Shown: one piece after another, positions 1 to 64,000 of the stretch
Layout of the letters: every line of letters begins with the position of its first letter
How positions within the stretch are numbered: position 1 is the stretch's first letter
IMG/VR virus record: IMGVR_UViG_3300036944_001223
Span: 1-64,000 of that record
Strand: one strand, 5' to 3'
Source of the DNA: a virus
Length of the DNA: 64,000 nucleotides
Program-made: the position numbers and the translations under genes
Notes under the pieces: model-generated
Database searches by the model: none
What the model saw: the letters and a program-made list of their open reading frames with translations, nothing else
Told to the model about the DNA's origin: nothing

Positions 1-1499
1 GTTAACTCTTCCAGCGTCATTAATACTAATTCTTCCATTGGAGGGACCGGAGGCGGTGGCGGCGGCGCTGGAGGTGGCGCTTTCTTTTTCTGCCTTGACT
101 CATATACATGCTGAGCCCAGCTAGGCTTATAGCCACGTTCAGCGGCAATACGCTGTAAATCTTCAAGCGATTGAGCTTGACCAACTTGCGCTTTTTTCTT
201 TTTCTGATTCTGTAGCTTTTCCGCCATTTCCTGCGTGATTTCTACTAATTCACCGTCGACTTGCTCAAGCTTTCTAACTTTAACCTCATAAACATGACCG
301 CAGCCGGGGCATATAGGTAAAGGTTCGTGACAAAGGTAACACTTGGGGCATTGAACAATATCAACCGGCGCCTCTTTAGGTTTCTTTTTACCCTTTTTCT
401 TTTCACCCCAATCTAATGACCATTCCCGCTCTTGATCTGCAAACCCATGGCGCCGCCAAAGAGATCCATGATCTAAAACGTGGCAGACTTTTTTTACTGT
501 GCCATTTGGACTTGTATATGGCCTCAGCCCGCGCCCTACAACTTGCAGATACGAAGCTAGGGAAAGTGTTGGCCTGAGCAATATGATTGCGCTGATAGCC
601 GGACAATCAACCCCCTCGACCAAAATACCAACAAAGGTGACAACCTGAATCTCTCCAGTATCTAGCGCTTTCAAAACCTTATCGCGATATGGGCCGTCGT
701 GCTCTCCGCATAACATCACAGCTTTTATGCCATTTTCATTAAACGCCTCAGCTACGTGAGTAGCGTGCGCAATAGTAACGCACCAAGCAACTGCTGGCGC
801 ACCTGGGCAAATTTTTTGATATTGAGCAACGGCGTCGCCTGTGATCTTGGGCTTATCAACAACAGAGGCTAAAGCGTCAGTTTTATAATCGCCCATGCTG
901 GTTTTTATACCAGACAAATCTAATTCTTGCTCAGAACCATATACAACCGGACGAACAAGAAATTCGCGGGAAATTAAATTCCCCATTGACGCGCCTTTTA
1001 CCATGAAATCATAAACGCCACCATGTTCGCGCCCAAGCGGTTTATTATCAAGACGGACAGGCGAGCCAGTAACACCAAGCACTTTAGCATTAGGCCATTT
1101 TTCTAGGATTTTCAGGTAGCTTGTGGCCGCGGATAAATGAGCCTCATCTATGACAATGAGATCTGGCTCAAATTTTATATTATGCAGACGCCGTACCAAT
1201 GTTTGGACTGATCCTACTTGAACCAAGGCTTTTACGTTTGGAGTAAATCCGGCCATGATTATGCCGTGTTGAACGTCATAATCCCGCAGCTTTGATGATG
1301 CCTGTTTAATCAGTTGGTCTCGATGCGCTAAGATCAACACTTTTTTACCATTTTCAGCCACTGCTCTTGCAATGTAACTAAAAACGATGGTTTTACCCGC
1401 CCCAGTGCTGAGGACAAGTATTACTCTATTATGTTTCCTTAATGCCAACCTGACATTGCCTACGGCATCGTCTTGGTAATCACGTAAAACTACTGTCAT
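1..1499 (-). CDS. Superfamily 2 DEAD/DEAH helicase, C-terminus cut by window edge
   Basis: The reading frame opens with ATG at 1499 and is still open at base 1, so about 499 residues are visible and the C-terminus is missing. Residues 31-37 are STGAGKT (Walker A) and a DEAH box (VIDEAHL) follows near residue 120. The second RecA-like lobe ends in a VGRGLRP motif VI, as in phage type III-restriction-like/UvsW-type helicases. Four cysteine pairs near residue 385 (CPKC, CHEP, CPGC) form a zinc ribbon, and a Lys-rich then Pro-rich stretch follows (KKKAPPPAPPPPPP). Role: ATP-dependent duplex or fork remodelling during phage replication or recombination (family knowledge). It lies downstream of the small HTH gene on the same strand. 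Confidence 0.85.
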   Translation of the reverse strand, partial: MTVVLRDYQDDAVGNVRLALRKHNRVILVLSTGAGKTIVFSYIARAVAENGKKVLILAHRDQLIKQASSKLRDYDVQHGIIMAGFTPNVKALVQVGSVQTLVRRLHNIKFEPDLIVIDEAHLSAATSYLKILEKWPNAKVLGVTGSPVRLDNKPLGREHGGVYDFMVKGASMGNLISREFLVRPVVYGSEQELDLSGIKTSMGDYKTDALASVVDKPKITGDAVAQYQKICPGAPAVAWCVTIAHATHVAEAFNENGIKAVMLCGEHDGPYRDKVLKALDTGEIQVVTFVGILVEGVDCPAISAIILLRPTLSLASYLQVVGRGLRPYTSPNGTVKKVCHVLDHGSLWRRHGFADQEREWSLDWGEKKKGKKKPKEAPVDIVQCPKCYLCHEPLPICPGCGHVYEVKVRKLEQVDGELVEITQEMAEKLQNQKKKKAQVGQAQSLEDLQRIAAERGYKPSWAQHVYESRQKKKAPPPAPPPPPPVPPMEELVLMTLEEL

Positions 1500-1556
1500 A
1501 TATTAAAGCGCGGCTTTATGAATTGGCCCGCACCCCGTAAGTTAAATTGCATTAAA

Positions 1557-1772
1557 TTACTTAGCAGCATTCTCCGCAGCTACTACGGCTTTTTCCAGTT
1601 CGTCAATAGCACGAATTGACTTAGGGGCGCTTTTGCGCCAGCGGTCAGGCGTAGCTCTTGCTATACCAGCATCTCGGCACATATGAGTTAACGTTATGCC
1701 CGCGGCTCTAGCTCTGGACTCTAAGCTGTCCAGTTTAGCAAGAAAATCATCATAAAAGGTTTTCGGTTCCAT
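1557..1772 (-). CDS. Small helix-turn-helix DNA-binding protein
   Basis: 71 residues. The central stretch (GITLTHMCRDAGIARATPDR) has the spacing of a Cro/cI-type helix-turn-helix: a short helix, a GIA turn and a recognition helix with ATPDRWR. The protein is only about HTH-sized, with no dimerisation or protease domain, so it resembles Cro or an excisionase-like regulator more than a full repressor. It is transcribed divergently from the recombination operon at 1950. Both promoters in the intergenic gap carry a TCAAATTTG-type half palindrome at their start points, so it is the best local candidate for the operator-binding protein. That link is inference. Confidence 0.65.
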   Translation of the reverse strand: MEPKTFYDDFLAKLDSLESRARAAGITLTHMCRDAGIARATPDRWRKSAPKSIRAIDELEKAVVAAENAAK

Positions 1773-1785
1773 ATATAGGTCCTGT

Positions 1786-1830
1786 TTTCAAATTTGGTTA
1801 AGAGTATCTTATTTGATTAAACAAAGTCAA
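1786..1830 (-). promoter_or_regulatory. Promoter and operator-like site for the HTH gene
   Basis: On the minus strand TTGACT (1830-1825), a 16-base spacer and GATACT (1808-1803) form a sigma70-like promoter. The partial palindrome TTTCAAATTTGGTT (1786-1799) covers the expected start point. It matches the operator family described at 54129, 62468 and 44658. Confidence 0.5.
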
Positions 1831-1889
1831 AGGAGAAATGATGACGGTACATTATCCCAGTAAATTGTAGTTATTTTCAATATACAGTA

Positions 1890-1937
1890 TTGCGCGTTAA
1901 TCTTTTTTGATGCTAGAATCATGTCTCAAATTCGATT
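1890..1937 (+). promoter_or_regulatory. Promoter and operator-like site for the recombination operon
   Basis: TTGCGC (1890-1895), an 18-base spacer and TAGAAT (1914-1919) form a sigma70-like promoter about 30 bases upstream of the ATG at 1950. TCTCAAATTCGATT (1924-1937) over the start point matches 10 of 14 positions of the GCTCAAATTTGAGC consensus. Confidence 0.5.
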
Positions 1938-1949
1938 AGGGCGTTAATT

Positions 1950-2963
1950 ATGGAACTTCATGGGTTAGTTGATTTAACTAATGAGCAGTATCACAAAGGG
2001 CCGGGCATAAGCAAATCTATGCTAGATACCATAGCGCCCGAGTTAGAAGGTACTCCGCTAAATTATTGGGATAACTACATTAATGAAGATAGAGAAGAAC
2101 GCGAGTATAAACATTGCTTCTCAATCGGCGACGGTACCCACAAAATAGTCCTAGAGCCAGGAACATTTGAAAAAACCTATGCAGTCGGTTTTGATAAAAA
2201 AGCTTACCCTGACGCACTAGATACCATTGCAGAAATGAAAGCTGAATTATCAAAACTGAACTATGCCGTTAGTGGTTCTCGTCAGGAATTGGCAGAGCGG
2301 CTGCTTTATGAGCTCGAGTTTCCTCGTGAACGATTGATGTGGTTTCTTGAAAAAGATCACGTTAAATCAATGGAAAACAAAATAGCAATTAAGGCTGACG
2401 AGTACAAAGATATGGCCAACAGTCTGAAGGCCATTCATCGCGATTATTATGCACATAACCTGCTAGAAAATTGCTACGTTGAGCAATCGTTTTTTGTTAC
2501 AACTCGAGAAATCATCCTTGATCCAATAACTCAAGAGGTGATTGATGTTGTTGATGTGCTTCGAAAATGCCGTACCGATGCAATCACTCATAACGGCAAG
2601 GTTATTGTCGATCTAAAAACAACTGAAGATGTTAGTCAGATCGGATTCGGCAAAACAATAGCCAAACGTCGATACCATGTACAAGCGGCATGGTACCTAG
2701 ACATTATGTATTTACTGTTCGGCGATGACGCACCAACTCAATTTGCATTTATCGCAGCTCAGAAAAAACGGCCATATGATGTTGGTGTTTATTATCTCAC
2801 CAAAGAGCAAATCCAGCTTGGACGCATGATTTATCAGCGCGACCTTAACCAGATTTTAATTTGTCAGCACGAAGGCCATTGGCCGGGCGCAACTAATGGC
2901 CAAATAATGAAAGCGGAGCTCCCTTACTGGGAAATGAGAAAACTAACTGAGGGCGTGATATGA
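1950..2963 (+). CDS. RecE/exonuclease VIII-like PD-(D/E)XK nuclease
   Basis: 337 residues. The N-terminal pattern (YHKGPGISKSMLD) is typical of the RecE C-terminal nuclease family. The catalytic core is near residues 205-240: CRTDAI, then VIVDLKTTEDVS giving the D...DxK signature, followed by YHVQAAWYLD, the conserved Q/Y helix. Role: 5'-3' double-strand exonuclease that makes single-stranded tails for annealing. A single-strand annealing candidate (4699) and a Rad50-like ATPase (3322) lie in the same operon, which fits a phage recombination module. A GGGCG ribosome site precedes the ATG. The stop overlaps the next gene (ATGA). Confidence 0.85.
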   Translation: MELHGLVDLTNEQYHKGPGISKSMLDTIAPELEGTPLNYWDNYINEDREEREYKHCFSIGDGTHKIVLEPGTFEKTYAVGFDKKAYPDALDTIAEMKAELSKLNYAVSGSRQELAERLLYELEFPRERLMWFLEKDHVKSMENKIAIKADEYKDMANSLKAIHRDYYAHNLLENCYVEQSFFVTTREIILDPITQEVIDVVDVLRKCRTDAITHNGKVIVDLKTTEDVSQIGFGKTIAKRRYHVQAAWYLDIMYLLFGDDAPTQFAFIAAQKKRPYDVGVYYLTKEQIQLGRMIYQRDLNQILICQHEGHWPGATNGQIMKAELPYWEMRKLTEGVI

Positions 2964-3319
2964 GTAATTTATCAGCGACTGAAAGAGAGTGGATTGATAA
3001 AGGCAAAAAATGCGGCGCCAGCCTGACATTATTGTCTTATTGCACAGGGCGCTACATGATGCAAGGCGAGCCATACACTCACCCTAAAAGCATTGATGAG
3101 TTAAGCCGTTGTAGACTTCTTTTAGAAGATGTTCCTGACTTAAAAAGCTGTTTTCCTCGGGTGGCTAGCGCCTCGCTAGAATGGTCTGAGTTTGTTTTGT
3201 TTTGGGATGATCTTTGCATCATCCATGATCTAGAAAATCCAGATTGGCGCATATCGGCAAACCCGACACCAAAAACAGTAAAAATGTTAAACAGCATACT
3301 GAACAGAGAGAGAACGTAA
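2960..3319 (+). CDS. Unknown phage protein, paralogue of the gene at 51046
   Basis: 119 residues, translationally coupled to the exonuclease by a 4-base ATGA overlap. I recognise no function. Its core, about residues 44-90 (RCRLLLEDVPDLKSCFP, then W..F...WDDLC), aligns with RCKALVDEVPQIKEAFP...WDELC in the 148-residue protein at 51046-51492. The window therefore carries two divergent members of one family, one in each early block. The protein is soluble, with no membrane segment. The next gene starts just 2 bases after its stop. Confidence 0.7.
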   Translation: MSNLSATEREWIDKGKKCGASLTLLSYCTGRYMMQGEPYTHPKSIDELSRCRLLLEDVPDLKSCFPRVASASLEWSEFVLFWDDLCIIHDLENPDWRISANPTPKTVKMLNSILNRERT

Positions 3320-3321
3320 TC

Positions 3322-4641
3322 ATGCAAATTGCTCAACTAACTATTCGAAACATACTCGGCTGCAAATCGCTAGAGTTTAGCCCCGGCAACTTTAATGAAA
3401 TTAGCGGGCAAAATGGCGCAGGCAAAACATCCGTCCTTGAAGCCATTAAAGCGGCAGTTGGCTCCGGTCATGACGCGACGTTATTGCATCGCGGCGCTGA
3501 AGATGGCGAAATTGTTCTGGTATTGGATAACGGTGATCAAATTCGCCGCAGGATAACTCCAAGTGCCAGTAAAACCGAAGTAACTCAAGGCGGAGTGAAA
3601 GCCAAACGTCCTACTGACGTTATTAAGCAGTTAACTGATCTAGTTTCAATTAACCCTATTGATTTCCTACGTGCCCCAAAAAAAGACCGTGTTCGCGTCT
3701 TGCTTGAGACTATGCCTCTTGAGGCTGACATTGAGTACCTGAAAAAAATTACTCGTATAAACGTGCAAGCGGAGCCCGGCATTCACGCGCTTGATGTGAT
3801 CGATAAAGTGGCAAAAATCGTTTATGACGATCGCACTGGCACAAACCGAGCTATAAAAGAAAAAGAGTCCACAATTAACCAGATGAATCTGGCCTTACCT
3901 GAAGCTCCTGCCGGAGTTGACGGGTCTGAAGCAGAGATAAATGAGGCAGTTGCTCAAGCTTATCAAGCAAAAGAAGCTGAAATGGCTCGCATTCAGGATA
4001 AGCTTGAGGGGATACGAAAAGATTCTCAGGCAGTGGTCGATAGTATACGTGCTAAGGCGCAAGAGGCTATCGACGCCATTAAAAATCAAGCGACTATTGA
4101 CGCTGAAAATGAGCGCAAAAAATTAGCTGATATAGAACAAAAAGCGGCTACTCAACGCGATCGCAAGCTGGAACAGTTCACGGCCGAAGTTGCCCCATAC
4201 CAGCAATCACTGGCTATCATTCGGGCTAATCGTGAAAACGTAGCTAAACGTGAGCAGGGATTAGATACTGTTAAAAAAATGGAAGTGGAGCTTGACGATC
4301 TGAAGCAAGACGAGCTAGCTCAAACCAAATCACTGGCTGACATTAACAATTACAAATTGCAGCTGTTAGATAGCCTACCGATCCCCGGCTTAGTTGTTCG
4401 TGATGGTGAAATATACCGTGACGATATCCACTTTGATCGACTGAATACAGCTCAACAAGTGCAAATCGCCGTGGAAATTGCCAAAATGCGAGCTGGAGAC
4501 CTTGGCCTTATTTGCGTAGATGGGCTTGAGTTGTTAGATAAAGACGCTTTTGAGCAGTTCAAAGTGAAAGCGCTTGAGTCTGGATTACAGTTATTTGTAA
4601 CCCGAGTTTCAGATGACGACTTTGCTGTAAAAGCAGAGTAA
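3322..4641 (+). CDS. SbcC/Rad50-like AAA ATPase with coiled coil
   Basis: The ATG at 3322 (MQIAQLTIRNILGC) is chosen over an in-frame ATG at 3244 that lies inside the preceding gene; a GAGAGAGAA stretch precedes 3322. The product has 439 residues. The N-terminal SMC-type fold has Walker A GQNGAGKTS at about residues 28-36. The middle (about 180-340) is rich in A/K/E/Q heptads, a coiled coil much shorter than SbcC's. The C-terminal Walker B region reads LICVDGLELLD, with Gly where a catalytic Glu is usual. Family role: DNA end tethering or repair together with a nuclease. No SbcD partner is present, and the RecE-like nuclease upstream may be its functional partner. Confidence 0.75.
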   Translation: MQIAQLTIRNILGCKSLEFSPGNFNEISGQNGAGKTSVLEAIKAAVGSGHDATLLHRGAEDGEIVLVLDNGDQIRRRITPSASKTEVTQGGVKAKRPTDVIKQLTDLVSINPIDFLRAPKKDRVRVLLETMPLEADIEYLKKITRINVQAEPGIHALDVIDKVAKIVYDDRTGTNRAIKEKESTINQMNLALPEAPAGVDGSEAEINEAVAQAYQAKEAEMARIQDKLEGIRKDSQAVVDSIRAKAQEAIDAIKNQATIDAENERKKLADIEQKAATQRDRKLEQFTAEVAPYQQSLAIIRANRENVAKREQGLDTVKKMEVELDDLKQDELAQTKSLADINNYKLQLLDSLPIPGLVVRDGEIYRDDIHFDRLNTAQQVQIAVEIAKMRAGDLGLICVDGLELLDKDAFEQFKVKALESGLQLFVTRVSDDDFAVKAE

Positions 4642-4654
4642 TACTATAACCCTA

Positions 4655-4677
4655 TCCGCGTCATTATCTGGCGCGGA
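4655..4677 (+). other. Intercistronic hairpin without U-tract
   Basis: TCCGCG and CGCGGA pair across an 11-base loop between the ATPase and the next gene. No U run follows, so this is more likely an mRNA processing or stability hairpin than a terminator. Confidence 0.4.
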
Positions 4678-4698
4678 CAATAAATATCAGGAAATATT

Positions 4699-5826
4699 AT
4701 GAGTAATAATAATTTACCAGTACAACAAGCACAAACTAATGGCATGATTGCTCAGTTTAATCAAAATGCTGGCATGCCGGCTAGTATCAATGCTGGTTCT
4801 GTCTCAATTGAATCAGAGCGAGCGATTGCAGAAGCCCGCGGGCAAATGCAATTATCAAAAATGTTCCCGCGCGATCTAACCAAAGCTCATTCCGAGCTCA
4901 TGACAGCGTGCAAATCAAAATCCTTTGCTGGTGCCGCATTCTATAGCGTTCCTCGCGCTGGCGGAGCTGTTACAGGCCCTAGCATTCGATTAGCGGAAGA
5001 GATCGCTCGAGTGGTCGGCAATTTTCAATACGGTCATCGCGAATTAAGCCGAGATGATCACAAGTCTGAAATTGAAGTGTTCGCTTGGGATGTTGAAAAC
5101 AATAACCGCAGCCTGCGTCAGCTTACAGTCATGCACGTTATTGACACGAAGCAAGGCCCAAGACCGTGCCGAGATCAAAAAGACATTGATGATAAGATCA
5201 GTAACGTAGCATCTAAGCAGGTTCGTGGGCGAATTCTCGCGCTGATCCCTAAATGGCTTCTTGAAGATGCCATCCTTGAGTGCCGTCGCACATTAACGGG
5301 TAACAACGATGAGCCGCTGGAAGTTCGCGTCAGAAAGATGACTCAGGCATTCATCAAGTACGGTGTAAACGTTGAGCATTTAGAAGCTTATTTGGGCCAT
5401 AAAGTATCTGATATTTTAGTGGATGAATTAGTTGATCTGCAAGGTGTCTATAATGCCCTAAAAGAAGGGGCAAAACCATCTGAGTATTTTAACTCAAAAG
5501 AGGAAGCCGATGCCGATGACGACGCTGCCAATATCATTAAGAACGCAGCTAAAACCTCTGCCAAGGCATCTGCACCGCAAAATGCAGCACCCGTAACAGC
5601 AGCAAAAAAAGCTGCGGCACCAGCTGCGGCACAAAAGCGCAAGTCTCCTGAGCCAGAAGTGGAACAATTAGCTGCTAACAGTGAAGTTGTTGAGCAAAAA
5701 ACTGTCGTAAATGAAGCTAAAGCAAAAAAAGAGCCTGAACCTGAGCTCGAGCCTGAACCTGAACAAGTAACTACTGAAGCAGCAACAACTGAACAGCAAG
5801 AAGAGGAAGAAGAAGATCTGTTTTAA
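4699..5826 (+). CDS. Phage recombination-associated protein, putative ssDNA-annealing protein
   Basis: 375 residues with an AGGAAA ribosome site. Residues about 60-200 hold the conserved phage block with GPSIRLAEEIARVVGN, IEVFAWDVE and RGRILALIPKWLLEDA. Proteins of this type recur beside phage PD-(D/E)XK exonucleases. The genetic position suggests a RecT/Rad52-like annealing role, but I cannot confirm the fold. From about residue 275 the protein is low-complexity (Ala/Lys, then alternating Glu-Pro) and ends EEEEEDLF. That acidic, hydrophobic tip resembles SSB C-termini or clamp-binding peptides. Alternative: a conserved phage protein of other function. Confidence 0.6.
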   Translation: MSNNNLPVQQAQTNGMIAQFNQNAGMPASINAGSVSIESERAIAEARGQMQLSKMFPRDLTKAHSELMTACKSKSFAGAAFYSVPRAGGAVTGPSIRLAEEIARVVGNFQYGHRELSRDDHKSEIEVFAWDVENNNRSLRQLTVMHVIDTKQGPRPCRDQKDIDDKISNVASKQVRGRILALIPKWLLEDAILECRRTLTGNNDEPLEVRVRKMTQAFIKYGVNVEHLEAYLGHKVSDILVDELVDLQGVYNALKEGAKPSEYFNSKEEADADDDAANIIKNAAKTSAKASAPQNAAPVTAAKKAAAPAAAQKRKSPEPEVEQLAANSEVVEQKTVVNEAKAKKEPEPELEPEPEQVTTEAATTEQQEEEEEDLF

Positions 5827-5840
5827 CATTACAGCATATC

Positions 5841-5864
5841 AGAACGCTAGATAACTAGCGTTCT
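5841..5864 (+). other. Perfect 10-bp intercistronic hairpin
   Basis: AGAACGCTAG and CTAGCGTTCT flank an ATAA loop between the annealing-protein gene and the HU gene. No U-tract follows, so it may act as an RNA processing or attenuation structure or as a palindromic protein site. Confidence 0.5.
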
Positions 5865-5899
5865 ATATAACTCCCAGAAATTAAAAGGTAAATAACGCC

Positions 5900-6172
5900 A
5901 TGAATAAAAATGACTTAGTAAAACTCACCGCTATAAATACTGGAGCAACGATTAAAGCAACCGACGAAACAATTTCGTCTTTTATTGACGAAATCAACTC
6001 AGCGCTTAAAAGCGGTGATGAAGTTAGAGTTTCTGGCCTAGGCACTTTCAATGTATCAGAACGTGCAGCCCGCAAAGGCCGCAACCCCAGCACTGGCGCA
6101 CCAATGGATTTCCCCGCCAGTAAAAATGTAAAATTTAAGGCGGCTCAGTCGCTTAAAGATGCCGTAAAATAA
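5900..6172 (+). CDS. HU-family DNA-binding protein
   Basis: 90 residues, the usual HU length. The family pattern is clear throughout: MNKNDLVKLTA start, GDEVRVSGLGTFNV at residues 38-51, the RKGRNPSTG beta-arm at about 57-65, and VKFKAAQSLKDAVK at the end. Role: bends and compacts DNA and assists recombination or integration complexes. An AAAAGGTAA ribosome site precedes the ATG. A strong terminator follows immediately, so it is the last gene of the first recombination transcript. A phage-borne HU could serve the integrase encoded 0.9 kb downstream (inference). Confidence 0.95.
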   Translation: MNKNDLVKLTAINTGATIKATDETISSFIDEINSALKSGDEVRVSGLGTFNVSERAARKGRNPSTGAPMDFPASKNVKFKAAQSLKDAVK

Positions 6173-6190
6173 TAAAATTTCATTAAATTA

Positions 6191-6219
6191 AAGGCAGACT
6201 TATCTGCCTTTTTTCTTTT
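6191..6219 (+). terminator. Intrinsic terminator after the HU gene
   Basis: AAGGCAGA and TCTGCCTT form a stem with a CTTA loop, followed directly by TTTTTCTTTT. Confidence 0.9.
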
Positions 6220-6231
6220 GAGGAATTCACT

Positions 6232-6984
6232 GTGAAAGCATTAGATATAAAATCCGCGCTTAGAGCTCGATTTTCAGGTCAAGAATGGGCTATATTTTTT
6301 GAGGTAGCCGACGCTTCCGGCTCTGGAAATAAACGCTATGCCGACGCGGTAGCAATGAACCTGTGGCCGTCACGCGGATTAGAACTTCATGGTTTTGAGA
6401 TAAAAGTTAGCCGCTCTGACTGGTTAAGTGAGCTTAAGAACCCAGCAAAATCTGAGCCTGTTCAAAAGTATTGCGATCGTTGGTGGATAATTTGCCCGTC
6501 TGGAATTATTAAGCCTGGTGAGTTACCGCCAACATGGGGCCATTATGAAATCTCAGATAGCGGCCAAATCACTGAAAAAGTTAAAGCGCCAAAATTAGAG
6601 CCAATTGATGCCACCCGCGGCTTTATAGCCTCTTTACTGCGTCGAGCAGGATCAGTTGATACGGCTGAGGTATCCAACCTAGTTGAAAAGAGAATTGATA
6701 AAATAAGGTCTGAAGATAAGGAGCATATTGACAGAGAGATAAAGAGGCGCAGCGCTAAAGCTACTGCTCTTCTGGAAAAGGTGGCTTATATCAAGCTGCA
6801 TACCGGAATCGATCTACTTACCTACCAAATGCCTGAAGATGTTGCTTCTGCAATAAAACTGGTTATTGATAGCGGAGTATTTGAAACGTATACAGGGCTG
6901 TCAAATTTAACTGATCATGTTCAAAAAATGGCTGACAAACTAAAAGATGCAATGAAAGAGATGAAAGTTAAACCATCTCGTTAA
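6232..6984 (+). CDS. MmcB-like PD-(D/E)XK family protein
   Basis: 250 residues from a GTG start; TGAGG precedes it by 8 bases and no earlier start fits after the terminator. Residues 25-90 hold KRYADAVAMNLWPSRG, GFEIKVSRSDWLSEL and YCDRWWIICP, the pattern of the MmcB/DUF-type restriction-like nuclease fold with D...ExK residues. The C-terminal half is helical and charged. In bacteria MmcB is tied to DNA repair; phage versions are common and their substrate is uncertain. It lies between two terminators, so it needs readthrough or its own promoter. Confidence 0.7.
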   Translation: MKALDIKSALRARFSGQEWAIFFEVADASGSGNKRYADAVAMNLWPSRGLELHGFEIKVSRSDWLSELKNPAKSEPVQKYCDRWWIICPSGIIKPGELPPTWGHYEISDSGQITEKVKAPKLEPIDATRGFIASLLRRAGSVDTAEVSNLVEKRIDKIRSEDKEHIDREIKRRSAKATALLEKVAYIKLHTGIDLLTYQMPEDVASAIKLVIDSGVFETYTGLSNLTDHVQKMADKLKDAMKEMKVKPSR

Positions 6985-7022
6985 TCATTTTTGATTGACT
7001 CGTTATCTAAAAATGACTAAAG

Positions 7023-7057
7023 TGGCATTTAATGATTTACATTGAATGCCATTTTTT
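7023..7057 (+). terminator. Intrinsic terminator before the integrase
   Basis: TGGCATTTAATG pairs with CATTGAATGCCA (12 bp with one U-G wobble) across an ATTTA loop, followed by TTTTTT. An in-frame ATG at 7046 lies inside this stem, which argues against it as the integrase start. Confidence 0.85.
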
Positions 7058-7075
7058 ATGGGCGGAGCTAATCAA

Positions 7076-8263
7076 ATGCCGAAATTAACTAAAACACTGA
7101 TTGATAATTTAAAGCCTGCTGGCTTAGAACAATGGATATGGGATACCGAGCTGGAAGGATTCGGGATCAGAATTCAGGCGTCAGGCAGAAAAGTTTATGT
7201 TATTCGGTACCGAGTTAAAAATGCCAATAAAACTCAACGCAAACAAAACATTGCTCGTTGTAGCGATATTCCTCCTGAAAAAGCAAGAGAGCTGGCCCGT
7301 AAAGTTTTTGCCCAAGTTGCTGAGGGCCTAGATCCTGTTATGGAGCGAAAAAACAAAGTAGAAGCCCCAACTATCAGTGAGATGTGCGACCGCTTCTTAA
7401 AAGAGCACTCACGGCCGTTCAAAAAGCCTCGCAGCGTTGAGCATGACGAAAGTAAAATTAAAAATTACATTAAGCCTCTGGCTGGCGAGCGTAAAGTGGC
7501 GGAGTTTACTAAGGCCGACGTGCTCACGATTCATGGCAGCCTATCAGACAAGCCTGCGACTGCTAACCAAGTATTGGCATTACTCAGCAAGGCATTTAAC
7601 TTAGCTGAAGATTGGGGATGGCGAGAGCAGGGTTCTAATCCTTGTCGTCGAATTAAAAAGTACAAAATTAATGAGCGAGAGCTAATTTTAACTACTCCGC
7701 AAATTAAAGCGTTAAGCAACGCCTTAATATCACTAGAGACCGAAAATAAAATTACTCAGCCAATGGTAAATTTAGTTCGTTTGTTAATGCTGACCGGCTG
7801 TCGATTAAGAGAGATCATGCATGCAAAACTGTCTTGGGTTGATCATGAGCGCTCGCTACTTATATTGCCAGACTCTAAAGTGGGGCAACGAAAGATCCCG
7901 CTAGCTCCGCTTGCAATGGATATCATTAATTCAATACCGGATGGTGAGTGGATGATCCCTAGCAGAGTTAATGGGATCCCTATGGACTCACCCTACAAAG
8001 AGTGGTCAGCGATAAAATCTGCTGCTGATTTGCCTGCAGAGCTAAGATTGCATGACCTACGGCATACTGCGGGCTCACTTGGCCATATGGCTGGGCTCAC
8101 TCAGCAGCAGATTGCGACGCTTTTAGGACATAAGCAGATAAGCACAACAGCTAGGTACCTTCACGGCTACCACGGTGATGGTGAGCGCATAGCTGAGACT
8201 GTTAGTAACGTCATCTCGCTGGCTTGGAGCAATCCAGCAGCTAAATTGGTCGCTGCTATTTAG
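7076..8263 (+). CDS. int: Tyrosine integrase, P4-type
   Basis: 395 residues from ATG 7076 (MPKLTKTLIDNLKP), chosen because GGGCGGAGC precedes it and upstream starts fall in a terminator. N-terminus: DUF4102-type arm-binding domain (IWDTELEGFGIRIQASGRKVYV). Middle: SAM-like core-binding domain with FLKEHSR. C-terminal catalytic domain: TGCRLREI (first Arg), LRLHDLRHTAG (HxxR), LLGHKQ (His) and ARYLHG (Tyr nucleophile). The catalytic set is complete, so the enzyme should be active. It integrates and excises phage DNA, which makes this a temperate phage. I see no tRNA-like attachment core next to it. Confidence 0.95.
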   Translation: MPKLTKTLIDNLKPAGLEQWIWDTELEGFGIRIQASGRKVYVIRYRVKNANKTQRKQNIARCSDIPPEKARELARKVFAQVAEGLDPVMERKNKVEAPTISEMCDRFLKEHSRPFKKPRSVEHDESKIKNYIKPLAGERKVAEFTKADVLTIHGSLSDKPATANQVLALLSKAFNLAEDWGWREQGSNPCRRIKKYKINERELILTTPQIKALSNALISLETENKITQPMVNLVRLLMLTGCRLREIMHAKLSWVDHERSLLILPDSKVGQRKIPLAPLAMDIINSIPDGEWMIPSRVNGIPMDSPYKEWSAIKSAADLPAELRLHDLRHTAGSLGHMAGLTQQQIATLLGHKQISTTARYLHGYHGDGERIAETVSNVISLAWSNPAAKLVAAI

Positions 8264-8271
8264 TCGTGATA
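8262..8271 (+). promoter_or_regulatory. GTCGTGAT motif copy 9 (plus strand)
   Basis: AGTCGTGATA overlaps the integrase TAG stop. It is the only copy in plus orientation and lies upstream of the plus-strand TraR-like gene; an intrinsic terminator at 8288 follows it. See the finding on the late motif. Confidence 0.5.
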
Positions 8272-8287
8272 GCATTATTTTTAAATC

Positions 8288-8316
8288 AAGCCCTAATCAG
8301 GGCTTCTTTTTTATTT
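8288..8316 (+). terminator. Intrinsic terminator after the integrase
   Basis: AAGCCCT and AGGGCTT form a stem around an AATC loop, followed by CTTTTTTATTTT. Confidence 0.9.
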
Positions 8317-8326
8317 TGAGGAAATT

Positions 8327-8530
8327 ATGTCTAATGAAAATCTAGCTCAAGATGTTGAACTAAAAGAATGGGAATTTAACAATCGAGCCAGAAACCCCGT
8401 CGTTAAATTTAGTCAAAAAGATGCTGAATTTGGCCCCGAGTTCTGCGTCAAATGTGATGAAAGCATGCCATTAGTCAGGCGTCAATACGGGTATAAATTG
8501 TGCGTTACATGCAAGTCGAAAGAAGAATAG
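8327..8530 (+). CDS. DksA/TraR-type C4 zinc-finger protein
   Basis: 67 residues, the usual size of phage TraR-like proteins. Two CxxC pairs (CVKCDES at residues 42-48 and CVTCKS near 61) are separated by 15 residues, the C4 zinc finger of the DksA/TraR family; TGAGGAAA precedes the ATG. The family binds in the secondary channel of RNA polymerase and alters initiation without ppGpp. Its stop abuts the stop of the convergent spanin gene with no terminator between. A copy of the late motif lies upstream, so a role in late promoter control is possible but unproven. Confidence 0.8.
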   Translation: MSNENLAQDVELKEWEFNNRARNPVVKFSQKDAEFGPEFCVKCDESMPLVRRQYGYKLCVTCKSKEE

Positions 8531-8803
8531 TTAAGGTTTTTTCTTTATGCATCCAACTGCGGCCATTTCCCAAGCATTAGCGTATTGCTCCGCCATTTCA
8601 AAATCTTCTGCTAAAATTGCCGCGGCTGCCTTATCGCCAGGATAAGGCCCTATTCCAGTTTTAAATTCTGGGCGAGTTGGCGTCGACTCAATACAGGCTT
8701 CCTTTACCATCACTTTAACCGTCACGATCTCAGGCTCAGGTTTGGCGTTATTAGCTTGGCAGCCGGTAAGCAAAATAAACATCACAATTAAATACAATTT
8801 CAT
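8531..8803 (-). CDS. Rz1-like outer-membrane spanin lipoprotein
   Basis: 90 residues. The N-terminus MKLYLIVMFILLTGC is a lipoprotein signal with lipobox LLTGC, so Cys15 would be lipidated. The mature part is short, with Pro residues and two further Cys. It overlaps the Rz-like gene by TAATG, the usual genetic partnership. Role: outer-membrane half of the spanin complex that fuses inner and outer membranes at lysis. Last gene of the lysis cassette. Confidence 0.75.
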   Translation of the reverse strand: MKLYLIVMFILLTGCQANNAKPEPEIVTVKVMVKEACIESTPTRPEFKTGIGPYPGDKAAAAILAEDFEMAEQYANAWEMAAVGCIKKKP

Positions 8804-9210
8804 TATCTAAGGTCCCAGTACCGTTTTAAAACTGGCCCGCACGTTATTTCTGATTTAGTATCACTATTTAACTTACCTATCCGGCTGTCGCTTTGAGCTT
8901 TCAATTGAGCCAGTAATTTCTCAGCCTGTTCTTTTGCTCCTTCTGCAGCATCCGCTCTGGCTTTTTCCGCGTCAATAGCCCCATTATACTCAACTATTTT
9001 TAACTTTAGCTCTGAACTATAATTAGCCAATTTGAGAACGGAAGTATTAAGGCTTTCAATTTTTTCATTAAGGCCTTGCTTTGCCGATGAACAGACCACT
9101 TCAGTTCTTGCAGAGCCAACCGTATCACCAAATTTAAAACCACCAGCAAAAGCTGTTAGCAACGCTATTACCGCAAGTAATATTTTATATTGCATTGGTA
9201 TTGCATTCAT
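8803..9210 (-). CDS. Rz-like inner-membrane spanin
   Basis: 135 residues. One N-terminal transmembrane segment (ILLAVIALLTAFAGGF, about residues 10-25) is followed by a long periplasmic coiled coil (about 45-115, repeated A/E/K/L heptads). That is the type II membrane topology of i-spanins. It pairs with the adjacent lipoprotein gene. Its own start overlaps the end of the upstream gene by 4 bases. Confidence 0.75.
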   Translation of the reverse strand: MNAIPMQYKILLAVIALLTAFAGGFKFGDTVGSARTEVVCSSAKQGLNEKIESLNTSVLKLANYSSELKLKIVEYNGAIDAEKARADAAEGAKEQAEKLLAQLKAQSDSRIGKLNSDTKSEITCGPVLKRYWDLR

Positions 9211-9665
9211 TTGACCACCCTTAGCGGTAATGGCGGCAGCATCGATGTGCTATCACGTCCGACTAAGTTATTTTGATATTTTATTGTGACATTCAGGGAA
9301 TATTCCCCGGCAGGAACAGATGGAACGATCCCGCCCATAGCAGCTTTGTAGCAACCTTTTCGGGCTAGATAAACTGTGCTACTCAGCGGATATCTGACCT
9401 TATCTTTCCCATCAATAGAGGGATAGACCTCTATACCAATGCCCTCAGAAGAGCAGATAACGCCTCTAACTGCAAACGGATCCCCTGCATGCATAATTTG
9501 AGTTATCTGGTTTGATTCATTAGTCAGGTATGCCTCTTTAACTGTAATTGGATCCCCGCCTACAAGCACCATCCACCACATAATAAAGCCAGACAAATAA
9601 AGGGCTACTAAGTAGCAGCTGGCGATTACCATGGCATTCATGCCTTTTTCGGCGGGGATTCTCAT
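9207..9665 (-). CDS. Membrane-anchored protein of the lysis cassette, unknown
   Basis: 152 residues. One transmembrane segment (about residues 11-37, VIASCYLVALYLSGFIMWWMVLV) precedes a soluble, probably beta-rich periplasmic domain with two Cys. I do not recognise the family. It overlaps its neighbours by ATGA on both sides, so it is tightly co-translated between the coiled-coil holin-like gene and Rz. A lysis regulator, antiholin or membrane accessory role is possible; nothing in the sequence decides. Confidence 0.6.
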   Translation of the reverse strand: MRIPAEKGMNAMVIASCYLVALYLSGFIMWWMVLVGGDPITVKEAYLTNESNQITQIMHAGDPFAVRGVICSSEGIGIEVYPSIDGKDKVRYPLSSTVYLARKGCYKAAMGGIVPSVPAGEYSLNVTIKYQNNLVGRDSTSMLPPLPLRVVK

Positions 9666-9865
9666 TTTATAAGTACCTTAGCCATTATCGCCATGAATAC
9701 CGACGTCATGACAGCTGTTGCTAGACCATATGCGATTAGCTTTACTGGCGCGAACTCCTGCTTACTAACAAAATCCTCAATGTCTTTTTGCAGATGTTTC
9801 ACAGTTAGATTTAAATTAGAAACCTGAGTTTTCAGCTCTTGAAAATCTTCTGGATTTACTTGCAT
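9662..9865 (-). CDS. Small coiled-coil membrane protein, holin/XhlA-like
   Basis: 67 residues: an N-terminal amphipathic coiled coil (ELKTQVSNLNLTVKHLQKDI) and one C-terminal transmembrane segment (LIAYGLATAVMTSVFMAIMAKVLI). This is the architecture of XhlA-like holin partners. GGGGA precedes the ATG at 9865 and the gene overlaps the endolysin by 10 bases. A class III-type holin or holin-associated role is likely given the neighbours. Confidence 0.6.
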   Translation of the reverse strand: MQVNPEDFQELKTQVSNLNLTVKHLQKDIEDFVSKQEFAPVKLIAYGLATAVMTSVFMAIMAKVLIK

Positions 9866-10560
9866 CGCGTCCCCTGCCCTTTTTCAAAAAAATCAATGTA
9901 CTTTTCGCGTCTCACATAAATGACATTTGAGACATATTCACGGTTTATGTGGAAAAAAGACTGACGATATCCTGGTCTTGGCATTTTAGATTTTAAGCTT
10001 GTCAGCTCTACATTGCCGGTCCACTTGCTAGGATCGCAGAGGTCAGTGTTAGCGCATAACCTCCTATCTTGCAATAACCCTCCTTCGCCGCCATTGTAAG
10101 CTGAGAGCGTAAAGCTGAGCTGATCTATCTCTGACGCCGCGCCTTTTTGCCTCTTGTATATCGAATGATCCATCTCGACAATAGCAGTTAATTGATACAC
10201 TGGATCAGCCCATCGCGCGGTAGTCCACCCGCGTAACGACGGAAACCTTAGCCTAAGCTCTTCTTGCTTATCAAACCTAACAGTGCCATCGGAATTATAT
10301 GCTGTAGTGACTTGGCCTAAGCCGCGCCCCCATTCTCTGCTAGTTTTTAGCTGAACATTTGGATTCCAGCACTTGGAGTGAGTCAGGCTTATGCAGCTTT
10401 CTTGCTCGACCTGAGAAGCCAAGAAAGAAGGTATAGGTGCATCTGGCCATATCTTTTGCTGAGAACATAATAGTGTCGGCAAATGCTCAGCGGCTCGCGC
10501 CGGTAGATCTTGAGCAAAGGCATTAAAACTTAATGCTGCCAGCAAAATAATCAGCTTCAT
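9856..10560 (-). CDS. Secreted endolysin, lytic transglycosylase-like
   Basis: 234 residues. A Sec signal peptide (MKLIILLAALSFNAFA, cleavage after AFA) is visible. The mature protein has QESCISLTHSKCW (catalytic Glu region of the SLT lysozyme-like fold), EWGRGLGQVT and FTLSAYNGGEGG, the typical SLT motifs. Role: cleaves peptidoglycan at lysis. With an export signal the enzyme reaches the periplasm through host Sec rather than through holin holes, so the holin would set timing. AAGG precedes the ATG by 7 bases. Confidence 0.85.
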   Translation of the reverse strand: MKLIILLAALSFNAFAQDLPARAAEHLPTLLCSQQKIWPDAPIPSFLASQVEQESCISLTHSKCWNPNVQLKTSREWGRGLGQVTTAYNSDGTVRFDKQEELRLRFPSLRGWTTARWADPVYQLTAIVEMDHSIYKRQKGAASEIDQLSFTLSAYNGGEGGLLQDRRLCANTDLCDPSKWTGNVELTSLKSKMPRPGYRQSFFHINREYVSNVIYVRREKYIDFFEKGQGTRCK

Positions 10561-10562
10561 GA

Positions 10563-10883
10563 CTATGCCTTAACCCACATTACTAACGCCATAAAAACGA
10601 TAGCAACAAATAATACTATAGCGGATGCTAGAACAGCTGCTGCCATATTGCCTTTTTCAGTTAAGATGATCAGCTTAGTTAGTTCGATCCTATGAAACAC
10701 GATACGAGATACAACTACGGCAATCCCAGCCATAATTGGTGAAAAAACAGTCCAGTCTACTAGAGTTTTTGCCATAGCAGGGTCAATAAAATACATTACC
10801 AATAACGCAGGAACTATCAGAATTAATGCTGATTTATCAATTAACGCCCTAAGACGTTTACTTAAACTTTCAAATTTACTCAT
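10563..10883 (-). CDS. Putative holin, three transmembrane segments
   Basis: 106 residues from ATG 10883 (MSKFESLSKR), with GAGGG 8 bases upstream. An in-frame ATG at 10898 lies in the terminator stem and is less likely. Hydrophobic segments lie at about residues 21-36 (ALILIVPALLVMYFI), 46-63 and 83-105 (MAAAVLASAIVLFVAIVFMALVMW). It is the first gene of the lysis cassette, right after the tail fibre, and is preceded by a late-motif copy. That position and topology fit a holin; the family is not certain. Confidence 0.65.
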   Translation of the reverse strand: MSKFESLSKRLRALIDKSALILIVPALLVMYFIDPAMAKTLVDWTVFSPIMAGIAVVVSRIVFHRIELTKLIILTEKGNMAAAVLASAIVLFVAIVFMALVMWVKA

Positions 10884-10917
10884 GAAAAATGCCCTCAATT
10901 GTCATTAAGGGCATTTT
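10884..10917 (-). terminator. Terminator after the tail-fibre gene
   Basis: On the minus strand AAAATGCCCT and AGGGCATTTT form a perfect 10-bp stem followed by TC. It sits between the late-motif copy at 10918 and the holin start; the GAGGG in its distal arm also serves as the holin ribosome site. Confidence 0.7.
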
Positions 10918-10928
10918 GTCATCACGAC
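10918..10928 (-). promoter_or_regulatory. GTCGTGAT motif copy 8 (lysis operon)
   Basis: The minus strand reads GTCGTGATGAC, overlapping the TAG stop of the tail-fibre gene and upstream of holin/endolysin/spanin genes. A terminator hairpin follows it. Confidence 0.6.
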
Positions 10929-13423
10929 TAAATTAGATGAAAAACTACATCTGATAAGTCAATTAAGTCAAGGTGTATTGATACGGTATCAACTGGCAAA
11001 TTAAAAGCGTAAACATTTCCATCTGGGCCAAACATAACATTAGCTGATCCTGATGGGTTGCCATTAGAAAGTATTGGAGTAGCTGAACTATACTTTGTAA
11101 CCGCTGGCCATAAATGCTTTGGTAACTGCATAAAAGGAGTGCCTTCAGGAACATTAGAATCGACTAAATCCAACAGATCAACTGTACCAGTTATTACAGA
11201 TGCTTTTAATGACGGCCTTGAATTAACTCCAAATCCATTTCTCATCCAGCTTGGCGGTACTAGCTCAAAAGGAACGTGATTAGTATCATCAAACTGATGA
11301 AGTGCCCCCACTATTGATTCTGCTAAACCTAAACCAAGCATATTCACAGCGTATGGTGTAGGGTGAATATTATCAACAACTATGGGGTCTATTTCCACAC
11401 CAGTAACAGATGCATCTAACCATGATGCGGTAACAGGACCGTAATTTTTCATCGACTGTAAATTAATTAATGCCCCAGCATTTGCAACAGCTCTTATCAA
11501 TATAGATCTATAAGTGTGACCTACTTCATTATAAGTAGTATTTTGCCCACCCGTCTGACCGTGAGCATTAGCTTCTGCTTTTGAATAATATTGAGTCGGG
11601 ATGCCAACTATAGCTATTGTTCCAACTGATTTGCAATAATTACACATCGCAACTATTGAGTTGCTAAATGCAGTTATATCAGTAAGACCTTGAATGTCAT
11701 TAACGCCAATCTGTATTAAACAGAAATCATATCCAACACCAATAGTTTGCAATATTGCTAATTGCTCAGCAACTTTTTGACCTGCAACAGCAATATTATT
11801 TAATTCTGATAACTGTATTCCTTGCGATTGCAATATACTTGCCATGACTCTAAAAGGTGAATATTGTACATTATTATCAGAAATTGAATCTCCAACACCA
11901 ATTATTCTTAATGGTTTGCTTCCGCCAGTTGAATTACTTAACACTAAAGATGGTTGACTAATGTACGTGGTTCCTGAAATATTTTCAGTACCCATCATCA
12001 CCCCTGTAATATTAGATTTTGTATTGTATGTCCCTACAACTAAACCATTACATAAAACGCTAAATTTTCTTTCTGAAATAACTCTAACACTCATTAAAGA
12101 GTTGTTGAATAAATCCCTTTGTTGGTTAAGCAATGCTCTTGGCACGCCTTGAATTAATGCGGGCTCACCGGTAACGGCTTCAACTAATGTTACCGCTTGA
12201 GTTGCTGAGCTTTGAGAGTAGTATGCATATCCATTAAGCGTCTTTACTCCGGCAAAAAAAACTCCTGATACAGAGTTAGACATTAAAGCAAATATTTCTT
12301 GATTAACTTTGCAGTTTCTTAATGCAGCTATGGTTTTTCCAGTTCCATCAAAAGATATGCTATCACTACTTGAACTAATAGGCGCTTCAGTGTTGTCTGG
12401 ATCTGAAAGGTTAACAACAACAAAATCTGAACCACTAAGAGATTTTGGTTTTGAATAAACACCTTGAGTTTGAGTTAATGTTGGAAGTGTTGAAGATGGG
12501 CGTTTTTTTACAAATGGATGGCCGTAAGTGCTAAACCCAAAATTATGCTGAACCTTTAAAAGTTCTCGATTGTATTTCAATAAATCATTATTAGCAAAAG
12601 GGCTGTTTGAAATCCCTCCGCTATAAACAATCCTTAAAGATACACCTTCATCTGCAACTATTTCAACTGGATAGTATACCGGAGTAGTATCGTCTCCGTT
12701 GATTAAATATTGCCCGGTTTGTTTTTTTGGTAAATAAAGTTTTCCGCCACCCATTAAATTTAATTGAGTAAATGCAGAAGAAAATGCTGACAAGTTATTA
12801 GTAGTCAATAAAGTTCCATCATTATCATCGACTCCACCATGATCAAAGATGTTAATAGTATCACGAGCTCTCGATAAAAGATCTCGCTCTACTCCTGCGA
12901 CAACTTCCGCTTTTATCGTAGATGCAGGTTTTGGAAGAGCTTGTATTGCTACAACTCTTTTACTATCACCAGGAGTATCTGGAGTAGTAATAGGATCTAT
13001 TCCAGCTGCACTCGCTAACGTATCTGTAAAAGCTTTCCAATCGTCAATATCTTGCTGTACATTCCCGCCATTTTTATTTAAAAGCCTGTCCGCAGGTACA
13101 GGTATCTCTGATAAATCAGTCCACCCCTCGTCTGGAAGCATTCCTGCTCCTACGATTTTAGGAAAGGATCCATCCCACCGAAAAACTTTACCTAATCCAG
13201 AAGACAAAAGGCAATCCGTAGGATATTGTAAAACCCCACCAGTTTCAAATGAACCAGAAACCAATTTATAACCAAATGAATTATAAATTCTTTTTGTCAA
13301 CTCAAAAACATTTACATCTGCAGTGCTAAATGTTTGCTGAATTCTAACGACGTCTACGCTAAGGTCATTATCAGCGTTAGGCAAAGGAAGCCCTAAATTA
13401 GTCGTTACATTATCAATAGTCAT
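10928..13423 (-). CDS. Tail fibre/tailspike with SGNH (GDSL) hydrolase domain
   Basis: 831 residues. The N-terminal 130 residues carry tail-attachment features (LGLPLPNADNDLSVDVVRI, GGVLQYPTDCLL). The C-terminal third holds all SGNH esterase blocks: IGVGDSISD (nucleophile Ser, about residue 515), NIAVAGQ (block II Gly), QIGVNDIQ (block III Asn) and VVDNIHPTPYA (DxxH, about residue 693). Role: receptor recognition plus deacetylation or ester cleavage of a surface polysaccharide. It ends the baseplate operon. No separate fibre-assembly chaperone is visible. Confidence 0.85.
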   Translation of the reverse strand: MTIDNVTTNLGLPLPNADNDLSVDVVRIQQTFSTADVNVFELTKRIYNSFGYKLVSGSFETGGVLQYPTDCLLSSGLGKVFRWDGSFPKIVGAGMLPDEGWTDLSEIPVPADRLLNKNGGNVQQDIDDWKAFTDTLASAAGIDPITTPDTPGDSKRVVAIQALPKPASTIKAEVVAGVERDLLSRARDTINIFDHGGVDDNDGTLLTTNNLSAFSSAFTQLNLMGGGKLYLPKKQTGQYLINGDDTTPVYYPVEIVADEGVSLRIVYSGGISNSPFANNDLLKYNRELLKVQHNFGFSTYGHPFVKKRPSSTLPTLTQTQGVYSKPKSLSGSDFVVVNLSDPDNTEAPISSSSDSISFDGTGKTIAALRNCKVNQEIFALMSNSVSGVFFAGVKTLNGYAYYSQSSATQAVTLVEAVTGEPALIQGVPRALLNQQRDLFNNSLMSVRVISERKFSVLCNGLVVGTYNTKSNITGVMMGTENISGTTYISQPSLVLSNSTGGSKPLRIIGVGDSISDNNVQYSPFRVMASILQSQGIQLSELNNIAVAGQKVAEQLAILQTIGVGYDFCLIQIGVNDIQGLTDITAFSNSIVAMCNYCKSVGTIAIVGIPTQYYSKAEANAHGQTGGQNTTYNEVGHTYRSILIRAVANAGALINLQSMKNYGPVTASWLDASVTGVEIDPIVVDNIHPTPYAVNMLGLGLAESIVGALHQFDDTNHVPFELVPPSWMRNGFGVNSRPSLKASVITGTVDLLDLVDSNVPEGTPFMQLPKHLWPAVTKYSSATPILSNGNPSGSANVMFGPDGNVYAFNLPVDTVSIHLDLIDLSDVVFHLI

Positions 13424-13443
13424 TATCTTTTTCCTTATGAAAT

Positions 13444-14658
13444 TTAAGTCACGCTGACTCTTAGATTTTTAACAAATGGCCGAGAGGCCGCATTTCCATT
13501 TAAAGTTAGCTTAGTCCTTAAATTAGCTTCATTAGTCCCTGTTATATAAAATTGAAATTCAAACCAATCGTCACCTAATGGTATTGGAGAGCCATAAGAT
13601 GGAACAGGCACCCATGTATCTCCGGGGTCTGTTCCCGATATCTGAACAGCAACAGAAGCCCCTGACGGGATTAAAGCATCAATAATTATTTTGACATTTG
13701 ATCCTGCAGCATCGGCTGGCATAGCCCTAGATACATAATCAGCAGAATTTGATAACGTTCCTGAAATTATTTGAGCACCAGGCGCTATCATAGCCGAAGC
13801 TTGAGAGTTTGCTTTCAAACGAGCTTTAACCCCAACATCTCCTGTTATTCCGGCCGCTAAACGGATAACTTGACTGTCACCAGTTGAAATTACTGAGCTG
13901 TCAGGAAGAGTTAGCAAAATGTCACTTGTCGCAGAAGTTGTTGGATTATCTGTGACGGCTAAAACAATCAAATCAGTAGCATTAGTAACGGATACTGTGC
14001 CAAGATCAATAATTCTTTCAGTTTGATTATATTTTGCAGCTAAAAGCCTAAATGTAAGATCTCGATCTTGATGCGGTGTCCAAGTGCTTGCATTGCTTGA
14101 GCTAAGTAACACTCCTACTTGATATGGTTGATTGGTCACCCATCTTGAGTTTGTTTCGTCATACTTCCCAAGCTCAGCTACAGCAACAGAAGATACTGCG
14201 TCATTACATAAAACAACAATTGCATATTCAATGTTAGCTTGAATAGTAATCGGCAACTCAAAACTAAATCTATTCCAATTATTTACATTTATTGCTGCTG
14301 GTTTAAGACGGCACTCAGCAATCACAGATGAAGTCGGCAGACCAACTTGCGTCTCTCTTATTTGCAATATGATGTCACTAGAACCTTTTGCTGTCACAAA
14401 AATATCTGCGCCGCCAAGCTGCGTTAAAGTTGGTAAAGAAAAGGTTTGCGCAAGCGGATCTACCGGGAAAAACCGCTGAGTAATTGTAGTGATACTTTGT
14501 CTAGCTTCTTGAACTAAATCACCTTGACCAAAAAATGATGCAGATCCAGAGCTGCCACCGGAACCATTAAAAATAACGGCTTTAGCTCCAGCTAAAACGT
14601 TTGCTGGAATAGTAAACTTACCCTGAACTACGCCCTGTGAATCAGCTGTTACTGACAT
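13444..14658 (-). CDS. Baseplate/tail-fibre-associated structural protein
   Basis: 404 residues from ATG 14658 (MSVTADSQGVVQGKF), chosen because AAGAGG lies 6 bases upstream and an earlier in-frame ATG would overlap the preceding gene. The first 50 residues include a Gly/Ser linker (NGSGGSSGSAS). The rest is beta-rich with jelly-roll-like repeats (ADIFVTAKGSSDIILQIRE, NRFSFELP). It sits between the DUF4815-like protein and the tail fibre, a position used by fibre connectors. Enzymatic motifs are absent. Confidence 0.6.
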   Translation of the reverse strand: MSVTADSQGVVQGKFTIPANVLAGAKAVIFNGSGGSSGSASFFGQGDLVQEARQSITTITQRFFPVDPLAQTFSLPTLTQLGGADIFVTAKGSSDIILQIRETQVGLPTSSVIAECRLKPAAINVNNWNRFSFELPITIQANIEYAIVVLCNDAVSSVAVAELGKYDETNSRWVTNQPYQVGVLLSSSNASTWTPHQDRDLTFRLLAAKYNQTERIIDLGTVSVTNATDLIVLAVTDNPTTSATSDILLTLPDSSVISTGDSQVIRLAAGITGDVGVKARLKANSQASAMIAPGAQIISGTLSNSADYVSRAMPADAAGSNVKIIIDALIPSGASVAVQISGTDPGDTWVPVPSYGSPIPLGDDWFEFQFYITGTNEANLRTKLTLNGNAASRPFVKNLRVSVT

Positions 14659-14668
14659 AAAAACCTCT

Positions 14669-16606
14669 TTACAATGGATTTGCTGTGACAGATATTCCGT
14701 CAAAAATTACGTTATTTAAAACTTCACCCGGTCCAAATCCTGAAATCTTAAATCCAACATCTATTTGCCTAAGATTTTGAATCAAACTTGAAGTAGTCTT
14801 AACTAATTGTGTCGATGCAGTAGTTGTCACAGATGATCTATTACCCCAACCCTCAACAAATCTTTGTGTTATTGGTGATAGCCATACCGAATTTACTTCC
14901 GTCCATCGATCAATAGCTGGATTGAGCTGCACGCCTGCCGGTAATAAACCAAAAGCCATATATGGATTTATTTTCATTCCGCCAGTCCGCAATTCTTGTT
15001 GCAGTATAGGTTCCAAAGTGTATCCGCAAGTTAACGCATTAGATAATGATATGGACGTATCTAAGGCCTCGCCGTCAATCGGCAAAGTAAGCACACCATT
15101 GGATATTGCCGCAGTTTGAGATATCCCTTGGTCTCTTTGTAAGTCATCAAGAAAAGGATCTACAAATAACCCTTTTTGAGCTGAAGATTCCCTTTGCGTT
15201 ATATCTCCAGAAAGTTTTTGCTGTGCAACTAAGTCAGTTATTGCATCAAGCCTGAAAAATAACTGCTCAATACTTGACATGGATACAGCTCTAACCCCGT
15301 CATTTAGCACCTGCCGAGCATTGGTCCAAGTCTGAACCACTTGCGCTAGTGCGATAAGATTGTTTGGCGTAGCGGGCCTTACAGGGCTGTAATCAGTAGA
15401 CACTCCTTTAACCCAAATAAATTGCCCACTCTCATCAAGACATAAACGATCTATTCTGGGAAGTTTTGTATTGTAATCTGTTAAAACGAGAGTACCGACC
15501 ACTGCGTTAGCAATAGTAAATCCAGTATCATCAACATCTACAGGGGTGACGTCTGTTATGTGGCGATAAATAATATTAAAAGTAGAACCTGGTGCCGGCT
15601 CTGCGCCGGGCAATGACCAATCAACCTTGCCTGCAGTTAATTGATAATCAGTACCTAGAATATAAGTAGTAGCTCCTTGAGTTACTGATTCAATAGAAAT
15701 TACTGACGTATCTGGTATTGGATCTTGAGCCCCAGAAAAAGAACCGTGCACAATTGTTGTTGAGGTTTCTTTGGTAATTGACACCTGCTGTATGTTAGAT
15801 ATTGGAGGCCTATCAACATTTATTCTTTGCGATGAAACAGTTGTAGATGTTTTTGGTTCATTAGAAATAAACTTGAGCTCTGGATTAGCAGGATAATTTA
15901 AACGAACAGATGTATTTAGCTCGATACCAAAACCGTTTACTCTAGCTCTGCCAGACTCAATATTGTAAACTTGATTTATGCCGTCATCGTTCATTTTAGA
16001 AACAATAAGCCCATTTACGACATAATTTGATCCTGCGCTATCTCTGTCATACCTTGCTATAGCTTGTGTTACACTATCAAGCTGAGGCGGTGGCTCTTTT
16101 GCTCGCTGAACACCATCTTCAATATAATAAACTGGGAAAAACTCTAAATTATTTGATGAATCTGTTGTTTGGAACCCCCAAGATGGATCAACTTTTAAGC
16201 GAGCAGCTCCTGGTTCATTATAATTACGAGTTCCTGCTGCTGGATCATTGAGAGATGCGTCAGTAATCTCTGTAACTATTGATTCTGTAAGAATAATGCC
16301 TACAGCAACCGTTCCTATAGTCGGGATGTTTAAAGTGCCATCAGGAACCCCTCTAACGGCCCCCCTTAGGTAAATAGCGCCTGACTCACAAGTTACATCA
16401 CCATTAGATTGGTTAACGACTATGCGAGCGTCACGAATAATATCGCCATCTTTAAATAAGGCATCACCAAACTGTTTATCTCTATAAATTCCAGCTTGCT
16501 GTATTTCATTTATCTCAGAAGACTGCAAGACGTATCCTGACCTGAAAAGATGTTCTTCAAAATTTTTTGCAGGGTCAAAACGAGAGTAATAATCTAATAA
16601 TGTCAT
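14669..16606 (-). CDS. DUF4815-like phage structural protein
   Basis: 645 residues from ATG 16606 (MTLLDYYSRFDPAKNFEEH), with AAGG 8 bases upstream. The N-terminus, SGYVLQSSEINEIQQ and GDALFKDGDIIRDARIVV, matches the DUF4815 family found in baseplate regions of myoviruses. The rest is beta-rich with a coiled stretch near residue 450. Likely a baseplate or proximal fibre component. Confidence 0.65.
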   Translation of the reverse strand: MTLLDYYSRFDPAKNFEEHLFRSGYVLQSSEINEIQQAGIYRDKQFGDALFKDGDIIRDARIVVNQSNGDVTCESGAIYLRGAVRGVPDGTLNIPTIGTVAVGIILTESIVTEITDASLNDPAAGTRNYNEPGAARLKVDPSWGFQTTDSSNNLEFFPVYYIEDGVQRAKEPPPQLDSVTQAIARYDRDSAGSNYVVNGLIVSKMNDDGINQVYNIESGRARVNGFGIELNTSVRLNYPANPELKFISNEPKTSTTVSSQRINVDRPPISNIQQVSITKETSTTIVHGSFSGAQDPIPDTSVISIESVTQGATTYILGTDYQLTAGKVDWSLPGAEPAPGSTFNIIYRHITDVTPVDVDDTGFTIANAVVGTLVLTDYNTKLPRIDRLCLDESGQFIWVKGVSTDYSPVRPATPNNLIALAQVVQTWTNARQVLNDGVRAVSMSSIEQLFFRLDAITDLVAQQKLSGDITQRESSAQKGLFVDPFLDDLQRDQGISQTAAISNGVLTLPIDGEALDTSISLSNALTCGYTLEPILQQELRTGGMKINPYMAFGLLPAGVQLNPAIDRWTEVNSVWLSPITQRFVEGWGNRSSVTTTASTQLVKTTSSLIQNLRQIDVGFKISGFGPGEVLNNVIFDGISVTANPL

Positions 16607-16616
16607 TTCAATAACC

Positions 16617-17099
16617 TTAAAATTGAACCACAAGTTCAAATTGTTGACGAATAGTCGGACTTCTATCTATTCTGTCAAAATGTTCAATAGTCAAAATTCC
16701 GCCGGGAGAATCGACTTCAGAAGGCAAAAGATATTCTTGAGAAGGAGGGACTCCGCTTTTCAAAGTAGTCCCAATAAACACCGCAGCTTCACGAATAACT
16801 TCAGTTGGTGAATCTAAAAAATCAAATGAAAACCTCATGTAAAGCCATTTTGTTGGAGTTTCTGAGATCGAGAACCTTCCAGATGGTACATATATCAAAC
16901 CATTAACGTCTGGCACACAATAAGCTACTTGAGACGCTTTTCTTCTACCAAATTCAGCAGTTAGTGATTCTGCGTCTATATTCTCAGGCGGCCTTGATGC
17001 ATCCCAAGACGTATTACCTCGCCCCCATGCCAAGTGAAGCGTTTCATTTTTGATTGCGGTAGCCACGCTTGCTCTTCCGGGGTTAGTTAAAATTGCCAT
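16617..17099 (-). CDS. Baseplate-region protein, unknown family
   Basis: 160 residues with GGAGG 5 bases before the ATG. The sequence includes LHLAWGRGNTSWD, FSFDFLDSPTEVIREAAVF and EHFDRIDRSPTIRQQFELVVQF, a pattern I associate with small conserved phage tail proteins without a named function. It is the first gene of a motif-headed operon leading through the DUF4815-like protein to the tail fibre. Confidence 0.6.
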   Translation of the reverse strand: MAILTNPGRASVATAIKNETLHLAWGRGNTSWDASRPPENIDAESLTAEFGRRKASQVAYCVPDVNGLIYVPSGRFSISETPTKWLYMRFSFDFLDSPTEVIREAAVFIGTTLKSGVPPSQEYLLPSEVDSPGGILTIEHFDRIDRSPTIRQQFELVVQF

Positions 17100-17124
17100 A
17101 CGTCCTCCATTTCACAACAGTCTT

Positions 17125-17134
17125 GCATCACGAC
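17125..17134 (-). promoter_or_regulatory. GTCGTGATGC motif copy 7 (tail-fibre operon)
   Basis: Minus strand GTCGTGATGCAA, in the 52-base gap upstream of the gene starting at 17099. CATAAT lies 5 bases upstream of the motif. Confidence 0.7.
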
Positions 17135-17151
17135 AAGCTATTATGATGCGG

Positions 17152-18288
17152 TTAATTTCCTAGCCAATTTATATCAGACCAAATCCCAGACTCAACCCAA
17201 GTGTAACCAAGTCTTTGACTTATAAGCATGCTTGCAGAATGAGGAGAAGAAGAATCAAAGACAAAATCATTCCATTGGCGATTATCCCAACCCCCATCTT
17301 GCCAAGTAAAATTCCTGCCATTAACGTAAGTTCCATTACTAGATATTCCAAAATAATAATTTCTAATACACTGGCTTTCTGATAGGACAAGATTATCACT
17401 TAACTTACAATCATCAGCAGACTTCACTAGATTTGAATGCTGAGCTTGTATCCCCATAAGAACTGTACCGTCGATTGATGCATCGACGAAAGTTGACGGC
17501 CGTATTTCAGCATCAAGCACTATAATTCCTGAGGCTTTATTTCGCATTATAATGGGAATTACATCAGACCAATCTAATGGAATTAATGAAACAGGACGAA
17601 TTAAGTGATAACCAACTTTTTCACCATTATATAACTTTTTAGTGCCAGAGAGCTCAGAGTCATCAAGCCTGAACATTTCCCCCCAAGGCTCTTCGATAAT
17701 GACTCTTTTACCTGTCTCATCAAAAATAGCTTGCTCAATAGCAAAAGCATTTACTCTTTCCCTAAAAGCTTCCTTAGGTATCTGATTGGAATAATCAATA
17801 TCTATTTGGTTTTGTGATCTTTTATGATTATAAAGGTTTCCCCATAAATCAAGCCATTCACCTTCTGCTGAAGATATAACCATCTGTTTTATGGCTTCAT
17901 CAATTTGTTTTTTTGCAATTTTAAGCTCTTTGCTATAAGCCCCAAAAAATGCATATATTAAATTAGTGAAACCATATAAAAAACCAGATTCGTTTTGATT
18001 TCCTAATCCATCAGTTAACACCGTTGAATTAAAATCTAAGAAATCACTTGACACCGAGCCGACTTCAAATCCATCAGTTTGTAATTGAACGATCAATTCA
18101 GCAATTGAAAGCTCTGGCAGACTATAATTGAATAATTGAACGCCATCACTGACAGATAGGGCTTCATTACTAACGGACCAACTGCAGCTGCCAAGCGGAT
18201 TTCTCAACCTAAATGCCATTTGATCATAAGGACTGGTATCAAATACGTCTTTATGAGGATATTTTAAAAGCTTCTGTAAAGTAGCCAT
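17152..18288 (-). CDS. Baseplate protein, P2 gpI/tail protein I-like
   Basis: 378 residues, coupled to the baseplate J gene by TAATG. Residues about 100-215 contain KKQIDEAIKQMVISSAEGEWLDL and EAFRERVNAFAI, typical of tail protein I/wedge proteins that pair with gpJ. The C-terminal 100 residues are Trp/Asn/Ser-rich (FTWQDGGWDNRQWNDF) and look like a surface or fibre-contact extension. Role: baseplate wedge assembly. Confidence 0.65.
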   Translation of the reverse strand: MATLQKLLKYPHKDVFDTSPYDQMAFRLRNPLGSCSWSVSNEALSVSDGVQLFNYSLPELSIAELIVQLQTDGFEVGSVSSDFLDFNSTVLTDGLGNQNESGFLYGFTNLIYAFFGAYSKELKIAKKQIDEAIKQMVISSAEGEWLDLWGNLYNHKRSQNQIDIDYSNQIPKEAFRERVNAFAIEQAIFDETGKRVIIEEPWGEMFRLDDSELSGTKKLYNGEKVGYHLIRPVSLIPLDWSDVIPIIMRNKASGIIVLDAEIRPSTFVDASIDGTVLMGIQAQHSNLVKSADDCKLSDNLVLSESQCIRNYYFGISSNGTYVNGRNFTWQDGGWDNRQWNDFVFDSSSPHSASMLISQRLGYTWVESGIWSDINWLGN

Positions 18289-19382
18289 TAAATCTCCGAC
18301 AGTAAAATAGTACCGGGCTTAAGCACTTCAAGTTCAGCACAGACAATATTGCCGGTAATATTTAATACTACGGTATCAACACCTATTACGCTGGAAATAT
18401 CGGTTTCTAAGGAGCCAAGATAAAGAACTGTCCCCGGATTAACGTTTGATAATGTAGTTGCGAAAATCACAGTGATCTGCTGAGTTATAGCGCCATCAAG
18501 TACATATCCATTCAGCATTTTTATTTGAGCAGTTAACGGTATAAGTCTTTCGGTCATAGGTAAAGCATCTACTCTAATGCCTCCGGAACGATAGCCTGGT
18601 ACAATTTCCTGAGTAAGCTGATCCCTTTTCCCATCAAGAAGAATTTGAGCATTAGCAATTAATTTTTCGGAAGGTAATCCATTAGATGAATAGAGATAAA
18701 TCCTTACATAACCAGGATTCTCAACTAAACCAGTTTTTGTTACATATTCAATGATATTGCCAACTTCATCAAGTACGACAGCCTGCTTAGCCCCATAAAG
18801 GCAAGCAGAATTTGTCCCTCTCGACAACGCAGCAATGTACTCAGAGAACCTTGATTCTTGCTCATTATCAGTTTCAATATTGGCGCCATTATCAATTGCA
18901 GAGTTACTTACGCTATAACCCGCACCAAAAATAGGACTCTCACTAATAGCCCCAGCAGAAACGTTGTATGATGCACCAACAGCCGAGGCTTGGACTGGTA
19001 TAATGCAAGATATTTCTCCAGCCAAAAAAGTCACTTCTGCCGTGCTTAAATATAAACGACCATCAGTAGTCCTAAACTCTGAACCAATTAATATGACTAA
19101 GTTTTCTGTTTGAGGCACATCAGCTTCGATATAAACAAAACCGCGCGCAAATTTCGCTGGCAGCTTAGAGAAATTAAAAGACTTAAATGTGGCCACAGGT
19201 ATAGCTTCTCGTAAACCTGTGAAAAATTGCAAGTATAGCTCTTCAATTTCTACAGCCGGGGCTTCTATCAGTGTTCTTGAAGCCGAACCCGGTATCCAAT
19301 CTGTGATCTTTTTAGTCACGCTTCTAGCATGATTTATCATTGACGCCGTGATGGACGCAAAGTCCTTGATCTGGAAAGCCAA
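18288..19382 (-). CDS. Baseplate J-like wedge protein
   Basis: 364 residues. The start at 19382 is TTG (MAFQIKDFASI), with GGTGG just upstream and no nearby ATG that keeps the conserved N-terminus. Features of the baseplate J family include SRTLIEAPAVEIEELYLQF, GFVYIEAD, VSAGAISESPIFG and SRGTNSACLYGAKQAV. Role: wedge subunit linking hub and tail fibres in contractile tails. A late-motif copy lies 40 bases upstream. Confidence 0.85.
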   Translation of the reverse strand: MAFQIKDFASITASMINHARSVTKKITDWIPGSASRTLIEAPAVEIEELYLQFFTGLREAIPVATFKSFNFSKLPAKFARGFVYIEADVPQTENLVILIGSEFRTTDGRLYLSTAEVTFLAGEISCIIPVQASAVGASYNVSAGAISESPIFGAGYSVSNSAIDNGANIETDNEQESRFSEYIAALSRGTNSACLYGAKQAVVLDEVGNIIEYVTKTGLVENPGYVRIYLYSSNGLPSEKLIANAQILLDGKRDQLTQEIVPGYRSGGIRVDALPMTERLIPLTAQIKMLNGYVLDGAITQQITVIFATTLSNVNPGTVLYLGSLETDISSVIGVDTVVLNITGNIVCAELEVLKPGTILLSEI

Positions 19383-19423
19383 GATGCCACCATTTATGAG
19401 ATAAGATTTTATCAGTCAGTCTG

Positions 19424-19433
19424 ACATCACGAC
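19424..19433 (-). promoter_or_regulatory. GTCGTGATG motif copy 6 (baseplate J operon)
   Basis: Minus strand GTCGTGATGTCA, overlapping the end of the gp25-like gene and upstream of the baseplate J gene. Confidence 0.65.
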
Positions 19434-20044
19434 AGCTGGCTAATATCTATCTTAGCGCCCTCAATGGCTTCCGCTGTTGCAGAAATCCTCATAACATCAC
19501 CGACTGATTCGGCTGAAGAAAATGTGACTACTGATACCCTATAGTCAGCTTCTAAAGCAGATTTTACATATTCTGCCCCTAATGCTCCCGCCGCGGGGCC
19601 AGCAACAGATCCTTTGAGCTTCCAAACTAAGCACCCATATTCTGGATGCCTGTTTAGTTGGCCTTTCGTCGTAGTTACACGATGCTTTAGTTGCTGAGAT
19701 AAATTTAATGTTCCGGCTGCAATAGATAGATCGCCAGTTTCATCAACAGTTAGCAACTTATTCGATAATAAACAGTCCCTCTCGTAAACTTGGCCTTTTT
19801 CAGCCTCGTCGGTGTAGACGCCAACAGGGGCCGGGACTTTTATTAATGAGCCAGTTATTTTGGTTGACTCTGTAACAAGTGATAGATCATCAGTTAAGTA
19901 TGGGTAAACCAATTGATTTAACCACACTAACTCTGCCCATCTATTTGCGTCACCGAGCTCTCGTGATGCCACCGACTGTAAGGTATCAGATATGAAAGTT
20001 TCGACTAATCGATAATTTGGCTCACTTCGTTCAAATTCACTCAT
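19427..20044 (-). CDS. gp25/GPW-like baseplate wedge protein
   Basis: 205 residues. The N-terminal part (ANRWAELVWLNQLVYPYL) looks LysM-like. The C-terminal half (NRHPEYGCLVWKL, then VKSALEADYRVSVV) fits the gp25-like baseplate domain. Role: baseplate wedge next to gpJ and gpI, in the standard gene order. It overlaps its upstream neighbour by ATGA. Confidence 0.65.
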   Translation of the reverse strand: MSEFERSEPNYRLVETFISDTLQSVASRELGDANRWAELVWLNQLVYPYLTDDLSLVTESTKITGSLIKVPAPVGVYTDEAEKGQVYERDCLLSNKLLTVDETGDLSIAAGTLNLSQQLKHRVTTTKGQLNRHPEYGCLVWKLKGSVAGPAAGALGAEYVKSALEADYRVSVVTFSSAESVGDVMRISATAEAIEGAKIDISQLS

Positions 20045-21222
20045 TTAATTTCCACACCATTATTGATGATCGTTAAGTTCCTATCAATCTCTTGTATTGA
20101 CATTGGAGCTAGAACTGGATCAGCTCGTCCAACTGTAGAAATGCTAGAATATGCAGAGCTATTGACTCCCACGCTTCCTTTGCTAGTTTGCATTAACTGA
20201 AAAGCATTACTTCCAGAGTATGAGCTTCCTAGTCTGCCACCAGTCGTTGACGAACAATTTGATGCTCCAAATAACCCATCATAATCATTATAAGTTTTAC
20301 GTGGTCTCAATGAATTGCTGAATATACATAAAACTTCGTTATATGCTGCAGCAACTCTTGATATTGCTGACATCAGCCGGCTTGGCAATCCGGCTACGGA
20401 TGAGATGGTACGATTGATGTTGATACCTACAGCAGCCAAATCTGCCGCAATGCTAATTAAAGAGTTGGCGGAACTAAATACTCCGTCCTGAACGCTAAGG
20501 ACAGCATCATTTACAGCATTAAAAACTTGAAGAGACTTTGCCGCAAAGTCGGCAATAGTTTTGCCGACAGGCATCAATGCGGCGTCTTTATATGATACAG
20601 CCTCTTCTATAATCGATTGAATGTTTGCCGACAATTCTTGAAGTTTAACTATTGCACTAGATAAAGCATTTATGCCGGCTGGCACGCTACCTCGAATTGG
20701 AACAATTTTAAATTGTTCGTCGATATTTGTAGATACTGCCTGGAGAGCGATTTGATACTGAAAAAGTAAAGGCCTAGATTTTGAGCGGCGTAATACAAAC
20801 TGAGTTGGTACAACTGACCATGTGAAGTTGTCGAGCATATCAACAAACAAAAGTTTAATTAACGATGGATCAAGACCGTTGTCAATCGACCTCTGTTTAG
20901 CTTTGTGATAATCATGAGCTACCAGCTGATTTAACTGCTCAAATGCCGCGGCCCCATCTTTACCTCCGGCATACGTTTGCCTCCATCCAGTGTGGCCTGA
21001 AATAGTCAAAGATGGCAATCCTTCGCCAAAATTGTCAACCCAACCACTCACATTTCTGCCCAGAGTTTGAGTTATTGCGACGCGAGAAGGCTCCACTCTA
21101 TTCAGATCTTCTGGTCTGATTTTTAGAGTAACAGGAGCGCTAAAACGTCCGTTTTCTTGCAATACAAATGCAATCGGGCGAACGCCTGCGCGTTGATCTT
21201 TCGGTGGAGAGGTATTTTGCAT
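20041..21222 (-). CDS. Tail/baseplate hub-associated protein
   Basis: 393 residues from ATG 21222; a TTG two codons upstream is possible. The N-terminus (VTLKIRPEDLNRVEPSRVAI, then WVDNFGEGLPSLTISGHTGW) matches a conserved phage tail protein found between the spike and gp25 genes. The middle is helical and the end Ser/Tyr-rich. No strong ribosome site is seen; a late motif ends about 12 bases before the start. Probably a hub or tube-baseplate adaptor. Confidence 0.6.
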   Translation of the reverse strand: MQNTSPPKDQRAGVRPIAFVLQENGRFSAPVTLKIRPEDLNRVEPSRVAITQTLGRNVSGWVDNFGEGLPSLTISGHTGWRQTYAGGKDGAAAFEQLNQLVAHDYHKAKQRSIDNGLDPSLIKLLFVDMLDNFTWSVVPTQFVLRRSKSRPLLFQYQIALQAVSTNIDEQFKIVPIRGSVPAGINALSSAIVKLQELSANIQSIIEEAVSYKDAALMPVGKTIADFAAKSLQVFNAVNDAVLSVQDGVFSSANSLISIAADLAAVGININRTISSVAGLPSRLMSAISRVAAAYNEVLCIFSNSLRPRKTYNDYDGLFGASNCSSTTGGRLGSSYSGSNAFQLMQTSKGSVGVNSSAYSSISTVGRADPVLAPMSIQEIDRNLTIINNGVEIK

Positions 21223-21234
21223 ATTCAAATTCTC

Positions 21235-21244
21235 GCATCACGAC
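21235..21244 (-). promoter_or_regulatory. GTCGTGATGC motif copy 5 (hub/gp25 operon)
   Basis: Minus strand GTCGTGATGCGA, in the 32-base gap between the spike gene and the hub gene. Its proximal edge is about 12 bases from the start codon. Confidence 0.7.
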
Positions 21245-21259
21245 AAAATAGCTATATCA

Positions 21260-22078
21260 CTACTGCTCTGGCGGACCAGAGACACTAGAACCGGCAGTCA
21301 CTCCCGTTTGCTTATGATTTTTAAGGCTTACAGCGTCCGCCACAATATCATCTTCAGCATGAATTCCTTTATCAACTTGCATATTGCCGGTAAATCTGGC
21401 TATTTCCATATCAAATAAACCGCTAGGGGCCTTTATAGTTACTTCTCCAGTTGAGTCGATGAGCGAAGTGCCAGCAACTGCCGCTGATAGGTTCCCACCA
21501 ACATCTACTTCTAGATCGCTTTTCATTGTCATTTTAGCTTTACCGTCAGGCGACAAGGTTACAACTACCTCGTCATCAGCAAGGCCAATTCTAACAAAAA
21601 CTTTTCGATCTTTATTTCTGCTGATACTCAAGTTTTTATCAGCATTAGAATTTTCATAATCAACTTTATCGGGGCTTTCACCAATTCTAACATAGGTGCC
21701 GCATGGATGAGATATTTGGTAATTGCCATCGCCATCAATAGTCTTAACCAAATCAGATTGATGGCGATAAATACTCAGCTTTCCATCTTTGAAAAGCATT
21801 TGGTTTAATTGAGGAAAAATAAAGCCGATCACTATTGGATTTCTACCTAGATAACCGACTAATGCCAATACGTCTTGGCCATCATGATCTCTTTGAGTTA
21901 TATCCCACTTATTTTTTTTAGCAATAACCTCAGGAAGATCTACTGTACCAGTTCTTCCGCTGGCGCCCAATGATGACACTTGAGCGCCAATAATGCGGGC
22001 GCCGTCATCGGTCATGACTAAATCAACAGACATGTCCGCGGCATGCGTTTCTACGACGATACCTAATCGTAAGCTCAT
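21260..22078 (-). CDS. Baseplate spike (gpV/Mu gp45-like)
   Basis: 272 residues. The N-terminus has an OB-fold-like segment with DGQDVLALVGYLGRNPIVIGF. Repetitive beta segments follow (DKNLSISRNKDRKVFVRIG, EVDVGGNLSAAVAGTSLIDS, EVTIKAPSGLFDM), typical of a trimeric beta-helix. Role: membrane-piercing tail tip. Its stop is followed directly by a late-motif copy and the next operon. Confidence 0.75.
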   Translation of the reverse strand: MSLRLGIVVETHAADMSVDLVMTDDGARIIGAQVSSLGASGRTGTVDLPEVIAKKNKWDITQRDHDGQDVLALVGYLGRNPIVIGFIFPQLNQMLFKDGKLSIYRHQSDLVKTIDGDGNYQISHPCGTYVRIGESPDKVDYENSNADKNLSISRNKDRKVFVRIGLADDEVVVTLSPDGKAKMTMKSDLEVDVGGNLSAAVAGTSLIDSTGEVTIKAPSGLFDMEIARFTGNMQVDKGIHAEDDIVADAVSLKNHKQTGVTAGSSVSGPPEQ

Positions 22079-23614
22079 TTAGGATCCTTTTCTCGTTGCT
22101 TGCTCAGCTAACCATGGAGACTGTTTCCCGCTTTCCATTGCTGATCTAGTGACAAAACCTTGTCCTCTCTCATACGTTATTGTTGCAATGTAGCTTTGAA
22201 ATGGTACAAATTCATCGACAATTTGAGTGATGTAAGCAGTGTATTCCATTGCTCCAATTTTAAACTTGGCATAGTCTCCTGCTTTTATGTGCTCTTCATT
22301 GTCGGCACGCATTAGACCGCCTTTTATCCTGGCGCTGCCCTGCTCAAAAACAACATTGTCTTTATTCATTTCGATCATTAATCTGCGTCGATTATCAATC
22401 CAACTTTCAGTATCAATGCTCCTCGACTCTTGCTTGTCTGCTGGAAGCCCTCCTGACTCGCTATAAGTTAGATCGGCACCTTGGTTCGTTTCAGAATACA
22501 TAGGCCTTACACCATAGTATTTAGTTGCTGAGTTAGCATATCCACCAGTAGACACTTGACCTGCTTGAACAGCAAAAAGCTTTCTATAAATATCATCAAT
22601 CAAATCGTACTTTTGATTGTTTACCCAAAAGAAATTGGCAACATTATCATCGCTGCGCTCAGAGCTAATAGATACAAGATCATCATCTAAAATGTCATTG
22701 TAAATTGGCTCAGGAGCATCATCTTGGATCATGTAAGATTTTGCGCCGTCGGGTTTGCTGATATGCATCGCAGGAATTGGGCGATACACAACATGAACGC
22801 CGTCTGATTTGTCTTCAATATAAAGCTCGTTCCAGACTCCAACGTCACCATACATCTTTGCCAGCTCATACAGTGATCCTTGAGCGCTTTGATAACCGCC
22901 ATTGATCACTCCGTGCTTAACAAGTATAAATTGATCTGTTTTTATCGACCTCGGCATAGGCGAGTTTTTGGGCACAAACTCGTCCATAAATGGGTTAATA
23001 ATTTTGTCAATCAGCAGTTTTATGTACTCGCTAGATTTGAGCACATTTGTAGCTTGGATACCAAATTTCTCAAACATATTATATGCAGTTAAATAAGCCG
23101 CAGAAGCATCGTAAGCCCTTAAATAAAGGACTTGGTACATCTGCCATATTTTCCCATAGTCTTGACCTGATATGGATACCGTTCTAGCAGGGATACCATT
23201 TGGCCCCATAGCCATCCCGCGCCCAACCTTAGAGACAAACCCCCTCATTTTTATTGGGTAAGGTTTTCCTTTTGGCCATACTCCGACGCCTTTCCACATT
23301 CTGATCTCTATCATGTCCATTGGTTCAACTAGGCCATAGATAGACTCGAGTGCTTTTGTTACTACGTCACCAGAAAGACCGCTAGAAACTTGAGGCTGGT
23401 CAGAGAATGTAATAGAGAAAGCTCCAGCCGGCTCGCGAATGCCTTTTGTCGTAGTTACACTTGAACCATCACCGAGAAAATGCGTTAGATCAATGAATGC
23501 TTCTCTACCTTCATATCGTGATGAAACGGCTTTTTTACCATCAATAGTTTTTCTATCAATCGTTTTGTACAGCCTTAAACTGATCTGCGGTTTTGCATCT
23601 TTAAATGATGGCAT
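22079..23614 (-). CDS. Baseplate hub protein (gpD/Mu gp44-like)
   Basis: 511 residues. The N-terminal beta-domain (AGAFSITFSDQPQ, MIEIRMWKGVGVWPKG, PIKMRGFVSKVGRG) and RTVSISGQDYGKIWQ fit hub proteins that cap the tail tube. The adjacent spike gene supports this. Stops and starts of neighbours abut with no gap. Confidence 0.7.
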   Translation of the reverse strand: MPSFKDAKPQISLRLYKTIDRKTIDGKKAVSSRYEGREAFIDLTHFLGDGSSVTTTKGIREPAGAFSITFSDQPQVSSGLSGDVVTKALESIYGLVEPMDMIEIRMWKGVGVWPKGKPYPIKMRGFVSKVGRGMAMGPNGIPARTVSISGQDYGKIWQMYQVLYLRAYDASAAYLTAYNMFEKFGIQATNVLKSSEYIKLLIDKIINPFMDEFVPKNSPMPRSIKTDQFILVKHGVINGGYQSAQGSLYELAKMYGDVGVWNELYIEDKSDGVHVVYRPIPAMHISKPDGAKSYMIQDDAPEPIYNDILDDDLVSISSERSDDNVANFFWVNNQKYDLIDDIYRKLFAVQAGQVSTGGYANSATKYYGVRPMYSETNQGADLTYSESGGLPADKQESRSIDTESWIDNRRRLMIEMNKDNVVFEQGSARIKGGLMRADNEEHIKAGDYAKFKIGAMEYTAYITQIVDEFVPFQSYIATITYERGQGFVTRSAMESGKQSPWLAEQATRKGS

Positions 23615-26107
23615 TTAATTCCTCACAGTTCCAAAAGGCGTAGCGGGCCTCAATGTTGTCGTTATCGATTGGCTAGGCATTACCTGCTGGCCTCGTTCAT
23701 TTCTATGAATGACTTCGATCGGAGTAGCGTCTAATACAAATCTTTGCTCTCCACCATGTCCATTGCCAGCCGCATTTGGGATCTGAGTTCCAGATTTTTG
23801 AGCTTTAGATACTTCATCTTGCTGCTGAAGCCTGATAGAGTCTGCCTTGTCAATTCTAAACTTTTCCTCGTCCAATCTTGATTTTTCACTTTGAATTGAG
23901 CGATTTGCCTCTATATCAATTTTTCTGCGTCTTTCATCAAGATCTTTTTGTAACTGATTGGCAGCCACCCCATTGTCACCATACACAGACTGTGGCCCAC
24001 CGCTATATCTGCGCTTTTCAAATTCAGAAAGATAATCAGCTTTGTCTTTAGATGTTGCCGTGCCCATTGAGACTTTTTCTTGATAACTTTTAAACCAATC
24101 CTTACCGCTAAGTTTAGTGTTATTTGGATCTAGCGCCATTGCATCCATTTGTTTTTGATATTCAGTTTTAGCGTTAGCTTTTTCCTGAGCAGCGGTACCA
24201 GAAATACGAGAAATACGTGATTTAGAATCTGCTTCAGCAATTTTATTTAAAACATCAACGCCGCTCAGCTCATCGTCTTTACCGGCTAAATATAGAATAC
24301 CAGCCCTCATATCTTGAGTGAGTGGTATTAACTGGCTAGCTATCAAGGTTTTCATATTATCGATAGCAATTTTGCTATCATGAATATCTTTCCCCTGAGT
24401 TTGTTCCTGCCCTCTTGTTGCAATTAATGACAGTAGAGTCTGCTTCATTTGATCCGTATTGCCTGAGGACATTGAGGCGTCTAACTGCTTACGCTCTTCA
24501 GAACTTAACCCTTCCGATCCTGTTCTGCTCCTAAGGTCTCCCGCTACAGAGTTAAGCACGCCTTGATCCCCTGTCAGTATCTTGCCCATCGTAGCAATTG
24601 ACTCACCTCTAAGCTTGCTGATATCAAAACCTTTACCAAGTCGACCTTCAAGCTCGCCCATTTGATTTGGTTTCATATCTAACATTGCAGCAGCTTGGCT
24701 CTTACCGATCCCCAAATGCTTGCTAGATGCTTCCAGTAGCATCCAAGGGTCTTTATATTGTTCTTTGAGCAAGTCTAGCGTTTGCCCATAAAAGCTGCCG
24801 CCAGTGCCGCCTGGTGACTTTATGCCGCGTTTTGATAAATATCGACCTATCGCTGTATCATTACCGAATGCTTGGCTTGTAGATGAGAGTGGGCTTTCTC
24901 GCCAAACTCCACCAGCTATTGGGTTTAGCCCATTTTTCTCGGCAATTCTAGATGAGAAAAACTGACTTGCTTCACCAGCACCACCACCCTGCTGAAGAGT
25001 ACCAATTATTCTGCTCAGGATGGCAGCAGAGTTTGATGGATCTAACCCAGGTGTTCCACTGCCGATCATGCTCGACAACAATCCACCATAAGCGCTGATA
25101 TTTGCCGCGCTTAATGACAGTTTTGTTTGAGTTGTTGCATAGCCAGATATTGCGTCCATAACCTCGGCTGATTTAGCAAAAGCGTCAGATTTACCTATGG
25201 TTTCCCCAATTAGCAAAGCCATCCGCTTGGTATCTTGGTCGTTATTAGTAATCTTGAGCCCGCGCATAATACCAAGAGCATTAACGCCAGCCGAAGAGTC
25301 GAGACCAAGTGATCTAGACAAACCTATTCCGGTACCAGCTTCTCCAGCGGCAGATCTGGCATCATCTACATTCAGATTACCAAGCTTGGAAAACTGCTCA
25401 GTTAACTTAGTTGACTCGCTATATAAAACATGGTTTTGATCTGCGGAGTCTCTTACCGACGCTTCCAGCGCCCCAAATGATACTGTCACATCCCCGAGGA
25501 CTCGTTTAAGCCGATCATTAGCGGTAGCATTGGACTCGGCTTCTCCAATTTTTTCTGTTGCGGCGCCAATAATTTTTGAAACGCCAAGCGCAGCAATCCC
25601 CCCGAGCAAGCCCATCATGCCAGCGCCGAACCCCGCAGACATGCCGCGTCCAATGGCATTAGAGGCTACGCCTCCAACACCGCCAGTAGCGCCACTAGAT
25701 GCGCCTAATCCGGCTTGAGCTGCGCGAGCCGCCGCCCTCTTGGCTGCGTCAGCAACACCAGTACCACCACCTTTTTTCTCGGAAAATGTAGTCCCTGTAA
25801 CAAACTGAAAAGCTTGCGCCATTTTTGCAGTTTTAGTTTTGTCATTATCATAGAGTTTCCCCCAGTCAAGATCGACAAAGCTACTGCCAGACTGGCCAGA
25901 AACCTTCACTCGTCTGGCCATCTCCCGATTGAGCTGGAGAAGCTTTTGGAACCGCTTCTCTAGCTCGTCCATATTTTTTATGGAGCCGGCAGGGATTGGG
26001 TCAAACTTTACTTTATTCGCTTGCGCAATAGTTTTACCGATCTTGTTGATATCGTTAGTAACACTTTGCGAATCAAATATAGCCTGAACGCCAATTTTTA
26101 TGGTCAT
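23615..26107 (-). CDS. Tail tape measure protein
   Basis: 830 residues from ATG 26107 (AGGA 6 bases upstream, ATGA overlap with the chaperone gene); a TTG at 26122 is less likely. A Gly/Ala-rich membrane-like segment lies near residues 150-190 (GMSAGFGAGMMGLLGGIAALGV). Long helical stretches and a terminal coiled coil (LDERRRKIDIEANRSIQSEK) surround it. Role: sets tail length and is ejected with DNA. By the rule of thumb of about 0.15 nm per residue, the tail would be roughly 120 nm. Confidence 0.9.
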   Translation of the reverse strand: MTIKIGVQAIFDSQSVTNDINKIGKTIAQANKVKFDPIPAGSIKNMDELEKRFQKLLQLNREMARRVKVSGQSGSSFVDLDWGKLYDNDKTKTAKMAQAFQFVTGTTFSEKKGGGTGVADAAKRAAARAAQAGLGASSGATGGVGGVASNAIGRGMSAGFGAGMMGLLGGIAALGVSKIIGAATEKIGEAESNATANDRLKRVLGDVTVSFGALEASVRDSADQNHVLYSESTKLTEQFSKLGNLNVDDARSAAGEAGTGIGLSRSLGLDSSAGVNALGIMRGLKITNNDQDTKRMALLIGETIGKSDAFAKSAEVMDAISGYATTQTKLSLSAANISAYGGLLSSMIGSGTPGLDPSNSAAILSRIIGTLQQGGGAGEASQFFSSRIAEKNGLNPIAGGVWRESPLSSTSQAFGNDTAIGRYLSKRGIKSPGGTGGSFYGQTLDLLKEQYKDPWMLLEASSKHLGIGKSQAAAMLDMKPNQMGELEGRLGKGFDISKLRGESIATMGKILTGDQGVLNSVAGDLRSRTGSEGLSSEERKQLDASMSSGNTDQMKQTLLSLIATRGQEQTQGKDIHDSKIAIDNMKTLIASQLIPLTQDMRAGILYLAGKDDELSGVDVLNKIAEADSKSRISRISGTAAQEKANAKTEYQKQMDAMALDPNNTKLSGKDWFKSYQEKVSMGTATSKDKADYLSEFEKRRYSGGPQSVYGDNGVAANQLQKDLDERRRKIDIEANRSIQSEKSRLDEEKFRIDKADSIRLQQQDEVSKAQKSGTQIPNAAGNGHGGEQRFVLDATPIEVIHRNERGQQVMPSQSITTTLRPATPFGTVRN

Positions 26108-26391
26108 ATCATATCCTGCCAATCATCTGGATGAGCTTCCATGAGCTGCAATATATCATCTTGATCAAAATCTTCGTCTTCAACTTCATCAGCCAATTTT
26201 GGATTGCTGAAATACTGGAAAGCCCAATAATCAGTCATAATTTGCTCTAAAGTTGCCTCAAGAAATCTTGGATCATTTTCAGTTAATTTATAATGCTGTC
26301 GATACCAAAACTCATAACTTGAGTAGTGACTTTTAGCCTTCTGCTTCGCTAGTTTCTGCTGCTCTCGATCTAAAAGATTTCTCTTTTTCAC
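26104..26391 (-). CDS. Tail assembly chaperone, T-like frame
   Basis: 95 codons from a GTG at 26391, overlapping the upstream G-like gene by 59 bases. The GTG lacks a ribosome site. In this frame a TAG lies only six codons upstream of the GTG, so fusion must occur inside a short window. Sequence: KAKSHYSSYEFWYRQHYKLTENDPRFLEATLEQ with an acidic C-terminus. In most tailed phages such a frame is made only as a frameshifted G-T fusion that loads the tape measure protein. Confidence 0.7.
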   Translation of the reverse strand: MKKRNLLDREQQKLAKQKAKSHYSSYEFWYRQHYKLTENDPRFLEATLEQIMTDYWAFQYFSNPKLADEVEDEDFDQDDILQLMEAHPDDWQDMI

Positions 26392-26671
26392 GAAAGGACT
26401 CGTAAACTAACCTCATCTGCTTGTAGGTTTCTAAATCTAGCGGGTCCATTTCCTCAAGATCCCAATCTTTTGGACATGAAACCATCATTACTTTAAATAC
26501 TGAAATCCATCCGCACACTGTTTGCAGCCATTCCGTCGGCTCAACACCTTGAATCAATGATGCATACTCAACTTGAACCTGTATCTCATCACTCATTTTG
26601 CGGCGTCCGAAGGAAAATTTCCCGACACCTTCAACATTTATATCGAAATCACTTTCGGCAGGTTTGCGCAT
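26333..26671 (-). CDS. Tail assembly chaperone, G-like
   Basis: 112 residues from ATG 26671 (MRKPAESDFDINVEG); a TTG at 26683 is possible. Core: KFSFGRRKMSDEIQVQVEYASL, WLQTVCGWISVFKVMMVSCP and LETYKQMRLVYESFREKEKSF, a helical chaperone. It lies between tube and tape measure, the fixed position of the G gene, and overlaps the next frame near its end. GAAAAAG at 26389-26383 (minus strand) is a candidate slip site. Confidence 0.75.
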   Translation of the reverse strand: MRKPAESDFDINVEGVGKFSFGRRKMSDEIQVQVEYASLIQGVEPTEWLQTVCGWISVFKVMMVSCPKDWDLEEMDPLDLETYKQMRLVYESFREKEKSFRSRAAETSEAEG

Positions 26672-26689
26672 TTTTATCACCAACTAATA

Positions 26690-26719
26690 AAGTAAAAAGC
26701 CGACCATGGTTCGGTCGGC
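26690..26719 (-). terminator. Terminator/attenuator after the tail tube gene
   Basis: On the minus strand GCCGACC and GGTCGGC form a 7-bp G+C-rich stem followed by TTTTTAC. It may lower chaperone and tape measure expression relative to the abundant tube protein. Confidence 0.8.
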
Positions 26720-26735
26720 AGATTTATGACTTAGA

Positions 26736-27158
26736 TTAAATTTGAGCACCGACAACATCTAGTGCATTAAACTGTGCTGACTGCATTACAATCGCATGTT
26801 TTGACACATCAATGTCGCCAGAAGCATAAGAACAGCCGAGGTATTTTCTCAGCAAAGTTCCATCATCTTTGTCAAACATTTCAAAGTCAAAAACTAGGCC
26901 TTGCAGCACACCATCGCCATTTTCCATGGCCACGCCGGCTTTGATCAGTGAGCCTTTGTTTAGCACCATGGCACTAACACTTAATGAGTGTCTAGCCATC
27001 GTTGGCACGTACTCTTGAGCGTGAATGTCACCAATACCACTTGCTGGCTCGGGGCTATAATCATCATTAGAGCGAACAGATTGGAGAAGCCCAACCTGCT
27101 TGCCGTCCAGCACAACGGCAATTCGGTTGCCTGTGCGGGTTTTTAAGTTGCTTTTCAT
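26736..27158 (-). CDS. Tail tube protein
   Basis: 140 residues. TGAGGAAC precedes the ATG. It lies between sheath and chaperone genes. Sequence features (NRIAVVLDGKQVGLLQSV, HSLSVSAMVLNKGSLIKAG, YLGCSYASGDIDVSKHAIV) fit a beta-sandwich tube protomer. Assignment rests on size and invariant gene order (sheath, tube, chaperones, tape measure). Confidence 0.75.
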   Translation of the reverse strand: MKSNLKTRTGNRIAVVLDGKQVGLLQSVRSNDDYSPEPASGIGDIHAQEYVPTMARHSLSVSAMVLNKGSLIKAGVAMENGDGVLQGLVFDFEMFDKDDGTLLRKYLGCSYASGDIDVSKHAIVMQSAQFNALDVVGAQI

Positions 27159-27200
27159 TTCTGTTCCTCAGGAAAGATTTTTGCATGCTCATTGATGTTG

Positions 27201-27210
27201 GCATCACGAC
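27201..27210 (-). promoter_or_regulatory. GTCGTGATGC motif copy 4 (tail tube/tape measure operon)
   Basis: Minus strand GTCGTGATGCCA, lying just after the sheath terminator and 42 bases before the tube gene. TATAAC is 4 bases upstream. Confidence 0.75.
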
Positions 27211-27217
27211 CAACGTT

Positions 27218-27250
27218 ATAAAAAATAAAAGCGCCAACATGGGCGCTTTT
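27218..27250 (-). terminator. Intrinsic terminator after the sheath gene
   Basis: AAAAGCGCC and GGCGCTTTT form a 9-bp stem with a 6-base loop; on the minus strand TTTTATTTTTTAT follows. Confidence 0.9.
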
Positions 27251-27266
27251 GTTATTTAAACTTTGG

Positions 27267-28991
27267 CTAACCAGTAACTGCGCCGCTGTATGGCTTGGCG
27301 TAAACAGTTACAAGAACGTAGTTATTCGGTACAACAGGGGAGCACTCAAATGTTATTCGAGTAACATCACCCTCTAGCGTAGCGGAAATATTTCGGTAAG
27401 CCGGATTTGTTGCGTCCCCAGCTAAAACACCAGGACCTTCAGGCTCTGCTCTGGCCAACTCTTTTAAAGTTGAGTCAGTAATGCTAATGGCTCGAGACAA
27501 TAATAGAGGGTTGCCTTTTTGCCCGCGTAGAACATCAACAGCTGTGCGTACATTTCTGACTGTGAAATCTAATGCAGCGCCGGTTGACTGCTCAACAAGA
27601 TTATACTTGTCATTAGCAAGCCAAGTGCTGATAGATTGTACTACCTTAAAGCCTTCATCGGTATCTTCAACACAGAGAACACCGCCAAGAATTAAAGGAT
27701 CCGTATCGGTAGGATTAAGCAGTTTACGCTCAAAGCCTCTAACAGTCATAACCTTGTTAGTCAAAGGCGTGCCGGGATTAACTCCAGCAAACATAGCCGC
27801 AATTAACGCGGCGGTCAGGTATGGCGGCTTTAATACAAGCTCACCAGTTACTGCGTCATTGTCGTAGTAACCAATATGAACCAGTGATGTTCTTGGGCTG
27901 CCTAACGCTTTCGCCGCATCTAATGCCTGAGCATCAGTCGAAGCTGCTACCATACCACAGACTGCACGCCTTTCACGTCGCAAAACAGTGGAGCACAATT
28001 GAACGTGTGCATCAGCCATTGCATGAATCGCCGCATCGCCTGAAACGGGGCAAACCCACTGTACGTCTGCAGTTTGCAACTTAGCAAAAGCGTCTGACCA
28101 GTCCAGGTTAGTCGTAGTTCCTTCGGATCCGCCGGCAAGATATGTGAATGGAATATTTGCAGGAAGAGTGCCTGAGGCATCAACCCGTGTAGCTACTACC
28201 ATGTTTGCAGCATACGTGTTGAACCATTTCACTAAAGCTTGCAAATCAGCTCTCACGGCATAAGCGGCAGTTTTGCAATCTTGATCAGTTATAAAATCCA
28301 AACCATTTAACGCATTTACATTTTCGCTACTATCTAACGCTGTAGCGCTAAAGCCTGCGATCGTATTGATTTTATCAACAATAGAGCCAACTGTTTTAAA
28401 TGAAGCTAAATCAATAGTTGCAACCGCCGTAGCAGCAGGCGCATTAATAACAACTGTCGTAGCTGTAACTGTTACGGTAGCGGTAGCTTCGGCGCCGTCA
28501 TAAAGAACACTAAAAGCCCCGCGCCCAATATTGTCAGCGTATGCATAACCGTTATCAACATCTGACTGCACAGTCACTTTTTTGCCGACAACTGTACCGC
28601 TTTCAATTTTTACTTTAGTCAGATTATCTGACAAGCCATAATTTGCAGAGGCTAAATTAATAACCGCTGCAGGGACAGAGTTCTGCAGAGCTAAAACAGC
28701 TTGAGTTGCAGGATTAACCCGTACAGCATTGACAACTGAAGGGGCGCCGGTTTCTGCCGACGGGGAGAACGCCTTTAAAACAGCTGTCAGCAATTCACCG
28801 CTGCGAAGAACTGCTTTAGCTTCTTCTGGATTGCCAAAGCGCAAAACCGTCTTAGGCTGTCCGCCAGTTGATTTGCCAACATATGCTAAGGCATTGCCGA
28901 CTGTTAGATTCTGGTTTTGCATTGCATCGTCATTGACCACGCTAGCAGTTGTGGGCGTAACCAGAAGCTGCCCATTGAAAAATACAGACAT
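27267..28991 (-). CDS. Tail sheath protein
   Basis: 574 residues. Phage tail sheath signatures: N-terminal tube-binding arm, GNALAYVGKSTGGQPKTVLRF, then PFTYLAGGSEGTTTNLDWSDAF, and the conserved C-terminal domain with GFKVVQSISTWLANDKYNLVE and DVLRGQKGNPLLLSRAISIT. Role: contractile outer tail layer. A strong terminator follows. Confidence 0.95.
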   Translation of the reverse strand: MSVFFNGQLLVTPTTASVVNDDAMQNQNLTVGNALAYVGKSTGGQPKTVLRFGNPEEAKAVLRSGELLTAVLKAFSPSAETGAPSVVNAVRVNPATQAVLALQNSVPAAVINLASANYGLSDNLTKVKIESGTVVGKKVTVQSDVDNGYAYADNIGRGAFSVLYDGAEATATVTVTATTVVINAPAATAVATIDLASFKTVGSIVDKINTIAGFSATALDSSENVNALNGLDFITDQDCKTAAYAVRADLQALVKWFNTYAANMVVATRVDASGTLPANIPFTYLAGGSEGTTTNLDWSDAFAKLQTADVQWVCPVSGDAAIHAMADAHVQLCSTVLRRERRAVCGMVAASTDAQALDAAKALGSPRTSLVHIGYYDNDAVTGELVLKPPYLTAALIAAMFAGVNPGTPLTNKVMTVRGFERKLLNPTDTDPLILGGVLCVEDTDEGFKVVQSISTWLANDKYNLVEQSTGAALDFTVRNVRTAVDVLRGQKGNPLLLSRAISITDSTLKELARAEPEGPGVLAGDATNPAYRNISATLEGDVTRITFECSPVVPNNYVLVTVYAKPYSGAVTG

Positions 28992-29002
28992 TTTTACCTC
29001 GC

Positions 29003-29221
29003 TTATGCGGGTCGGTTAATAAAAGCCTTAAAACGCTCGTCGAATTCCGACTCGCTAGCTTTGAGGCGATTTGCTCGTCTCTCATCTGCTTCAAAGCCTG
29101 AGATTAACTCAACACGCTTTTCTTTAGTTGAAAGACGAATGCAAAAATCCCTCAAAGTGAGCTCTATTTCAGGGGCACTTTGAAGGGCTGTAGACTTTTG
29201 AGATTTTTGAACTGTTGCCAT
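29003..29221 (-). CDS. Small protein upstream of the sheath gene, unknown
   Basis: 72 residues, charged and helical (IELTLRDFCIRLSTKEKRVEL, RRANRLKASESEFDERF), with no membrane segment. It lies between the tail-terminator-like gene and the sheath with 2-base and 11-base gaps. Small genes in this position are common in myoviruses. I do not recognise a family. Confidence 0.65.
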   Translation of the reverse strand: MATVQKSQKSTALQSAPEIELTLRDFCIRLSTKEKRVELISGFEADERRANRLKASESEFDERFKAFINRPA

Positions 29222-29223
29222 AG

Positions 29224-30054
29224 TTATGTACCCGCAGTAATTTCAACGTCATTAATTTTATTAACTCTTCCGCCGACTCTTACCGGCGCTATGCAGGAAA
29301 AGCTGCACACTACTTGATACATGTTCACGTCATATTCGCCGTTGATTGCATCAACATCTTGCATCCCGACGTTTACTTGCTCAATGCCATTGGATGATAA
29401 AACGGTAAGATTGGCGACAATGATCCGTCTTAAAGCTTTTCTCAACTCTATTCGTTCATCACTGTTAGTAGACCATGCCACTATCGACAACTGCACGTCA
29501 GCAAGCCACCCCTCTGACTCATACCAGTCTAGATCAATAGCATCATACTCATCACCGCCTATGTCTTCGCCAATACCTCGGGCTCCAGAGGTTTCGCTCA
29601 GCATATGTAAAGTGATCAATGGGAATCGCAGCTGCTGCTCAAGCGATGGCGGGGCAGTATATACTTGCACGTATCCGATATCGGCAATAATGTTCCCGCG
29701 TTCAACTTCGACTTTCATCCCCGCTTCTATTCTTTCTCTCATTAATGAGAGCACGTCGGTAGAATGCTCTTCATATGTTGAAGTTGGAGTACCAGAAGCT
29801 GTAACGCTAGAATTCCATGCAACCCCATCAAAGTAATAAACCTTGTAAAAAGCCATAACTTCATTAATGAGAAATGCGGTGTCGAGAAAAACCTTATCGT
29901 CACCCTCGTATGCGACTATTGCGCTGCTATCATTCTCATCAACAAACGAGTCTGAGCCCTTCCTTAACACTCTCCAATACATGGATCCTGCTGGCGGGCT
30001 AATGAACACTCTTAATGCGTTGCCAATTGGTACTGGCTGAATCATTGCAATCAT
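29224..30054 (-). CDS. Tail completion/terminator-like protein with N-terminal Ig-like segment
   Basis: 276 residues from ATG 30054 (MIAMIQPVPIGNAL). Upstream in-frame codons would run through the late motif and into the divergent gene. Residues about 1-85 look like a fibronectin/Ig-like beta sandwich (SPPAGSMYWRVLRKG, FYKVYYFDGVAW). The C-terminal 180 residues (LMRERIEAGMKVEVERG, FPLITLHMLSE, DVQLSIVAWSTNSDERIELRK) fit a tail terminator/completion fold. The position at the head-proximal end of the tail genes agrees. Confidence 0.6.
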   Translation of the reverse strand: MIAMIQPVPIGNALRVFISPPAGSMYWRVLRKGSDSFVDENDSSAIVAYEGDDKVFLDTAFLINEVMAFYKVYYFDGVAWNSSVTASGTPTSTYEEHSTDVLSLMRERIEAGMKVEVERGNIIADIGYVQVYTAPPSLEQQLRFPLITLHMLSETSGARGIGEDIGGDEYDAIDLDWYESEGWLADVQLSIVAWSTNSDERIELRKALRRIIVANLTVLSSNGIEQVNVGMQDVDAINGEYDVNMYQVVCSFSCIAPVRVGGRVNKINDVEITAGT

Positions 30055-30064
30055 GACAATGAGT

Positions 30065-30094
30065 TTGGCATCACGACAAGCGTGACGGCATAAT
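30065..30094 (+). promoter_or_regulatory. Sigma70-like promoter for the inverted gene at 30122
   Basis: TTGGCA (30065-30070), an 18-base spacer and CATAAT (30089-30094) on the plus strand, 27 bases before the ATG at 30122. It overlaps the minus-oriented late motif at 30068-30077. Confidence 0.5.
30068..30077 (-). promoter_or_regulatory. GTCGTGATGC motif copy 3 (sheath operon)
   Basis: Minus strand GTCGTGATGCCAAAC, ending about 13 bases before the ATG at 30054; no ribosome site is visible in between. Confidence 0.75.
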
Positions 30095-30121
30095 GCAGAA
30101 AACACCGGATGGATCTTTATC

Positions 30122-30949
30122 ATGGCACAAGTTAATTATTCAATATCATTCGATGTAGGCTCTCAATTTGAACTTAACGCCGAGATATATCAGCAGATAT
30201 TCCCGCTTTTAAACCAAGCTGTTAAAGCTGTAGCCCAACAGACTGCCAGCAATTGGCAGCAATCAATATATAAAGCAAAATTATGGTCTGTTGAAAAAGA
30301 TAAGTATGCTGGCAGCATAACTTGGTCGATGACTGGTGCGTTTACTGCCATAGTTGAAACCAGTTATCGATATGCGGAACAAATAGAAAGTGGCCGACCA
30401 GCTCGAGACCTGAAGGCCATGCTAGGCACCAGCTTAAAAGTGCGCAGGTCTAAGGCTGGTAATCGTTACCTTTATATCCCATTCCGACATAATATCCCCG
30501 GTAGCGACGCGATAGGTCAGGCTATGCCTAAAAGCGTTTATGCTATGGCTAAACAAATGACGCCATCTGTTATTACTGGGATAAAATCAAGAGAGTCCGG
30601 AACTGGAGCCTATAACATTCACTCAAAAGGAAAAATGATGGTGCCTCAGAACGTCTATGCTTGGGGTGACAAACTACCATCAGGAATGGGGCAAAAGATA
30701 AAACCTGAGCATCATAGCGATCCTTATGCTGGGATGGTTAAGTTTAATACCAGCACACCCGGCGGAGCTAAAAGCAGCACTTATCTAACATTTAGAGTGA
30801 TGAGCGAAAAATCTCAGGGCTGGATTGTACCTGCTCAACCTGGTCAACATATAGCTAAGAATGTAGCAGATGAAATGCGTCCAAAAGCTGAGAACGCCTT
30901 TTCCAAAGCTATATCTATGAGTTTGTCAAAAATAAAAGCTGGCGAGTAG
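30122..30949 (+). CDS. Inverted neck/tail-completion-like structural gene
   Basis: 275 residues on the plus strand inside the minus-strand late region. Sequence: NWQQSIYKAKLW, EKDKYAGSITWSMTGAF, YAEQIESGRPARDLKAML and YLYIPFRHNIPGS. This resembles HK97 gp10-like/minor neck proteins that usually sit between connectors and tail completion genes, exactly where this gene lies but reversed. It has its own promoter candidate (30065) and shares a bidirectional terminator (30931). Function as a virion protein is inferred. Confidence 0.65.
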   Translation: MAQVNYSISFDVGSQFELNAEIYQQIFPLLNQAVKAVAQQTASNWQQSIYKAKLWSVEKDKYAGSITWSMTGAFTAIVETSYRYAEQIESGRPARDLKAMLGTSLKVRRSKAGNRYLYIPFRHNIPGSDAIGQAMPKSVYAMAKQMTPSVITGIKSRESGTGAYNIHSKGKMMVPQNVYAWGDKLPSGMGQKIKPEHHSDPYAGMVKFNTSTPGGAKSSTYLTFRVMSEKSQGWIVPAQPGQHIAKNVADEMRPKAENAFSKAISMSLSKIKAGE

Positions 30950-30961
30950 CCAGCTTTTATT
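30931..30961. terminator. Bidirectional intrinsic terminator
   Basis: AATAAAAGCTGGC and GCCAGCTTTTATT form a perfect 13-bp stem around GAGTA, with T-rich arms on both strands. It separates the convergent genes ending at 30949 and 30962. Confidence 0.9.
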
Positions 30962-31600
30962 TTATCTGCCGAACAAATCCCACCGTCGTAACACCACTCG
31001 CTTTGGCAGCCGCATTCCTTGGTGCATATTTCTATTTGATGGAAAGTCACCAAATACAAAATACTCGCAATATTTCCAGCCGGTTATAGAGTAGGTCTTG
31101 CCAGATGGAGGCTCACCAATTCCGCCAGCCCATGACGGTACGCCATTATCATCAATGGTCGGTATCCCTCCTTCAACAAGGCTTTGATCATTTGCCTTCC
31201 AGAATACTCTATCTATTCTCTCTGGGACGAATAAAAGCCTTTCAGGATTCCCGCCTCTCACTAATGGCAAACTGAATTTATCCGTGGCATTGAGCATTGT
31301 CACTCTGTCGAATTGCCCAGAATCCCACATAGGGGAATCTTCTGGAATACTGACAACTAAGTCGCCCTGTTCCCACAAACCAAGGTCAGCCCATTGGTTT
31401 TGTGTTTTTTGTTGGCATATACCGCAAACAGTTGGCAGGCGATCTTCCCAAATCCTGCCCTTTTTACTGCATAAAGTGCATTTTGGATCTGCTGATCCGC
31501 TGCTAGGGTTTACGCACGAACAAGCAAAAGAAGACTGCCATAAAATGTTTTGCCCCATATTCAATAAGTGCCGATTAAACGCTTCTTTATTGAACTGCAT
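30962..31600 (-). CDS. Cysteine-rich head-tail connector/neck protein
   Basis: 212 residues. The N-terminal third has a cysteine cluster (FACSCVNPSSG, CTLCSKKG, CGICQQK) that probably binds zinc. The rest is beta-rich (GDLVVSIPEDSPMW, NPERLLFVPERIDRVFW). It lies directly downstream of the connector-like gene at 31610, a position filled by head-tail stoppers. I know the Cys-rich pattern from phage neck genes but cannot name the family. Confidence 0.6.
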   Translation of the reverse strand: MQFNKEAFNRHLLNMGQNILWQSSFACSCVNPSSGSADPKCTLCSKKGRIWEDRLPTVCGICQQKTQNQWADLGLWEQGDLVVSIPEDSPMWDSGQFDRVTMLNATDKFSLPLVRGGNPERLLFVPERIDRVFWKANDQSLVEGGIPTIDDNGVPSWAGGIGEPPSGKTYSITGWKYCEYFVFGDFPSNRNMHQGMRLPKRVVLRRWDLFGR

Positions 31601-31609
31601 AATTTCTCC

Positions 31610-32704
31610 TTAGCATACCATCATACGGATTCCGTTGATCTGACTCATCAGACCGCCGTTTGATCCTTCTGGGCCATTCAGTACATGCTCAATAGTCTCT
31701 TCATACTTAGCCATATCGACTGATATAGACTGAGTTAATCCATCGGCGCTTATGGATCCTGATTGTGGCAAATAGGCATCAGCAATGACCTTCATAACCG
31801 CTTTTTTCTTAATCACATCAAGAAGCTCAGGATATTTATTTTCAACATCAGAAAGGCCTGCAGTATAAGTAAGCTGCAGCATAAACGGAATGCTGCGGCT
31901 GCCGGCCAATGCCGTCATAATAAAGGCGTTCATCGTCGTGAATATAGCAGGAGAACTGGGCACTAATCTCACATGTCCATATTTTGCATCAATTCTGATC
32001 CAGTCATTTGGCACATCAAAAAAACCAGTATCTTGCGACGGATAAGCAAATCGCAACCTTTCCACTGAAATTATTGGGCGTTGACGAGTGACAAAATAAC
32101 CCCACTTCTCAAAGTGGAACATATCCGGAGTATAGTCGTAAGCCGGATCCACGCCGTAGGCCATTCCTTCTAACTCATCAATTTGAGCTTGTGTCGGGTT
32201 AAGAGGGAAAAATCGAGTCGGAACTAGCGGAACCCTTAGAGTATGAGAGATCTCTGACTCAGCGGCGCGTATTTTGTCCCAAATATAATCGTCAGAAACC
32301 TTAATGTTCTGAAATACTCCTGCGGCAGCGGCCATGAGTCGATCTTCGCGCATCTCGTTAACAACAAGATCTTTGATGAATAACGATGTTCTAGTCGGAG
32401 AGAACAACGTTTCAACTGTTAGGCTAAACCGCTTAATGCCGATAGCTGGCCCCTGAAGTATCAGCATTGACTGCCCCGCAGGAATTGGCGTAGTTTCTTC
32501 CGAGCTTAGATTTATTGCCACAATCCCTGACAACCATTTAGCACCGGCATCGGCATCGGTCAGCGTCTTTACTGGCAGATACTCCTGCTTGCCATCCATA
32601 GAGTATATGCGGGCCTGAACAACCCCAGTAATAGGTATTGGATTACCGTTTATAAGAACTTTTTGAATAATTTTAGCGGGATCGCCAGCAATAATAGTGC
32701 TCAT
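31610..32704 (-). CDS. Head-tail adaptor-like protein
   Basis: 364 residues. The N-terminal 110 residues form a beta domain (VLINGNPIPITGVVQARIYS). The C-terminal part (KIRAAESEISHTLRVPLVPT, GHVRLVPSSP, YPELLDVIKKKAVMKVIADA) resembles gp6-type adaptors that dock on the portal. Position after capsid genes and before the neck protein supports this. Confidence 0.6.
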   Translation of the reverse strand: MSTIIAGDPAKIIQKVLINGNPIPITGVVQARIYSMDGKQEYLPVKTLTDADAGAKWLSGIVAINLSSEETTPIPAGQSMLILQGPAIGIKRFSLTVETLFSPTRTSLFIKDLVVNEMREDRLMAAAAGVFQNIKVSDDYIWDKIRAAESEISHTLRVPLVPTRFFPLNPTQAQIDELEGMAYGVDPAYDYTPDMFHFEKWGYFVTRQRPIISVERLRFAYPSQDTGFFDVPNDWIRIDAKYGHVRLVPSSPAIFTTMNAFIMTALAGSRSIPFMLQLTYTAGLSDVENKYPELLDVIKKKAVMKVIADAYLPQSGSISADGLTQSISVDMAKYEETIEHVLNGPEGSNGGLMSQINGIRMMVC

Positions 32705-32716
32705 ATTAATTCCTAC

Positions 32717-32743
32717 AAAAAAGGCCGCGATTAAGCGGCCTTT
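32717..32743 (-). terminator. Intrinsic terminator after the head-fibre-like gene
   Basis: AAAGGCCGC and GCGGCCTTT pair across a 6-base loop; on the minus strand TTTTTTG follows. Genes downstream in the same operon need readthrough. Confidence 0.85.
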
Positions 32744-32771
32744 AAAGATAATAACAGGCCGTAGCCTTGCG

Positions 32772-32972
32772 TTATTCTGACGCGATCAAGCCAGCGTCGC
32801 GCAAACTCGTTAGTAAGGCGTTAAATTCTGCTTGTGTCGGCACGTCAGCGGCATCAGGAACATGCACACCTTGCCGAGTAGCTTGGCCAACCAAGAAATC
32901 ACCAACCTTATGATGATTGGTGCCAATATTGAGTTTGTTCAATAATTTTTTAGCGGTTTCAATTACAGTCAT
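32772..32972 (-). CDS. Small head-fibre/decoration-like protein
   Basis: 66 residues. The C-terminus (PTQAEFNALLTSLRDAGLIAS) matches the short helical end of phage head-fibre proteins, in which a D/E-FNxLLxxLRxAGLI helix trimerises. It lies two genes downstream of the capsid gene. Likely a capsid surface trimer or decoration protein; moderate confidence since only the C-terminal signature is recognised. Confidence 0.55.
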   Translation of the reverse strand: MTVIETAKKLLNKLNIGTNHHKVGDFLVGQATRQGVHVPDAADVPTQAEFNALLTSLRDAGLIASE

Positions 32973-32981
32973 GATGTTCTC

Positions 32982-33359
32982 CTAGAAAACTTCACCAGTA
33001 TCGTCTTCAGTTTCAGTTTCAGCGGCAGGCGCATCAGCCAGTAATTTAGCCGCTTCATCTTCCAAGGCTTGTTTATTAGCTGCTTCTTCAGCTGCTAATT
33101 TTTCAGCTTCGGCTTTTTCAGCTTTTTCTCTAGCTTTTTTTTGAGCGCTAGTTTCGGGCTTTGTTTCGACTTTTACGCGAATAGCGTCAGGAATCTCTTC
33201 ATCCTCAGCTAATCGGTATCCAGGCACGGCTAGAAACTGCTCTAGCAACTCATCATTTTCGATATGCTCAGAGATAGATAGCACATCAAGAGTTGGATGA
33301 AATGCAACACCGTTGATCATAGTGATCAAGCCGGGCAATTCTTTAATAACATGGCGCAT
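32982..33359 (-). CDS. Capsid-adjacent protein with charged tail, unknown
   Basis: 125 residues from ATG 33359 (MRHVIKELPGLI); GGGAG lies 8 bases upstream, while an earlier in-frame ATG falls in the capsid terminator. The N-terminal 60 residues form a small globular domain. Residues about 75-125 are an A/E/K-rich helix (KKAREKAEKAEAEKLAAEEA) with an acidic end. It may act as a capsid accessory or assembly factor; no family recognised. Confidence 0.6.
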   Translation of the reverse strand: MRHVIKELPGLITMINGVAFHPTLDVLSISEHIENDELLEQFLAVPGYRLAEDEEIPDAIRVKVETKPETSAQKKAREKAEKAEAEKLAAEEAANKQALEDEAAKLLADAPAAETETEDDTGEVF

Positions 33360-33382
33360 GGCAACACTCCCATCATTAATGC

Positions 33383-33407
33383 AAAAAAGGGCGGACAATG
33401 CCGCCCT
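33383..33407 (-). terminator. Terminator/attenuator after the major capsid gene
   Basis: AGGGCGG and CCGCCCT form a stem with a 6-base loop; on the minus strand TTTTTTGC follows. It fits the need for far more capsid than connector protein. Confidence 0.85.
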
Positions 33408-33421
33408 AATTCATTTTCAGC

Positions 33422-34876
33422 TTAGAAAGGCTTCCAAGCAGCATTTGTTGGAACAATGTTCTTAATCAGAACATGCTGATTCCGCTTGGTGATGCGGAGG
33501 TAACCACAGATCATTTGCAACCATGGAATGATAGGGCTGTTTACTGCTGCCATAGGAATTTTCATCATAGGCAGGTATTGGCGCCACGCAATTGCGTGAT
33601 CCACTGGCGACAAGTTTAGCGCGTAGCTAGAAGTTGAGCCTGGGATATCTTGGTTGTTATCAACGTGAACTGTTGACGCACCGGTTTTGGCAATTTTAGT
33701 CATTTCACGAACATCTGACAGCGCAGCTGTGCCGTTCTTACGTCCGCGATAAATCACATAGCCAGTTTCAGTGCCAGCAGCAGAAGCTGTGATGGTAAGC
33801 GTCACTTTATTGCCAGCTGCAACAGTTACCGCGCCGCCCGTGGCCGCAGTAGTTTGAGTTTCGCCTTTTTCGTTGATACCTGTCACGAAATAAACGTAAG
33901 TTCCGGCCTGACCAGCTGCCCATTGAGATGTAGCGTCACCAGCAGCGGCAACAGCAGTCATTGCAGCAGGTTTGAATGATGCGTTAGCAACGGCGCGAGT
34001 CGCGTGTAAAGCATTGCGAGTTTCGAACGGTTTTTGCATCTTCTCATCACGAATAAACACATCGTTTTTCGTGGCGATGGCACCGTATGACGTTTGGATG
34101 GCGCGAACATGGGTACCATAAGAGATACTGTTCGGCGTATTATCCAGCGCAACACGGAATGCAGGATCAAGAGAGATGTTTAAATCAGTTTGTACTGAAG
34201 GCGGTAAGTATAGATCGGTAATTTTACCGAAGTTACCGTAACCGAAAACAGTCTCAGCAGCACGAGCGATCGGGCTGATATCATTCATCGGTTCGCCGCG
34301 CATATCGATGATATGGTCAGCTGAGTTCAGCTCTTCCATTTGCTGACGTAAACCAGCAAATGATTTTGGCATAACAAGGTCGTTACCTTCAAACAAGCTG
34401 AATTCAATAGATGAAAGCAACTGTTTAGTGCCGTTTACAGTTTCCAGCGCCACCGCGTCGGTGATGTTGTTCTGAGACTGCAATACGATAGGGATCTTAC
34501 GGTAGGTCGTCATATACTTGACTTTACCTACGCGGCGAGCGTACTCACCACTTGTTTCATCAGCGGCGCCGTCTTGGTCGTTAAACGAATCACCCAAGAA
34601 ACCACCGATGGATGATTGCTCAGTCCATTCGTCAAGTACCGCTGTCGCCTTAGGCTTTGGCAATGCGTTGAACAAAGAGAAATGCTGGTTGTCCTGCACT
34701 GTCGCTTGTAATGTAGTATCCAGTGATTGGATACGTAGAGCAGAGCCGCCCTGTAGAGAGCTCATCTCAGAACCATATCCAGCGTTCAAAGATTTTTGCA
34801 GCTCAGCAAGCTCCGCAGAACCAAACTCGCCAGCCATTGAAGCGCCGGAGGTGTCGAGGTTAGTCAGAAAGTCCAT
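33422..34876 (-). CDS. Major capsid protein with Ig-like insertion
   Basis: 484 residues. Position after protease and scaffold, a long N-arm, and HK97-like stretches (KVKYMTTYRKIPIVLQSQNN, GTKQLLSSIEFSLFEGND, YLPPSVQTDLNISLDPAFRV) identify it. Residues 28-53 nearly duplicate a segment of the protease. About residues 310-415 (GTYVYFVTGINEKGETQTT, then ETGYVIYRGRKNG) look like an inserted Ig/fibronectin-type domain, probably displayed on the capsid surface. The N-terminal arm carries a K-S motif at about residues 28-29 that could be a maturation site. Confidence 0.9.
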   Translation of the reverse strand: MDFLTNLDTSGASMAGEFGSAELAELQKSLNAGYGSEMSSLQGGSALRIQSLDTTLQATVQDNQHFSLFNALPKPKATAVLDEWTEQSSIGGFLGDSFNDQDGAADETSGEYARRVGKVKYMTTYRKIPIVLQSQNNITDAVALETVNGTKQLLSSIEFSLFEGNDLVMPKSFAGLRQQMEELNSADHIIDMRGEPMNDISPIARAAETVFGYGNFGKITDLYLPPSVQTDLNISLDPAFRVALDNTPNSISYGTHVRAIQTSYGAIATKNDVFIRDEKMQKPFETRNALHATRAVANASFKPAAMTAVAAAGDATSQWAAGQAGTYVYFVTGINEKGETQTTAATGGAVTVAAGNKVTLTITASAAGTETGYVIYRGRKNGTAALSDVREMTKIAKTGASTVHVDNNQDIPGSTSSYALNLSPVDHAIAWRQYLPMMKIPMAAVNSPIIPWLQMICGYLRITKRNQHVLIKNIVPTNAAWKPF

Positions 34877-34890
34877 GGAAAGTCTCCGGT

Positions 34891-35526
34891 TTAATTAATT
34901 TTAGACAGAACGTCAGCGGGAGCCGCTACGCCTGAGTTAAAAGCAGCTTCACAGCGAGCAACGTCAAGACCTGTAATGCGTCCTGCTGTATGTGCGCTCT
35001 GCGCTTTAGCCATGATCTGACCAGGTGAATCTTGTTCTGGTTCGGACTTGGCTAGAGTTGTGGGCTTTTCAGCGATGGAGACCATCGTCTTGCGCCCGCG
35101 CCCTTGGCTAGATAGAGTTTCAACTCTTTGGCTAAGAGACTTAATTAGTTCGCTTTGGCTTTTTAATGCGCCCAGCGTAGTTTGTAACGCCTTAGTCAGC
35201 GTTTCGTCATGCAATTGCAGACGAGAATCATGCTCAGCTAGCGATTTAGTCAGTTGTTCAACATCAACAACCTCATACTCTTCGCCATCTACGACCATAG
35301 ATTTGGTCATATGCTCTTTTTTCTCATCTTCTGCTGACTCAGCGCCTTCTTCAGTTGACTCAGGCTCTTCACCTTCATCTTCTTCTTCGCCTTCGTCACC
35401 TTCCGCGGCAGCGGCTTGGATCGTTTTATCATCCGCGCCGTCGTCCTGCGGGAGTGCTTTAGCAAGCGTATCCTGCTCAGCAGCCGCCGCTTCGAGTTCG
35501 GCTAGTAGCTCATTGAATTTGCTCAT
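34891..35526 (-). CDS. Capsid scaffold-like protein
   Basis: 211 residues from ATG 35526 (MSKFNELLAELEAAA), overlapping the protease stop by ATGA. Very acidic middle (EGDEGEEEDEGEEPESTEE) and coiled-coil region (TKSLAEHDSRLQLHDETLTK, LIKSLSQRVETLSSQ). It lies between protease and capsid, the standard scaffold position. It contains about eight copies of a hydrophobic-x-K-[S/A] motif, which could be protease cleavage sites. Confidence 0.75.
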   Translation of the reverse strand: MSKFNELLAELEAAAAEQDTLAKALPQDDGADDKTIQAAAAEGDEGEEEDEGEEPESTEEGAESAEDEKKEHMTKSMVVDGEEYEVVDVEQLTKSLAEHDSRLQLHDETLTKALQTTLGALKSQSELIKSLSQRVETLSSQGRGRKTMVSIAEKPTTLAKSEPEQDSPGQIMAKAQSAHTAGRITGLDVARCEAAFNSGVAAPADVLSKIN

Positions 35527-36410
35527 TGTCGCAAGCTCCGTGTAGTAAGACTTCGTTTCAAATCGCCAATAAAGCGATCCACCCACTCTGTGGCCTCGTC
35601 GGGCTGCAGATTGAATTGTTTAACAGAGAACGTTATTAATCCGTCCCCGGTCATTTGTAATGGCTGCCCTTCAATCATGCAATTTGACAGCTTGTCTCTA
35701 AAATCAAAATATGATTGTGGAGTACCGTCAAGCGACTGCATTCTGATAGCGCTGCCACCCGATAAATTAGCCATATCAGATCCGTATCCAGCCTCGAGAG
35801 ACTTTGACATAACGAATCCGTTTAAAGATTTGGCAAAAACTGCAACAGGGGCTGTTTGAGCTTCAGGAAGATGCTGATTAACTGGCGTGCGGCTCAATGC
35901 TAAATTTGTCCATCGAACTTTTGTTACTACAGCGACTTTTTCATGAGTTCGCGGATCTATGACTAGACTTTTAGCTAAAACAGAACCACCAACAGAGGGG
36001 TACCATCTAGCCGGAGGGTTCAAAGCCGTCATTGATTCCCAAACCATATTTGCATTTCTAGCCAACTCGCCATCGCCCTTGTATAGCTGTGCCTTAACAA
36101 AGGTGGTTTCGCCCTTTACTACCACATCAACAGGTCTGCCTATCTCGAAAGACATGGGGTTTACAATACCCATTTTGGCGCCGATAAGAGTGTAATGATC
36201 TAGGTCGATGTTACCAAATTTTAAAAAGTTAGCAGCGCTTTCTTCAAGCGCTTTAGCGAGCACTCGCTCGCCCTGCTGATCAACGCCTTCGTTGCTGGCT
36301 TCTAAATAGATGAAGCGTTCCCCACCCTCTTCTTTGGGCGTGGCTTTCAGCAGTGTATCAACGCTGAAAAAATCCGGTATATCAGCTAATAGCTGTTCGT
36401 CTTTGTTCAT
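35523..36410 (-). CDS. XkdF-like prohead protease
   Basis: 295 residues. The N-terminal 180 residues fit the XkdF-type U35 serine protease: FIYLEASNEGVDQQGERV, FGNIDLDHYTLIG (catalytic His region), ALNPPARWYPSVGGSVLAKS and KVRWTNLALSRTPVN. The start (ATG 36410) has no ribosome site; a late motif ends about 10 bases upstream. Residues about 198-223 nearly repeat the N-arm of the major capsid protein (19 of 26 identical). That could be a scaffold, tethering or self-cleavage segment. C-terminus is helical and basic. Confidence 0.8.
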   Translation of the reverse strand: MNKDEQLLADIPDFFSVDTLLKATPKEEGGERFIYLEASNEGVDQQGERVLAKALEESAANFLKFGNIDLDHYTLIGAKMGIVNPMSFEIGRPVDVVVKGETTFVKAQLYKGDGELARNANMVWESMTALNPPARWYPSVGGSVLAKSLVIDPRTHEKVAVVTKVRWTNLALSRTPVNQHLPEAQTAPVAVFAKSLNGFVMSKSLEAGYGSDMANLSGGSAIRMQSLDGTPQSYFDFRDKLSNCMIEGQPLQMTGDGLITFSVKQFNLQPDEATEWVDRFIGDLKRSLTTRSLRQ

Positions 36411-36422
36411 GGGATTAGTGTG

Positions 36423-36432
36423 GCATCACGAC
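36423..36432 (-). promoter_or_regulatory. GTCGTGATGC motif copy 2 (protease/capsid operon)
   Basis: Minus strand GTCGTGATGCCACAC, ending about 10 bases before the protease ATG. Confidence 0.75.
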
Positions 36433-36472
36433 AGAAAATCAAGTAAACACGTTAAAAGGTAAAAAAATAAAA

Positions 36473-36730
36473 TTAATCACCTAAGGCCTTCATCGCGTTG
36501 CCAATAATAATGTTAAGACTGCCTCTTTCCGCTACTAGGCCCTGATAGCGCTCCTGCTCATCATCAGGAGCACTATCTATACCATCGCTAATTTCATCAA
36601 TATAGTTTTGAACAGCAATTAACCTTTCTTCTGCTGAGCGTAAAATATTGCGCTCAGTTTGATCTGTTTTTGCCTGCAGCCCAGCAAGCTCACTCAATTG
36701 TAATTTTGTATTTGCTATATGCTGTTTCAT
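36473..36730 (-). CDS. Small coiled-coil protein downstream of the SNF2 helicase
   Basis: 85 residues, almost entirely helical: LQLSELAGLQAKTDQTERNI, RSAEERLIAVQNYIDEISDG and a NIIIGNAMKALGD end. It ends the portal operon, 11 bases after the helicase stop. It could be a small packaged head protein or helicase partner; no family recognised. Confidence 0.6.
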   Translation of the reverse strand: MKQHIANTKLQLSELAGLQAKTDQTERNILRSAEERLIAVQNYIDEISDGIDSAPDDEQERYQGLVAERGSLNIIIGNAMKALGD

Positions 36731-36741
36731 TGATTTAGTAC

Positions 36742-39700
36742 CTATAATAATGACTGGCCAGATGCGGCCATTTTCTTTCTTGCGCTTATGTAGCCGGCAA
36801 CGCCTGAATCATCCAAACCATCCATTGGGTCAGCCATCATATCCTTTAGCGCATATTTCTTCATGAGTCGGTCGTATGCTTTACGCTCTTCAGGGTGATC
36901 ACCATGAAGGTCGATCAGCTCAATTGCATTTTTCTGACCGATACGATCGATCCTTGCTTGTCGCTGGCTATGCGTTTTTGCTGTCTGGCTAATATCATGC
37001 TGGATCAAATACTGCCCTGATTGTAAATTCATGCCAACGGCGCCCGCATCAGAAGCAATCAGGATATCAGCTTGAGCCTCACCCTTCTCAGGATTGAATA
37101 GTTTACGCTTAGCGTCCTTATCCTTAGCACTGTCAGATCCAGTAATAGTGACCACTTTTTTACCAATGGCCTCCATCGCTTGGCGGTACTGCTCAACGCT
37201 GGCTTTATTTCGCGCAAATATCACGCCCTGCTTACCGTTTCTTTGCTTTACCATTTCAACAGCATGAGCAACTTTAGCATTGTCAGGGTGAGTGTTAATT
37301 ATTTTGTTCACTGCCGAAGATCTGAGTATTCCTAAGCTGTTCTGTATGCCTTTAGCAATATTCTCATGCTCTGACTCTGGTACCCCATCGAATGAGTTGG
37401 GACTGATCGCTTTAGCCGCTGCGATATCAACCTTGCCCGTAGTTCTCGCTGCCCTCGCTTTGATCATATGCTGAGATAACTCATCTAATGCCTTTTTCTG
37501 CCCAGCTGAGAGCGGCACCTTTTCCGTTAGCCGGCTACGAGCAACATCTGGAGAAATTGACGTAGGAAATACATACCGAGCCATTTCTCGTTTAAGGGCT
37601 TGCTTACTCGCAATCGTGTCAGCGCCATATTTGCGCATAAACTCATTGCGATCACTGTATTTCTCAGGATCCATTTTCTGCAGCAAAGAATGGATCTCAC
37701 TAGAGTCGTTTTTCACTGGGTCGCCGCTCGCATAAACGTGATACGGAGTATTATGCCCGACGGCCTCAACAACGTTAGCTAGACTTGAGTTCTCCTTACC
37801 TGCTCGATTTAACGTATCGTGAGCCTCATCAACAAAGGAAGCGTCAAAGTTAATGCCTTCCTTCTTCATAGTATCTGCGGCCCACTGCTTGCGCTCAGCC
37901 GTGCTCATACTGCCAATCTTAGACGTCATCTCGGACTCGCTCACCCCCGCATGCTGAGATGCTAGATGGATCATGTCGTCACGGAATGATTGATGCGTCA
38001 TTACAGCAATATGCGTTTCAGGATCTTTATACGCCGCAATTCGTTCTGCTTGACTTGCACCAGGCTGAATATGCGTCTTGAATTTTCCAGCCTCCAATAA
38101 ACGCAGCGCCTCGCCGGAGAACTGGCCCTGCACAATACTTGGGACCAGCATGATCGAGCGCTTAACTTTGCCAAGCCCACTGAGATGAGCATGGGCACCC
38201 AACATTATGTTAGTTTTACCGCTACCAGCGCCAGCTGCCAACGCCACGCGCTTATTTGCGGCGATCAGTTTTATAGCTCGTTGCTGAGGGGCATACTTGC
38301 CAGACATGCTGATCCCCCATAACTTTGTGGGCTGATTAGGCTTAAAGTTTTGCCCCACAATCCCCATCATTCCTGCAATTTGATTTTCTGCCTCGGTACC
38401 AAGCGTCACTTTAGATGAGTCGGCGCCAGTGATCCCGTTAAAATCAATTCCATTGCGCAACTGGCCTTTGCCGGCTTTCAATGGTGATGACGGGTTTAAT
38501 TTATTGTGATGCTGCACAAACGAGTTAGATAATTTCGACCTTACCATATCCTGAGCTGTTGCATAGGCATTGGCTGCGCCGCTCATCTGGCCGACAAAAT
38601 CTTTCCAACCCATACCAGTAGAATCAGTGAAATGGTCTCTCAATACCCGCTGATCGGTTTTACTTAGCTCACCAATCTGCTTATACGCAGTCACACCTTC
38701 AGGATGTTCCGACAATGCTCGATGAAGAGCATCAACAGACTTTTGATTGACCTCAAATTTTTGAGAATTCAACTCTGGACTATCTGCTTCTGCTTGCTCA
38801 ACAATGCCGGGCTTCACTTCCATAGCTAAATCAGGTCTGTTGTCCACGCCAAGAGGTAGCCAGCCATCCTCGTCTTGATCGCCTCGTATTATTGACAGAT
38901 TCCGCTTAACTTGCTGAACATCATCACGAGAAACTGGCTTAGCCAACCTATCCATGCCGTCGGCATTCACCTTTAAGAACGTGTCGCCACCAACCCGCTC
39001 AAGCTCATAGTCACCAGGCATTAAGCCTATCGCCCGAATCTGTTTAATTGCCTGCTGCGCCCCGATTTGACCTAGTGACACCTCAAAGTGATCTTGCTTA
39101 CCCTGCTTTAATGCCATAACCAATGAAGCATTAGCCTCCATCTCACCAAGTGATTGCCCTAATATCCGCTGAGCATCACCAATGGCAGCGCGACGGCGTC
39201 CATTGAGCTCTTGAGCTAGAGACAGTTCAGCTCCATTGGTTGCCTCAGCGGATATCTCTATATCCTTGGCTGCATCAGTGAGCTCTCTGGCTTTTTTCAG
39301 GCTCTCCGTGCTGGTTTGCATGTAATGGTTTAAATGCCAATCCTGCATTCCTGCAGTAACATGCCCGAGCTCTTCAGGAGATAAATCCGATTGCAGTCTC
39401 CGCGCCAATATCTGCGATGCGCCAGCAATACCCAAAACGTCGACTACAGACCGATCAACTAGCGCTTCGCCGCCAACAGCAAGGGCCAATGAATTGATTG
39501 AATTATAAGCCCCAACTCCAATATGACCGCCTAATGTATCCTCTGGCGAACCGCCAGCGATCCGGTGGACTTCAGATAAAAAAGCTTTTGTCTGAACAGT
39601 ATTTAGCTCGCTTTCAAGATCCTTAGCCATCTTCGCATCAATATCAGCGTCAGATGCCTCGATGACAAACGCCTTAGGTTCAGCTTTTGCTTTATCTATC

Positions 39701-40629
39701 TCAGAGTTAGCCGATCTTGCCGCCTTTTCAATTAAAGCAAGTTTCTTACCTTCTTTGAGTATATCAACAGCGTCTTTAGCACTGATCAAGGAAAAATCAG
39801 CCTCTGGTGCGGCAGGCTCTTTAACGCCATCAAGCTCCTTTTTGAGTAGATCTGCTGATTCTTTTTTAGCAAAAATAGCCTTCTTCTGCTCGTCAGTCAT
39901 GCCCGCCAGCTTAATTTGGTCTGCCTCTGCCTGCAATGCCTCATCTGTAAGCCCAGAAGCCTCAGCGCGAGCCTTGTAGTCTGGATTGAACCCTAGGCCA
40001 GCTTTTGCTTTTTTTGAGGGGTCTAGGTCGGACACTGAGAGACTGGCAGGATCATCGCTGAATAAAGGCACCTCACCGATGCCAGCTTCCTTACGCGCGG
40101 ACGGATCATTAACAAGTTTATCCTGGCTTTGTTTAATGACCATTTTCGCGCGTCTAAGAAGGTTCGAATGATGCTGGTTTCTTAGTTTATTAATTGCCGC
40201 ATCAGACAGGTGGGAATACTCAGCATCATTAAACTCAAGATCCGCCTCATCCCACCCAACTTTTTTACCTACCGCACTAATAACTGATTTTTCAGCAGCT
40301 GTTTTTTGCGCTTTAATGTCTTTTCTGGCTGCTTGCTTTGCATCATGAATGCCGGCATCTTTATCCGCGCTAATCTGCTCTTTTCGTTTAGCTTTAGCCT
40401 CATCTTTCTTTTGCTTTGATTCTTTAGCGTACTCGCCTTTTGATTTAACGTTCCGAAGCTTCAGATAATTTAAACTGCCACCAGCGCCGCCAATTACTCG
40501 AGCTGATCCGTCAGGCTGAGGCTGAATAAGAACAGCCTGACCTTTACCTGAGCCATTACCGCCGTGAACAGTGATCCAGTGTGCGTCCTCAGGGATAGCG
40601 GACGCTTTAGTTAAGATAACCTTTTTCAA
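36742..40629 (-). CDS. Polyvalent head protein with SNF2-family helicase
   Basis: 1295 residues from a TTG start at 40629 (AGGGG 8 bases upstream; no nearby ATG). Residues 1-60 form a small glycine-rich beta domain (WITVHGGNGSGKGQAVLI, ARVIGGAGGSLNYL) seen at the N-terminus of large phage polyvalent proteins. A long helical, charged region follows. The helicase occupies about residues 780-1290: AGSGKT (Walker A), VDEAHD (Walker B), GVIFARNKASVEQYRQ, and AVGMNLQSG with QRQARIDRIGQ (SNF2 motifs V-VI). Encoded in the head operon after MuF, so it may be packaged and injected to protect or remodel incoming DNA (inference; compare P1 DarB). Confidence 0.8.
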   Translation of the reverse strand: MKKVILTKASAIPEDAHWITVHGGNGSGKGQAVLIQPQPDGSARVIGGAGGSLNYLKLRNVKSKGEYAKESKQKKDEAKAKRKEQISADKDAGIHDAKQAARKDIKAQKTAAEKSVISAVGKKVGWDEADLEFNDAEYSHLSDAAINKLRNQHHSNLLRRAKMVIKQSQDKLVNDPSARKEAGIGEVPLFSDDPASLSVSDLDPSKKAKAGLGFNPDYKARAEASGLTDEALQAEADQIKLAGMTDEQKKAIFAKKESADLLKKELDGVKEPAAPEADFSLISAKDAVDILKEGKKLALIEKAARSANSEIDKAKAEPKAFVIEASDADIDAKMAKDLESELNTVQTKAFLSEVHRIAGGSPEDTLGGHIGVGAYNSINSLALAVGGEALVDRSVVDVLGIAGASQILARRLQSDLSPEELGHVTAGMQDWHLNHYMQTSTESLKKARELTDAAKDIEISAEATNGAELSLAQELNGRRRAAIGDAQRILGQSLGEMEANASLVMALKQGKQDHFEVSLGQIGAQQAIKQIRAIGLMPGDYELERVGGDTFLKVNADGMDRLAKPVSRDDVQQVKRNLSIIRGDQDEDGWLPLGVDNRPDLAMEVKPGIVEQAEADSPELNSQKFEVNQKSVDALHRALSEHPEGVTAYKQIGELSKTDQRVLRDHFTDSTGMGWKDFVGQMSGAANAYATAQDMVRSKLSNSFVQHHNKLNPSSPLKAGKGQLRNGIDFNGITGADSSKVTLGTEAENQIAGMMGIVGQNFKPNQPTKLWGISMSGKYAPQQRAIKLIAANKRVALAAGAGSGKTNIMLGAHAHLSGLGKVKRSIMLVPSIVQGQFSGEALRLLEAGKFKTHIQPGASQAERIAAYKDPETHIAVMTHQSFRDDMIHLASQHAGVSESEMTSKIGSMSTAERKQWAADTMKKEGINFDASFVDEAHDTLNRAGKENSSLANVVEAVGHNTPYHVYASGDPVKNDSSEIHSLLQKMDPEKYSDRNEFMRKYGADTIASKQALKREMARYVFPTSISPDVARSRLTEKVPLSAGQKKALDELSQHMIKARAARTTGKVDIAAAKAISPNSFDGVPESEHENIAKGIQNSLGILRSSAVNKIINTHPDNAKVAHAVEMVKQRNGKQGVIFARNKASVEQYRQAMEAIGKKVVTITGSDSAKDKDAKRKLFNPEKGEAQADILIASDAGAVGMNLQSGQYLIQHDISQTAKTHSQRQARIDRIGQKNAIELIDLHGDHPEERKAYDRLMKKYALKDMMADPMDGLDDSGVAGYISARKKMAASGQSLL

Positions 40630-40641
40630 AATACTAGCCCC

Positions 40642-41790
40642 TTAGCTTAACGTTTCAAGCAACCAGTCTGAAAATTCTTTATCATCATTCTCAGCCATTT
40701 CAATTGTAGGAACCCATCTTCCCCTGCAATGTGGGTGAACTAGGCCAGCAGGCAAGTGCCACATCTCATCTTGACTTCTAGGCACCAACAACGATCCAAC
40801 CCTTTTACGCGGAGAGGCCGAACGTCCTATATTATTTTTGCCGGGCCAGATTTGCGTCTCTGGATTTTTAACCGCAGCAGTAGGTGAAACTACTTCAGCA
40901 ATTACACCATCAATTCTTTTGCAAAAGGAGCATGCATTTTGATATTGCTCCACACGTTTTACTCGAGTTCCCGGCTTTAGGCTGGCAATATAACCCTGCG
41001 TCTGTGCCTCGCCCAATTCAGTTACAGCAATTCTGCGCCAGTCTCTATTTAATACCCCGAACTGATCGAGCAACTTTGACTCAAGAGAAGGGCTAGCAAC
41101 TCCAGCCGGCTGAGATTGCGTCGACTCAATATGCTGTAAAATTGTGTTTTGCATTTTATGACGCACAGAGTCAGTAAGTGCTCTGACATTTTCTGCCGCC
41201 TTTACTCTGGCAAAGCCAATCTGTGATTTTAATTGCGCTGACAGGTTAAATTGCGATGTAGCTGTAGAGGCTAGTGACGGGAGCGCGGCTAGAATTAAAT
41301 TAGCCTGAGCTATGGTAGCGTCAGCCGTCATGTGAGCTTGAACTTTGCCCATCATCGAGGCTTTTGTTGTAGCCCACTCGCTTTCTGTTAATAGTTCGTC
41401 GATAGGTAAATAGCGCTGCACAACATAATCAACGGCCATCATATGATCGTCCAGTGTCCACTTGCTCACTGGTAATGCTTGCAGATAAAGCTTAACAAGA
41501 TCCAGCTCTGCTTTTCCCCACTGTCTCATCATGCCGGGCTTATGTTCCGGCATAATTGCATCAGGGTTGTGATAAACCCCACTTTCCCATTCAATTAGCT
41601 GTTTTTTCACCTCAGCCAAACGATCTAGCCCGCGCTGAGTAAACATTTCAATTAAACGGCGGATCAACTTGCTTTCATGAGGCTTCCAAATACCTTCATC
41701 ATCTTCATGGGATGATTTGCAAATAAGCTCAAGCGCATCATCAGTAACGCGAGCCGATAGGTTTGAAATGTCGAGAAATAACGGATCCAT
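40642..41790 (-). CDS. MuF-like minor head/head morphogenesis protein
   Basis: 382 residues from ATG 41790 (MDPLFLDISNLSARV) with GAGGA upstream; a GTG at 41808 is an alternative. The C-terminal MuF domain shows TELGEAQTQGYIASL, CSFCKRIDG and the signature GLVHPHCRGRWVPT (HPHCR). Role: portal-associated head protein, often injected with DNA. It sits between the structured RNA element at 41817 and the SNF2 polyvalent gene. Confidence 0.85.
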   Translation of the reverse strand: MDPLFLDISNLSARVTDDALELICKSSHEDDEGIWKPHESKLIRRLIEMFTQRGLDRLAEVKKQLIEWESGVYHNPDAIMPEHKPGMMRQWGKAELDLVKLYLQALPVSKWTLDDHMMAVDYVVQRYLPIDELLTESEWATTKASMMGKVQAHMTADATIAQANLILAALPSLASTATSQFNLSAQLKSQIGFARVKAAENVRALTDSVRHKMQNTILQHIESTQSQPAGVASPSLESKLLDQFGVLNRDWRRIAVTELGEAQTQGYIASLKPGTRVKRVEQYQNACSFCKRIDGVIAEVVSPTAAVKNPETQIWPGKNNIGRSASPRKRVGSLLVPRSQDEMWHLPAGLVHPHCRGRWVPTIEMAENDDKEFSDWLLETLS

Positions 41791-41816
41791 ATAATAATTT
41801 ATCCTCACAATAATGA

Positions 41817-41845
41817 AAAAACCCAGCTACTTTGCAGCAGCTGGG
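41817..41845 (-). terminator. Terminator-like hairpin upstream of MuF
   Basis: On the minus strand CCCAGCT, a 10-base loop and AGCTGGG are followed by TTTTTTC. It lies inside the portal operon, so it would attenuate MuF and the SNF2 helicase unless read through. Confidence 0.6.
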
Positions 41846-42004
41846 CAGTGCCTTCATACGGCTACCGATCACTCGGCTGTCGGCTGCGCTTTGCGCTATA
41901 CCCGCTCTCTCTTGTTTCCAAAAAAGCACCATGAGCGCTCATGGTTGGGATTACCCGGCTATTTACCCCTAGCCGGCCGCTCCGGGTCTAAACGTTATGC
42001 GGGG
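41817..42004. ncRNA. Structured noncoding element, possible HEARO/omegaRNA-like or other RNA
   Basis: A roughly 190-base gap in an otherwise packed operon, clearly more G+C-rich than its surroundings. Hairpins: CCCAGCT/AGCTGGG (41822-41845), CCGA/TCGG (41865-41876), GCGC/GCGC (41886-41896), the perfect palindrome ACCATGAGCGCTCATGGT (41928-41945) and CCGGCTA/TAGCCGG (41955-41976). A closing stem pairs CCCGC (41901-41905) with GCGGG (41999-42003). On the minus strand two hairpins are followed by T6 runs. It begins directly after ATGA (41813-41816) on the plus strand. The layout reminds me of HEARO (IscB guide RNA) elements, which insert after ATGA, but no IscB gene is present and the strand is undecided. 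Confidence 0.55.
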
Positions 42005-42006
42005 CC

Positions 42007-42273
42007 TTATTCTTTTGCTCCGCTTGGGATACCGATGTAACGCTTCTTTCCATCTTGGTTTTGCACGATCAAGCCATCTTCACCGTGTTGCAAAACTGAA
42101 TACTTTTGAGGTGTTCGCTTCTTGAAACCGCTTATTTCATGCCATTTTAGCTTATGAGTATTACCCTCATGCTCAACATGGCAACCATGCTTTCCAGCGC
42201 TTAAAACTTTACCATGCACGGGCTCGCCAGCTTTATGGAAGAATACTTCATCACCAGGATATGCGCGACTCAT
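42007..42273 (-). CDS. Small SH3-like phage protein
   Basis: 88 residues: AYPGDEVFFHKAGEPVHGKV, GCHVEHEGNTHKLKWHEISG and KYIG. This short beta-barrel pattern (GDxVxF...HGxVxxxGxHG...WxxxxGxKK) recurs next to MuF and polyvalent protein genes in phages; it may be an accessory head or DNA-contact domain. Overlaps the upstream gene by ATGA. Confidence 0.65.
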   Translation of the reverse strand: MSRAYPGDEVFFHKAGEPVHGKVLSAGKHGCHVEHEGNTHKLKWHEISGFKKRTPQKYSVLQHGEDGLIVQNQDGKKRYIGIPSGAKE

Positions 42274-42509
42274 TTTAGCTCCTCACCTAACTTAAACTGA
42301 AATAAATCAGGATTATCAGGATAGACCAAGGGCCTAAACGTACCCTCTAAAGCAGAAAAAAAATCAAAAACTATATCAAGAGCCACATGCTTAGTCTGAA
42401 CTTTAAACTCACCAGATGGATCCCCGATATATACTGGCACGCCATAATAGGAACCGTGATGAGTGAATCCTAACTCTTTAGCTTTTTTTACTGTGATATA
42501 ACCCAGCAT
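42270..42509 (-). CDS. Small conserved phage protein in the portal operon
   Basis: 79 residues (ITVKKAKELGFTHHGSYYGV, VYIGDPSGEFKVQTKHVALD). I recognise the pattern from portal-proximal genes of other phages but not a function. It starts 1 base after the stop of the DUF6527-like gene. Confidence 0.65.
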   Translation of the reverse strand: MLGYITVKKAKELGFTHHGSYYGVPVYIGDPSGEFKVQTKHVALDIVFDFFSALEGTFRPLVYPDNPDLFQFKLGEELK

Positions 42510-42510
42510 T

Positions 42511-42867
42511 TCAAGCCTCTATCTCTGGCAGATCTACAGTTTTACCAGCAAGAATATGAGTGCAATCACCCAAAAACTGAATCTTCCCATCAGTAACAAA
42601 TGAGTGACATATTCCACACTCAAAACCGTCTCTTTCTTCATCAGGATTTTCTTCAAAATAAGTACACCAACATGGTTCACCTTTTTCCCAGTGTTTAGCA
42701 AAATGCCCGTAACTAGCTAATATAGAAGGCTGAAATGTTGGCCTGTCAAAATTGCCATTGAAAGACCATGCTGGTCCGCTGGATCCTCCAATGTTTAACG
42801 AATGGTACATTTTGCAACCTGGACATTTAAATGATGCTATATTTTTAGTTATTTTAACTTTGCTCAT
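42511..42867 (-). CDS. DUF6527-like zinc-binding protein
   Basis: 118 residues. CPGC (residues 14-17), H and later C residues (CWCTYFEEN, CGICHSFVTDG) with the characteristic end GKIQFLGDCTHILAGKTVDL fit DUF6527, a small phage-frequent zinc-ribbon family of unknown role. Overlaps the portal gene end by ATGA. Confidence 0.75.
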   Translation of the reverse strand: MSKVKITKNIASFKCPGCKMYHSLNIGGSSGPAWSFNGNFDRPTFQPSILASYGHFAKHWEKGEPCWCTYFEENPDEERDGFECGICHSFVTDGKIQFLGDCTHILAGKTVDLPEIEA

Positions 42868-44585
42868 GGCTCTGGCTTCCAGATTGGCAACCCAAAAGAC
42901 TTGGCCATTTGATCGCCATCATCTTCTTGATCTTGCTTGTCATCAGGTTTGCTTTCAGGATCTTCTTCGTTAGAAGATTTGTTTTCATCTTTAGGATCTT
43001 GTTGGTCTTTAGGATCTTGCCCAAAATCTCCGCCGCCATCTGGATTGCCGTAGTCCTCGCTGGACGATGCTATTGATTGCATATACGCGCCCATTAAATT
43101 CTGGTTCAACGGAGCGTTGTTTAGCACCTCGTCTTTGATCTCATCCCATCCGCGAACCTTTCGAGCTTCACCCCATGTTAGCAGCGTAGTTTCTTCATCC
43201 CACTGTTGTTTTGCATCGGTTTCGTCGAGACCTGACCAGCGGAATAAGTATTTATCACTAAACTCAGCAACAACGTAGTCAGAAAAAACATCTTCAAAAT
43301 AAGACAGAAGAGGGCGAAGGCCCTTATCTTTAGAGTTAATCAGCTTCTCTTCTGTATCCGATCCAGATAACGAGCTTGCGCCATTGGTGAAACTCTCGAA
43401 ATTTATCTCATCAGGAGCCATGCCGTAGATCGCGCAAATAATTGATGTTAAAAACGTCATCCATTTGGAGAACATCATTTCATTTACGTCGACACCAAAA
43501 TTCTCGAAACTTGCTTTTGACTCTTGGTTTTTACTGACCATTACAGGCAGAGTCCAAGCGTTATTGATCCCCTTCACCATCGAGTTCCAATAACGCTTAA
43601 AGGCGCTCATATCGTCTTGGCTATAATCACCAGACAAGTGAAGTAAGCCCTTAGGGATCGCATTGGAGTCAAAATATTTGTTGTTGTACGTCATGGCATT
43701 CAGGAAGCCGGTCACAACTTTTACTAATAGCTCTGTTTCTGACATGCCGTAGCCGCCGACCATGACATCAGTACGCGGGTTCCTTGGCACATAGATCAGG
43801 TCGTCATACGTGTAAGCCGCTCTGATTTGGCCTTGGGCAACCTGCAAGGCAAATAGTTCGTCATCGCCTTGGTAGCCTTCCTCATTACACAGTCGTATCG
43901 TCGCGCCATCGACAGCATACATGCCGTCCATCCCTTTAGACTTATCGCGCTTGTATTCAGTCTCGATCGCAGCGCTATCCATTGTTAGGCTGTCTCGAGT
44001 AAGTTTGGCCACAAAGTTAGAGAAATTATCACGTTTAAGTCTTGCGCGTTGACGCGGGTTATTTTCCCATCCGCAATTTGTAAAAAAGCTTTCAAGCAGA
44101 ACAATACTCTTTTTTTCCGCCTCACCTAATTTCGCAGAGGGATCTTTCGACTTGATATTAAATCCTGGTCCTTTACCGCCTTCTGATACGCGGCAAAAAC
44201 GCCTTAATTGGCGTTGGCGAGTGAGTATTACAGCGGAAAGAATCGGCGTCTGATCGACCATTGTTCGCATCATATCAAACGAGAATGCACTATTTTTCTC
44301 GTACCACTCACCCATCATTTGGACGCGGGTATCATCGAGATATAACGATTGCATACCGGGCTGCCCAGTGGCGATAGCGCGGCTAGGAAAAGGGATCACA
44401 TTGGGCTTAGATAAAGCTTTAGTAAACTGCTGATCCTGATATTGCTCCGCAACATAGCGGACCAGTTCCGTCATATTGGGAACAGTCGAGGGCATCGCGT
44501 CTTTTTGAGCTTCGCGCAATGCATCCTGCCGCTCATCTTGTGGCGCTGCAGGGTTATGTGAAACTTCTAAGGCTTTATCTGTCAT
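42864..44585 (-). CDS. Portal protein
   Basis: 573 residues. Portal features: LTRQRQLRRFCRVSEGGKGP, SNFVAKLTRDSLTMDSAAIE, DDLIYVPRNPRTDVMVGGYG, PKGLLHLSGDYSQDD, and the helix around SLSGSDTEEKLINSKDKGL. The C-terminus is a long acidic linker ending AKSFGLPIWKPEP. The first gene of the head operon; its ATG lies about 11 bases after a late motif and has no clear ribosome site. Role: dodecameric DNA gate at the capsid vertex. Confidence 0.9.
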   Translation of the reverse strand: MTDKALEVSHNPAAPQDERQDALREAQKDAMPSTVPNMTELVRYVAEQYQDQQFTKALSKPNVIPFPSRAIATGQPGMQSLYLDDTRVQMMGEWYEKNSAFSFDMMRTMVDQTPILSAVILTRQRQLRRFCRVSEGGKGPGFNIKSKDPSAKLGEAEKKSIVLLESFFTNCGWENNPRQRARLKRDNFSNFVAKLTRDSLTMDSAAIETEYKRDKSKGMDGMYAVDGATIRLCNEEGYQGDDELFALQVAQGQIRAAYTYDDLIYVPRNPRTDVMVGGYGMSETELLVKVVTGFLNAMTYNNKYFDSNAIPKGLLHLSGDYSQDDMSAFKRYWNSMVKGINNAWTLPVMVSKNQESKASFENFGVDVNEMMFSKWMTFLTSIICAIYGMAPDEINFESFTNGASSLSGSDTEEKLINSKDKGLRPLLSYFEDVFSDYVVAEFSDKYLFRWSGLDETDAKQQWDEETTLLTWGEARKVRGWDEIKDEVLNNAPLNQNLMGAYMQSIASSSEDYGNPDGGGDFGQDPKDQQDPKDENKSSNEEDPESKPDDKQDQEDDGDQMAKSFGLPIWKPEP

Positions 44586-44597
44586 AGGGAAATCTTG

Positions 44598-44607
44598 GCA
44601 TCACGAC
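44598..44607 (-). promoter_or_regulatory. GTCGTGATGC motif copy 1 (portal operon)
   Basis: Minus strand GTCGTGATGCCAAG, about 11 bases before the portal ATG; TACAAT lies 8 bases upstream. Confidence 0.75.
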
Positions 44608-44647
44608 GTGTGCACATTGTATCACCAAACCTATTTACTAAGAAATA

Positions 44648-44676
44648 TTGTCTCATTGCTCAAATTTTGATATTGT
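44648..44676 (+). promoter_or_regulatory. Promoter with operator-like palindrome for 44703
   Basis: TTGTCT (44648-44653), a 17-base spacer and TATTGT (44671-44676). The spacer holds GCTCAAATTTTGAT (44658-44671), close to the palindrome consensus GCTCAAATTTGAGC. A repressor bound here would block the promoter. Confidence 0.6.
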
Positions 44677-44702
44677 AACGATAATCAACAAGGGGGACCG
44701 CC

Positions 44703-45128
44703 ATGGACTTGCTTTCAACAAAACAGCTTTACATTGTACGTTTTTTGTCTAAACAGCGATTATTAAGAGGCACTGAGCTCAGCATTAGTCGAAATATCAA
44801 GTGCGAGAAGCTGATTGTAAAAAATCTGCTCACTCAATTAAAAGATATCGGCATTGTTTCATACTGCAATACATCTCGCGTTTACACCATGACTGATAAA
44901 GGGCGACGACTTAGTGAAACATTGCCGAAGATCGCTTTAGAGGACACGATCGGCGTTCACGCTTTAGAGCTGGAAACGGTTGAAGCTAAGCCGCGAAAAA
45001 TAAAAAACTATGACAAGAAATTAAATCTGCTATCCCGCCTAATGGAGCTTTTGGACTATGACGACTCAGAGATGGTTAAGTCGATCAAAAAAGACCTGAA
45101 AAGCCTACACATAAAATCTGATACATAA
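44703..45128 (+). CDS. Winged-helix-like putative transcription factor
   Basis: 141 residues with a strong GGGGGA ribosome site. Residues 1-75 read like a winged helix: STKQLYIVRFLSKQRLL, a LIVKNLLTQLKDIGIVSYCN recognition and wing region, and VYTMTDKGRRL. The C-terminal part is basic and helical (KIKNYDKKLNLLSRLMELL). It stands alone between its own promoter and a terminator, divergent from the portal operon and its late motif. It is a candidate regulator of late genes or of the palindrome operators; both are inference. Confidence 0.6.
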   Translation: MDLLSTKQLYIVRFLSKQRLLRGTELSISRNIKCEKLIVKNLLTQLKDIGIVSYCNTSRVYTMTDKGRRLSETLPKIALEDTIGVHALELETVEAKPRKIKNYDKKLNLLSRLMELLDYDDSEMVKSIKKDLKSLHIKSDT

Positions 45129-45153
45129 TCAGATCTAAACTAAAAATACCGCC

Positions 45154-45190
45154 AATGCAGTCAATAACTTATCTGGCTGCATTTTCTTTA
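45154..45190 (+). terminator. Terminator after the winged-helix gene
   Basis: AATGCAGTC pairs with GGCTGCATT (one U-G wobble) across a 12-base loop, followed by TTCTTTA. Confidence 0.75.
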
Positions 45191-45192
45191 TT

Positions 45193-45209
45193 GGGCGCAC
45201 ATAGGGCGC
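45193..45209 (+). repeat. GGGC-CATAGGGCGC box, copy 1
   Basis: GGGCGCACATAGGGCGC lies 25 bases upstream of the -35 of the promoter at 45235 and is followed by TTATTCAAAAAATAG. A nearly identical box plus A-run precedes the promoter at 54149. Confidence 0.55.
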
Positions 45210-45234
45210 TTATTCAAAAAATAGCAATTAATTG

Positions 45235-45263
45235 TTGCATTAATTAAATTTGATGCTTATTAT
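45235..45263 (+). promoter_or_regulatory. Promoter with operator-like spacer for the RdgC operon
   Basis: TTGCAT (45235-45240), a 17-base spacer and TATTAT (45258-45263). The spacer contains AATTAAATTTGATG, a weaker member of the TCAAATTTGA palindrome family. Confidence 0.55.
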
Positions 45264-45305
45264 ATTTAAAATAAACCGCCAAAAGTCCACAGAACAGGGA
45301 TCATT

Positions 45306-46061
45306 ATGACCGATAACGTAGATAAAGAATTTGTACCAACAATCAATCCAGTAACCGCCACAGTGCAAGAAATGTTCGGACAAGTGCTGCAACAACGCAT
45401 TCAATCCGGTGCGTTTGAGGAAGCTATTGGCAAGTATGCAGACAAGCTGATTGATCAAGCCGCAAAAGACTGCCTAGATAGTTACGGAGGTGTTGGTAAA
45501 GCATTAAAGGAGCAGTTTGCAAAAGCGATCATGCCGCAACTCGATAGCATTGCGGATCTTCCTACTTATCATGAATTTGTCACTAATCGACTTAAGCTAG
45601 CTACTCAGCAGTTTTACGATAGTCGCCTTGCTACCGTGCTGGACGCCGAGCTTAAAGAATTGCTTACTGAAATACCGGAGCAAATCACTTTGTCATGGTT
45701 AGTAGAAAAAGTAATGCAAGAGCGCCGCAATGATGAAGATGATTACGAAGGCGAAATTACGCTGATTATTGAAGAAGATAACACCTATGGAAAATGGGCG
45801 CACATCTACCTTGATAAAGATGAGAATAAATCAAAGCGCGATTGTGAGTACGATATTCAACTAAGACACGAAAAAGAATCAGCAAAATGGGCAGTAATCG
45901 GGGTGCGCATCAACGGACACAAAGCGGGTGAGCAACTTAGCATGGGCCGTCAATACGGCTTTGAAAAAATCCTGTTCAACATCTACGCCATGAAAGGCCA
46001 AATCGAGCTTGACGAAGGGATGGATTCTTCAGACTACGAAACCAGCTGGTGTAACTACTAA
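45306..46061 (+). CDS. Unknown phage protein, first gene of the RdgC operon
   Basis: 251 residues; the start at 45306 has AACAGGGATC upstream. The N-terminal half is helical (VQEMFGQVLQQRIQSGAFEE, KLIDQAAKDCLDSYGGVGKA). The C-terminal half is acidic and beta-rich (EITLIIEEDNTYGKWAHIYL) and ends with SDYETSWCNY. No family recognised; no membrane segment. Operator-controlled promoter and proximity to RdgC suggest an early DNA-metabolism or host-takeover role, without direct evidence. Confidence 0.65.
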   Translation: MTDNVDKEFVPTINPVTATVQEMFGQVLQQRIQSGAFEEAIGKYADKLIDQAAKDCLDSYGGVGKALKEQFAKAIMPQLDSIADLPTYHEFVTNRLKLATQQFYDSRLATVLDAELKELLTEIPEQITLSWLVEKVMQERRNDEDDYEGEITLIIEEDNTYGKWAHIYLDKDENKSKRDCEYDIQLRHEKESAKWAVIGVRINGHKAGEQLSMGRQYGFEKILFNIYAMKGQIELDEGMDSSDYETSWCNY

Positions 46062-46079
46062 CTAATTTTTAAACCACTA

Positions 46080-46096
46080 GGCCAGCTTAGCTGGCC
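46080..46096 (+). other. Intercistronic hairpin
   Basis: GGCCAGC, a TTA loop and GCTGGCC between the genes ending at 46061 and starting at 46117; no U-tract follows. Confidence 0.45.
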
Positions 46097-46116
46097 AAAT
46101 TAATCAGGAAATCAAT

Positions 46117-47052
46117 ATGCGCCAATTTATTAAAAATGCACGAGTTTTCTCAGCTGTTTTACCTGCGGCAAATCTGTTAGCTGAGCATTTGAAAGAGTTG
46201 CTTTTTACCCCAATGTCATCTTCAAACATCGTCGCGTTTGGATTCGAAGCCAACGACACGACTAAGGAGCTAGTTACCCAGCTGCAAGGCGGGTTCTCGT
46301 TTACGTTCCGCTTTGATCAAAAGATTATCCCCGGTGATATCGTTAAGCAGCGTCTCCAAGTTTTCAAAGAGAACTTCTTCGAAAATATGGGCCGCCGCCC
46401 AACTAAGACGGAAGTCGCAGAACTAAGGGATAGCGTCATCACTTTAATGGCCTCTACCGCGCCGATTCGCACGAAGCTAATTCATGTTTTTTATAGCCAG
46501 ACGGAGCAGCTGTTATTTATCCCTGTCATTAGCAAGTCTATGGCTAGCCGAATTATGGGGCAGCTTATCAGAGCCTGCGGCTCAGTTAAGACGACGACGA
46601 TCCATGTTGACGGGCTGACCAACGGCCTTGCTAGTCGATTAGTTGCATATTTGAACCGTGAAGATGACACCGAATCAATGGCGTTTGATGGCGAGTTTGA
46701 GCCAAGCTCTTATGTTGTACTGGGTTGCGGAAAAAATAAAGTGACTTATGACCTTAATGATCTAGGCTCTGGCAGTGTTGGCATTATTGAGCGCGTAGAC
46801 GCCGGATTTAATGTAAATAGTCTGCAATTAGAGCGCGGCCCAGTAAGTTTCCGTATTGACTCTGAGTTTGTATTTAAAGCTATCTCTTTGCCAGAGTATA
46901 GCGACGATGAAGCTGCCGATGATATGGCTTATCAATGGCGCCAGCAGGCACAAGGCGAGATCATTCTCATCGCTGACGCAGTTAAGGCGCTATGTGTAAT
47001 GTTTGACTACAAGGCTCCTGAAGAATCAGTTGAAGAAGCAACTGAAGAGTAA
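46117..47052 (+). CDS. rdgC: RdgC-like recombination-associated protein
   Basis: 311 residues, close to the usual RdgC length of about 300. Recognisable elements: FIKNARVFSAVLPAANLLAE, FGFEAND, GRRPTKTEVAELRDSVITLM followed by the conserved strand-helix pattern, LLFIPVISKSMASRIMGQL and a late beta region. RdgC forms a ring around duplex DNA and restrains RecA. In a phage it may favour the phage's own RecE-type recombination over RecA. A run of acidic residues ends the protein (EESVEEATEE). AGGAAA precedes the ATG. Confidence 0.75.
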   Translation: MRQFIKNARVFSAVLPAANLLAEHLKELLFTPMSSSNIVAFGFEANDTTKELVTQLQGGFSFTFRFDQKIIPGDIVKQRLQVFKENFFENMGRRPTKTEVAELRDSVITLMASTAPIRTKLIHVFYSQTEQLLFIPVISKSMASRIMGQLIRACGSVKTTTIHVDGLTNGLASRLVAYLNREDDTESMAFDGEFEPSSYVVLGCGKNKVTYDLNDLGSGSVGIIERVDAGFNVNSLQLERGPVSFRIDSEFVFKAISLPEYSDDEAADDMAYQWRQQAQGEIILIADAVKALCVMFDYKAPEESVEEATEE

Positions 47053-47066
47053 GCTAATTCGATCAA

Positions 47067-47082
47067 AGCCCCGAAAGGGGCT
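47067..47082 (+). other. GAAA-tetraloop hairpin
   Basis: AGCCCC, a GAAA loop and GGGGCT downstream of the rdgC-like gene, just before the ribosome site region of the next gene. Confidence 0.45.
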
Positions 47083-47093
47083 AAGGTTTCATA

Positions 47094-47444
47094 ATGAAAG
47101 TCTATAAAAAAGTTAAAGTTAAAGGTCTCACATGGTCTGTTCTTAGCGCAAATGAAAGGGCTTGCTCATTCAAGGGGCGCCACTTCTTTGCTCTTCGATG
47201 CCATTCTAAAATGTTGTGGTCACTAACGGAGCATGACTGCGATATAACAAGCTCAAGTGACGGAGCTAGACAAGTCGGTTACTTAGAACACCGGCTGCCA
47301 ACGCCACTACTCTCTAATGCTGTAATTTGGGTTGTTCATAGCAACTTCATTATGGAAAAGAAAGGTAATGGAGAGCCGCTTAACCGACTAACGAAAGATG
47401 CTACGCTTGATTTTGTCCAAAGTATTAAGGATTTGAAGCTATGA
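47094..47444 (+). CDS. Unknown small protein
   Basis: 116 residues: KVKVKGLTWSVLSANERACS, LWSLTEHDCDITSSS and a mid-protein VIWVVHSNFIM. Mixed alpha/beta, soluble. It overlaps the next gene by ATGA. No family recognised. Confidence 0.6.
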   Translation: MKVYKKVKVKGLTWSVLSANERACSFKGRHFFALRCHSKMLWSLTEHDCDITSSSDGARQVGYLEHRLPTPLLSNAVIWVVHSNFIMEKKGNGEPLNRLTKDATLDFVQSIKDLKL

Positions 47445-47704
47445 GGCTGACCACTGTTCATGGCGAGCATAAAGCGAACGTCATTATTACAATGTTCAAT
47501 TTATCTAAGTCTGGGCAGCTCAATATGACTAAAAAATCTATTTTAACGTTAGCGTCAATTGACTCGGCAGAGGACATTCTTAAATTATCCGTCGACGAAA
47601 ATGCTGACACTATTTTTATCAGTGGCTGCTCACAAGATCTACTGGATAAGCTCAATAAAACCCTACCAGCAGACACTATTGTTATTGCCGCCATGCGCGG
47701 ATAA
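47441..47704 (+). CDS. Unknown small protein
   Basis: 87 residues, coupled to the preceding gene by ATGA. Alternating hydrophobic strands and acidic helices (SILTLASIDSAEDILKLSVD, DTIFISGCSQDLLDKLNKTL, DTIVIAAMRG) give a small Rossmann-like look, but no cofactor motif is visible. An internal ATG at 47525 is an alternative start. Confidence 0.55.
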   Translation: MRLTTVHGEHKANVIITMFNLSKSGQLNMTKKSILTLASIDSAEDILKLSVDENADTIFISGCSQDLLDKLNKTLPADTIVIAAMRG

Positions 47705-47713
47705 GGTGATTTT

Positions 47714-48316
47714 ATGTATAGACGTTATTTTAAAGTTGTTAGCGGCCCGTTTGTTGATGAAGTTCTTAAAATTCGCGAGCACCAAATTGAGACGCACAAA
47801 AAGTTTCAAGAACTGGCTTTATCTATTGGTGCAGAAGGTTGCGCTATTTATGATGCTGGCGGATTAGCTGGCTTTATGTTCGAATCCGAACCTGACATGA
47901 AAATTTACCGTAGCAAAGCCAATTACTATTTGCCGCGGAAAAATGTTGCAGAAGGTAAAGCTATTTGGAAGCTTATTGATGCCTTACCAAAATGTCGCTC
48001 AGTAAATAATGCTTTGCGCCTAGTGGGGCTGCCCCCTGACTTTCCTTGCATTTTTGGAGAAGGAAAAGCTTATTCTTGCACTTTTTGTGGCAGCTACTAT
48101 GAGAAAGTATTTTTTATTACCATTCCATGGAAGGACGTCGATCCTGAAGAGATGGCCCAATATCTAAAAGATAGAGAAGCAGGAAAACGTTGCTGCTCAG
48201 AATTGGATTATCTTCAGTATGTGCCGCACGAATCTATGGTTGAAGTGAAGGAGTGGGAAAGGCTCAAATACATGGATGAAATGATAGAGCGCGAAAAAGA
48301 AAGAAAAGAAGGTTAA
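47714..48316 (+). CDS. Unknown phage protein
   Basis: 200 residues; AAGG precedes the ATG. Residues include GPFVDEVLKIREHQIETHKK, MKIYRSKANYYLPRKNVAEG and CTFCGSYYEKVFFITIPW. I recall the overall pattern (a small protein acting on a 'valued' residue set with GPPDFPC) from phage hypotheticals without a known function. It is the last gene before a bidirectional terminator facing the terminase. Confidence 0.6.
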   Translation: MYRRYFKVVSGPFVDEVLKIREHQIETHKKFQELALSIGAEGCAIYDAGGLAGFMFESEPDMKIYRSKANYYLPRKNVAEGKAIWKLIDALPKCRSVNNALRLVGLPPDFPCIFGEGKAYSCTFCGSYYEKVFFITIPWKDVDPEEMAQYLKDREAGKRCCSELDYLQYVPHESMVEVKEWERLKYMDEMIEREKERKEG

Positions 48317-48327
48317 TACCAATAAAT

Positions 48328-48356
48328 AAAAGGCCACTCAAGCGAGTGGCCTTTTT
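48328..48356. terminator. Bidirectional terminator between convergent operons
   Basis: AAAAGGCCACTC, an AAGC loop and GAGTGGCCTTTT with T-rich flanks on both strands, separating 47714-48316 (+) from the terminase (-). Confidence 0.9.
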
Positions 48357-48357
48357 G

Positions 48358-50964
48358 TTAATACTCGCTTCTAGACTCGTAATTATAGCAGCCGGGATCA
48401 ATCGGCTTAACGAAAGCCTGCAACTCGCTGCAATAGCTTGTGGCGGGGTCCCTAAAGCGACATTTACCGCAAGTGTTATCAATCGCTAGCTGAATTTTAA
48501 TATCTTCTAACACTGACGTTGTTGAGCTTGGTATAGCTATTGCTTTAGGGCTGTATTCTCTCTCTGGCTCTGAATCAGGCATGATAAATGTACTCGTTCC
48601 GTGGGCTCGGCTCCATGCAACATCGCATAGCATGTTTGCATAGCTAAAGTGAGGATCGATACCCACTTTTTTTACGCTGCGGCGATACTGGTTAGTTTCC
48701 TCATCTTTCTCGGCCACCAGCGCTGTCTTGGTGAAGTGATGGAACATGCGAGGTAATACCGGAGCCAATTGCTTCTGGCCCTTCTCTACGACCTCCTGAA
48801 CTAATCCCATAGGGTCTGGAAATAGGCAGTGTGGCTCATCAGCAGTAAACCGGCTCATTGATACTTGCATGCACTTATACTGATCCATGCGCAAAGTGTA
48901 TCGGTCTTGAGCCTCGTCGTCTGTCCGGCGATCGGAGGTGCCCATTTTTGGCGTATCACCCCATCGGATCATATCCTCTTGTAATGATCCAAAGGAGTTA
49001 CAAATAAAAACTCTTCCGGGGTATTTGTTAGCAAACTTTTTGGCGTCGTTATAGTTAGGGTTGATCTCAACAACGCAGACGGCCACGCCGTATATTTCCA
49101 TCAGCTCACCAGAGCGAGCAAACGGATCAGCGTCATAGATTTCCTCAACGTGGACCACGGCTTGGCGCCCGTCCTTTAAACGCTCTTTGATCACAATAAC
49201 GTTGAAGTTACCCATTTGGTCGATGCCCATATAGCAGCCTTGCCCACGGCTCTTCCATACAACTCCGGCTTCTCTGCCAGCTTTGACGCAATTAGCTAGA
49301 TGATCCAAGTTGACAGGGACCTGTGACGGATCAAGGTAGGGTTTGCCCAGCTTACGATTGAAAAAGTTTTTCATATCAGTAGCGGTGTTATAAGAGAAAA
49401 TTATTTCACCTGGGCTGATCGTCGGGCTAAGGAACTGAGGAAAATGAATCGACGTTATTGGAGCCTCGCCGGCTAAGTTGTCTGGCGCGTCGGGTACCCA
49501 TTCGCCAATCTGAGGATCATCTATCCACCCGCCGCAACTATGGCAAACATATCGATGACGTTCGCATGAGCTGTCATATTTTATACAGTCGGGGAAATAC
49601 TCATCAAGCGGCTTGCTCTCACCGCAATCTGGGTTAGGGCACCTAGTTTGAAATCGATGCTGACTGCCGCGCTTATACCAGTGGTGAATATCACTGTCGG
49701 GCCAATTTGCAGTGGAGCCCATCAATGTGTAACGAATAGAACTTGCTGACAAACGTTCGCGAGTTTTTTCCATCTGCTCGAGCGTCATTTCTTGCACTTC
49801 ATCAAACGATAGAATATCCATCGGGATTGATTCAGTAGTCGCCCGTCCTGAGGTCCAACTAAAAACAAACATAGCCTCACCGATGCGGCGCGTCCTTACG
49901 TTACCCTCTCCAGTTTTCCTGCCGCTACCGTCTGCTGAGTCCATGCTCATTAGCTGGTGAGCCGCGGGGATCGTTCTGACTATTGGCATAAAACGTTCTG
50001 ACGACTTTAAGCCGGCTAGATTCATGTCTGGCAAAAACATACCAACGATCGCGGGTTGAAATTTTAGCCCCAAGTAAATAACGGCTAGCATTTCCATGAT
50101 CGTAAAGCCCACCTGGGCACATTTCATTAAAACTAGCGTCTTACGGAACGCTTCGGCAGCAGTGCTGGGGATTTGCTCATAAATCCATGCCATTGCTGGC
50201 CGGTTATCAAGCGTGAATGGCCTGCCGTCCACTTTTAGCCCATCAACTTCTAACCTTCGGCACCATTCTAAGAACGTCTCGTTAGTGCCGATGATCCGGT
50301 GTGCTGCGGTCATTTCTATTGCAACGTCAAGGAATTGGTTTTCAAATCGCTGGTCATATTCAAGATCAGTAACTGACATAGCAAGCTCAGCCGTCTCTTT
50401 GGGTAGGAATGGGTTTGAAAATGATGGAATGCTAGTGCAGCTCCAAAATTCAGGATCTTGCTGAGCAATTTGGTATAACTGATAGAAATCGTTCTTTTTG
50501 CCATAGGCATCGGAAAAGAACCATGCAGATCCTGAGTGTTCTTTCAGTGACTGACTAAGCTCCAACCACTGATTCATGAAGTCGGGCACGCGCCGGACAT
50601 CGTCGATAACGACTAGGCCGAATTGCTCGGTCTTGTCAGGTTTCTCATCCATCGAGTACATAAAAATAGAATTGCCATTGATAAGCTCGATCTGGCGGCG
50701 GCTAGCTAGGCGTTTAATAAGCGGCTCCACAGCCTTCATAATCAACAACCTTACTTCAGCAAGCCTATCCTTGCTGGACGTAAAGAAAGCCACCGGAGCC
50801 TTGCCTTGGGCGGCCCCGTAGTCACTTGTGATTAGCGCCTCAATAGCTAAAGTCGTTTTTCCTGAATCTTCCCCGCCAACAACAACGTTAAAACGCCGAG
50901 CATTAGTTAATGCTTGGCGCTGTTCCTCGAATGGTTTGGGTAATTTTATTTTGTACTCGGCCAT
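48358..50964 (-). CDS. Large terminase with an extra N-terminal ATPase domain (GpA-type C-terminal part)
   Basis: 868 residues, longer than ordinary large terminases. Residues 1-210 form one terminase ATPase: GGEDSGKTT (Walker A, 30-38), LVVIDDVRR (Walker B, about 120) and a SNPFLPKE segment. From about residue 220 a complete GpA-like terminase follows: LVLMKCAQVGFTIMEML (about 280), DILSFDEVQEM (about 385), zinc-like CPNPDCGE/CHSCGG near 445-475, and a nuclease start YMGIDQMGN (about 580). The C-terminus carries CGKCRF...C...C. Role: DNA packaging motor and cutter. No small terminase gene is recognisable nearby. Confidence 0.85.
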   Translation of the reverse strand: MAEYKIKLPKPFEEQRQALTNARRFNVVVGGEDSGKTTLAIEALITSDYGAAQGKAPVAFFTSSKDRLAEVRLLIMKAVEPLIKRLASRRQIELINGNSIFMYSMDEKPDKTEQFGLVVIDDVRRVPDFMNQWLELSQSLKEHSGSAWFFSDAYGKKNDFYQLYQIAQQDPEFWSCTSIPSFSNPFLPKETAELAMSVTDLEYDQRFENQFLDVAIEMTAAHRIIGTNETFLEWCRRLEVDGLKVDGRPFTLDNRPAMAWIYEQIPSTAAEAFRKTLVLMKCAQVGFTIMEMLAVIYLGLKFQPAIVGMFLPDMNLAGLKSSERFMPIVRTIPAAHQLMSMDSADGSGRKTGEGNVRTRRIGEAMFVFSWTSGRATTESIPMDILSFDEVQEMTLEQMEKTRERLSASSIRYTLMGSTANWPDSDIHHWYKRGSQHRFQTRCPNPDCGESKPLDEYFPDCIKYDSSCERHRYVCHSCGGWIDDPQIGEWVPDAPDNLAGEAPITSIHFPQFLSPTISPGEIIFSYNTATDMKNFFNRKLGKPYLDPSQVPVNLDHLANCVKAGREAGVVWKSRGQGCYMGIDQMGNFNVIVIKERLKDGRQAVVHVEEIYDADPFARSGELMEIYGVAVCVVEINPNYNDAKKFANKYPGRVFICNSFGSLQEDMIRWGDTPKMGTSDRRTDDEAQDRYTLRMDQYKCMQVSMSRFTADEPHCLFPDPMGLVQEVVEKGQKQLAPVLPRMFHHFTKTALVAEKDEETNQYRRSVKKVGIDPHFSYANMLCDVAWSRAHGTSTFIMPDSEPEREYSPKAIAIPSSTTSVLEDIKIQLAIDNTCGKCRFRDPATSYCSELQAFVKPIDPGCYNYESRSEY

Positions 50965-51008
50965 TTAGATTTAGAGGTGAATGACAAGAATGATTAATCA
51001 TACCACAT

Positions 51009-51033
51009 AAAAAACCCCGCTATGCGGGGTTTT
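51009..51033 (-). terminator. Intrinsic terminator before the terminase gene
   Basis: AAAACCCCGC, a TAT loop and GCGGGGTTTT; on the minus strand T6 follows. It closes the gene at 51046, so the terminase needs readthrough or its own promoter, which I could not identify. Confidence 0.9.
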
Positions 51034-51045
51034 GAAATGCTATTT

Positions 51046-51492
51046 TTATGACTTAATTGATGCGGATCCTAAATTAATAGTTCGATGTTCTCCCCTCTCC
51101 CATCCCATAGCTGTTTTTACAAAGCCATCGGCTTCCATACACGCTGGATAAAGCTCCTTGATACGATGATAGCACCCTGTGCCATCAGCACTAAGCAGGG
51201 TACAAAGCTCATCCCAGTTATCGAGAATAGGGCCGAATCGAGGGAATTTATCCTTGATAAACGGGAAAGCTTCTTTGATCTGAGGTACTTCATCAACTAA
51301 AGCCTTGCAACGACGAAAATCGCTAGCGTCTGACGGTATGTCGAAACGCCAAAAATGATCGTTATCTTTATGGCTCACGTTCATAGCCAGCATGGCCATT
51401 GTTTTAGATGAGGTGCCGACATTACTGGTTAAGCACCAGATCAATAATGCTTCTTTACTCTCTTGCGACAACTCAAAAAATTTACTTTCCAT
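51046..51492 (-). CDS. Unknown phage protein, paralogue of the gene at 2960
   Basis: 148 residues. The core FRRCKALVDEVPQIKEAFPF and LDNWDELC matches the 119-residue protein of the plus-strand recombination operon. It lies directly upstream of the terminase on the same strand, a small-terminase position, but a terminator separates them and its paralogue lies in a recombination operon, so I do not call it TerS. No membrane or zinc features. Confidence 0.65.
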   Translation of the reverse strand: MESKFFELSQESKEALLIWCLTSNVGTSSKTMAMLAMNVSHKDNDHFWRFDIPSDASDFRRCKALVDEVPQIKEAFPFIKDKFPRFGPILDNWDELCTLLSADGTGCYHRIKELYPACMEADGFVKTAMGWERGEHRTINLGSASIKS

Positions 51493-51512
51493 TGTTAAAT
51501 CCCCATTTAGTT

Positions 51513-51767
51513 TTATTCACACTTTGCCATATAAAACGCTTGGCCAGTTTTTTGATGATACGAGTCTATCGACAACGTGCTATCCCGTCCGTAGGTTGTC
51601 CCGTCCTGAAAAACCGCGCACATTCTTGCAGGCTCATTATGCTGCATCATCGGCAGCTTGCCGTTGAACATGGCAATAATGTAGCTGCCAAAGAAAGCGT
51701 AAAGGCACAAGGCCGTTACGCATCCAATCACTAAGCCGATTAATTTATTCACTAAGAAGTTTAGCAT
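51513..51767 (-). CDS. Small membrane protein
   Basis: 84 residues from ATG 51767 (MLNFLVNKLIGL), with GGAAAG 6 bases upstream. One transmembrane helix (KLIGLVIGCVTALCLYAFFGSYIIAMF) precedes a hydrophilic C-terminal part with two Cys. It overlaps the end of the 361-residue gene upstream. Function unknown; a superinfection or envelope role is only a guess from topology. Confidence 0.6.
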   Translation of the reverse strand: MLNFLVNKLIGLVIGCVTALCLYAFFGSYIIAMFNGKLPMMQHNEPARMCAVFQDGTTYGRDSTLSIDSYHQKTGQAFYMAKCE

Positions 51768-52830
51768 CGTAAAGCTTTCCAATAATTAATGGCGCACCGG
51801 GTATAAATTCTTGCGATGGATGACAGCCAATCTGCAGCATAACAGAGTCAATTTTCTTTTCTCTTTGAGATATATTATTGATTGGATGCACAAATAGGTG
51901 ATTTTCTACAATAAATCCTAGTTCTTTATGCTCAAAAACAACCGATTCTTCATTTACTAATAAAGCAACATAGTTTCCAGTAGCGGTTGAAAATTCCATG
52001 CCAACCTTTACTTTTTTACCGGCATCTGCCATTGCTTGGGTGAAGATTGGACGCTGAACATTAACAGCTAGCGCTTCAACTTGCTGCGCCGTGTTGTCAT
52101 AGTGCAATCCTTCATTTCCGTTTTGCATAATGACCTTCATTCGCAATTCTTCTGCTGCCATTTTTTTGCAGTAGGATGTAAATTCTTTTATTGTGCAAAT
52201 AACTTTCCAGTAATCATCCCCAATGTCGTTAGTGAAGATTGCGTTAGTGTAACAACCAAGGCTGAATCGCTCGTATGCTTTAGTGCAGATAACCAACTGT
52301 TTATGATTACCATCTTCTATAGGGTTGGTTAGATTTTGAAGCGATCCATTTAAATCCACCCACGCCTTATGGATTGCTGCTTCTTTTTCGATAATATCAG
52401 ACATAGCTTGCTGCTCGTTATAACCGATCATTCTTTCATCGAACTTCAATTGATGATTGGTTGTTTTATAAACTACAAGCTCCATAGTATCAGCACCAAG
52501 ATAAGGGCGCCAAAAAGCAACAGGGATTTTACCTGGCGGAAGGTCGTCACCAAGGCGCCAATCTAGCCCATCAGCATCGCGCCCAAACAACACTTTACCA
52601 CCAACCAGTAATACTTCTTTAGGCCCTGAGAAATTAGGCTCAAAACCTTCGTTATCACGATAGGCAATAGAAAACGCAAAGCAGTCTTGGTACATATCAG
52701 GGTTTTCAATCAAAGTTTTATCATCGACTTTGTACCAATGAGATACGCAACCACAGATAATTGCAGTATCATGCTCATTCAAATGGAAACCTTTCTTAGC
52801 TAATTCAATGACACTATTACATTTATTCAT
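51745..52830 (-). CDS. Unknown 361-residue phage protein
   Basis: No family recognised. Soluble, with several Trp/Tyr-rich strands (CVSHWYKVDDKTLIENPDMY, GFEPNFSGPKEVLLVGGKVL, PVAFWRPYLGADTMELVVYK) and a helical middle (MSDIIEKEAAIHKAWVDLNG). The LLVGGKVLFGRDADGLDWRLGD stretch followed by DDLPPGKIPVAFW looks like part of a hydrolase or binding fold, but catalytic residues cannot be named. It lies in the accessory block under the promoter at 54149. Confidence 0.65.
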   Translation of the reverse strand: MNKCNSVIELAKKGFHLNEHDTAIICGCVSHWYKVDDKTLIENPDMYQDCFAFSIAYRDNEGFEPNFSGPKEVLLVGGKVLFGRDADGLDWRLGDDLPPGKIPVAFWRPYLGADTMELVVYKTTNHQLKFDERMIGYNEQQAMSDIIEKEAAIHKAWVDLNGSLQNLTNPIEDGNHKQLVICTKAYERFSLGCYTNAIFTNDIGDDYWKVICTIKEFTSYCKKMAAEELRMKVIMQNGNEGLHYDNTAQQVEALAVNVQRPIFTQAMADAGKKVKVGMEFSTATGNYVALLVNEESVVFEHKELGFIVENHLFVHPINNISQREKKIDSVMLQIGCHPSQEFIPGAPLIIGKLYDAKLLSE

Positions 52831-52859
52831 AACTATCCCGTTAATTATTTAATGTTTAA

Positions 52860-53168
52860 TTAAGAATCAAGACCTTTTTTAATCTTCATGGTTTCTTGAT
52901 TTATTTCGCGAGTTTCAACAATGTTGCCAGCCATCCAGCTCCAATCATTCTCATCAGCCAGCTCATCATCAAAATCAGGATCGCCACTGGTTAATTTCTC
53001 ATAGATAAGAACATTCAACCCCTCAGGGTTTTTGATATCATGGTAACTGCAATGATCGAACAAACCATCACCAAAAGCAAAATCAACAAATGCCTCGTCA
53101 GGAGTATTACCCTCACCATAATGGTGAACAGTACCTTCAAATTCAATTGATGCCATGTATTTCATCAC
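52860..53168 (-). CDS. Unknown acidic small protein
   Basis: 102 residues; start 53168 overlaps the upstream gene by ATGA. Strongly acidic in the middle (SGDPDFDDELADENDWSWMA), with an N-terminal strand pair (YMASIEFEGTVHHYGEGNTP). Acidic small proteins in early phage blocks often mimic DNA and inhibit nucleases, but that is speculation here. Confidence 0.6.
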   Translation of the reverse strand: MMKYMASIEFEGTVHHYGEGNTPDEAFVDFAFGDGLFDHCSYHDIKNPEGLNVLIYEKLTSGDPDFDDELADENDWSWMAGNIVETREINQETMKIKKGLDS

Positions 53169-53641
53169 GGTTTCCTTATTTCAGCAGCGTGACGCATTAT
53201 ATTGATGATCACATTGCGCATTTTTACATTATGAAGCCGACCATACTCAGGGACTGGAATAGTCATGATGGCTTTAATCAATTTTTCAGTGTGATCGGTG
53301 ATTAATTGGTGATGCTTAGCCTTTTCATTGAACAGCTGAGTTTGAATTGCATCATATAATTTTTGCAGCTCATAATAATCAGCTACAGTTGGTTCTGGAG
53401 CCGGGCCATCAGTCCATGGCACATCTTCGCTGACTGCATGGCCAAGGCATTTACCTTCGGCGTCTTCGTTATCGCATCCCTCTGTGTGAAGATAGATGCG
53501 GCCCATAGCCATCTGTTGTTTGAACTCTTCGCGTGCGACCACAGGGTCGCATTCAAACATGCTTTTCAATTGTTTATTTGTCATAGATAGCGCAGTGGCT
53601 ATTTTCATTTGAACGTGCCACGACTTCACCACGTTATTCAT
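53165..53641 (-). CDS. Unknown small phage protein
   Basis: 158 residues. Contains HTEGCDNEDAEGKCLGHAV with two Cys and His in the middle, and a helical C-terminal half (YYELQKLYDAIQTQLFNEKA). No family recognised. Confidence 0.6.
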   Translation of the reverse strand: MNNVVKSWHVQMKIATALSMTNKQLKSMFECDPVVAREEFKQQMAMGRIYLHTEGCDNEDAEGKCLGHAVSEDVPWTDGPAPEPTVADYYELQKLYDAIQTQLFNEKAKHHQLITDHTEKLIKAIMTIPVPEYGRLHNVKMRNVIINIMRHAAEIRKP

Positions 53642-53666
53642 ATTGGCGGTTCCTTATGTTGATCAA

Positions 53667-53789
53667 TTATCCAAAAAATTTAACTATTAAAATTACCGCA
53701 AGAGTAGCTAATGCCGCTCCGCCGAGAAACCCGCAAATTGCACCAAAGATAAGGCCAGTCTTAAATGCTTCTACTTCTTCACTTCCCAT
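53667..53789 (-). CDS. 40-residue single-pass membrane protein
   Basis: ATG at 53789 with AGAGGTT upstream; 40 codons end at TAA (53667-53669). Sequence starts MGSEEVEAFKTG and continues with one transmembrane helix (LIFGAICGFLGGAALATLAV). It fills the gap between two genes of the operon, has a good ribosome site, and is likely real despite its size. Function unknown. Confidence 0.6.
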   Translation of the reverse strand: MGSEEVEAFKTGLIFGAICGFLGGAALATLAVILIVKFFG

Positions 53790-53798
53790 GTGCAACCT

Positions 53799-54083
53799 CT
53801 AAGCGATGATAATGATTCGTTGATTTAGATGGCATAGGTCATTCTCCACTTCACTATACCAACGCAAATAAAAAGCTTGATTACCAAATGTAGATCTCCA
53901 CATCTTGCCGGGATACACTCCAGTAGGGACCGACCAAGAGTAATCACATAATGAGTTAAAATCCTTCAGGCTCATCAGTGCATGAGTGTCATCAATTAAG
54001 ATGTTTTTAGGACTTGGCTGCGCCCAAGACCTTCCTGAACGAACGTCTATGGGTGGGATCTCGTTTTTATTTAAAGCGCTCAT
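53799..54083 (-). CDS. Unknown small protein, first gene of accessory operon
   Basis: 94 residues: NEIPPIDVRSGRSWAQPSPK, LMSLKDFNSLCDYSWSVPTG, KMWRSTFGNQAFYLRWY. No family recognised. It follows the operator-bearing promoter at 54121-54149, so it is the promoter-proximal gene of the operon running to 51046. Confidence 0.6.
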   Translation of the reverse strand: MSALNKNEIPPIDVRSGRSWAQPSPKNILIDDTHALMSLKDFNSLCDYSWSVPTGVYPGKMWRSTFGNQAFYLRWYSEVENDLCHLNQRIIIIA

Positions 54084-54120
54084 TTAAGCCTCAGTATGCT
54101 ATAAAATCTTTGACTCACCC

Positions 54121-54149
54121 ATAATATAGCTCAAATTTGCTCAAGGCAA
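54121..54149 (-). promoter_or_regulatory. Promoter with palindromic operator in its spacer
   Basis: On the minus strand TTGCCT (54149-54144), a 17-base spacer and TATTAT (54126-54121). The spacer contains the 14-base site GCTCAAATTTGCTC (54129-54142), 12 of 14 matching GCTCAAATTTGAGC. Drives 54083 down to 51046. Confidence 0.65.
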
Positions 54150-54163
54150 GCATATTTTTTGAT

Positions 54164-54180
54164 GCGCCCTATGCGTGCCC
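54164..54180 (-). repeat. GGGC-CATAGGGCGC box, copy 2
   Basis: On the minus strand GGGCACGCATAGGGCGC followed by ATCAAAAAATATGC, 14 bases before the -35 at 54149. It differs from the box at 45193 at two of 17 positions and has the same A-run downstream. Confidence 0.55.
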
Positions 54181-54193
54181 TGTAAAAACGAAC

Positions 54194-54225
54194 AATGCCC
54201 ATAAGCATTGCTGCTTACAGGCATT
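54194..54225 (-). terminator. Imperfect terminator-like hairpin
   Basis: AATGCC/GGCATT and TAAGCA/TGCTTA pair with an internal mismatch; on the minus strand GTTCGTTTTTAC follows. Probably ends the operon whose last gene is 54252. Confidence 0.45.
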
Positions 54226-54251
54226 TTAAATTTACTTGATCTGATTTAGGA

Positions 54252-54587
54252 TCAGGCTTTCAAGCCTTGGAGATACTGGCCTTTCTGTACGGCGGCTTTA
54301 AATACTGCATGCCGCACTGCCGCCGCACGATCATCATAGTCTGCATAATACTCAATAACTCCATCATTTGTTCTGCACCACTTTGCACGACAGTAATTAT
54401 CAATTTTACTTGGATGAATCGTGATCCCGGCATTTACTGCTAATCTAAAGCTGTCTCCGTCGTCATTAACAGGATCCCAATTTCTAAAGTATCCATCAGG
54501 ACTAAAAGGGTTTTCAACAAAAACACCTTCATCAACATTTATACTGGCGGATAAGGCCGCAAGCTCAAGTAGTTCACGTTCTTTCAT
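54252..54587 (-). CDS. Phage ABA-sandwich (NinX-like) domain protein
   Basis: 111 residues. The stretch NWDPVNDDGDSFRLAVNAGI matches the small phage ABA-sandwich domain, where W-D-P...DGD...R-L-A is diagnostic. DDRAAAVRHAVFKAAVQ follows. Common in early blocks of temperate phages; exact function unknown. Confidence 0.75.
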   Translation of the reverse strand: MKERELLELAALSASINVDEGVFVENPFSPDGYFRNWDPVNDDGDSFRLAVNAGITIHPSKIDNYCRAKWCRTNDGVIEYYADYDDRAAAVRHAVFKAAVQKGQYLQGLKA

Positions 54588-54606
54588 TGCTGTTCCTTAA
54601 TGATAA

Positions 54607-55020
54607 TTAAATAATGCCGTTTTCAAAATCAGCTTTACTTACAGCGGCAAACCTTTCGTTATAACCCTTCTCTAGCGTAGTCATTCTAGTTTTACAGCTT
54701 CTAGTGTGACCATCAACTAGCAGGTCAAAAGGATAAACTTTCAGCTCCTCACAACAGCGACCTTTTATACCCATTAATTCTTTCACGCCGATCAGCTTAT
54801 AATCGCTATCTGGACGCCTATGATCCCACACATAACTACTAAATACATAATCAGAACCGTAGATTCCTTCTTTAGCTTTTAATCTCCGGATCATATAGTT
54901 TAAGTCAAGTCTACAATCAAAAGCGCTTCTGTGATACTCAAATTTAACGAACGTAAGATCGCAAATTGACTCATGCTCAACCCTGATCACTAACGATGTG
55001 CCTGGAAATACAGTCCCCAT
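54607..55020 (-). CDS. Unknown phage protein
   Basis: 137 residues; overlaps the upstream gene by 1 base. Cys residues (HESICDLTF, KGRCCEELKVYPFDLLVDG) and a basic end. No family recognised. Confidence 0.6.
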   Translation of the reverse strand: MGTVFPGTSLVIRVEHESICDLTFVKFEYHRSAFDCRLDLNYMIRRLKAKEGIYGSDYVFSSYVWDHRRPDSDYKLIGVKELMGIKGRCCEELKVYPFDLLVDGHTRSCKTRMTTLEKGYNERFAAVSKADFENGII

Positions 55021-55223
55021 TATTCCCCCTCGTCGCCTTGCCGGCGCTCTTGTTTCATTTGGATCGGCTGAAACTCACTCATCTTGTGCTTTCCGCACCG
55101 CAAGCAGTCTAAATCCAGCCTCGCTTGGTCAATCATTGCCTGAGCAATCAGGTAACCGCAACTAGGGCAACAACGATGAGTCACTGCTTGATAAATATTT
55201 ATGACGTTACTTGAGTCAATCAT
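55020..55223 (-). CDS. Small zinc-ribbon protein
   Basis: 67 residues from ATG 55223 (MIDSSNVINIYQAV). Two CxxC knuckles, CCPSCG and CLRCGK, separated by 19 residues, form a zinc ribbon. An earlier ATG at 55295 would lie inside the preceding gene and add an implausible hydrophobic leader. Function unknown, likely nucleic acid or protein binding. Confidence 0.65.
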   Translation of the reverse strand: MIDSSNVINIYQAVTHRCCPSCGYLIAQAMIDQARLDLDCLRCGKHKMSEFQPIQMKQERRQGDEGE

Positions 55224-55236
55224 TTTAATGTCCCAT

Positions 55237-55737
55237 TCAATTAAAATATTTTTTAGTAACGCCCATAATAACCTGAAGAGGATTAGGTTCTGCACCTTGA
55301 GGGCAAATCCCTATCCTGAGCTCCAATCCATCAATGCTCACAGCCGCCCCATCTGCGTTGTATCCTGCAGCAACACCCTTGAACTGCATCGGTATTCCGC
55401 AATCGACGCAGTGGATCCTGATATCAGCGACGAACCTGCCAGTATCAGTAAGTCTTGCTACGCGAACATCGGTTCTAAAATTTTCATGTTTGCAAGTCGC
55501 TAAATTCATCTCAGCAAAATTAACCGGCTTTCCATTTAGCCGATCAATGCTATTAGCTGAAAGATCATCAATGCCTGATTTTGACACTGCCCAGTTGCCG
55601 TCCCAGTGAGAGAAAACGTAAGTGGCCCGTATCCCGCCACAACGGGATACCCTAATTTTGTCACCAGATTTTAGAACCAGCTTTGCATTTGCTGTTGCTT
55701 TCCGGCATAGGATAATTTGCTCTTCAGTCATTTTCAT
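55237..55737 (-). CDS. Phage protein with CxxC mini-domain
   Basis: 166 residues. The C-terminal half (TGRFVADIRIHCVDCGIPMQ, then FKGVAAGYNADGAAVSIDGL) is a zinc-knuckle beta domain that recurs in phage early regions. The N-terminal part (LVLKSGDKIRVSRCGGIRAT) is a different beta domain. Function unknown. Overlaps the methyltransferase gene by 4 bases. Confidence 0.65.
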   Translation of the reverse strand: MKMTEEQIILCRKATANAKLVLKSGDKIRVSRCGGIRATYVFSHWDGNWAVSKSGIDDLSANSIDRLNGKPVNFAEMNLATCKHENFRTDVRVARLTDTGRFVADIRIHCVDCGIPMQFKGVAAGYNADGAAVSIDGLELRIGICPQGAEPNPLQVIMGVTKKYFN

Positions 55738-56243
55738 AGTTGGTTACCATTATCTTCCTTCATAAACACTAACCAGTGAGTAAGTCCTTTCCTTCCGGAA
55801 AGATGGCCAAAAAGAGGTTTTATAGGAACAAGCTCTAATACCTCCCTAACCTTTACTTGGGTTTCATTCCACTTGAAAACAAGCACACCATTAGGTTCAA
55901 GAACCCTAAAGCATTCACTAAACCCTTTAGCTAAATCTTCTTTCCAACTATCACTCAGTTTTCCGTATTTTGCAGCTAACCAACTTTTTGGCCCAGCTCT
56001 AACCAAGTGAGGAGGATCAAATGAAACCAGCTTAAATGAATTATCAGGAAAAGGCAGAGCGCGAAAATCCATTAACGTATCCGGCTCAATATTGATTGTG
56101 CGGGTGCCGCCTTCATTGCCATGGCTACGATCGGTAACCGTTATTGATTCACTACGTATATCGCCGAAAATAACAGATGGATTCTTTTTGTCAGCCCACA
56201 TCATTCGACTTCCGCAGCAAGGATCTAATATTAGCTTATTCAT
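55734..56243 (-). CDS. Class I SAM-dependent methyltransferase
   Basis: 169 residues. Motif I is LDPCCGSRMMW; the acidic loop GDIRSE and the catalytic DPPHL motif (near residue 75) follow, then FKWNETQVK. The size and D-P-P-H pattern fit small phage methyltransferases of the N4/N6 DNA or RNA type; the target cannot be told. Likely protects phage DNA from restriction or modifies host RNA. Confidence 0.75.
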   Translation of the reverse strand: MNKLILDPCCGSRMMWADKKNPSVIFGDIRSESITVTDRSHGNEGGTRTINIEPDTLMDFRALPFPDNSFKLVSFDPPHLVRAGPKSWLAAKYGKLSDSWKEDLAKGFSECFRVLEPNGVLVFKWNETQVKVREVLELVPIKPLFGHLSGRKGLTHWLVFMKEDNGNQL

Positions 56244-57106
56244 AGATCACTGGCCTTAGGCGTAGCAGTCAGTGAATAGGAGTGATCCTCGCCATTGATC
56301 GTCACAGCTTTAACGTCGACGATGCCATTTGTCCACGTCGTCATCGTGTAGCTTTCCTCGGAGCAGCTGCTGGCTAGCTGCCAGTTTCCGGCCTTAGCCA
56401 CGGCGCAAGTACCGGCCATCGAGTGAATCGCATTAAGTAGACGATAAACGTCATCTTTGTTTTTGCTGGTGGCGCGGATAGGTTCAATTTTTGTGTTTGG
56501 ATTGATGGCGCTGACAGGATTTGCTGGAATTTTAGCGTTATCGCTTAAAGTCAACGCCTTTAGTGCTGTTTCATAGCACTTCTTCAGGCCATATTTAGCA
56601 GTGCCTTTATCGCAGGCCGACTTGAAGTAAAACTTTGCATCGTTTTTAATACTATCAAGCGCCTCAGTTACCTGAATGTGCACTGGCGAATTTAAATACC
56701 CATGCTCAACACTAAGCCACTCGTTAGCTAAAGCTAATTTGCTATGAAGCATTTTAAGCTGCTCAGCCTGCTGGGTGATTAGTTTTTGTTGCGCCGCATT
56801 CTCCGCGATTAGCTGGTCATACTTGTAAATTTTATTAAGCGCCTCACCGAAATGCTTAACATATTCATCCGTCGAGTCTCCCCAAGAATTGACCATGCAA
56901 ACCTGCTCAGGATGACTATCCGGAAATTCTTCCTCAATAGCACCTTCAGTCATAAAATACTCACGCTCAATAGCGTGCAACTTATCAGCAAAGTCTTTGC
57001 AGTGTGTCGCGCACGTTAGTGTTACGTGGTGTTCGCAACTAGGTCCTACGCCAAATAATTCACGTATTCTGTCAAACATTCTTGCTTTATTTGCTAGTTC
57101 AGTCAT
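56240..57106 (-). CDS. Unknown phage protein with central coiled coil
   Basis: 288 residues from ATG 57106 (MTELANKARMFDR), with GAAGGT 8 bases upstream; an earlier in-frame codon at 57142 lies deeper in the preceding gene. Residues about 95-140 form a coiled coil (YDQLIAENAAQQKLITQQAE), and the C-terminal 60 residues form a beta-rich domain with Cys. Two histidine/cysteine stretches (CEHHVTLTCATHCKDF) lie near the N-terminus. No family recognised. Confidence 0.6.
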   Translation of the reverse strand: MTELANKARMFDRIRELFGVGPSCEHHVTLTCATHCKDFADKLHAIEREYFMTEGAIEEEFPDSHPEQVCMVNSWGDSTDEYVKHFGEALNKIYKYDQLIAENAAQQKLITQQAEQLKMLHSKLALANEWLSVEHGYLNSPVHIQVTEALDSIKNDAKFYFKSACDKGTAKYGLKKCYETALKALTLSDNAKIPANPVSAINPNTKIEPIRATSKNKDDVYRLLNAIHSMAGTCAVAKAGNWQLASSCSEESYTMTTWTNGIVDVKAVTINGEDHSYSLTATPKASDL

Positions 57107-57452
57107 TGCTAGATACCTTCTTTTTATCCCATTCACCGCCAAGGAACTCTAAAGCCTTAGCTCGCCACTTCGGGCTAATGAAGCCTCCACCATCAGGCCG
57201 ACCAGAGTAAACCATCCAAGACCATTCCTCTGAGCCGTCAGCCGACCACTCTAGCGGATCGGCGTCTTTTTTACTCCAAATTTTACTAATCAAATTAATG
57301 CGCGGTCTTTCGTCGGACTTTTTGACATGGCTACAGAGAATTATATCGCCGCAATTTATGCCCGCGGACAATAGCTGTGAGTCAGTGCCGTGAACCTCTG
57401 CAAAAAATAACTCACCATCTTTAACGCTAGCTGCATTAGCATCAAACATCAC
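57099..57452 (-). CDS. Unknown small protein
   Basis: 117 residues: ELFFAEVHGTDSQLLSAGIN, WSWMVYSGRPDGGGFISPKW and KALEFLGGEWDKKK. Trp-rich, soluble; no family recognised. Overlaps both neighbours by a few bases. Confidence 0.6.
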   Translation of the reverse strand: MMFDANAASVKDGELFFAEVHGTDSQLLSAGINCGDIILCSHVKKSDERPRINLISKIWSKKDADPLEWSADGSEEWSWMVYSGRPDGGGFISPKWRAKALEFLGGEWDKKKVSSND

Positions 57453-57706
57453 TCACCATCCTTACTTGTATCGCGCAGTTTGCCACCGCAAAATGGACAG
57501 CTGTTAAAAACAAGTCCTTCAGCCAAATGCTCACCTTGTTTAATCTTCACCATCTGTCCGAGCTTTTCACGAGTTTCGAGGTTAACGATTGAATGCCGAT
57601 AAATACCTTTGGACTTTTTAGTAGGGAAAATATCTGAAACGCTCATAAGTGCATCGCAAATATTTTCAGCATAGCCGCCTTTTCTCATTGAACACTTTGC
57701 CATCAC
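57449..57706 (-). CDS. Small zinc-finger protein, Lar-like tail
   Basis: 85 residues (ATG-ATG at 57706). Ends with CPFCGGKLRDTS, the CPFCG motif of Lar-type restriction alleviation and similar zinc ribbons; the partner cysteines are not evident (Cys5 and Cys17 only), so the ribbon may be partial or the pair may bind with another subunit. Function uncertain. Confidence 0.55.
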   Translation of the reverse strand: MMAKCSMRKGGYAENICDALMSVSDIFPTKKSKGIYRHSIVNLETREKLGQMVKIKQGEHLAEGLVFNSCPFCGGKLRDTSKDGE

Positions 57707-57715
57707 TTGCCACCC

Positions 57716-57832
57716 TTAATCCCGCGTAATTACCGACGCCACCAGAAGCCAAGCCCAACCATCATGCGCCGAGCCGGTGACGCCAATAGCTATAATAATT
57801 AATATAGAAACAAGCAGCCTAGCACTACTCAT
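57716..57832 (-). CDS. 38-residue membrane protein
   Basis: ATG at 57832 overlaps the upstream stop as TGATG; TAA at 57716-57718. The sequence begins MSSARLLVSILIIIAIGVTG and continues with Trp residues (DGWAWLLVASVI), giving one or two short membrane helices. Coupled start and exact fit into the gap make it likely real. Function unknown. Confidence 0.55.
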   Translation of the reverse strand: MSSARLLVSILIIIAIGVTGSAHDGWAWLLVASVITRD

Positions 57833-58440
57833 CACTCACCATCCTTAACGGCTAACCAGGTGACACGGCCAAAAGAATCAACAGTAACTGACTTGAGCCC
57901 CTTAGATAAAGTGACCAGCTGAGCGTCCACTTTAACAAGCTCATTCCCTTGGTTTGCCAAGTAAATAATTTTGTTGATCGCTACTGGAAGAAAGTTATTT
58001 AGCGACAAATTATCTATCTTTTTCATCAAGCCAATATTTGCCAGCTTCTCATCATTCAGCGCCGCAAAGTCTACGCCTTCAGCAGTAATGATCGCGCTAA
58101 CGCCCTTAGGTAGCATGCTCATCAGGTTTTCGCGGTAATGACTATAATCATTATGCTCATTAACCCATTTAGCCGCTAGTTTAACCACTAGGATATCGCC
58201 AGAGCTCAGCTTTAGCGCTTCACCGGCTACGACAGACTCATAATGCTTAACCACGCTTTCAGCTTTGCGAACTCGCTCAATTAACTCAACAACATGCTGA
58301 GGGGATACTTTTTCATGAAACGATGCATTAGCTGCATAATTATTACTATCTCGAGGGTGAGTGTAAATGTGACAAGGGCCTGCAGTCGCGGCCTTCGACG
58401 CTTCTAATAACTCATCCAGCTTGATTTCAGTTAAGCTCAT
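57832..58440 (-). CDS. Ead/Ea22-like phage protein
   Basis: 202 residues from ATG 58440 (MSLTEIKLDELLEASKAATA), preceded by GGAGA at 7 bases. The opening LDELLEASKAATAGPC matches the Ead/Ea22 family of temperate phage early genes. The rest (VVELIERVRKAESVVKHYES) is helical. Function unknown; typical accessory gene in lambda-like early regions. Confidence 0.65.
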   Translation of the reverse strand: MSLTEIKLDELLEASKAATAGPCHIYTHPRDSNNYAANASFHEKVSPQHVVELIERVRKAESVVKHYESVVAGEALKLSSGDILVVKLAAKWVNEHNDYSHYRENLMSMLPKGVSAIITAEGVDFAALNDEKLANIGLMKKIDNLSLNNFLPVAINKIIYLANQGNELVKVDAQLVTLSKGLKSVTVDSFGRVTWLAVKDGE

Positions 58441-58615
58441 AAAATTCTCCAGGTTCAATAAGTTTGTTTTCTTGCTTTGAGTGGTCAAATACTGCGTAAC
58501 AATGGCAGCAGATGGTCAGCGTCAATAATTTATTATCATTTCGACTAGAGCGGTCTTGCGGCCCAAATCTTTTGCATGCAGGACACTTAACGACTCGTAT
58601 GCGCCTAATTTTCAT
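58427..58615 (-). CDS. Small Com-like zinc ribbon
   Basis: 62 residues from ATG 58615 (MKIRRIRVVKCPACK), AAGGA upstream. CPAC and CCHC pairs separated by about 24 residues form a compact zinc ribbon reminiscent of Mu Com. Such proteins can act as translational regulators; a partner methyltransferase gene as in Mu (com-mom) is not next to it. Confidence 0.55.
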   Translation of the reverse strand: MKIRRIRVVKCPACKRFGPQDRSSRNDNKLLTLTICCHCYAVFDHSKQENKLIEPGEFYELN

Positions 58616-59030
58616 GGCTACCATCCTTTTTCAGCTGAGCCACGATATCACACAGGCTGGCTTGCTCTGCTGCATTATCGCCATTAAGTAACACATCAAG
58701 TTCACGAACTAACCTTAGATGGTCAGCTTGAATAGCCTCTAGGTCAGCGAGGCTCTGCTCAGCCTTTGTCAGTCGTCTCGACAGCCAGCGGATCCGCTCT
58801 TTAGCGGCCGTCAAGTAAACTATTGGCATCTTTTTAATGTTAGCTATCACATCTCTAATGCATGGATTTTCATTGCCATGCAAAAACACTTCGTTAGCCA
58901 ACTCGCAGTCAGTCAGCTCGCCTAAGGGAAGATCATTTCGATCGCAGTTATAGCGCTCGCCGAAAGGATCTTCATCACCATTTTCTCGCCATTTTGCTGC
59001 AGGAGTTTTAGCCATAATAGTCGTTGTCAT
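58605..59030 (-). CDS. Conserved phage protein of early region
   Basis: 141 residues, with an alternative start at 59015 (MAKTPAAKWRENGDEDPFGE). Conserved pattern: LTDCELANEVFLHGNE, VYLTAAKERIRWLSRRLTKA. This is a recurrent early-region protein of gammaproteobacterial temperate phages with no known function. The C-terminus is a coiled coil. Confidence 0.65.
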   Translation of the reverse strand: MTTTIMAKTPAAKWRENGDEDPFGERYNCDRNDLPLGELTDCELANEVFLHGNENPCIRDVIANIKKMPIVYLTAAKERIRWLSRRLTKAEQSLADLEAIQADHLRLVRELDVLLNGDNAAEQASLCDIVAQLKKDGSHEN

Positions 59031-59063
59031 AATGTATCAATCCTTTTATTTTTAGCTTTCAAT

Positions 59064-60716
59064 TTATGCGGCATCCATATGGGGTAAGCATAGTCTGGTT
59101 TCTTTGCCAATATTTGCTTCAACAATAGCCTGAGCCATCGTCGGCGGCACTGAATTGCCAACTCTTGCAACTTGGCTCTTCTTCGACAGTTTCTTTCCAT
59201 TGCTATCGTGAGAAATTATGTAATCACTTCTAAAATCATGAGCTGCAAATAGTTCATGTGGTTCTAACATTCTCATGCCAATGTCAATTATTTGATATTG
59301 GATCCCTTTAATAGTGACAATGGCAAATCTGTCTCGAGTAGTTACCGTATGAAGAGGCCTATCGCAACCGTGAGCAACTCCGGCCCCGTAATACTCAATT
59401 AAGAAAGCTCTAACCTCACCAAGATGAAAGCCACCAGCTGAAATAGTATGCAGTGGTTCGTCTGTTCCGTGACCTATGTTGGTGCCGCGCATTTTTATCA
59501 TACTGCTAGTTACTAAGGAGCTATTGAGATCGGGTTCAATTAATTCGTCAGACTCGTAAAGCTGCACATACTCATCATAGCTACCACCAAAATCTTTAGT
59601 TTTTGAATACCATTCAGTGAAGGTAGGGATGGTACTGCTAACTTTTTCGATCACAGGCTGTACCAGTGCGAAGTGCCCCCCTTTAACCTGAGCGCACAAT
59701 GTTCTAAGCGGCTCGTTAATATCCATATTGCGCTGACTTGAACCATTCGCATGTTCAGTAATAAATGGAATTGATGCTTGGCTAGGCACGACAAACGGAT
59801 CCGCTGAATCTATAACAAATTTCTTTATACCTTTAGCTATGCGTTCCATTGTCTTTTTTGCTAATGGTTTTTTCCTGCCAAAAATTGACTTAACAGGGAT
59901 TGACCAGTCAATAATGTTTGCTGCAGGCACCCAAGGTTTTAATTTGCTTCCTATAAAACCAGGTAATTTAGGGTTGCCATGTGTTGGCGCTGGCCATTTA
60001 ATTTGTTCGCCATCATTTCTAGCAACAAGAAAAAAGCGCTTCCTAATAGTTGGCACGCCATAATCACAAGCCGACATAACTTTGTGCTCAAGACAGTAAC
60101 CAAGGCCCTTAAACAACTTTAGTTTTGCATTAATATTATGCTCTATCTCAAGAGACAAACACATCTCACGCCAAGATGGATGTTTAGGGGTAATCCCAGT
60201 AGTTAAGGCGCCTGTAAAGGCCTCAAAAGTTTCACCTTTGCGCTTAGGATTAGGTTTCATATTCCCATTGGAATCCTTAATTAATGGCCCCCATGTTTTG
60301 AACTCTTCCACATTCTCAAGATAAAGCATTCTGACTGGTACCGTCATAGCCCAACGAACAGCAACCCAAGCAAGTCCTCTGATATTTTTATCGACAGGTT
60401 TACCGCCTTTAGCCTTACTAAAATGCTTGCAGTCAGGGCTAAACCAAGCGACGCCTACCATTCGCCCTCTGCACGCTTTTACGGGGTCAACGTCCCACAC
60501 TGATTCACAATAATGCTCAGTTTCTGGATGATTAAGCTTGTGCATATCGATAGCATCAACATCGTGATTTATAGCAATATCAACGTGCGTCCCAAGGCCT
60601 AGAGTCATCCCCTCAGAAGCTCCGCCGCCGCCAGCAAAATTATCAACAACAATTTCACCAGGCATTAAATAGTTCATTAAGCTTAGCTCCTTGATGTAGC
60701 CAAATTGGTTCATCAT
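59064..60716 (-). CDS. DNA cytosine-5 methyltransferase
   Basis: 550 residues. Motif I VDNFAGGGGASEGM (about 25-38), the catalytic loop WFSPDCKHFSKAKGG with nucleophile Cys about residue 97 (SPDC instead of the usual PPC), ENVEE (motif VI), GYCLEHKVMSACDYGVPT and RKRF (VIII) and RVGNSVPP (X) are all present, so the enzyme should be active. The target recognition domain is long. Likely protects the phage from restriction or epigenetically marks its own DNA. No cognate nuclease is adjacent. Confidence 0.9.
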   Translation of the reverse strand: MMNQFGYIKELSLMNYLMPGEIVVDNFAGGGGASEGMTLGLGTHVDIAINHDVDAIDMHKLNHPETEHYCESVWDVDPVKACRGRMVGVAWFSPDCKHFSKAKGGKPVDKNIRGLAWVAVRWAMTVPVRMLYLENVEEFKTWGPLIKDSNGNMKPNPKRKGETFEAFTGALTTGITPKHPSWREMCLSLEIEHNINAKLKLFKGLGYCLEHKVMSACDYGVPTIRKRFFLVARNDGEQIKWPAPTHGNPKLPGFIGSKLKPWVPAANIIDWSIPVKSIFGRKKPLAKKTMERIAKGIKKFVIDSADPFVVPSQASIPFITEHANGSSQRNMDINEPLRTLCAQVKGGHFALVQPVIEKVSSTIPTFTEWYSKTKDFGGSYDEYVQLYESDELIEPDLNSSLVTSSMIKMRGTNIGHGTDEPLHTISAGGFHLGEVRAFLIEYYGAGVAHGCDRPLHTVTTRDRFAIVTIKGIQYQIIDIGMRMLEPHELFAAHDFRSDYIISHDSNGKKLSKKSQVARVGNSVPPTMAQAIVEANIGKETRLCLPHMDAA

Positions 60717-61036
60717 TCAAAATCCTCCAGACTTAACCCAAGCTCTTTGGCAAGTTTGATATCTTCGACGCGGCGGCGTTTAGCCAAGCGAGATTTATCT
60801 TCAGCCGATACCCTCACAGACTGAATTACGGGCTCCTTTTCCTGCTGAAATCGCACTGTTTGGGTTTTAGGTGCAACTGTTGAAGTCTGCGAAGTAGATG
60901 AGTTAACGACTTTCATCACTTTTGGCTTTCTTGCTTTAGGTGCGTATTTATCGCGTTTATGCGCCTTGATACTTTCCTTATTAGCTTGATAGTAAGCCCT
61001 CGCAGCGATTTGCTTTGGTGTGAGTTGTTGGCTCAT
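60713..61036 (-). CDS. Unknown basic early protein
   Basis: 107 residues from ATG 61036 (MSQQLTPKQIAARAYYQANK), overlapping the upstream stop. Strongly basic N-terminal helix (KESIKAHKRDKYAPKARKPK), Ser/Thr-rich middle, basic C-terminus ending LAKELGLSLEDFE. The AYYQANKESIKAHKRDKY start resembles short helices near HNH or homing enzymes, but no nuclease motif is present. Function unknown. Confidence 0.6.
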   Translation of the reverse strand: MSQQLTPKQIAARAYYQANKESIKAHKRDKYAPKARKPKVMKVVNSSTSQTSTVAPKTQTVRFQQEKEPVIQSVRVSAEDKSRLAKRRRVEDIKLAKELGLSLEDFE

Positions 61037-61737
61037 GCTGCACCGCCTGTGGTACTTATCACCTTGAACTCGATAACCCACACCCACGGGTTGGCATCCC
61101 AATTTTCATAGATTGAGTTCCATAAATTTGCAAATGCCCACTTAGCTGACGATAAACACTCTTCATATTTATTAGATTTACGCCATAACCATCCTGGTTG
61201 CTGATTGCCAAATTTATTTAGTCCGTAATCGGTAAATTTTACCCCTTCTTTAATGGCATCTTGCTCGCTAATATCATTTAGCCTTTCTACCCGAACGGCA
61301 GTGACTTCAAGCAGAATACGAGCGCAAGAACGAGGCATATGGATAGATGGTTTCCATTTGCTTTCGCCACTATCACCCGTTGCTTTGAATAAGACGGTCC
61401 CGTTATTTGGGCATCCGCATGGATACTCACTGCAACCGCATTCATCAGATGAATTGAATTGTCGCCAAGTCTCACGCACCCAGAGCTGATCGCCAATCGT
61501 GCCGAATGGTGAAACAAACGCGCAATCTTCATCGCTAACACCAAAAAGCTCATAATTTGCGGGTTGATAGAACCCATGCTTATCAATAATTGTCGGTGTA
61601 TACCATTCTGCATTTTTAGAAAATGGATCCCAATCATTATGCGGCTGAGCTTTAAACATTCTGCGCGTCTGTGTTTTGCCTCCATCAAGAATGGCACGCA
61701 CCATTTCGGTGTTGAAGATAATAGGGCGCTGTTTCAT
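61033..61737 (-). CDS. ASCH/PUA-like phage protein
   Basis: 234 residues: PIIFNTEMVRAILDGGKTQT, LWVRETWRQF, WKPSIHMPRSCARILLEVTA and VRVERLNDISEQDAIKEGVK. This order is characteristic of the ASCH-like proteins common in temperate phages, thought to bind RNA or modified nucleosides. A cysteine cluster (CGCSEYPCGCP) interrupts the domain. Function unproven. Confidence 0.75.
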   Translation of the reverse strand: MKQRPIIFNTEMVRAILDGGKTQTRRMFKAQPHNDWDPFSKNAEWYTPTIIDKHGFYQPANYELFGVSDEDCAFVSPFGTIGDQLWVRETWRQFNSSDECGCSEYPCGCPNNGTVLFKATGDSGESKWKPSIHMPRSCARILLEVTAVRVERLNDISEQDAIKEGVKFTDYGLNKFGNQQPGWLWRKSNKYEECLSSAKWAFANLWNSIYENWDANPWVWVIEFKVISTTGGAA

Positions 61738-62141
61738 GCTGCACCGCCTTTAACCGCAGCTAAGGCTGAGTGAGCGTCATTAAGCGCAGCGGCGTTAAAC
61801 TTAGATGGATTAGTAAACAAGATTAAAGCCTCAAGTGCATCAGCTAATAGATTTCTATCAGCATTGTACTTAACGACGAGCTTAGACATGCCCTCTATAG
61901 CGTTTTTGGGCATGGTGCCAAGCAACTCATCAGGAATGCCATTAAATGCGTTTACGCAAGCTACGATGCGTTTAGCATCATCAGAGTTTTCGCAAACTGC
62001 AACTGGCTTATCAGTTAGCGCAGAAAGTACAAGCTTCTCTGCGGCTGCATTTGCCTTGCTAATGTCCTCGTAACTCATTTTTTCTGTCGCATCCATCACT
62101 GCAACTTTGCCTTGATACCAAAGCTCTTTTTGTTGTGTCAC
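61734..62141 (-). CDS. Phage early protein with Ead-like segment
   Basis: 135 residues: DDAKRIVACVNAFNGIPDEL, NAIEGMSKLVVKYNADRNLL, LADALEALILF. The NAKRIVACVNAxxGI pattern is shared with many temperate phage early genes. Function unknown. Overlaps both neighbours by 4 bases. Confidence 0.65.
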   Translation of the reverse strand: MTQQKELWYQGKVAVMDATEKMSYEDISKANAAAEKLVLSALTDKPVAVCENSDDAKRIVACVNAFNGIPDELLGTMPKNAIEGMSKLVVKYNADRNLLADALEALILFTNPSKFNAAALNDAHSALAAVKGGAA

Positions 62142-62428
62142 TGTGCACCTCCAGCGCGTTCTATCGTTGAATAACCCAAAAGCCGACCTTTTAAAAGTCG
62201 GCGTGGCGGTTGAATGATCATGTTATCTGCTGGTCCAAGATAACCATTAATGACCAAAGCGCATTTGCCATGGCCAGTAATTGAATATTTAATACCGGTC
62301 AGAACAATGTACCCCATGCGGTGAAGGTGACTAATAACAGCTTCGCTATCAAATGAATGCTGAAACTCACCAATACCGATGGAGATCAATACATCTAGTT
62401 GCGCTCGGGATAAATTGCTCATAACCAT
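62138..62428 (-). CDS. Small winged-helix-like early protein
   Basis: 96 residues; ATG 62428 or 62422, GGGCGAGA upstream. LSRAQLDVLISIGIGEFQHS, VISHLHRMGYIVLTGIKYSI and TGHGKCAL give a winged-helix profile. It is the first gene of the operon under the operator-bearing promoter at 62456-62483, so it could be an autoregulator; unproven. Confidence 0.55.
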   Translation of the reverse strand: MVMSNLSRAQLDVLISIGIGEFQHSFDSEAVISHLHRMGYIVLTGIKYSITGHGKCALVINGYLGPADNMIIQPPRRLLKGRLLGYSTIERAGGAQ

Positions 62429-62455
62429 TCTCGCCCTTAATCAAATATAGTGCTT

Positions 62456-62483
62456 ACTATATCAACAAATCAAATTTGAGCAA
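62456..62483 (-). promoter_or_regulatory. Promoter with palindromic operator over the -35
   Basis: On the minus strand TTGCTC (62483-62478), a 16-base spacer and TATAGT (62461-62456). AATCAAATTTGAGC (plus strand 62468-62481) matches 12 of 14 of the consensus palindrome and overlaps the -35. Drives the operon from 62428 downward. Confidence 0.65.
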
Positions 62484-62486
62484 ATA

Positions 62487-63089
62487 TTATTTTTTAATGG
62501 CTTTGAGTATTACGACGGATACGCCCGTGCCATCAAACTCATTATCAAAAGGACCGGACCAGCTGCACTCAAACCCATCAAGTTCGTATTTGTTGCGGGC
62601 GCCAGCAGGCAGGATGGCAACCATAACGCCTCCATTACGTAAAGCCGCTGCAGCCTTATCTGTGTGGGCTTGCCATCTGCCTTGACTAAATGGTGGGTTC
62701 ATAACGACGCGATCAAACCGTTCTAAAATATCAGTCTTTAAAAAGTCGGATTTCTCAGTATAAAAACCTTTTTCTCTTAAAATATTGCAATGCAGCTCAC
62801 TAATCTCGATGCATGTCGTCCGCTCTTTTGGCATAAAGCCAGCTAGCCCGCCTTGCCCTGCACTGGGCTCAAGGCATAAATGGTCTGGACCAATCTCAGC
62901 CAGCTCAATAGCGGCTTTAGCAACTAGCTCTGGTGTAGGATAATATTGGTGAGACTTGTGGTCTGGAATACAACCAGAACAGATGATCTCCCCAATAATT
63001 GAGCTACTGTCATAATCGAATTGAAATACATTCCCATGCCTCACTGCAACTGCCCCGATCGCATAAAGTACATTTTTAGCCTCGGCCAT
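62487..63089 (-). CDS. Adenine-type methyltransferase half of a split DUF4942 protein
   Basis: 200 residues. LEPSAGQGGLAGFMP (motif I), CIEISELHC, DRVVMNPPF (NPPF catalytic motif), GGVMVAILPAG. It reads like the C-terminal methyltransferase part of DUF4942 fusion proteins (including DHKSHQYYPTPELVAKAAIE and DNEFDGTGVSVVIL), while the upstream gene carries the DUF4942 part. Role: DNA adenine methylation, probably against restriction. 44 bases separate the two genes. Confidence 0.8.
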   Translation of the reverse strand: MAEAKNVLYAIGAVAVRHGNVFQFDYDSSSIIGEIICSGCIPDHKSHQYYPTPELVAKAAIELAEIGPDHLCLEPSAGQGGLAGFMPKERTTCIEISELHCNILREKGFYTEKSDFLKTDILERFDRVVMNPPFSQGRWQAHTDKAAAALRNGGVMVAILPAGARNKYELDGFECSWSGPFDNEFDGTGVSVVILKAIKK

Positions 63090-63133
63090 TACATGCTTAT
63101 CAACTTGGTACCCGCTGAACTGAATAGCGTTAA

Positions 63134-64000
63134 CTACGCGCTTATATTTGCGTGAAAGCTTTCACCTATCGGCTCGTAAGCTGGTTTTAAATCAGAGAGC
63201 AAGCGGATAACAGCAAAAGGCAAAGGCTTTTGTATCAGTTCAAACTCTTTAGCCTTTTTAGTCGGCTTAGTCCTGAATGCCGGAGGAATGGCCAAAGGAT
63301 GAAGATGAGCAAGGATCGCGTTAAGGCGCCAAGCCATTTCTGGATGGATCTCCAGGTGAGCCGTGCCTTTCTTGTAAACACGGATCCTCAACGCCCCACC
63401 GTCGATAGTCATCCACTCGCCAGAACGGCGCATAGCCTCGTCGGCAACGCGGCAACTAACATCCGAGCCTTGGGGCTCATCACGCCCCATAAATTTAGCA
63501 ATTACTTTGCGTAAATCGGTTAAGTGTCCGCACTGAGAAGTGTTAGTAAAACCGTTAGTATACACATACATGATCATGCGCTTACTGAACCCCTGAGGGC
63601 AGTTTGTTACATGCTCACTAGATAAGGCTCTAAATAGCCCATCCACACGCTCAGCGAGGAATAAAGGGCGCAGATTAAGCAGATCAACAATTGTCGGGAT
63701 AACTGCCTCAGCGGTAAAATCAGGCGTTGTACCATTGCTAATCTGCTCATCCCATGCGTCACGGCGCTTTTGAGGCATCATTTCATATACATCGGTCAGC
63801 CTTAATGCCTTTTGCCAATATGATGAATTTAGCGATGTTATAGCGCCAGCTGGATTAAATAACTTGCTTACAGTTGAAAAATGATTGCGCCCATCTTTGT
63901 CACAATTTCCATGAGCAAAATAGTGCATTGCATGATGAAATTCAGAGCCAGTTGCCATTTCAGCGACTTTATTAATGTCAGCTAAAATAGACTTGTAACT
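63134..64000 (-). CDS. DUF4942 N-terminal part, 5' end beyond window edge
   Basis: In-frame codons are open from the ATG at 63958 to the right edge, so the true start may lie outside; 63958 is the first ATG inside. About 289 codons are visible: YWQKALRLTDVYEMMPQKRRDA, FLAERVDGLFRALSSEHVTN, MDVK-free RRSGEWMTIDGGALRIRVYK and GTAHLEIHPEMAWRLNAILA, the DUF4942 pattern. In other phages this domain is fused to the methyltransferase encoded by the next gene; here the protein ends at FHANISA and the enzyme is separate. Confidence 0.75.
   Translation of the reverse strand, partial: SYKSILADINKVAEMATGSEFHHAMHYFAHGNCDKDGRNHFSTVSKLFNPAGAITSLNSSYWQKALRLTDVYEMMPQKRRDAWDEQISNGTTPDFTAEAVIPTIVDLLNLRPLFLAERVDGLFRALSSEHVTNCPQGFSKRMIMYVYTNGFTNTSQCGHLTDLRKVIAKFMGRDEPQGSDVSCRVADEAMRRSGEWMTIDGGALRIRVYKKGTAHLEIHPEMAWRLNAILAHLHPLAIPPAFRTKPTKKAKEFELIQKPLPFAVIRLLSDLKPAYEPIGESFHANISA

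Follow-up and report, generated by a model that had tools for sequence, protein, structure and literature searches.

Probable late promoters with a GTCGTGA box, and a candidate Cys-rich activator, in a family of contractile-tailed phages

Motif copies and late genes in the window

The window, i.e. the whole 64,000-nt stretch of viral DNA analysed, was scanned on both strands for exact copies of GTCGTGAT. Nine were found, eight on the minus and one on the plus strand, against 0.97 expected; none of 100 shuffled sequences contained nine or more. The same nine copies had been picked out in the sequence-only reading, with positions correct to within one base, and the extended forms noticed there were also present, GTCGTGATGC in six copies and GTCGTGATGCCA in four. 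A tenth, weaker copy lay back to back with the copy at 30077, in divergent orientation. In all likelihood, the word forms the upstream half of an entire late promoter that serves the head, tail and lysis genes of the phage. The predicted promoters and associated features were as follows (+1, predicted start point).

44592-44607, minus: late promoter GTCGTGATGCCAAGAT; +1 at 44585, the A of the portal ATG, predicted leaderless
36417-36432, minus: late promoter GTCGTGATGCCACACT; +1 at 36410, the ATG of the head maturation protease, predicted leaderless
30062-30077, minus: late promoter GTCGTGATGCCAAACT; ATG of the head-tail adaptor orthologue at +2 (30054), predicted leaderless
30079-30094, plus: weaker divergent promoter AGCGTGACGGCATAAT; precedes the opposite-strand gene 30122-30949
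27195-27210, minus: late promoter GTCGTGATGCCAACAT; 30-nt leader, then the major tail protein orthologue 26736-27158
21229-21244, minus: late promoter GTCGTGATGCGAGAAT; +1 at 21222, the ATG of a baseplate/virion protein, predicted leaderless
19418-19433, minus: late promoter GTCGTGATGTCAGACT; 29-nt leader, then the baseplate wedge (J-like) gene 18288-19382
17119-17134, minus: late promoter GTCGTGATGCAAGACT; 13-nt leader with GGAGG, then gene 16617-17099
10913-10928, minus: late promoter GTCGTGATGACAAAAT; precedes the gene in the holin position, which starts at 10883
10884-10920, minus: terminator-like hairpin with a T-run; -19.4 kcal/mol for read-through transcripts, -1.8 for those begun at +1
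8263-8278, plus: late promoter GTCGTGATAGCATTAT; overlaps the integrase stop codon
8327-8530, plus: small zinc-finger gene, TraR/DksA-like (67 aa), downstream of the 8263-8278 promoter

The unit from the 36417-36432 promoter ran on to the major capsid gene, and that from 30062-30077 to the sheath. As had been claimed, all nine copies were intergenic or on a stop codon, such as that of gene 19427-20044, overlapped by the 19418-19433 promoter. The copy at 30077 fell within an ORF (29224-30123) in appearance only, the start of this ORF being a mechanical upstream ATG; orthologues suggested 30054 as the true start. The plus-strand copy at 8263 preceded a real gene (8327-8530).

The claim that the motif heads every late operon was too strong, as the terminase gene (48358-50964) had no copy. 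The copies at 21244 and 17134 indeed headed units, but these had been wrongly labelled hub and fibre: the first precedes a baseplate/virion gene of phrog_1011, and the second another such gene, of phrog_1394.

Register of the -10 and occurrence in related phages

The consensus of the predicted promoter was GTCGTGA-Y-N-N-nAnnnT, in which the spacing between the box and a sigma70-like -10 is constant and a -35 is lacking. Counted from the predicted +1, the GTCGTGA box spans -22 to -16 and nAnnnT -12 to -7, followed by six nucleotides and a start base that is usually A. In nine phages, nAnnnT was found at offset 3 in 85 of the 119 late-strand GTCGTGA copies, and at the other offsets in 0-15. The predicted +1 was A at 48 of 86 sites. 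The features expected of a sigma70 -10 were all observed, namely A at -11, T at -7, a fixed register and a purine at the predicted start. TTGACA was not enriched at the 68 strict sites of eight phages.

Of these 68, 66 were on the late strand, and a check for many intragenic or randomly oriented copies turned up no such pattern. The divergent pair at 30062-30094 indicated that the motif tracks gene orientation and not the genome strand.

When the late region was compared by megablast with 50,697 phage records, nothing matched, and relatives were gathered by tblastn with the portal. Plain 8-mer enrichment was informative in the window alone; the relatives required the 7-mer with the fixed -10. 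The proposed count in related phages revealed many such promoters at matching orthologous genes, in phages infecting gamma-, beta- and alphaproteobacteria. Across most of the family the promoter was present at the orthologues of portal, protease, adaptor, J and holin; those of capsid, sheath and hub never had it. A promoter of at least 15 bits preceded 68 of 75 portal genes. An exact 16-mer scan of viral contigs was near chance and uninformative (7 matches, 4 in reversed sequence). Our literature search found no description of a GTCGTGA box, and the papers on Mecenats66 and Touem01 did not mention promoters.

The fixed -10 register, the predicted start base, the gene orientation and the orthologous recurrence all supported a late promoter element or activator site, one of the possibilities raised at the outset. 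Another was a one-sided stoperator. Mycobacteriophage L5 has numerous stoperators, which are asymmetric, directional and located in the gaps between genes, and the present sites share these properties. Stoperators, however, are not known to have a -10 in register or start codons at a constant spacing. The site described here is fused to a -10 (85/119 in register) and a predicted start point, with start codons at a fixed distance, which disfavoured this reading.

The motif might still be a repressor site of this general kind, an operator laid over promoters to keep late genes off in the lysogen. The directional sites in short intergenic gaps and the integrase present in some relatives would agree with this, and an operator may also overlap a -10. 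On the other hand, a fixed register, a weak -10 and no -35 resemble an activator-dependent promoter, and particular late genes carry the site in one phage after another, with very few copies off the late strand. We consider repression very unlikely.

The box might instead be read by a sigma factor other than the main one, either an alternative factor or one encoded by the phage, with no activator involved; this appeared very unlikely. The preference for C at -12 (52 of 86 sites) is unusual for sigma70. However, A at -11 with T at -7 is the sigma70 -10 signature, the box is too near to be a -35, and a scan of proteins from part of the core families revealed none that was sigma-like.

Start codons and hairpins at the predicted start point

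Among 286 distinct sites, the start codon was at +1 in 94, at +2 in 37 and at +5 to +9 in none. About half of the sites are thus predicted to give leaderless late mRNAs, in which the RNA would begin at the AUG or one base earlier and be translated without a leader. In portal genes with the promoter, the ATG was at +1 or +2 in 61 of 68. A Shine-Dalgarno match of at least 4/6 was found in 12% of genes predicted to be leaderless, 28% of random sequences and 55% of leadered genes.

Most of the remaining sites had leaders of 9-70 nt. Here the count of helices of at least 6 bp was hardly in excess (87 versus 71.8 in chimera controls, maximum 79), and a duplex-energy test was therefore used. The stretch from -8 to +3 paired with +7 to +40 at -8.63, compared with -6.11 +/- 0.19 when permuted. 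The complementarity peaked at -8 to +1 and was gone from +1 onward. At most leadered sites, the hairpin would thus be possible in read-through RNA only. At the 10913-10928 promoter, the predicted +1 (about 10906) was within the 5' arm of the terminator hairpin, and at many other sites the start point would likewise remove this arm. The only transcripts to escape termination, or at some sites the masking of their ribosome-binding site, would then be those made from the promoter. The leaders of TraR genes were contrary to this rule: they retained an intact hairpin, as does that of the 8263-8278 promoter, with a T-run.

Several of the hairpins at promoters were terminator-like, with T-runs, and phage genomes are compact. 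The hairpins may therefore be mere terminators of upstream genes, and the leaderless layout a result of compactness. This would concern function only and leave the promoter unaffected. We regard it as rather doubtful, since the complementarity is centred at -8 to +1 and lost from +1 on, and compactness alone does not explain the cluster of start codons at +1 and +2 with none at +5 to +9.

Leaderless starts together with hairpins split by the start point suggested that late genes would stay silent in the read-through RNA of their neighbours. Only RNA from the phage-activated promoter would be translatable, being either leaderless or freed from the read-through hairpin. We tentatively propose that this coupling of promoter choice to translation is a previously undescribed late-gene switch, spanning phages of alpha-, beta- and gammaproteobacteria.

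Candidate activator, small plasmids and known systems

The absence of a -35 and the poor -10 suggested that the promoter depends on a phage protein made early. An uncharacterised Cys-rich (zinc-type) protein of ~175 aa, early-encoded in relatives, is the best candidate and probably the activator. It would bind GTCGTGA and hold host RNA polymerase at the promoter, with the main sigma factor contacting the -10, and transcription would then begin at several dispersed sites.

The protein has two Cys clusters (C22, C34, C53, C56, H62; C79, C82, C95, C98; alignment A3). Among 50,697 phage records, nine encoded it, and all nine are from this phage family. The 64.5-kb record to which the window belongs did not encode it; the genome is probably ~90 kb long, with some 25-30 kb of it missing from this record, and the presence of the protein in the window's phage is deduced from relatives. 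Pfam gave no match even at E 1, hence no Ogr_Delta domain, and no PHROG was significant. A fold search with its AlphaFold model (pLDDT 86) gave no PDB match. DNA binding is putative, as no known family or fold was matched.

Viral contigs picked by the Cys-rich protein had the motif in 45 of 47 cases, with 437 matches versus 5 in the reversed control. Those picked by the portal had the motif in 20 of 20, and the protein in all eight of at least 76 kb. In Mecenats66 the homologue was diverged (33%), and no more than about three promoters could be recognised. Within one phage family such co-occurrence is partly shared ancestry, so its independence rests mainly on plasmids.

Eight small plasmids were examined, mostly close relatives of one another, plus L031. 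The Cys-rich protein was the sole member of 82 core phage families present in all eight. Each carried 2-4 promoters, versus 0.00-0.04 in shuffles; an HTH/TerS-like gene was a weak match. A phage-type candidate late regulator thus occurred together with predicted late promoters on a small replicon, as expected of a satellite, and with their own copy of the putative activator these plasmids may be satellites of the phages. One carries a KPC carbapenemase transposon.

The boxes could be real late promoters served by another activator (a small HTH_26 protein, a 115-aa zinc-ribbon protein or a TraR/DksA-like protein), the Cys-rich protein having some other early role. HTH_26 and the zinc ribbon are likewise conserved across the phages, and TraR is of a known RNA polymerase-binding type. 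However, HTH_26 and the zinc ribbon were not found in the promoter-bearing plasmids, where the Cys-rich protein was, and fHe-Yen8-01 and phiT5282EW have promoters without TraR. This alternative seemed unlikely. TraR/DksA-like and small HTH proteins were rejected as first choice, being missing from some promoter-bearing phages or plasmids. The zinc-ribbon gene adjoins the Cys-rich gene.

Taken as a whole, a switch linking promoter choice to translation, a new family of Cys-rich activators and plasmids that are likely satellites form a possible reading, which we hold with less than even confidence. Contractile-tailed phages of ~90 kb are a large group that has received little study, and the promoter definition and candidate regulator would make their late operons readable from sequence. 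The predicted leaderless expression of structural genes, conserved family-wide in Gram-negative hosts, is an unusual case. The small plasmids form a class that has the candidate late regulator and its promoters in common with these phages, and phage particles may carry them.

P2 Ogr and P4 Delta are small Cys-rich (zinc) phage late activators, and there the satellite has its own homologue, as the small plasmids have here. Ogr sites are near -55, whereas the GTCGTGA box is at -22 to -16. Phage mRNAs without leaders have been described before (PMC5312081). In T4 middle promoters (MotA/AsiA), as here, a box particular to the phage takes the place of the -35, and sigma70 remains in use (PMC7403470); the MotA box, however, is at the -35 position, AsiA is required and the proteins are others. 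Middle and late promoters of Thermus phage P23-45 use the host sigma factor and are of the extended -10 class (PMC7403470), but they have no GTCGTGA box and act through Gp39 displacing sigma region 4.

The closest analogue is the P1 late promoters, which are dispersed, have a box near -22 and a -10 hexamer but no -35, and need a small early activator, Lpa (P1 record annotation, PMC8198154). The likeness is in architecture only, the box and activator being unrelated. The P1 box, AAGTGAYTT/A, lies at -25 to -17, 4 nt from the -10, and GTCGTGA 3 nt from it. Lpa (gene 10; 150 aa) matched phrog_1704 at 7.6e-85 and lacks the Cys clusters; hhalign of alignment A3 against it indicated no homology (probability 0.1%, E 0.59). 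None of the three P1 promoters read was leaderless, whereas about half of the sites are predicted to be so here.

Motif copies and predicted promoter architecture

An exhaustive scan of the window found GTCGTGAT nine times, eight on the minus strand and one on the plus strand (shuffles, 0.97). The positions listed in the sequence-only reading were right to within one base. Its claim that six copies extend further, and four further still, was borne out (GTCGTGATGC in six, GTCGTGATGCCA in four), as was the statement that every copy is intergenic or overlaps a stop codon (9/9).

The window makes up most of a 64.5-kb viral record. By portal protein, its relatives were nine phage records at 58-73% identity. 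These are contractile-tailed phages, several with an integrase:

Aeromonas, Yersinia and Enterobacter phages: ST4, fHe-Yen8-01 and phiT5282EW
Pseudomonas phages: Jeremy, Dolphis and Touem01
Bordetella phage PHB04 (one phage, two records) and Morganella phage Mecenats66

Because the relatives' genomes are all 86-96 kb, the window is probably about two-thirds of a genome. Between its portal and protease genes lies a gene for a 1295-aa protein (36742-40629, minus strand), related to a large helicase gene of PHB04.

When the GTCGTGA copies of nine genomes were aligned, nAnnnT lay exactly 3 bases 3' of GTCGTGA in 85 of 119 late-strand copies (other offsets, 0-15). Base 8 of the aligned motif was nearly always C or T, and the commonest base 7 positions past the hexamer was A. 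We read the nAnnnT block as a -10 hexamer (A-11, T-7) with A at +1, which places GTCGTGA at -22 to -16. GTCGTGA is then half of a predicted promoter. No -35 was found, TTGACA showing no enrichment anywhere upstream of the sites. In eight non-redundant phages, 66 of the 68 strict sites (GTCGTGAYNNNANNNT) were on the late strand. Composition was ruled out as the cause of the pattern, because the relatives span 43 to 66% G+C.

Genes behind the predicted promoter

In an orthologue comparison, the promoter stood upstream of the portal, protease, head-tail adaptor, J-like baseplate wedge and holin-position genes in most phages that have them, of a baseplate/virion gene in 5/8 phages and of a small baseplate gene in 5/6. 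The terminase gene had it in ST4 and Touem only, and it was never directly upstream of the capsid, sheath or hub genes.

An opposite-strand gene of the head-tail block (30122-30949, plus strand) had its own weaker copy in reversed orientation; this copy and the adaptor promoter face away from each other within 30062-30094. The same divergent pair was present in ST4, Jeremy, PHB04, Touem, T5282 and fHe-Yen8-01. The plus-strand copy at 8263 precedes a 67-aa TraR/DksA-like gene (8327-8530, plus strand), and such a gene also follows a promoter in ST4, Jeremy, Touem and PHB04. The orientation of the putative promoter thus tracks the genes, not the genome strand.

The 30122-30949 gene, of unassigned function, is conserved in 8/8 relatives, mostly with the weak divergent promoter. 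Among the relatives, GTCGTGA promoters also precede genes for very large proteins annotated as ADP-ribosyltransferase (L008:38099-41632, minus strand; L010:31560-38000, plus strand).

Start positions were taken from the sequence register. In the window, the A of the ATG coincided with the inferred +1 in the portal and protease genes and one baseplate/virion gene, and the adaptor ATG was at +2. Among portal genes of viral contigs with upstream DNA, 68/75 had a promoter scoring 15 bits or more; the ATG coincided with +1 in 42 of these and with +2 in 19. All sources together gave 286 distinct strict sites. Start codons coincided with +1 at 94 of them and with +2 at 37, and 9 more lay no further than one base from these positions; no start codon occupied +5 to +9, and 117 sites had leaders of 9-70 nt. 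Shine-Dalgarno-like matches (4 of 6 bases) preceded 12% of the putatively leaderless genes; the figure was 28% for random positions and 55% for genes with leaders.

At leadered sites, bases from about -8 to +3 were complementary to +7 to +40, with a mean duplex energy of -8.63 versus -6.11 +/- 0.19 when partners were permuted. Forty-one sites fell below -10 kcal/mol, versus 10 permuted (maximum 18, 200 permutations). The complementarity peaked at -8 to +1 and was lost from +1 onward. A cruder helix count barely exceeded controls (87 vs 71.8, maximum 79). The complementarity suggested a hairpin split by the start, which would form in read-through RNA and not in RNA started at +1. The clear case in the window was the copy at 10928 (read-through RNA, -19.4 kcal/mol with a T-run; started RNA, -1.8). 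At PHB04 702 and fHe-Yen8-01 21889, the read-through hairpin would instead hide the ribosome-binding site.

The TraR leaders were the exception, the whole hairpin being downstream of +1. The window's TraR/DksA-like unit (8263-8530, plus strand) combines a late promoter with this intact leader hairpin, likewise in four relatives. Attenuation at that hairpin is possible.

A candidate activator and its distribution

The candidate is a Cys-rich protein of about 175 aa. It has two Cys clusters, and its gene stands outside the late block, in ST4 at the presumed control region. By tblastn it was present in 9 of 50,697 phage records, exactly the family of the window's phage, with a diverged copy in Mecenats66. 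It had no significant match, by sequence or fold, in Pfam, PHROGs, NCBIfam or PDB. In Mecenats66 (L017/L018), with its diverged homologue, no more than about three promoters could be recognised (protease, adaptor, holin). The 8-mer GACTACCG is enriched in this phage (14 vs 0.68).

In IMG/VR, 47 contigs encoded the protein and 45 carried the strict pattern (437 matches in the 47, versus 5 for the reversed control). Contigs selected by portal alone had the pattern in 20/20. Those of at least 76 kb encoded the protein in 8/8, and those without it were fragments of at most 55 kb. Protein and pattern also occurred together on several alpha- and betaproteobacterial contigs and on L029, a phage-like plasmid from Rhodovastum, an alphaproteobacterium. 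The first 50 kb of this 112-kb plasmid (R. atsumiense RHOApe) hold terminase, portal and other window-family genes.

Small plasmids offered an independent test: about 44 of them, non-mobilizable and from Serratia, Escherichia, Citrobacter and Enterobacter, also encode the protein. Eight were examined (L023-L028, L030, L031; 11-14 kb, with one 23-kb form, L025, carrying an inserted Tn4401 with KPC-3). They are mostly close relatives of one another, L031 being a distinct type. Each had 2-4 promoters scoring 17 bits or more (shuffles, 0.00-0.04). Of 82 core phage protein families, the Cys-rich protein was the sole member present in 8/8; the other matches, an HTH protein (6 plasmids) and a primase (3 plasmids), were both weak. 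This co-occurrence is the strongest evidence tying the candidate activator to the promoter. Other genes on the plasmids include primase/VapE-like genes and recombinases. We suggest that these small Enterobacterales plasmids are candidate satellites of the phages.

Proposed mechanism and known systems

The sequence-only reading had offered a promoter element, an activator site or a stoperator. Activation would be favored over repression, because the -35 is missing and the sites stand at late genes. In the proposed scheme, the Cys-rich protein, made early, would bind GTCGTGA at -22 to -16 and recruit the host's RNA polymerase to a weak -10. The late genes would be transcribed from many dispersed starts, the position of each either allowing leaderless translation of the RNA or leaving it short of one hairpin arm, and read-through RNA would be silenced.

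Pfam did not place the Cys-rich protein in the Ogr/Delta family. The late promoters of P1 are alike in layout, with a box near -22, a -10, no -35 and an early activator, Lpa. However, the box of P1 reads AAGTGAYTT/A and stands four bases from the -10 (three for GTCGTGA), and the Cys-rich protein is not related to Lpa. Judged by these features, the GTCGTGA system is not a member of the P1 late system but resembles it in its predicted working.

Follow-up and report, generated by a model that had tools for sequence, protein, structure and literature searches.

The head module of this phage raises a precise question: why should a maturation protease contain a piece of the capsid protein of the same head? 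In the window—the whole 64,000-nucleotide stretch that was analysed—the genes for the protease, a scaffold-position protein and the major capsid protein follow each other in this order on the minus strand (Table 1), and the first and the last share a segment of 26 residues. The capsid protein is a major capsid protein of the HK97 fold, as indicated by PHROG 752 and by a fold match with the SPO1 capsid (9vel, E 5.5e-31).

The initial annotation called the protease XkdF-like, a label that finds no support: up to an E value of 1 the Pfam XkdF profile matches neither this protein nor seven related proteases, and a Pfam search with the window protease gave no hit at all. The protein belongs with the head maturation proteases of PHROG 1028, and Peptidase_S78 (PF04586) matches its relatives in SPO1, P100 and 812, and also the protease of HK97. 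The model of its catalytic domain is closest to T4 gp21 (5jbl, Z 13.1, rmsd 3.2 over 148 residues), the next structural matches being herpes assemblin folds (Z about 5–7), and H72 and S139 are invariant in the protease alignments. By profile and predicted fold it falls among the head maturation proteases, PHROG 1028/Peptidase S78-like, with a gp21/assemblin-type model and a conserved His and Ser. In the AlphaFold model residues 181–226, which contain the segment, are disordered (pLDDT below 50), and the C-terminal helical domain is confident (pLDDT mostly above 90). A helix-GLTKSQA-helix pattern resembling that of this domain (35526-35720) was seen by eye at the end of HK97 gp4, in its C-terminus.

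Two neighbours of these genes may be mentioned. Directly upstream of the protease, within the head module, lies a gene for a 1295-aa SNF2/DEAD-type helicase (PHROG 62; 36742-40629), found at the same place in PHB04, Mecenats66 and Cumys. On the other side, a 275-aa ORF on the plus strand (30122-30949) stands within the otherwise minus-strand head/tail block; it may encode a tail-completion type protein.

Table 1. Coordinates of the head-module features in the window.
Feature	Position	Strand	Basis
Major capsid protein, 484 aa	33422..34876	minus	PHROG 752, E 1.9e-77; nearest solved structures SPO1 9vel, 812 5lii/9row
Predicted capsid propeptide, residues 1-28, putatively removed after K28	34793..34876	minus	alignment to phage 812 MCP
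Shared segment, capsid copy, residues 28-53, start of mature N-arm	34718..34795	minus	19/26 identity with protease copy
Scaffold-position protein, ATG start overlapping protease stop (ATGA)	34891..35526	minus	SPO1 gp3.3-like gene order; 7 cleavage-like motifs vs 1.0 expected
Maturation (prohead) protease, 295 aa	35523..36410	minus	PHROG 1028, E 2e-27
Protease catalytic domain, about residues 24-180, invariant H72 and S139	35871..36341	minus	T4 gp21 fold; conservation
K194, predicted self-cleavage site VFAK|SL	35829..35831	minus	lysine invariant in both protease alignments; motif enrichment
Shared segment, protease copy, residues 203-228, disordered linker; preceded by second predicted site MSK|SL at K203	35727..35804	minus	
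Protease C-terminal helical domain, residues 231-295, probable scaffold-docking domain	35526..35720	minus	pLDDT mostly >90; divergence tracks scaffold

The shared segment and its carriers

The capsid copy, KSLNAGYGSEMSSLQGGSALRIQSLD, and the protease copy, KSLEAGYGSDMANLSGGSAIRMQSLD, are identical at 19 of 26 positions. This likeness was first noticed by reading the sequence, with the capsid copy placed correctly and the protease copy put five residues too early, at 198–223, and it stands up to statistics: the full-length proteins reach a local score of 109, whereas 2000 shuffles averaged 36 and never exceeded 66 (Gumbel p 1.8e-8). Without the segment the score is 34, that is chance, so that the remainder of the two proteins is unrelated, as had also been claimed. 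With the protease as query against the whole record, the capsid segment was recovered independently (E 1.3e-8). At the DNA level the copies agree at 49 of 78 positions only, and where residues are identical the codon is shared in 7 cases for 6.8 expected; the likeness is therefore one of protein and does not come from a recent duplication of DNA.

A profile of the segment found the capsid and protease ORFs and no third ORF, either in the window or in the loci of relatives. One candidate, encoded upstream of the MT835500 protease gene and containing VLQRESLDGETKNI, proved a chance likeness (score 24 against its own capsid segment, shuffle mean 27). In the monomer model of the capsid protein the segment has a low pLDDT (30–59).

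Relatives were gathered from annotated phage genomes and IMG/VR loci and dereplicated to 52 genomes, protease and capsid being paired by profiles that exclude the segment. In 51 of the 52, the tail of the cognate protease scores higher against the capsid N-region than every one of 300 shuffles. The carriers are Herelleviridae (SPO1, EalM-132, LysYB1, P100, 812, EF24C, A9, Lb338-1), Thermus phages, weakly so for Lalka27a, and the PHB04-like phages of about 90 kb, to which the phage of the window belongs; the single exception is MT835500, from human gut. Two of these genomes show other peculiarities: in MT835500 a Hint/intein-like sequence, seen by eye, lies upstream of the protease gene (about 1187-1700 of locus L033), and in Lalka27a an annotated CRISPR repeat and a TnpB-family gene come shortly after the capsid gene (7421-8567 of locus L025).

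Distant relatives were sought with single-protein queries. In two further cultured phages, Bacteroides phage DAC19 and Chryseobacterium phage MA9V-3, the protease homologues have no copy of the segment; in both the match to the protease family ends at the catalytic domain. The DAC19 protease does score 48 against the capsid N-region, but this alignment falls inside the catalytic domain and does not concern the segment. Nor is a segment shared by protease and capsid in HK97, D3, T4, lambda, Mu and P2. Homologues without the segment, put forward at the outset as the case that would tell against a role in maturation, thus exist in DAC19 and MA9V-3, and the proteases of HK97, D3 and T4 have no segment either, which goes part of the way towards that case; within its own phage group the segment is near-invariant. 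As judged from these comparisons, it is a feature of one large phage group and not a universal requirement of maturation, since the Bacteroidota-phage relatives and HK97, D3, T4, lambda, Mu and P2 do without it.

Cleavage context

The deposited mature capsid chains of phage 812 (PDB 9row, 9rox, 9roz) have S25 as their N-terminal residue; the lysine before it, K24, opens the shared segment. The probable cleavage motif is hydrophobic-x-K|S/A. Counted as hydrophobic-x-K-S/A/G, it occurs 122 times in the scaffolds for 22.7 expected and 101 times in the proteases for 22.4 expected; the capsids have 40 for 30.4 expected, and the other genes of the window are at background level, so that the enrichment, about fivefold, is confined to scaffold and protease. 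The capsid site of HK97, FNK103|SLG, also fits the motif. In MA9V-3 the protease is apparently fused to a scaffold (532 aa; 3324-4922 of locus L106) with no copy of the capsid arm, and this fusion has 21 such sites for 2.8 expected.

In the proteases a motif site lies at the segment or shortly before it. The residue that follows the conserved protease lysine (K194 in the window) is C instead of S/A in a few genomes, most copies keep a K-S/A that looks cleavable, and in Mecenats66 and the Thermus Cumys group the arm is kept while the K at its start is absent. The segment thus probably follows a cleavage site in the capsid protein and usually also in the protease, and the early suggestion of a cleavage or recognition sequence retains its place. 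From the motif at K194 we infer that the protease may cut itself there. Such behaviour has a precedent in gp245 of SPN3US, a protease that cuts off its own C-terminal propeptide as the head matures, although at a different motif, A-X-E (PMC10052503). If correct, hydrophobic-x-K|S/A would give a simple rule for predicting the processing of scaffold and protease in this phage group.

Joint change of the two copies

Across distant lineages the two copies of one genome score about 91 against each other, when orthologous copies score 42–63 on average. When the six lineages were re-paired at random, 152 of 100000 trials reached the total of the real pairs; this frequency, about 1 in 720, is the smallest attainable with six lineages. 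Novelties of a lineage are present in both copies, e.g. TAGDPHALD in Thermus Cumys and HGGTDQ in Brochothrix A9. Over the genomes, identical residues share their codon in 588 of 1117 cases for 516 expected, the excess being marked in a few of them, e.g. L091 and L037; on codon use, we thus reject recent gene conversion as the principal cause, although single genomes may be exceptions. As the likeness within genomes far exceeds that between orthologs, the copies evolve in concert, mainly by selection, and in a few genomes perhaps also by occasional conversion.

For 29 genomes of the window's lineage, distance matrices were compared by multiple regression, and three adjacent pieces of the protease turned out to have three different partners. 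The linker before the segment follows the catalytic domain (beta 0.43, p 0.0005). The segment goes with the capsid core (beta 0.57, p 0.0005) and not with its own catalytic domain (beta 0.15, p 0.16), its own C-terminal domain (beta -0.02) or the scaffold (beta -0.07, p 0.63). The C-terminal domain tracks the scaffold (beta 0.53, p 0.0005), which makes of it a probable scaffold-docking domain.

The capsid-core signal is that of the split between two capsid types, and it vanishes inside either type alone; within type I the segment follows nothing significantly, so that this signal rests on the switches of type. Inside type I the C-terminal domain still follows the scaffold. On the tree of catalytic domains the capsid type changes four times, at least three of them on supported branches, and the type of the protease segment is that of the capsid in 29 of 29 genomes; reduced to the three independent supported switches, a sign test gives p 0.25. 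ST4 and L005 illustrate such switches: their catalytic domains are 67–71% identical to that of the window, yet they have type II capsids together with type II protease segments, and by their sequences they behave like natural chimeras. When the capsid type switched in the window lineage, so did the segment, with no corresponding change of the scaffold. The SPO1-like set alone has no power to separate tracking of the capsid from tracking of the scaffold. The co-variation that had been proposed for homologous pairs is therefore found, strongly between lineages and, in the window lineage, as matched switches of capsid type; the proposed link of the protease to the capsid shell survives.

What the capsid arm may do in the protease

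The explanation that we prefer, and to which we give an even chance of being right, is that the protease carries a mimic of the mature capsid N-arm, directed to the capsid, by which it would engage the capsid protein while its C-terminal domain engages the scaffold, before cutting itself. The mimic would lie in a flexible linker between the catalytic and C-terminal helical domains. In the procapsid the C-terminal domain would dock on the scaffold and the mimic would bind the capsid protein where the capsid arms bind, both contacts placing the protease and holding it at the shell. Once activated, the protease would cut itself, the scaffold and the capsid protein after hydrophobic-x-K; the self-cut would free the catalytic domain and leave a C-terminal fragment whose new N-terminus resembles that of the mature capsid protein. 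That the copy was kept matched to the capsid arm over evolution suggests that the protease uses it to join or sense the growing shell. Docking is also favoured by the near-universal presence of the copy, by the tracking of the capsid core with matched switches of capsid type, and by the disordered state of the modelled segment, which would suit an arm that binds. On the other hand, the first 24 residues of the N-arm are invisible in the D3 Prohead 1 map (PMC12749128), so that an ordered site for binding the arm may not exist before expansion, and docking is further weakened by the existence of related proteases without the segment, by the small number of independent supported switches behind the capsid-core signal and by its disappearance inside each capsid type.

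The self-cut fragment might even stay in the shell as an impostor arm, occupying arm positions as a minor structural peptide of the virion and marking the sites of the protease. We consider this extension doubtful; consistent hints are that the protease was detected in CKA15 particles with 29.5% coverage, for which the authors suggest residual amounts (PMC12282133), and that in fHe-Yen8-01 the protease and scaffold-position proteins are annotated as particle-associated.

The main rival of arm-mimic docking is an extended substrate for self-cleavage: one protease would recognise the K|S site and the downstream arm in both proteins, and this shared recogniser would keep the copies identical. In its favour, the segment opens at a probable cleavage site of the capsid protein and, in most cases, of the protease, and SPN3US gp245 is known to process itself at a C-terminal propeptide (PMC10052503). 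However, motif sites are numerous in the scaffold and in the N-terminal portion of the protease, and no arm accompanies them; in Mecenats66 and Thermus Cumys the arm persists although its initial K is absent; and the divergence of the segment does not significantly follow the catalytic domain. Moreover the matching block extends about 25 residues beyond the cut, and the subsites of proteases usually reach less far. A pure cleavage-site reading is weakened by the arms without K, the length of the block and the scaffold sites without arm, and we regard the extended substrate as possible but the less probable account.

The same sequence could also act as a brake, the linker arm occupying, as a pseudosubstrate, the active site of the protease that carries it or of one next to it and keeping that site inactive until real capsid arms, arriving with assembly, displace it. 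The identity with the substrate arm, the position next to the catalytic domain and the uncleavable variants without K would suit a brake; we nevertheless find it improbable, as the model does not put the segment in the active site (pLDDT below 50 at 181–226) and most copies have the cleavable-looking K-S/A, unlike a stable inhibitor. Binding of both arms to one scaffold site, the scaffold-docking tag of the initial annotation, would account for the shared sequence and for co-assembly, but it is disfavoured and to us quite improbable: the divergence of the scaffold predicts the C-terminal domain and not the segment, and the joint switch of capsid type and segment in the window lineage had no scaffold counterpart. 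As for a functionless relic of duplication or gene conversion, to which the small overall excess of shared codons, marked in L091 and L037, might point, we judge it very improbable, the segment being kept across very distant phages with synonymous sites near expectation and with lineage-specific changes matched in both copies.

Compared with known systems, SPO1 gp3.2, 812 gp94, P100 gp15 and EF24C ORF014 are direct homologues with the same gene order and the same arm copy, and nothing essential differs. HK97 gp4/gp5 shares the protease family (PF04586) and a capsid site of the same kind, but gp4 has no copy of the capsid arm (score 47, shuffle maximum 59) and the HK97 scaffold is a domain of the capsid protein. 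The fold of the window protease model is that of T4 gp21, which also lacks an arm copy (score 37, shuffle mean 35), and the cleavage motif of gp21 differs from hydrophobic-x-K. In herpesvirus assemblin (pUL26) and lambda C/Nu3, too, the maturation protease has a piece in common with a second protein of shell assembly. There the piece is scaffold sequence and delivers the protease, whereas in the window it is the capsid N-arm, and no ORF other than these two, capsid and protease, is matched by the profile of the segment; lambda C has no segment in common with E. In HK97 the protease is built into the procapsid, as it would be here, in about 60 copies (PMC12749128).

In the literature, within its limited open-access coverage, we found no description of a segment common to protease and mature capsid arm, including for SPO1, 812, P100 and EF24C; a protease piece shared with the mature capsid arm, as opposed to the known pieces shared with the scaffold, thus appears provisionally new. 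To our knowledge, the recruitment, spacing and clearing of maturation proteases in procapsids are poorly known outside HK97 and herpesviruses. An arm mimic conserved from Thermus phages to Herelleviridae would offer a mutable handle on the recruitment of the protease in a model phage, e.g. SPO1, with clear predictions since one and the same protein has a segment that tracks the capsid and a C-terminal domain that tracks the scaffold. The segment is also a candidate tag for loading cargo into the capsids of this phage group.
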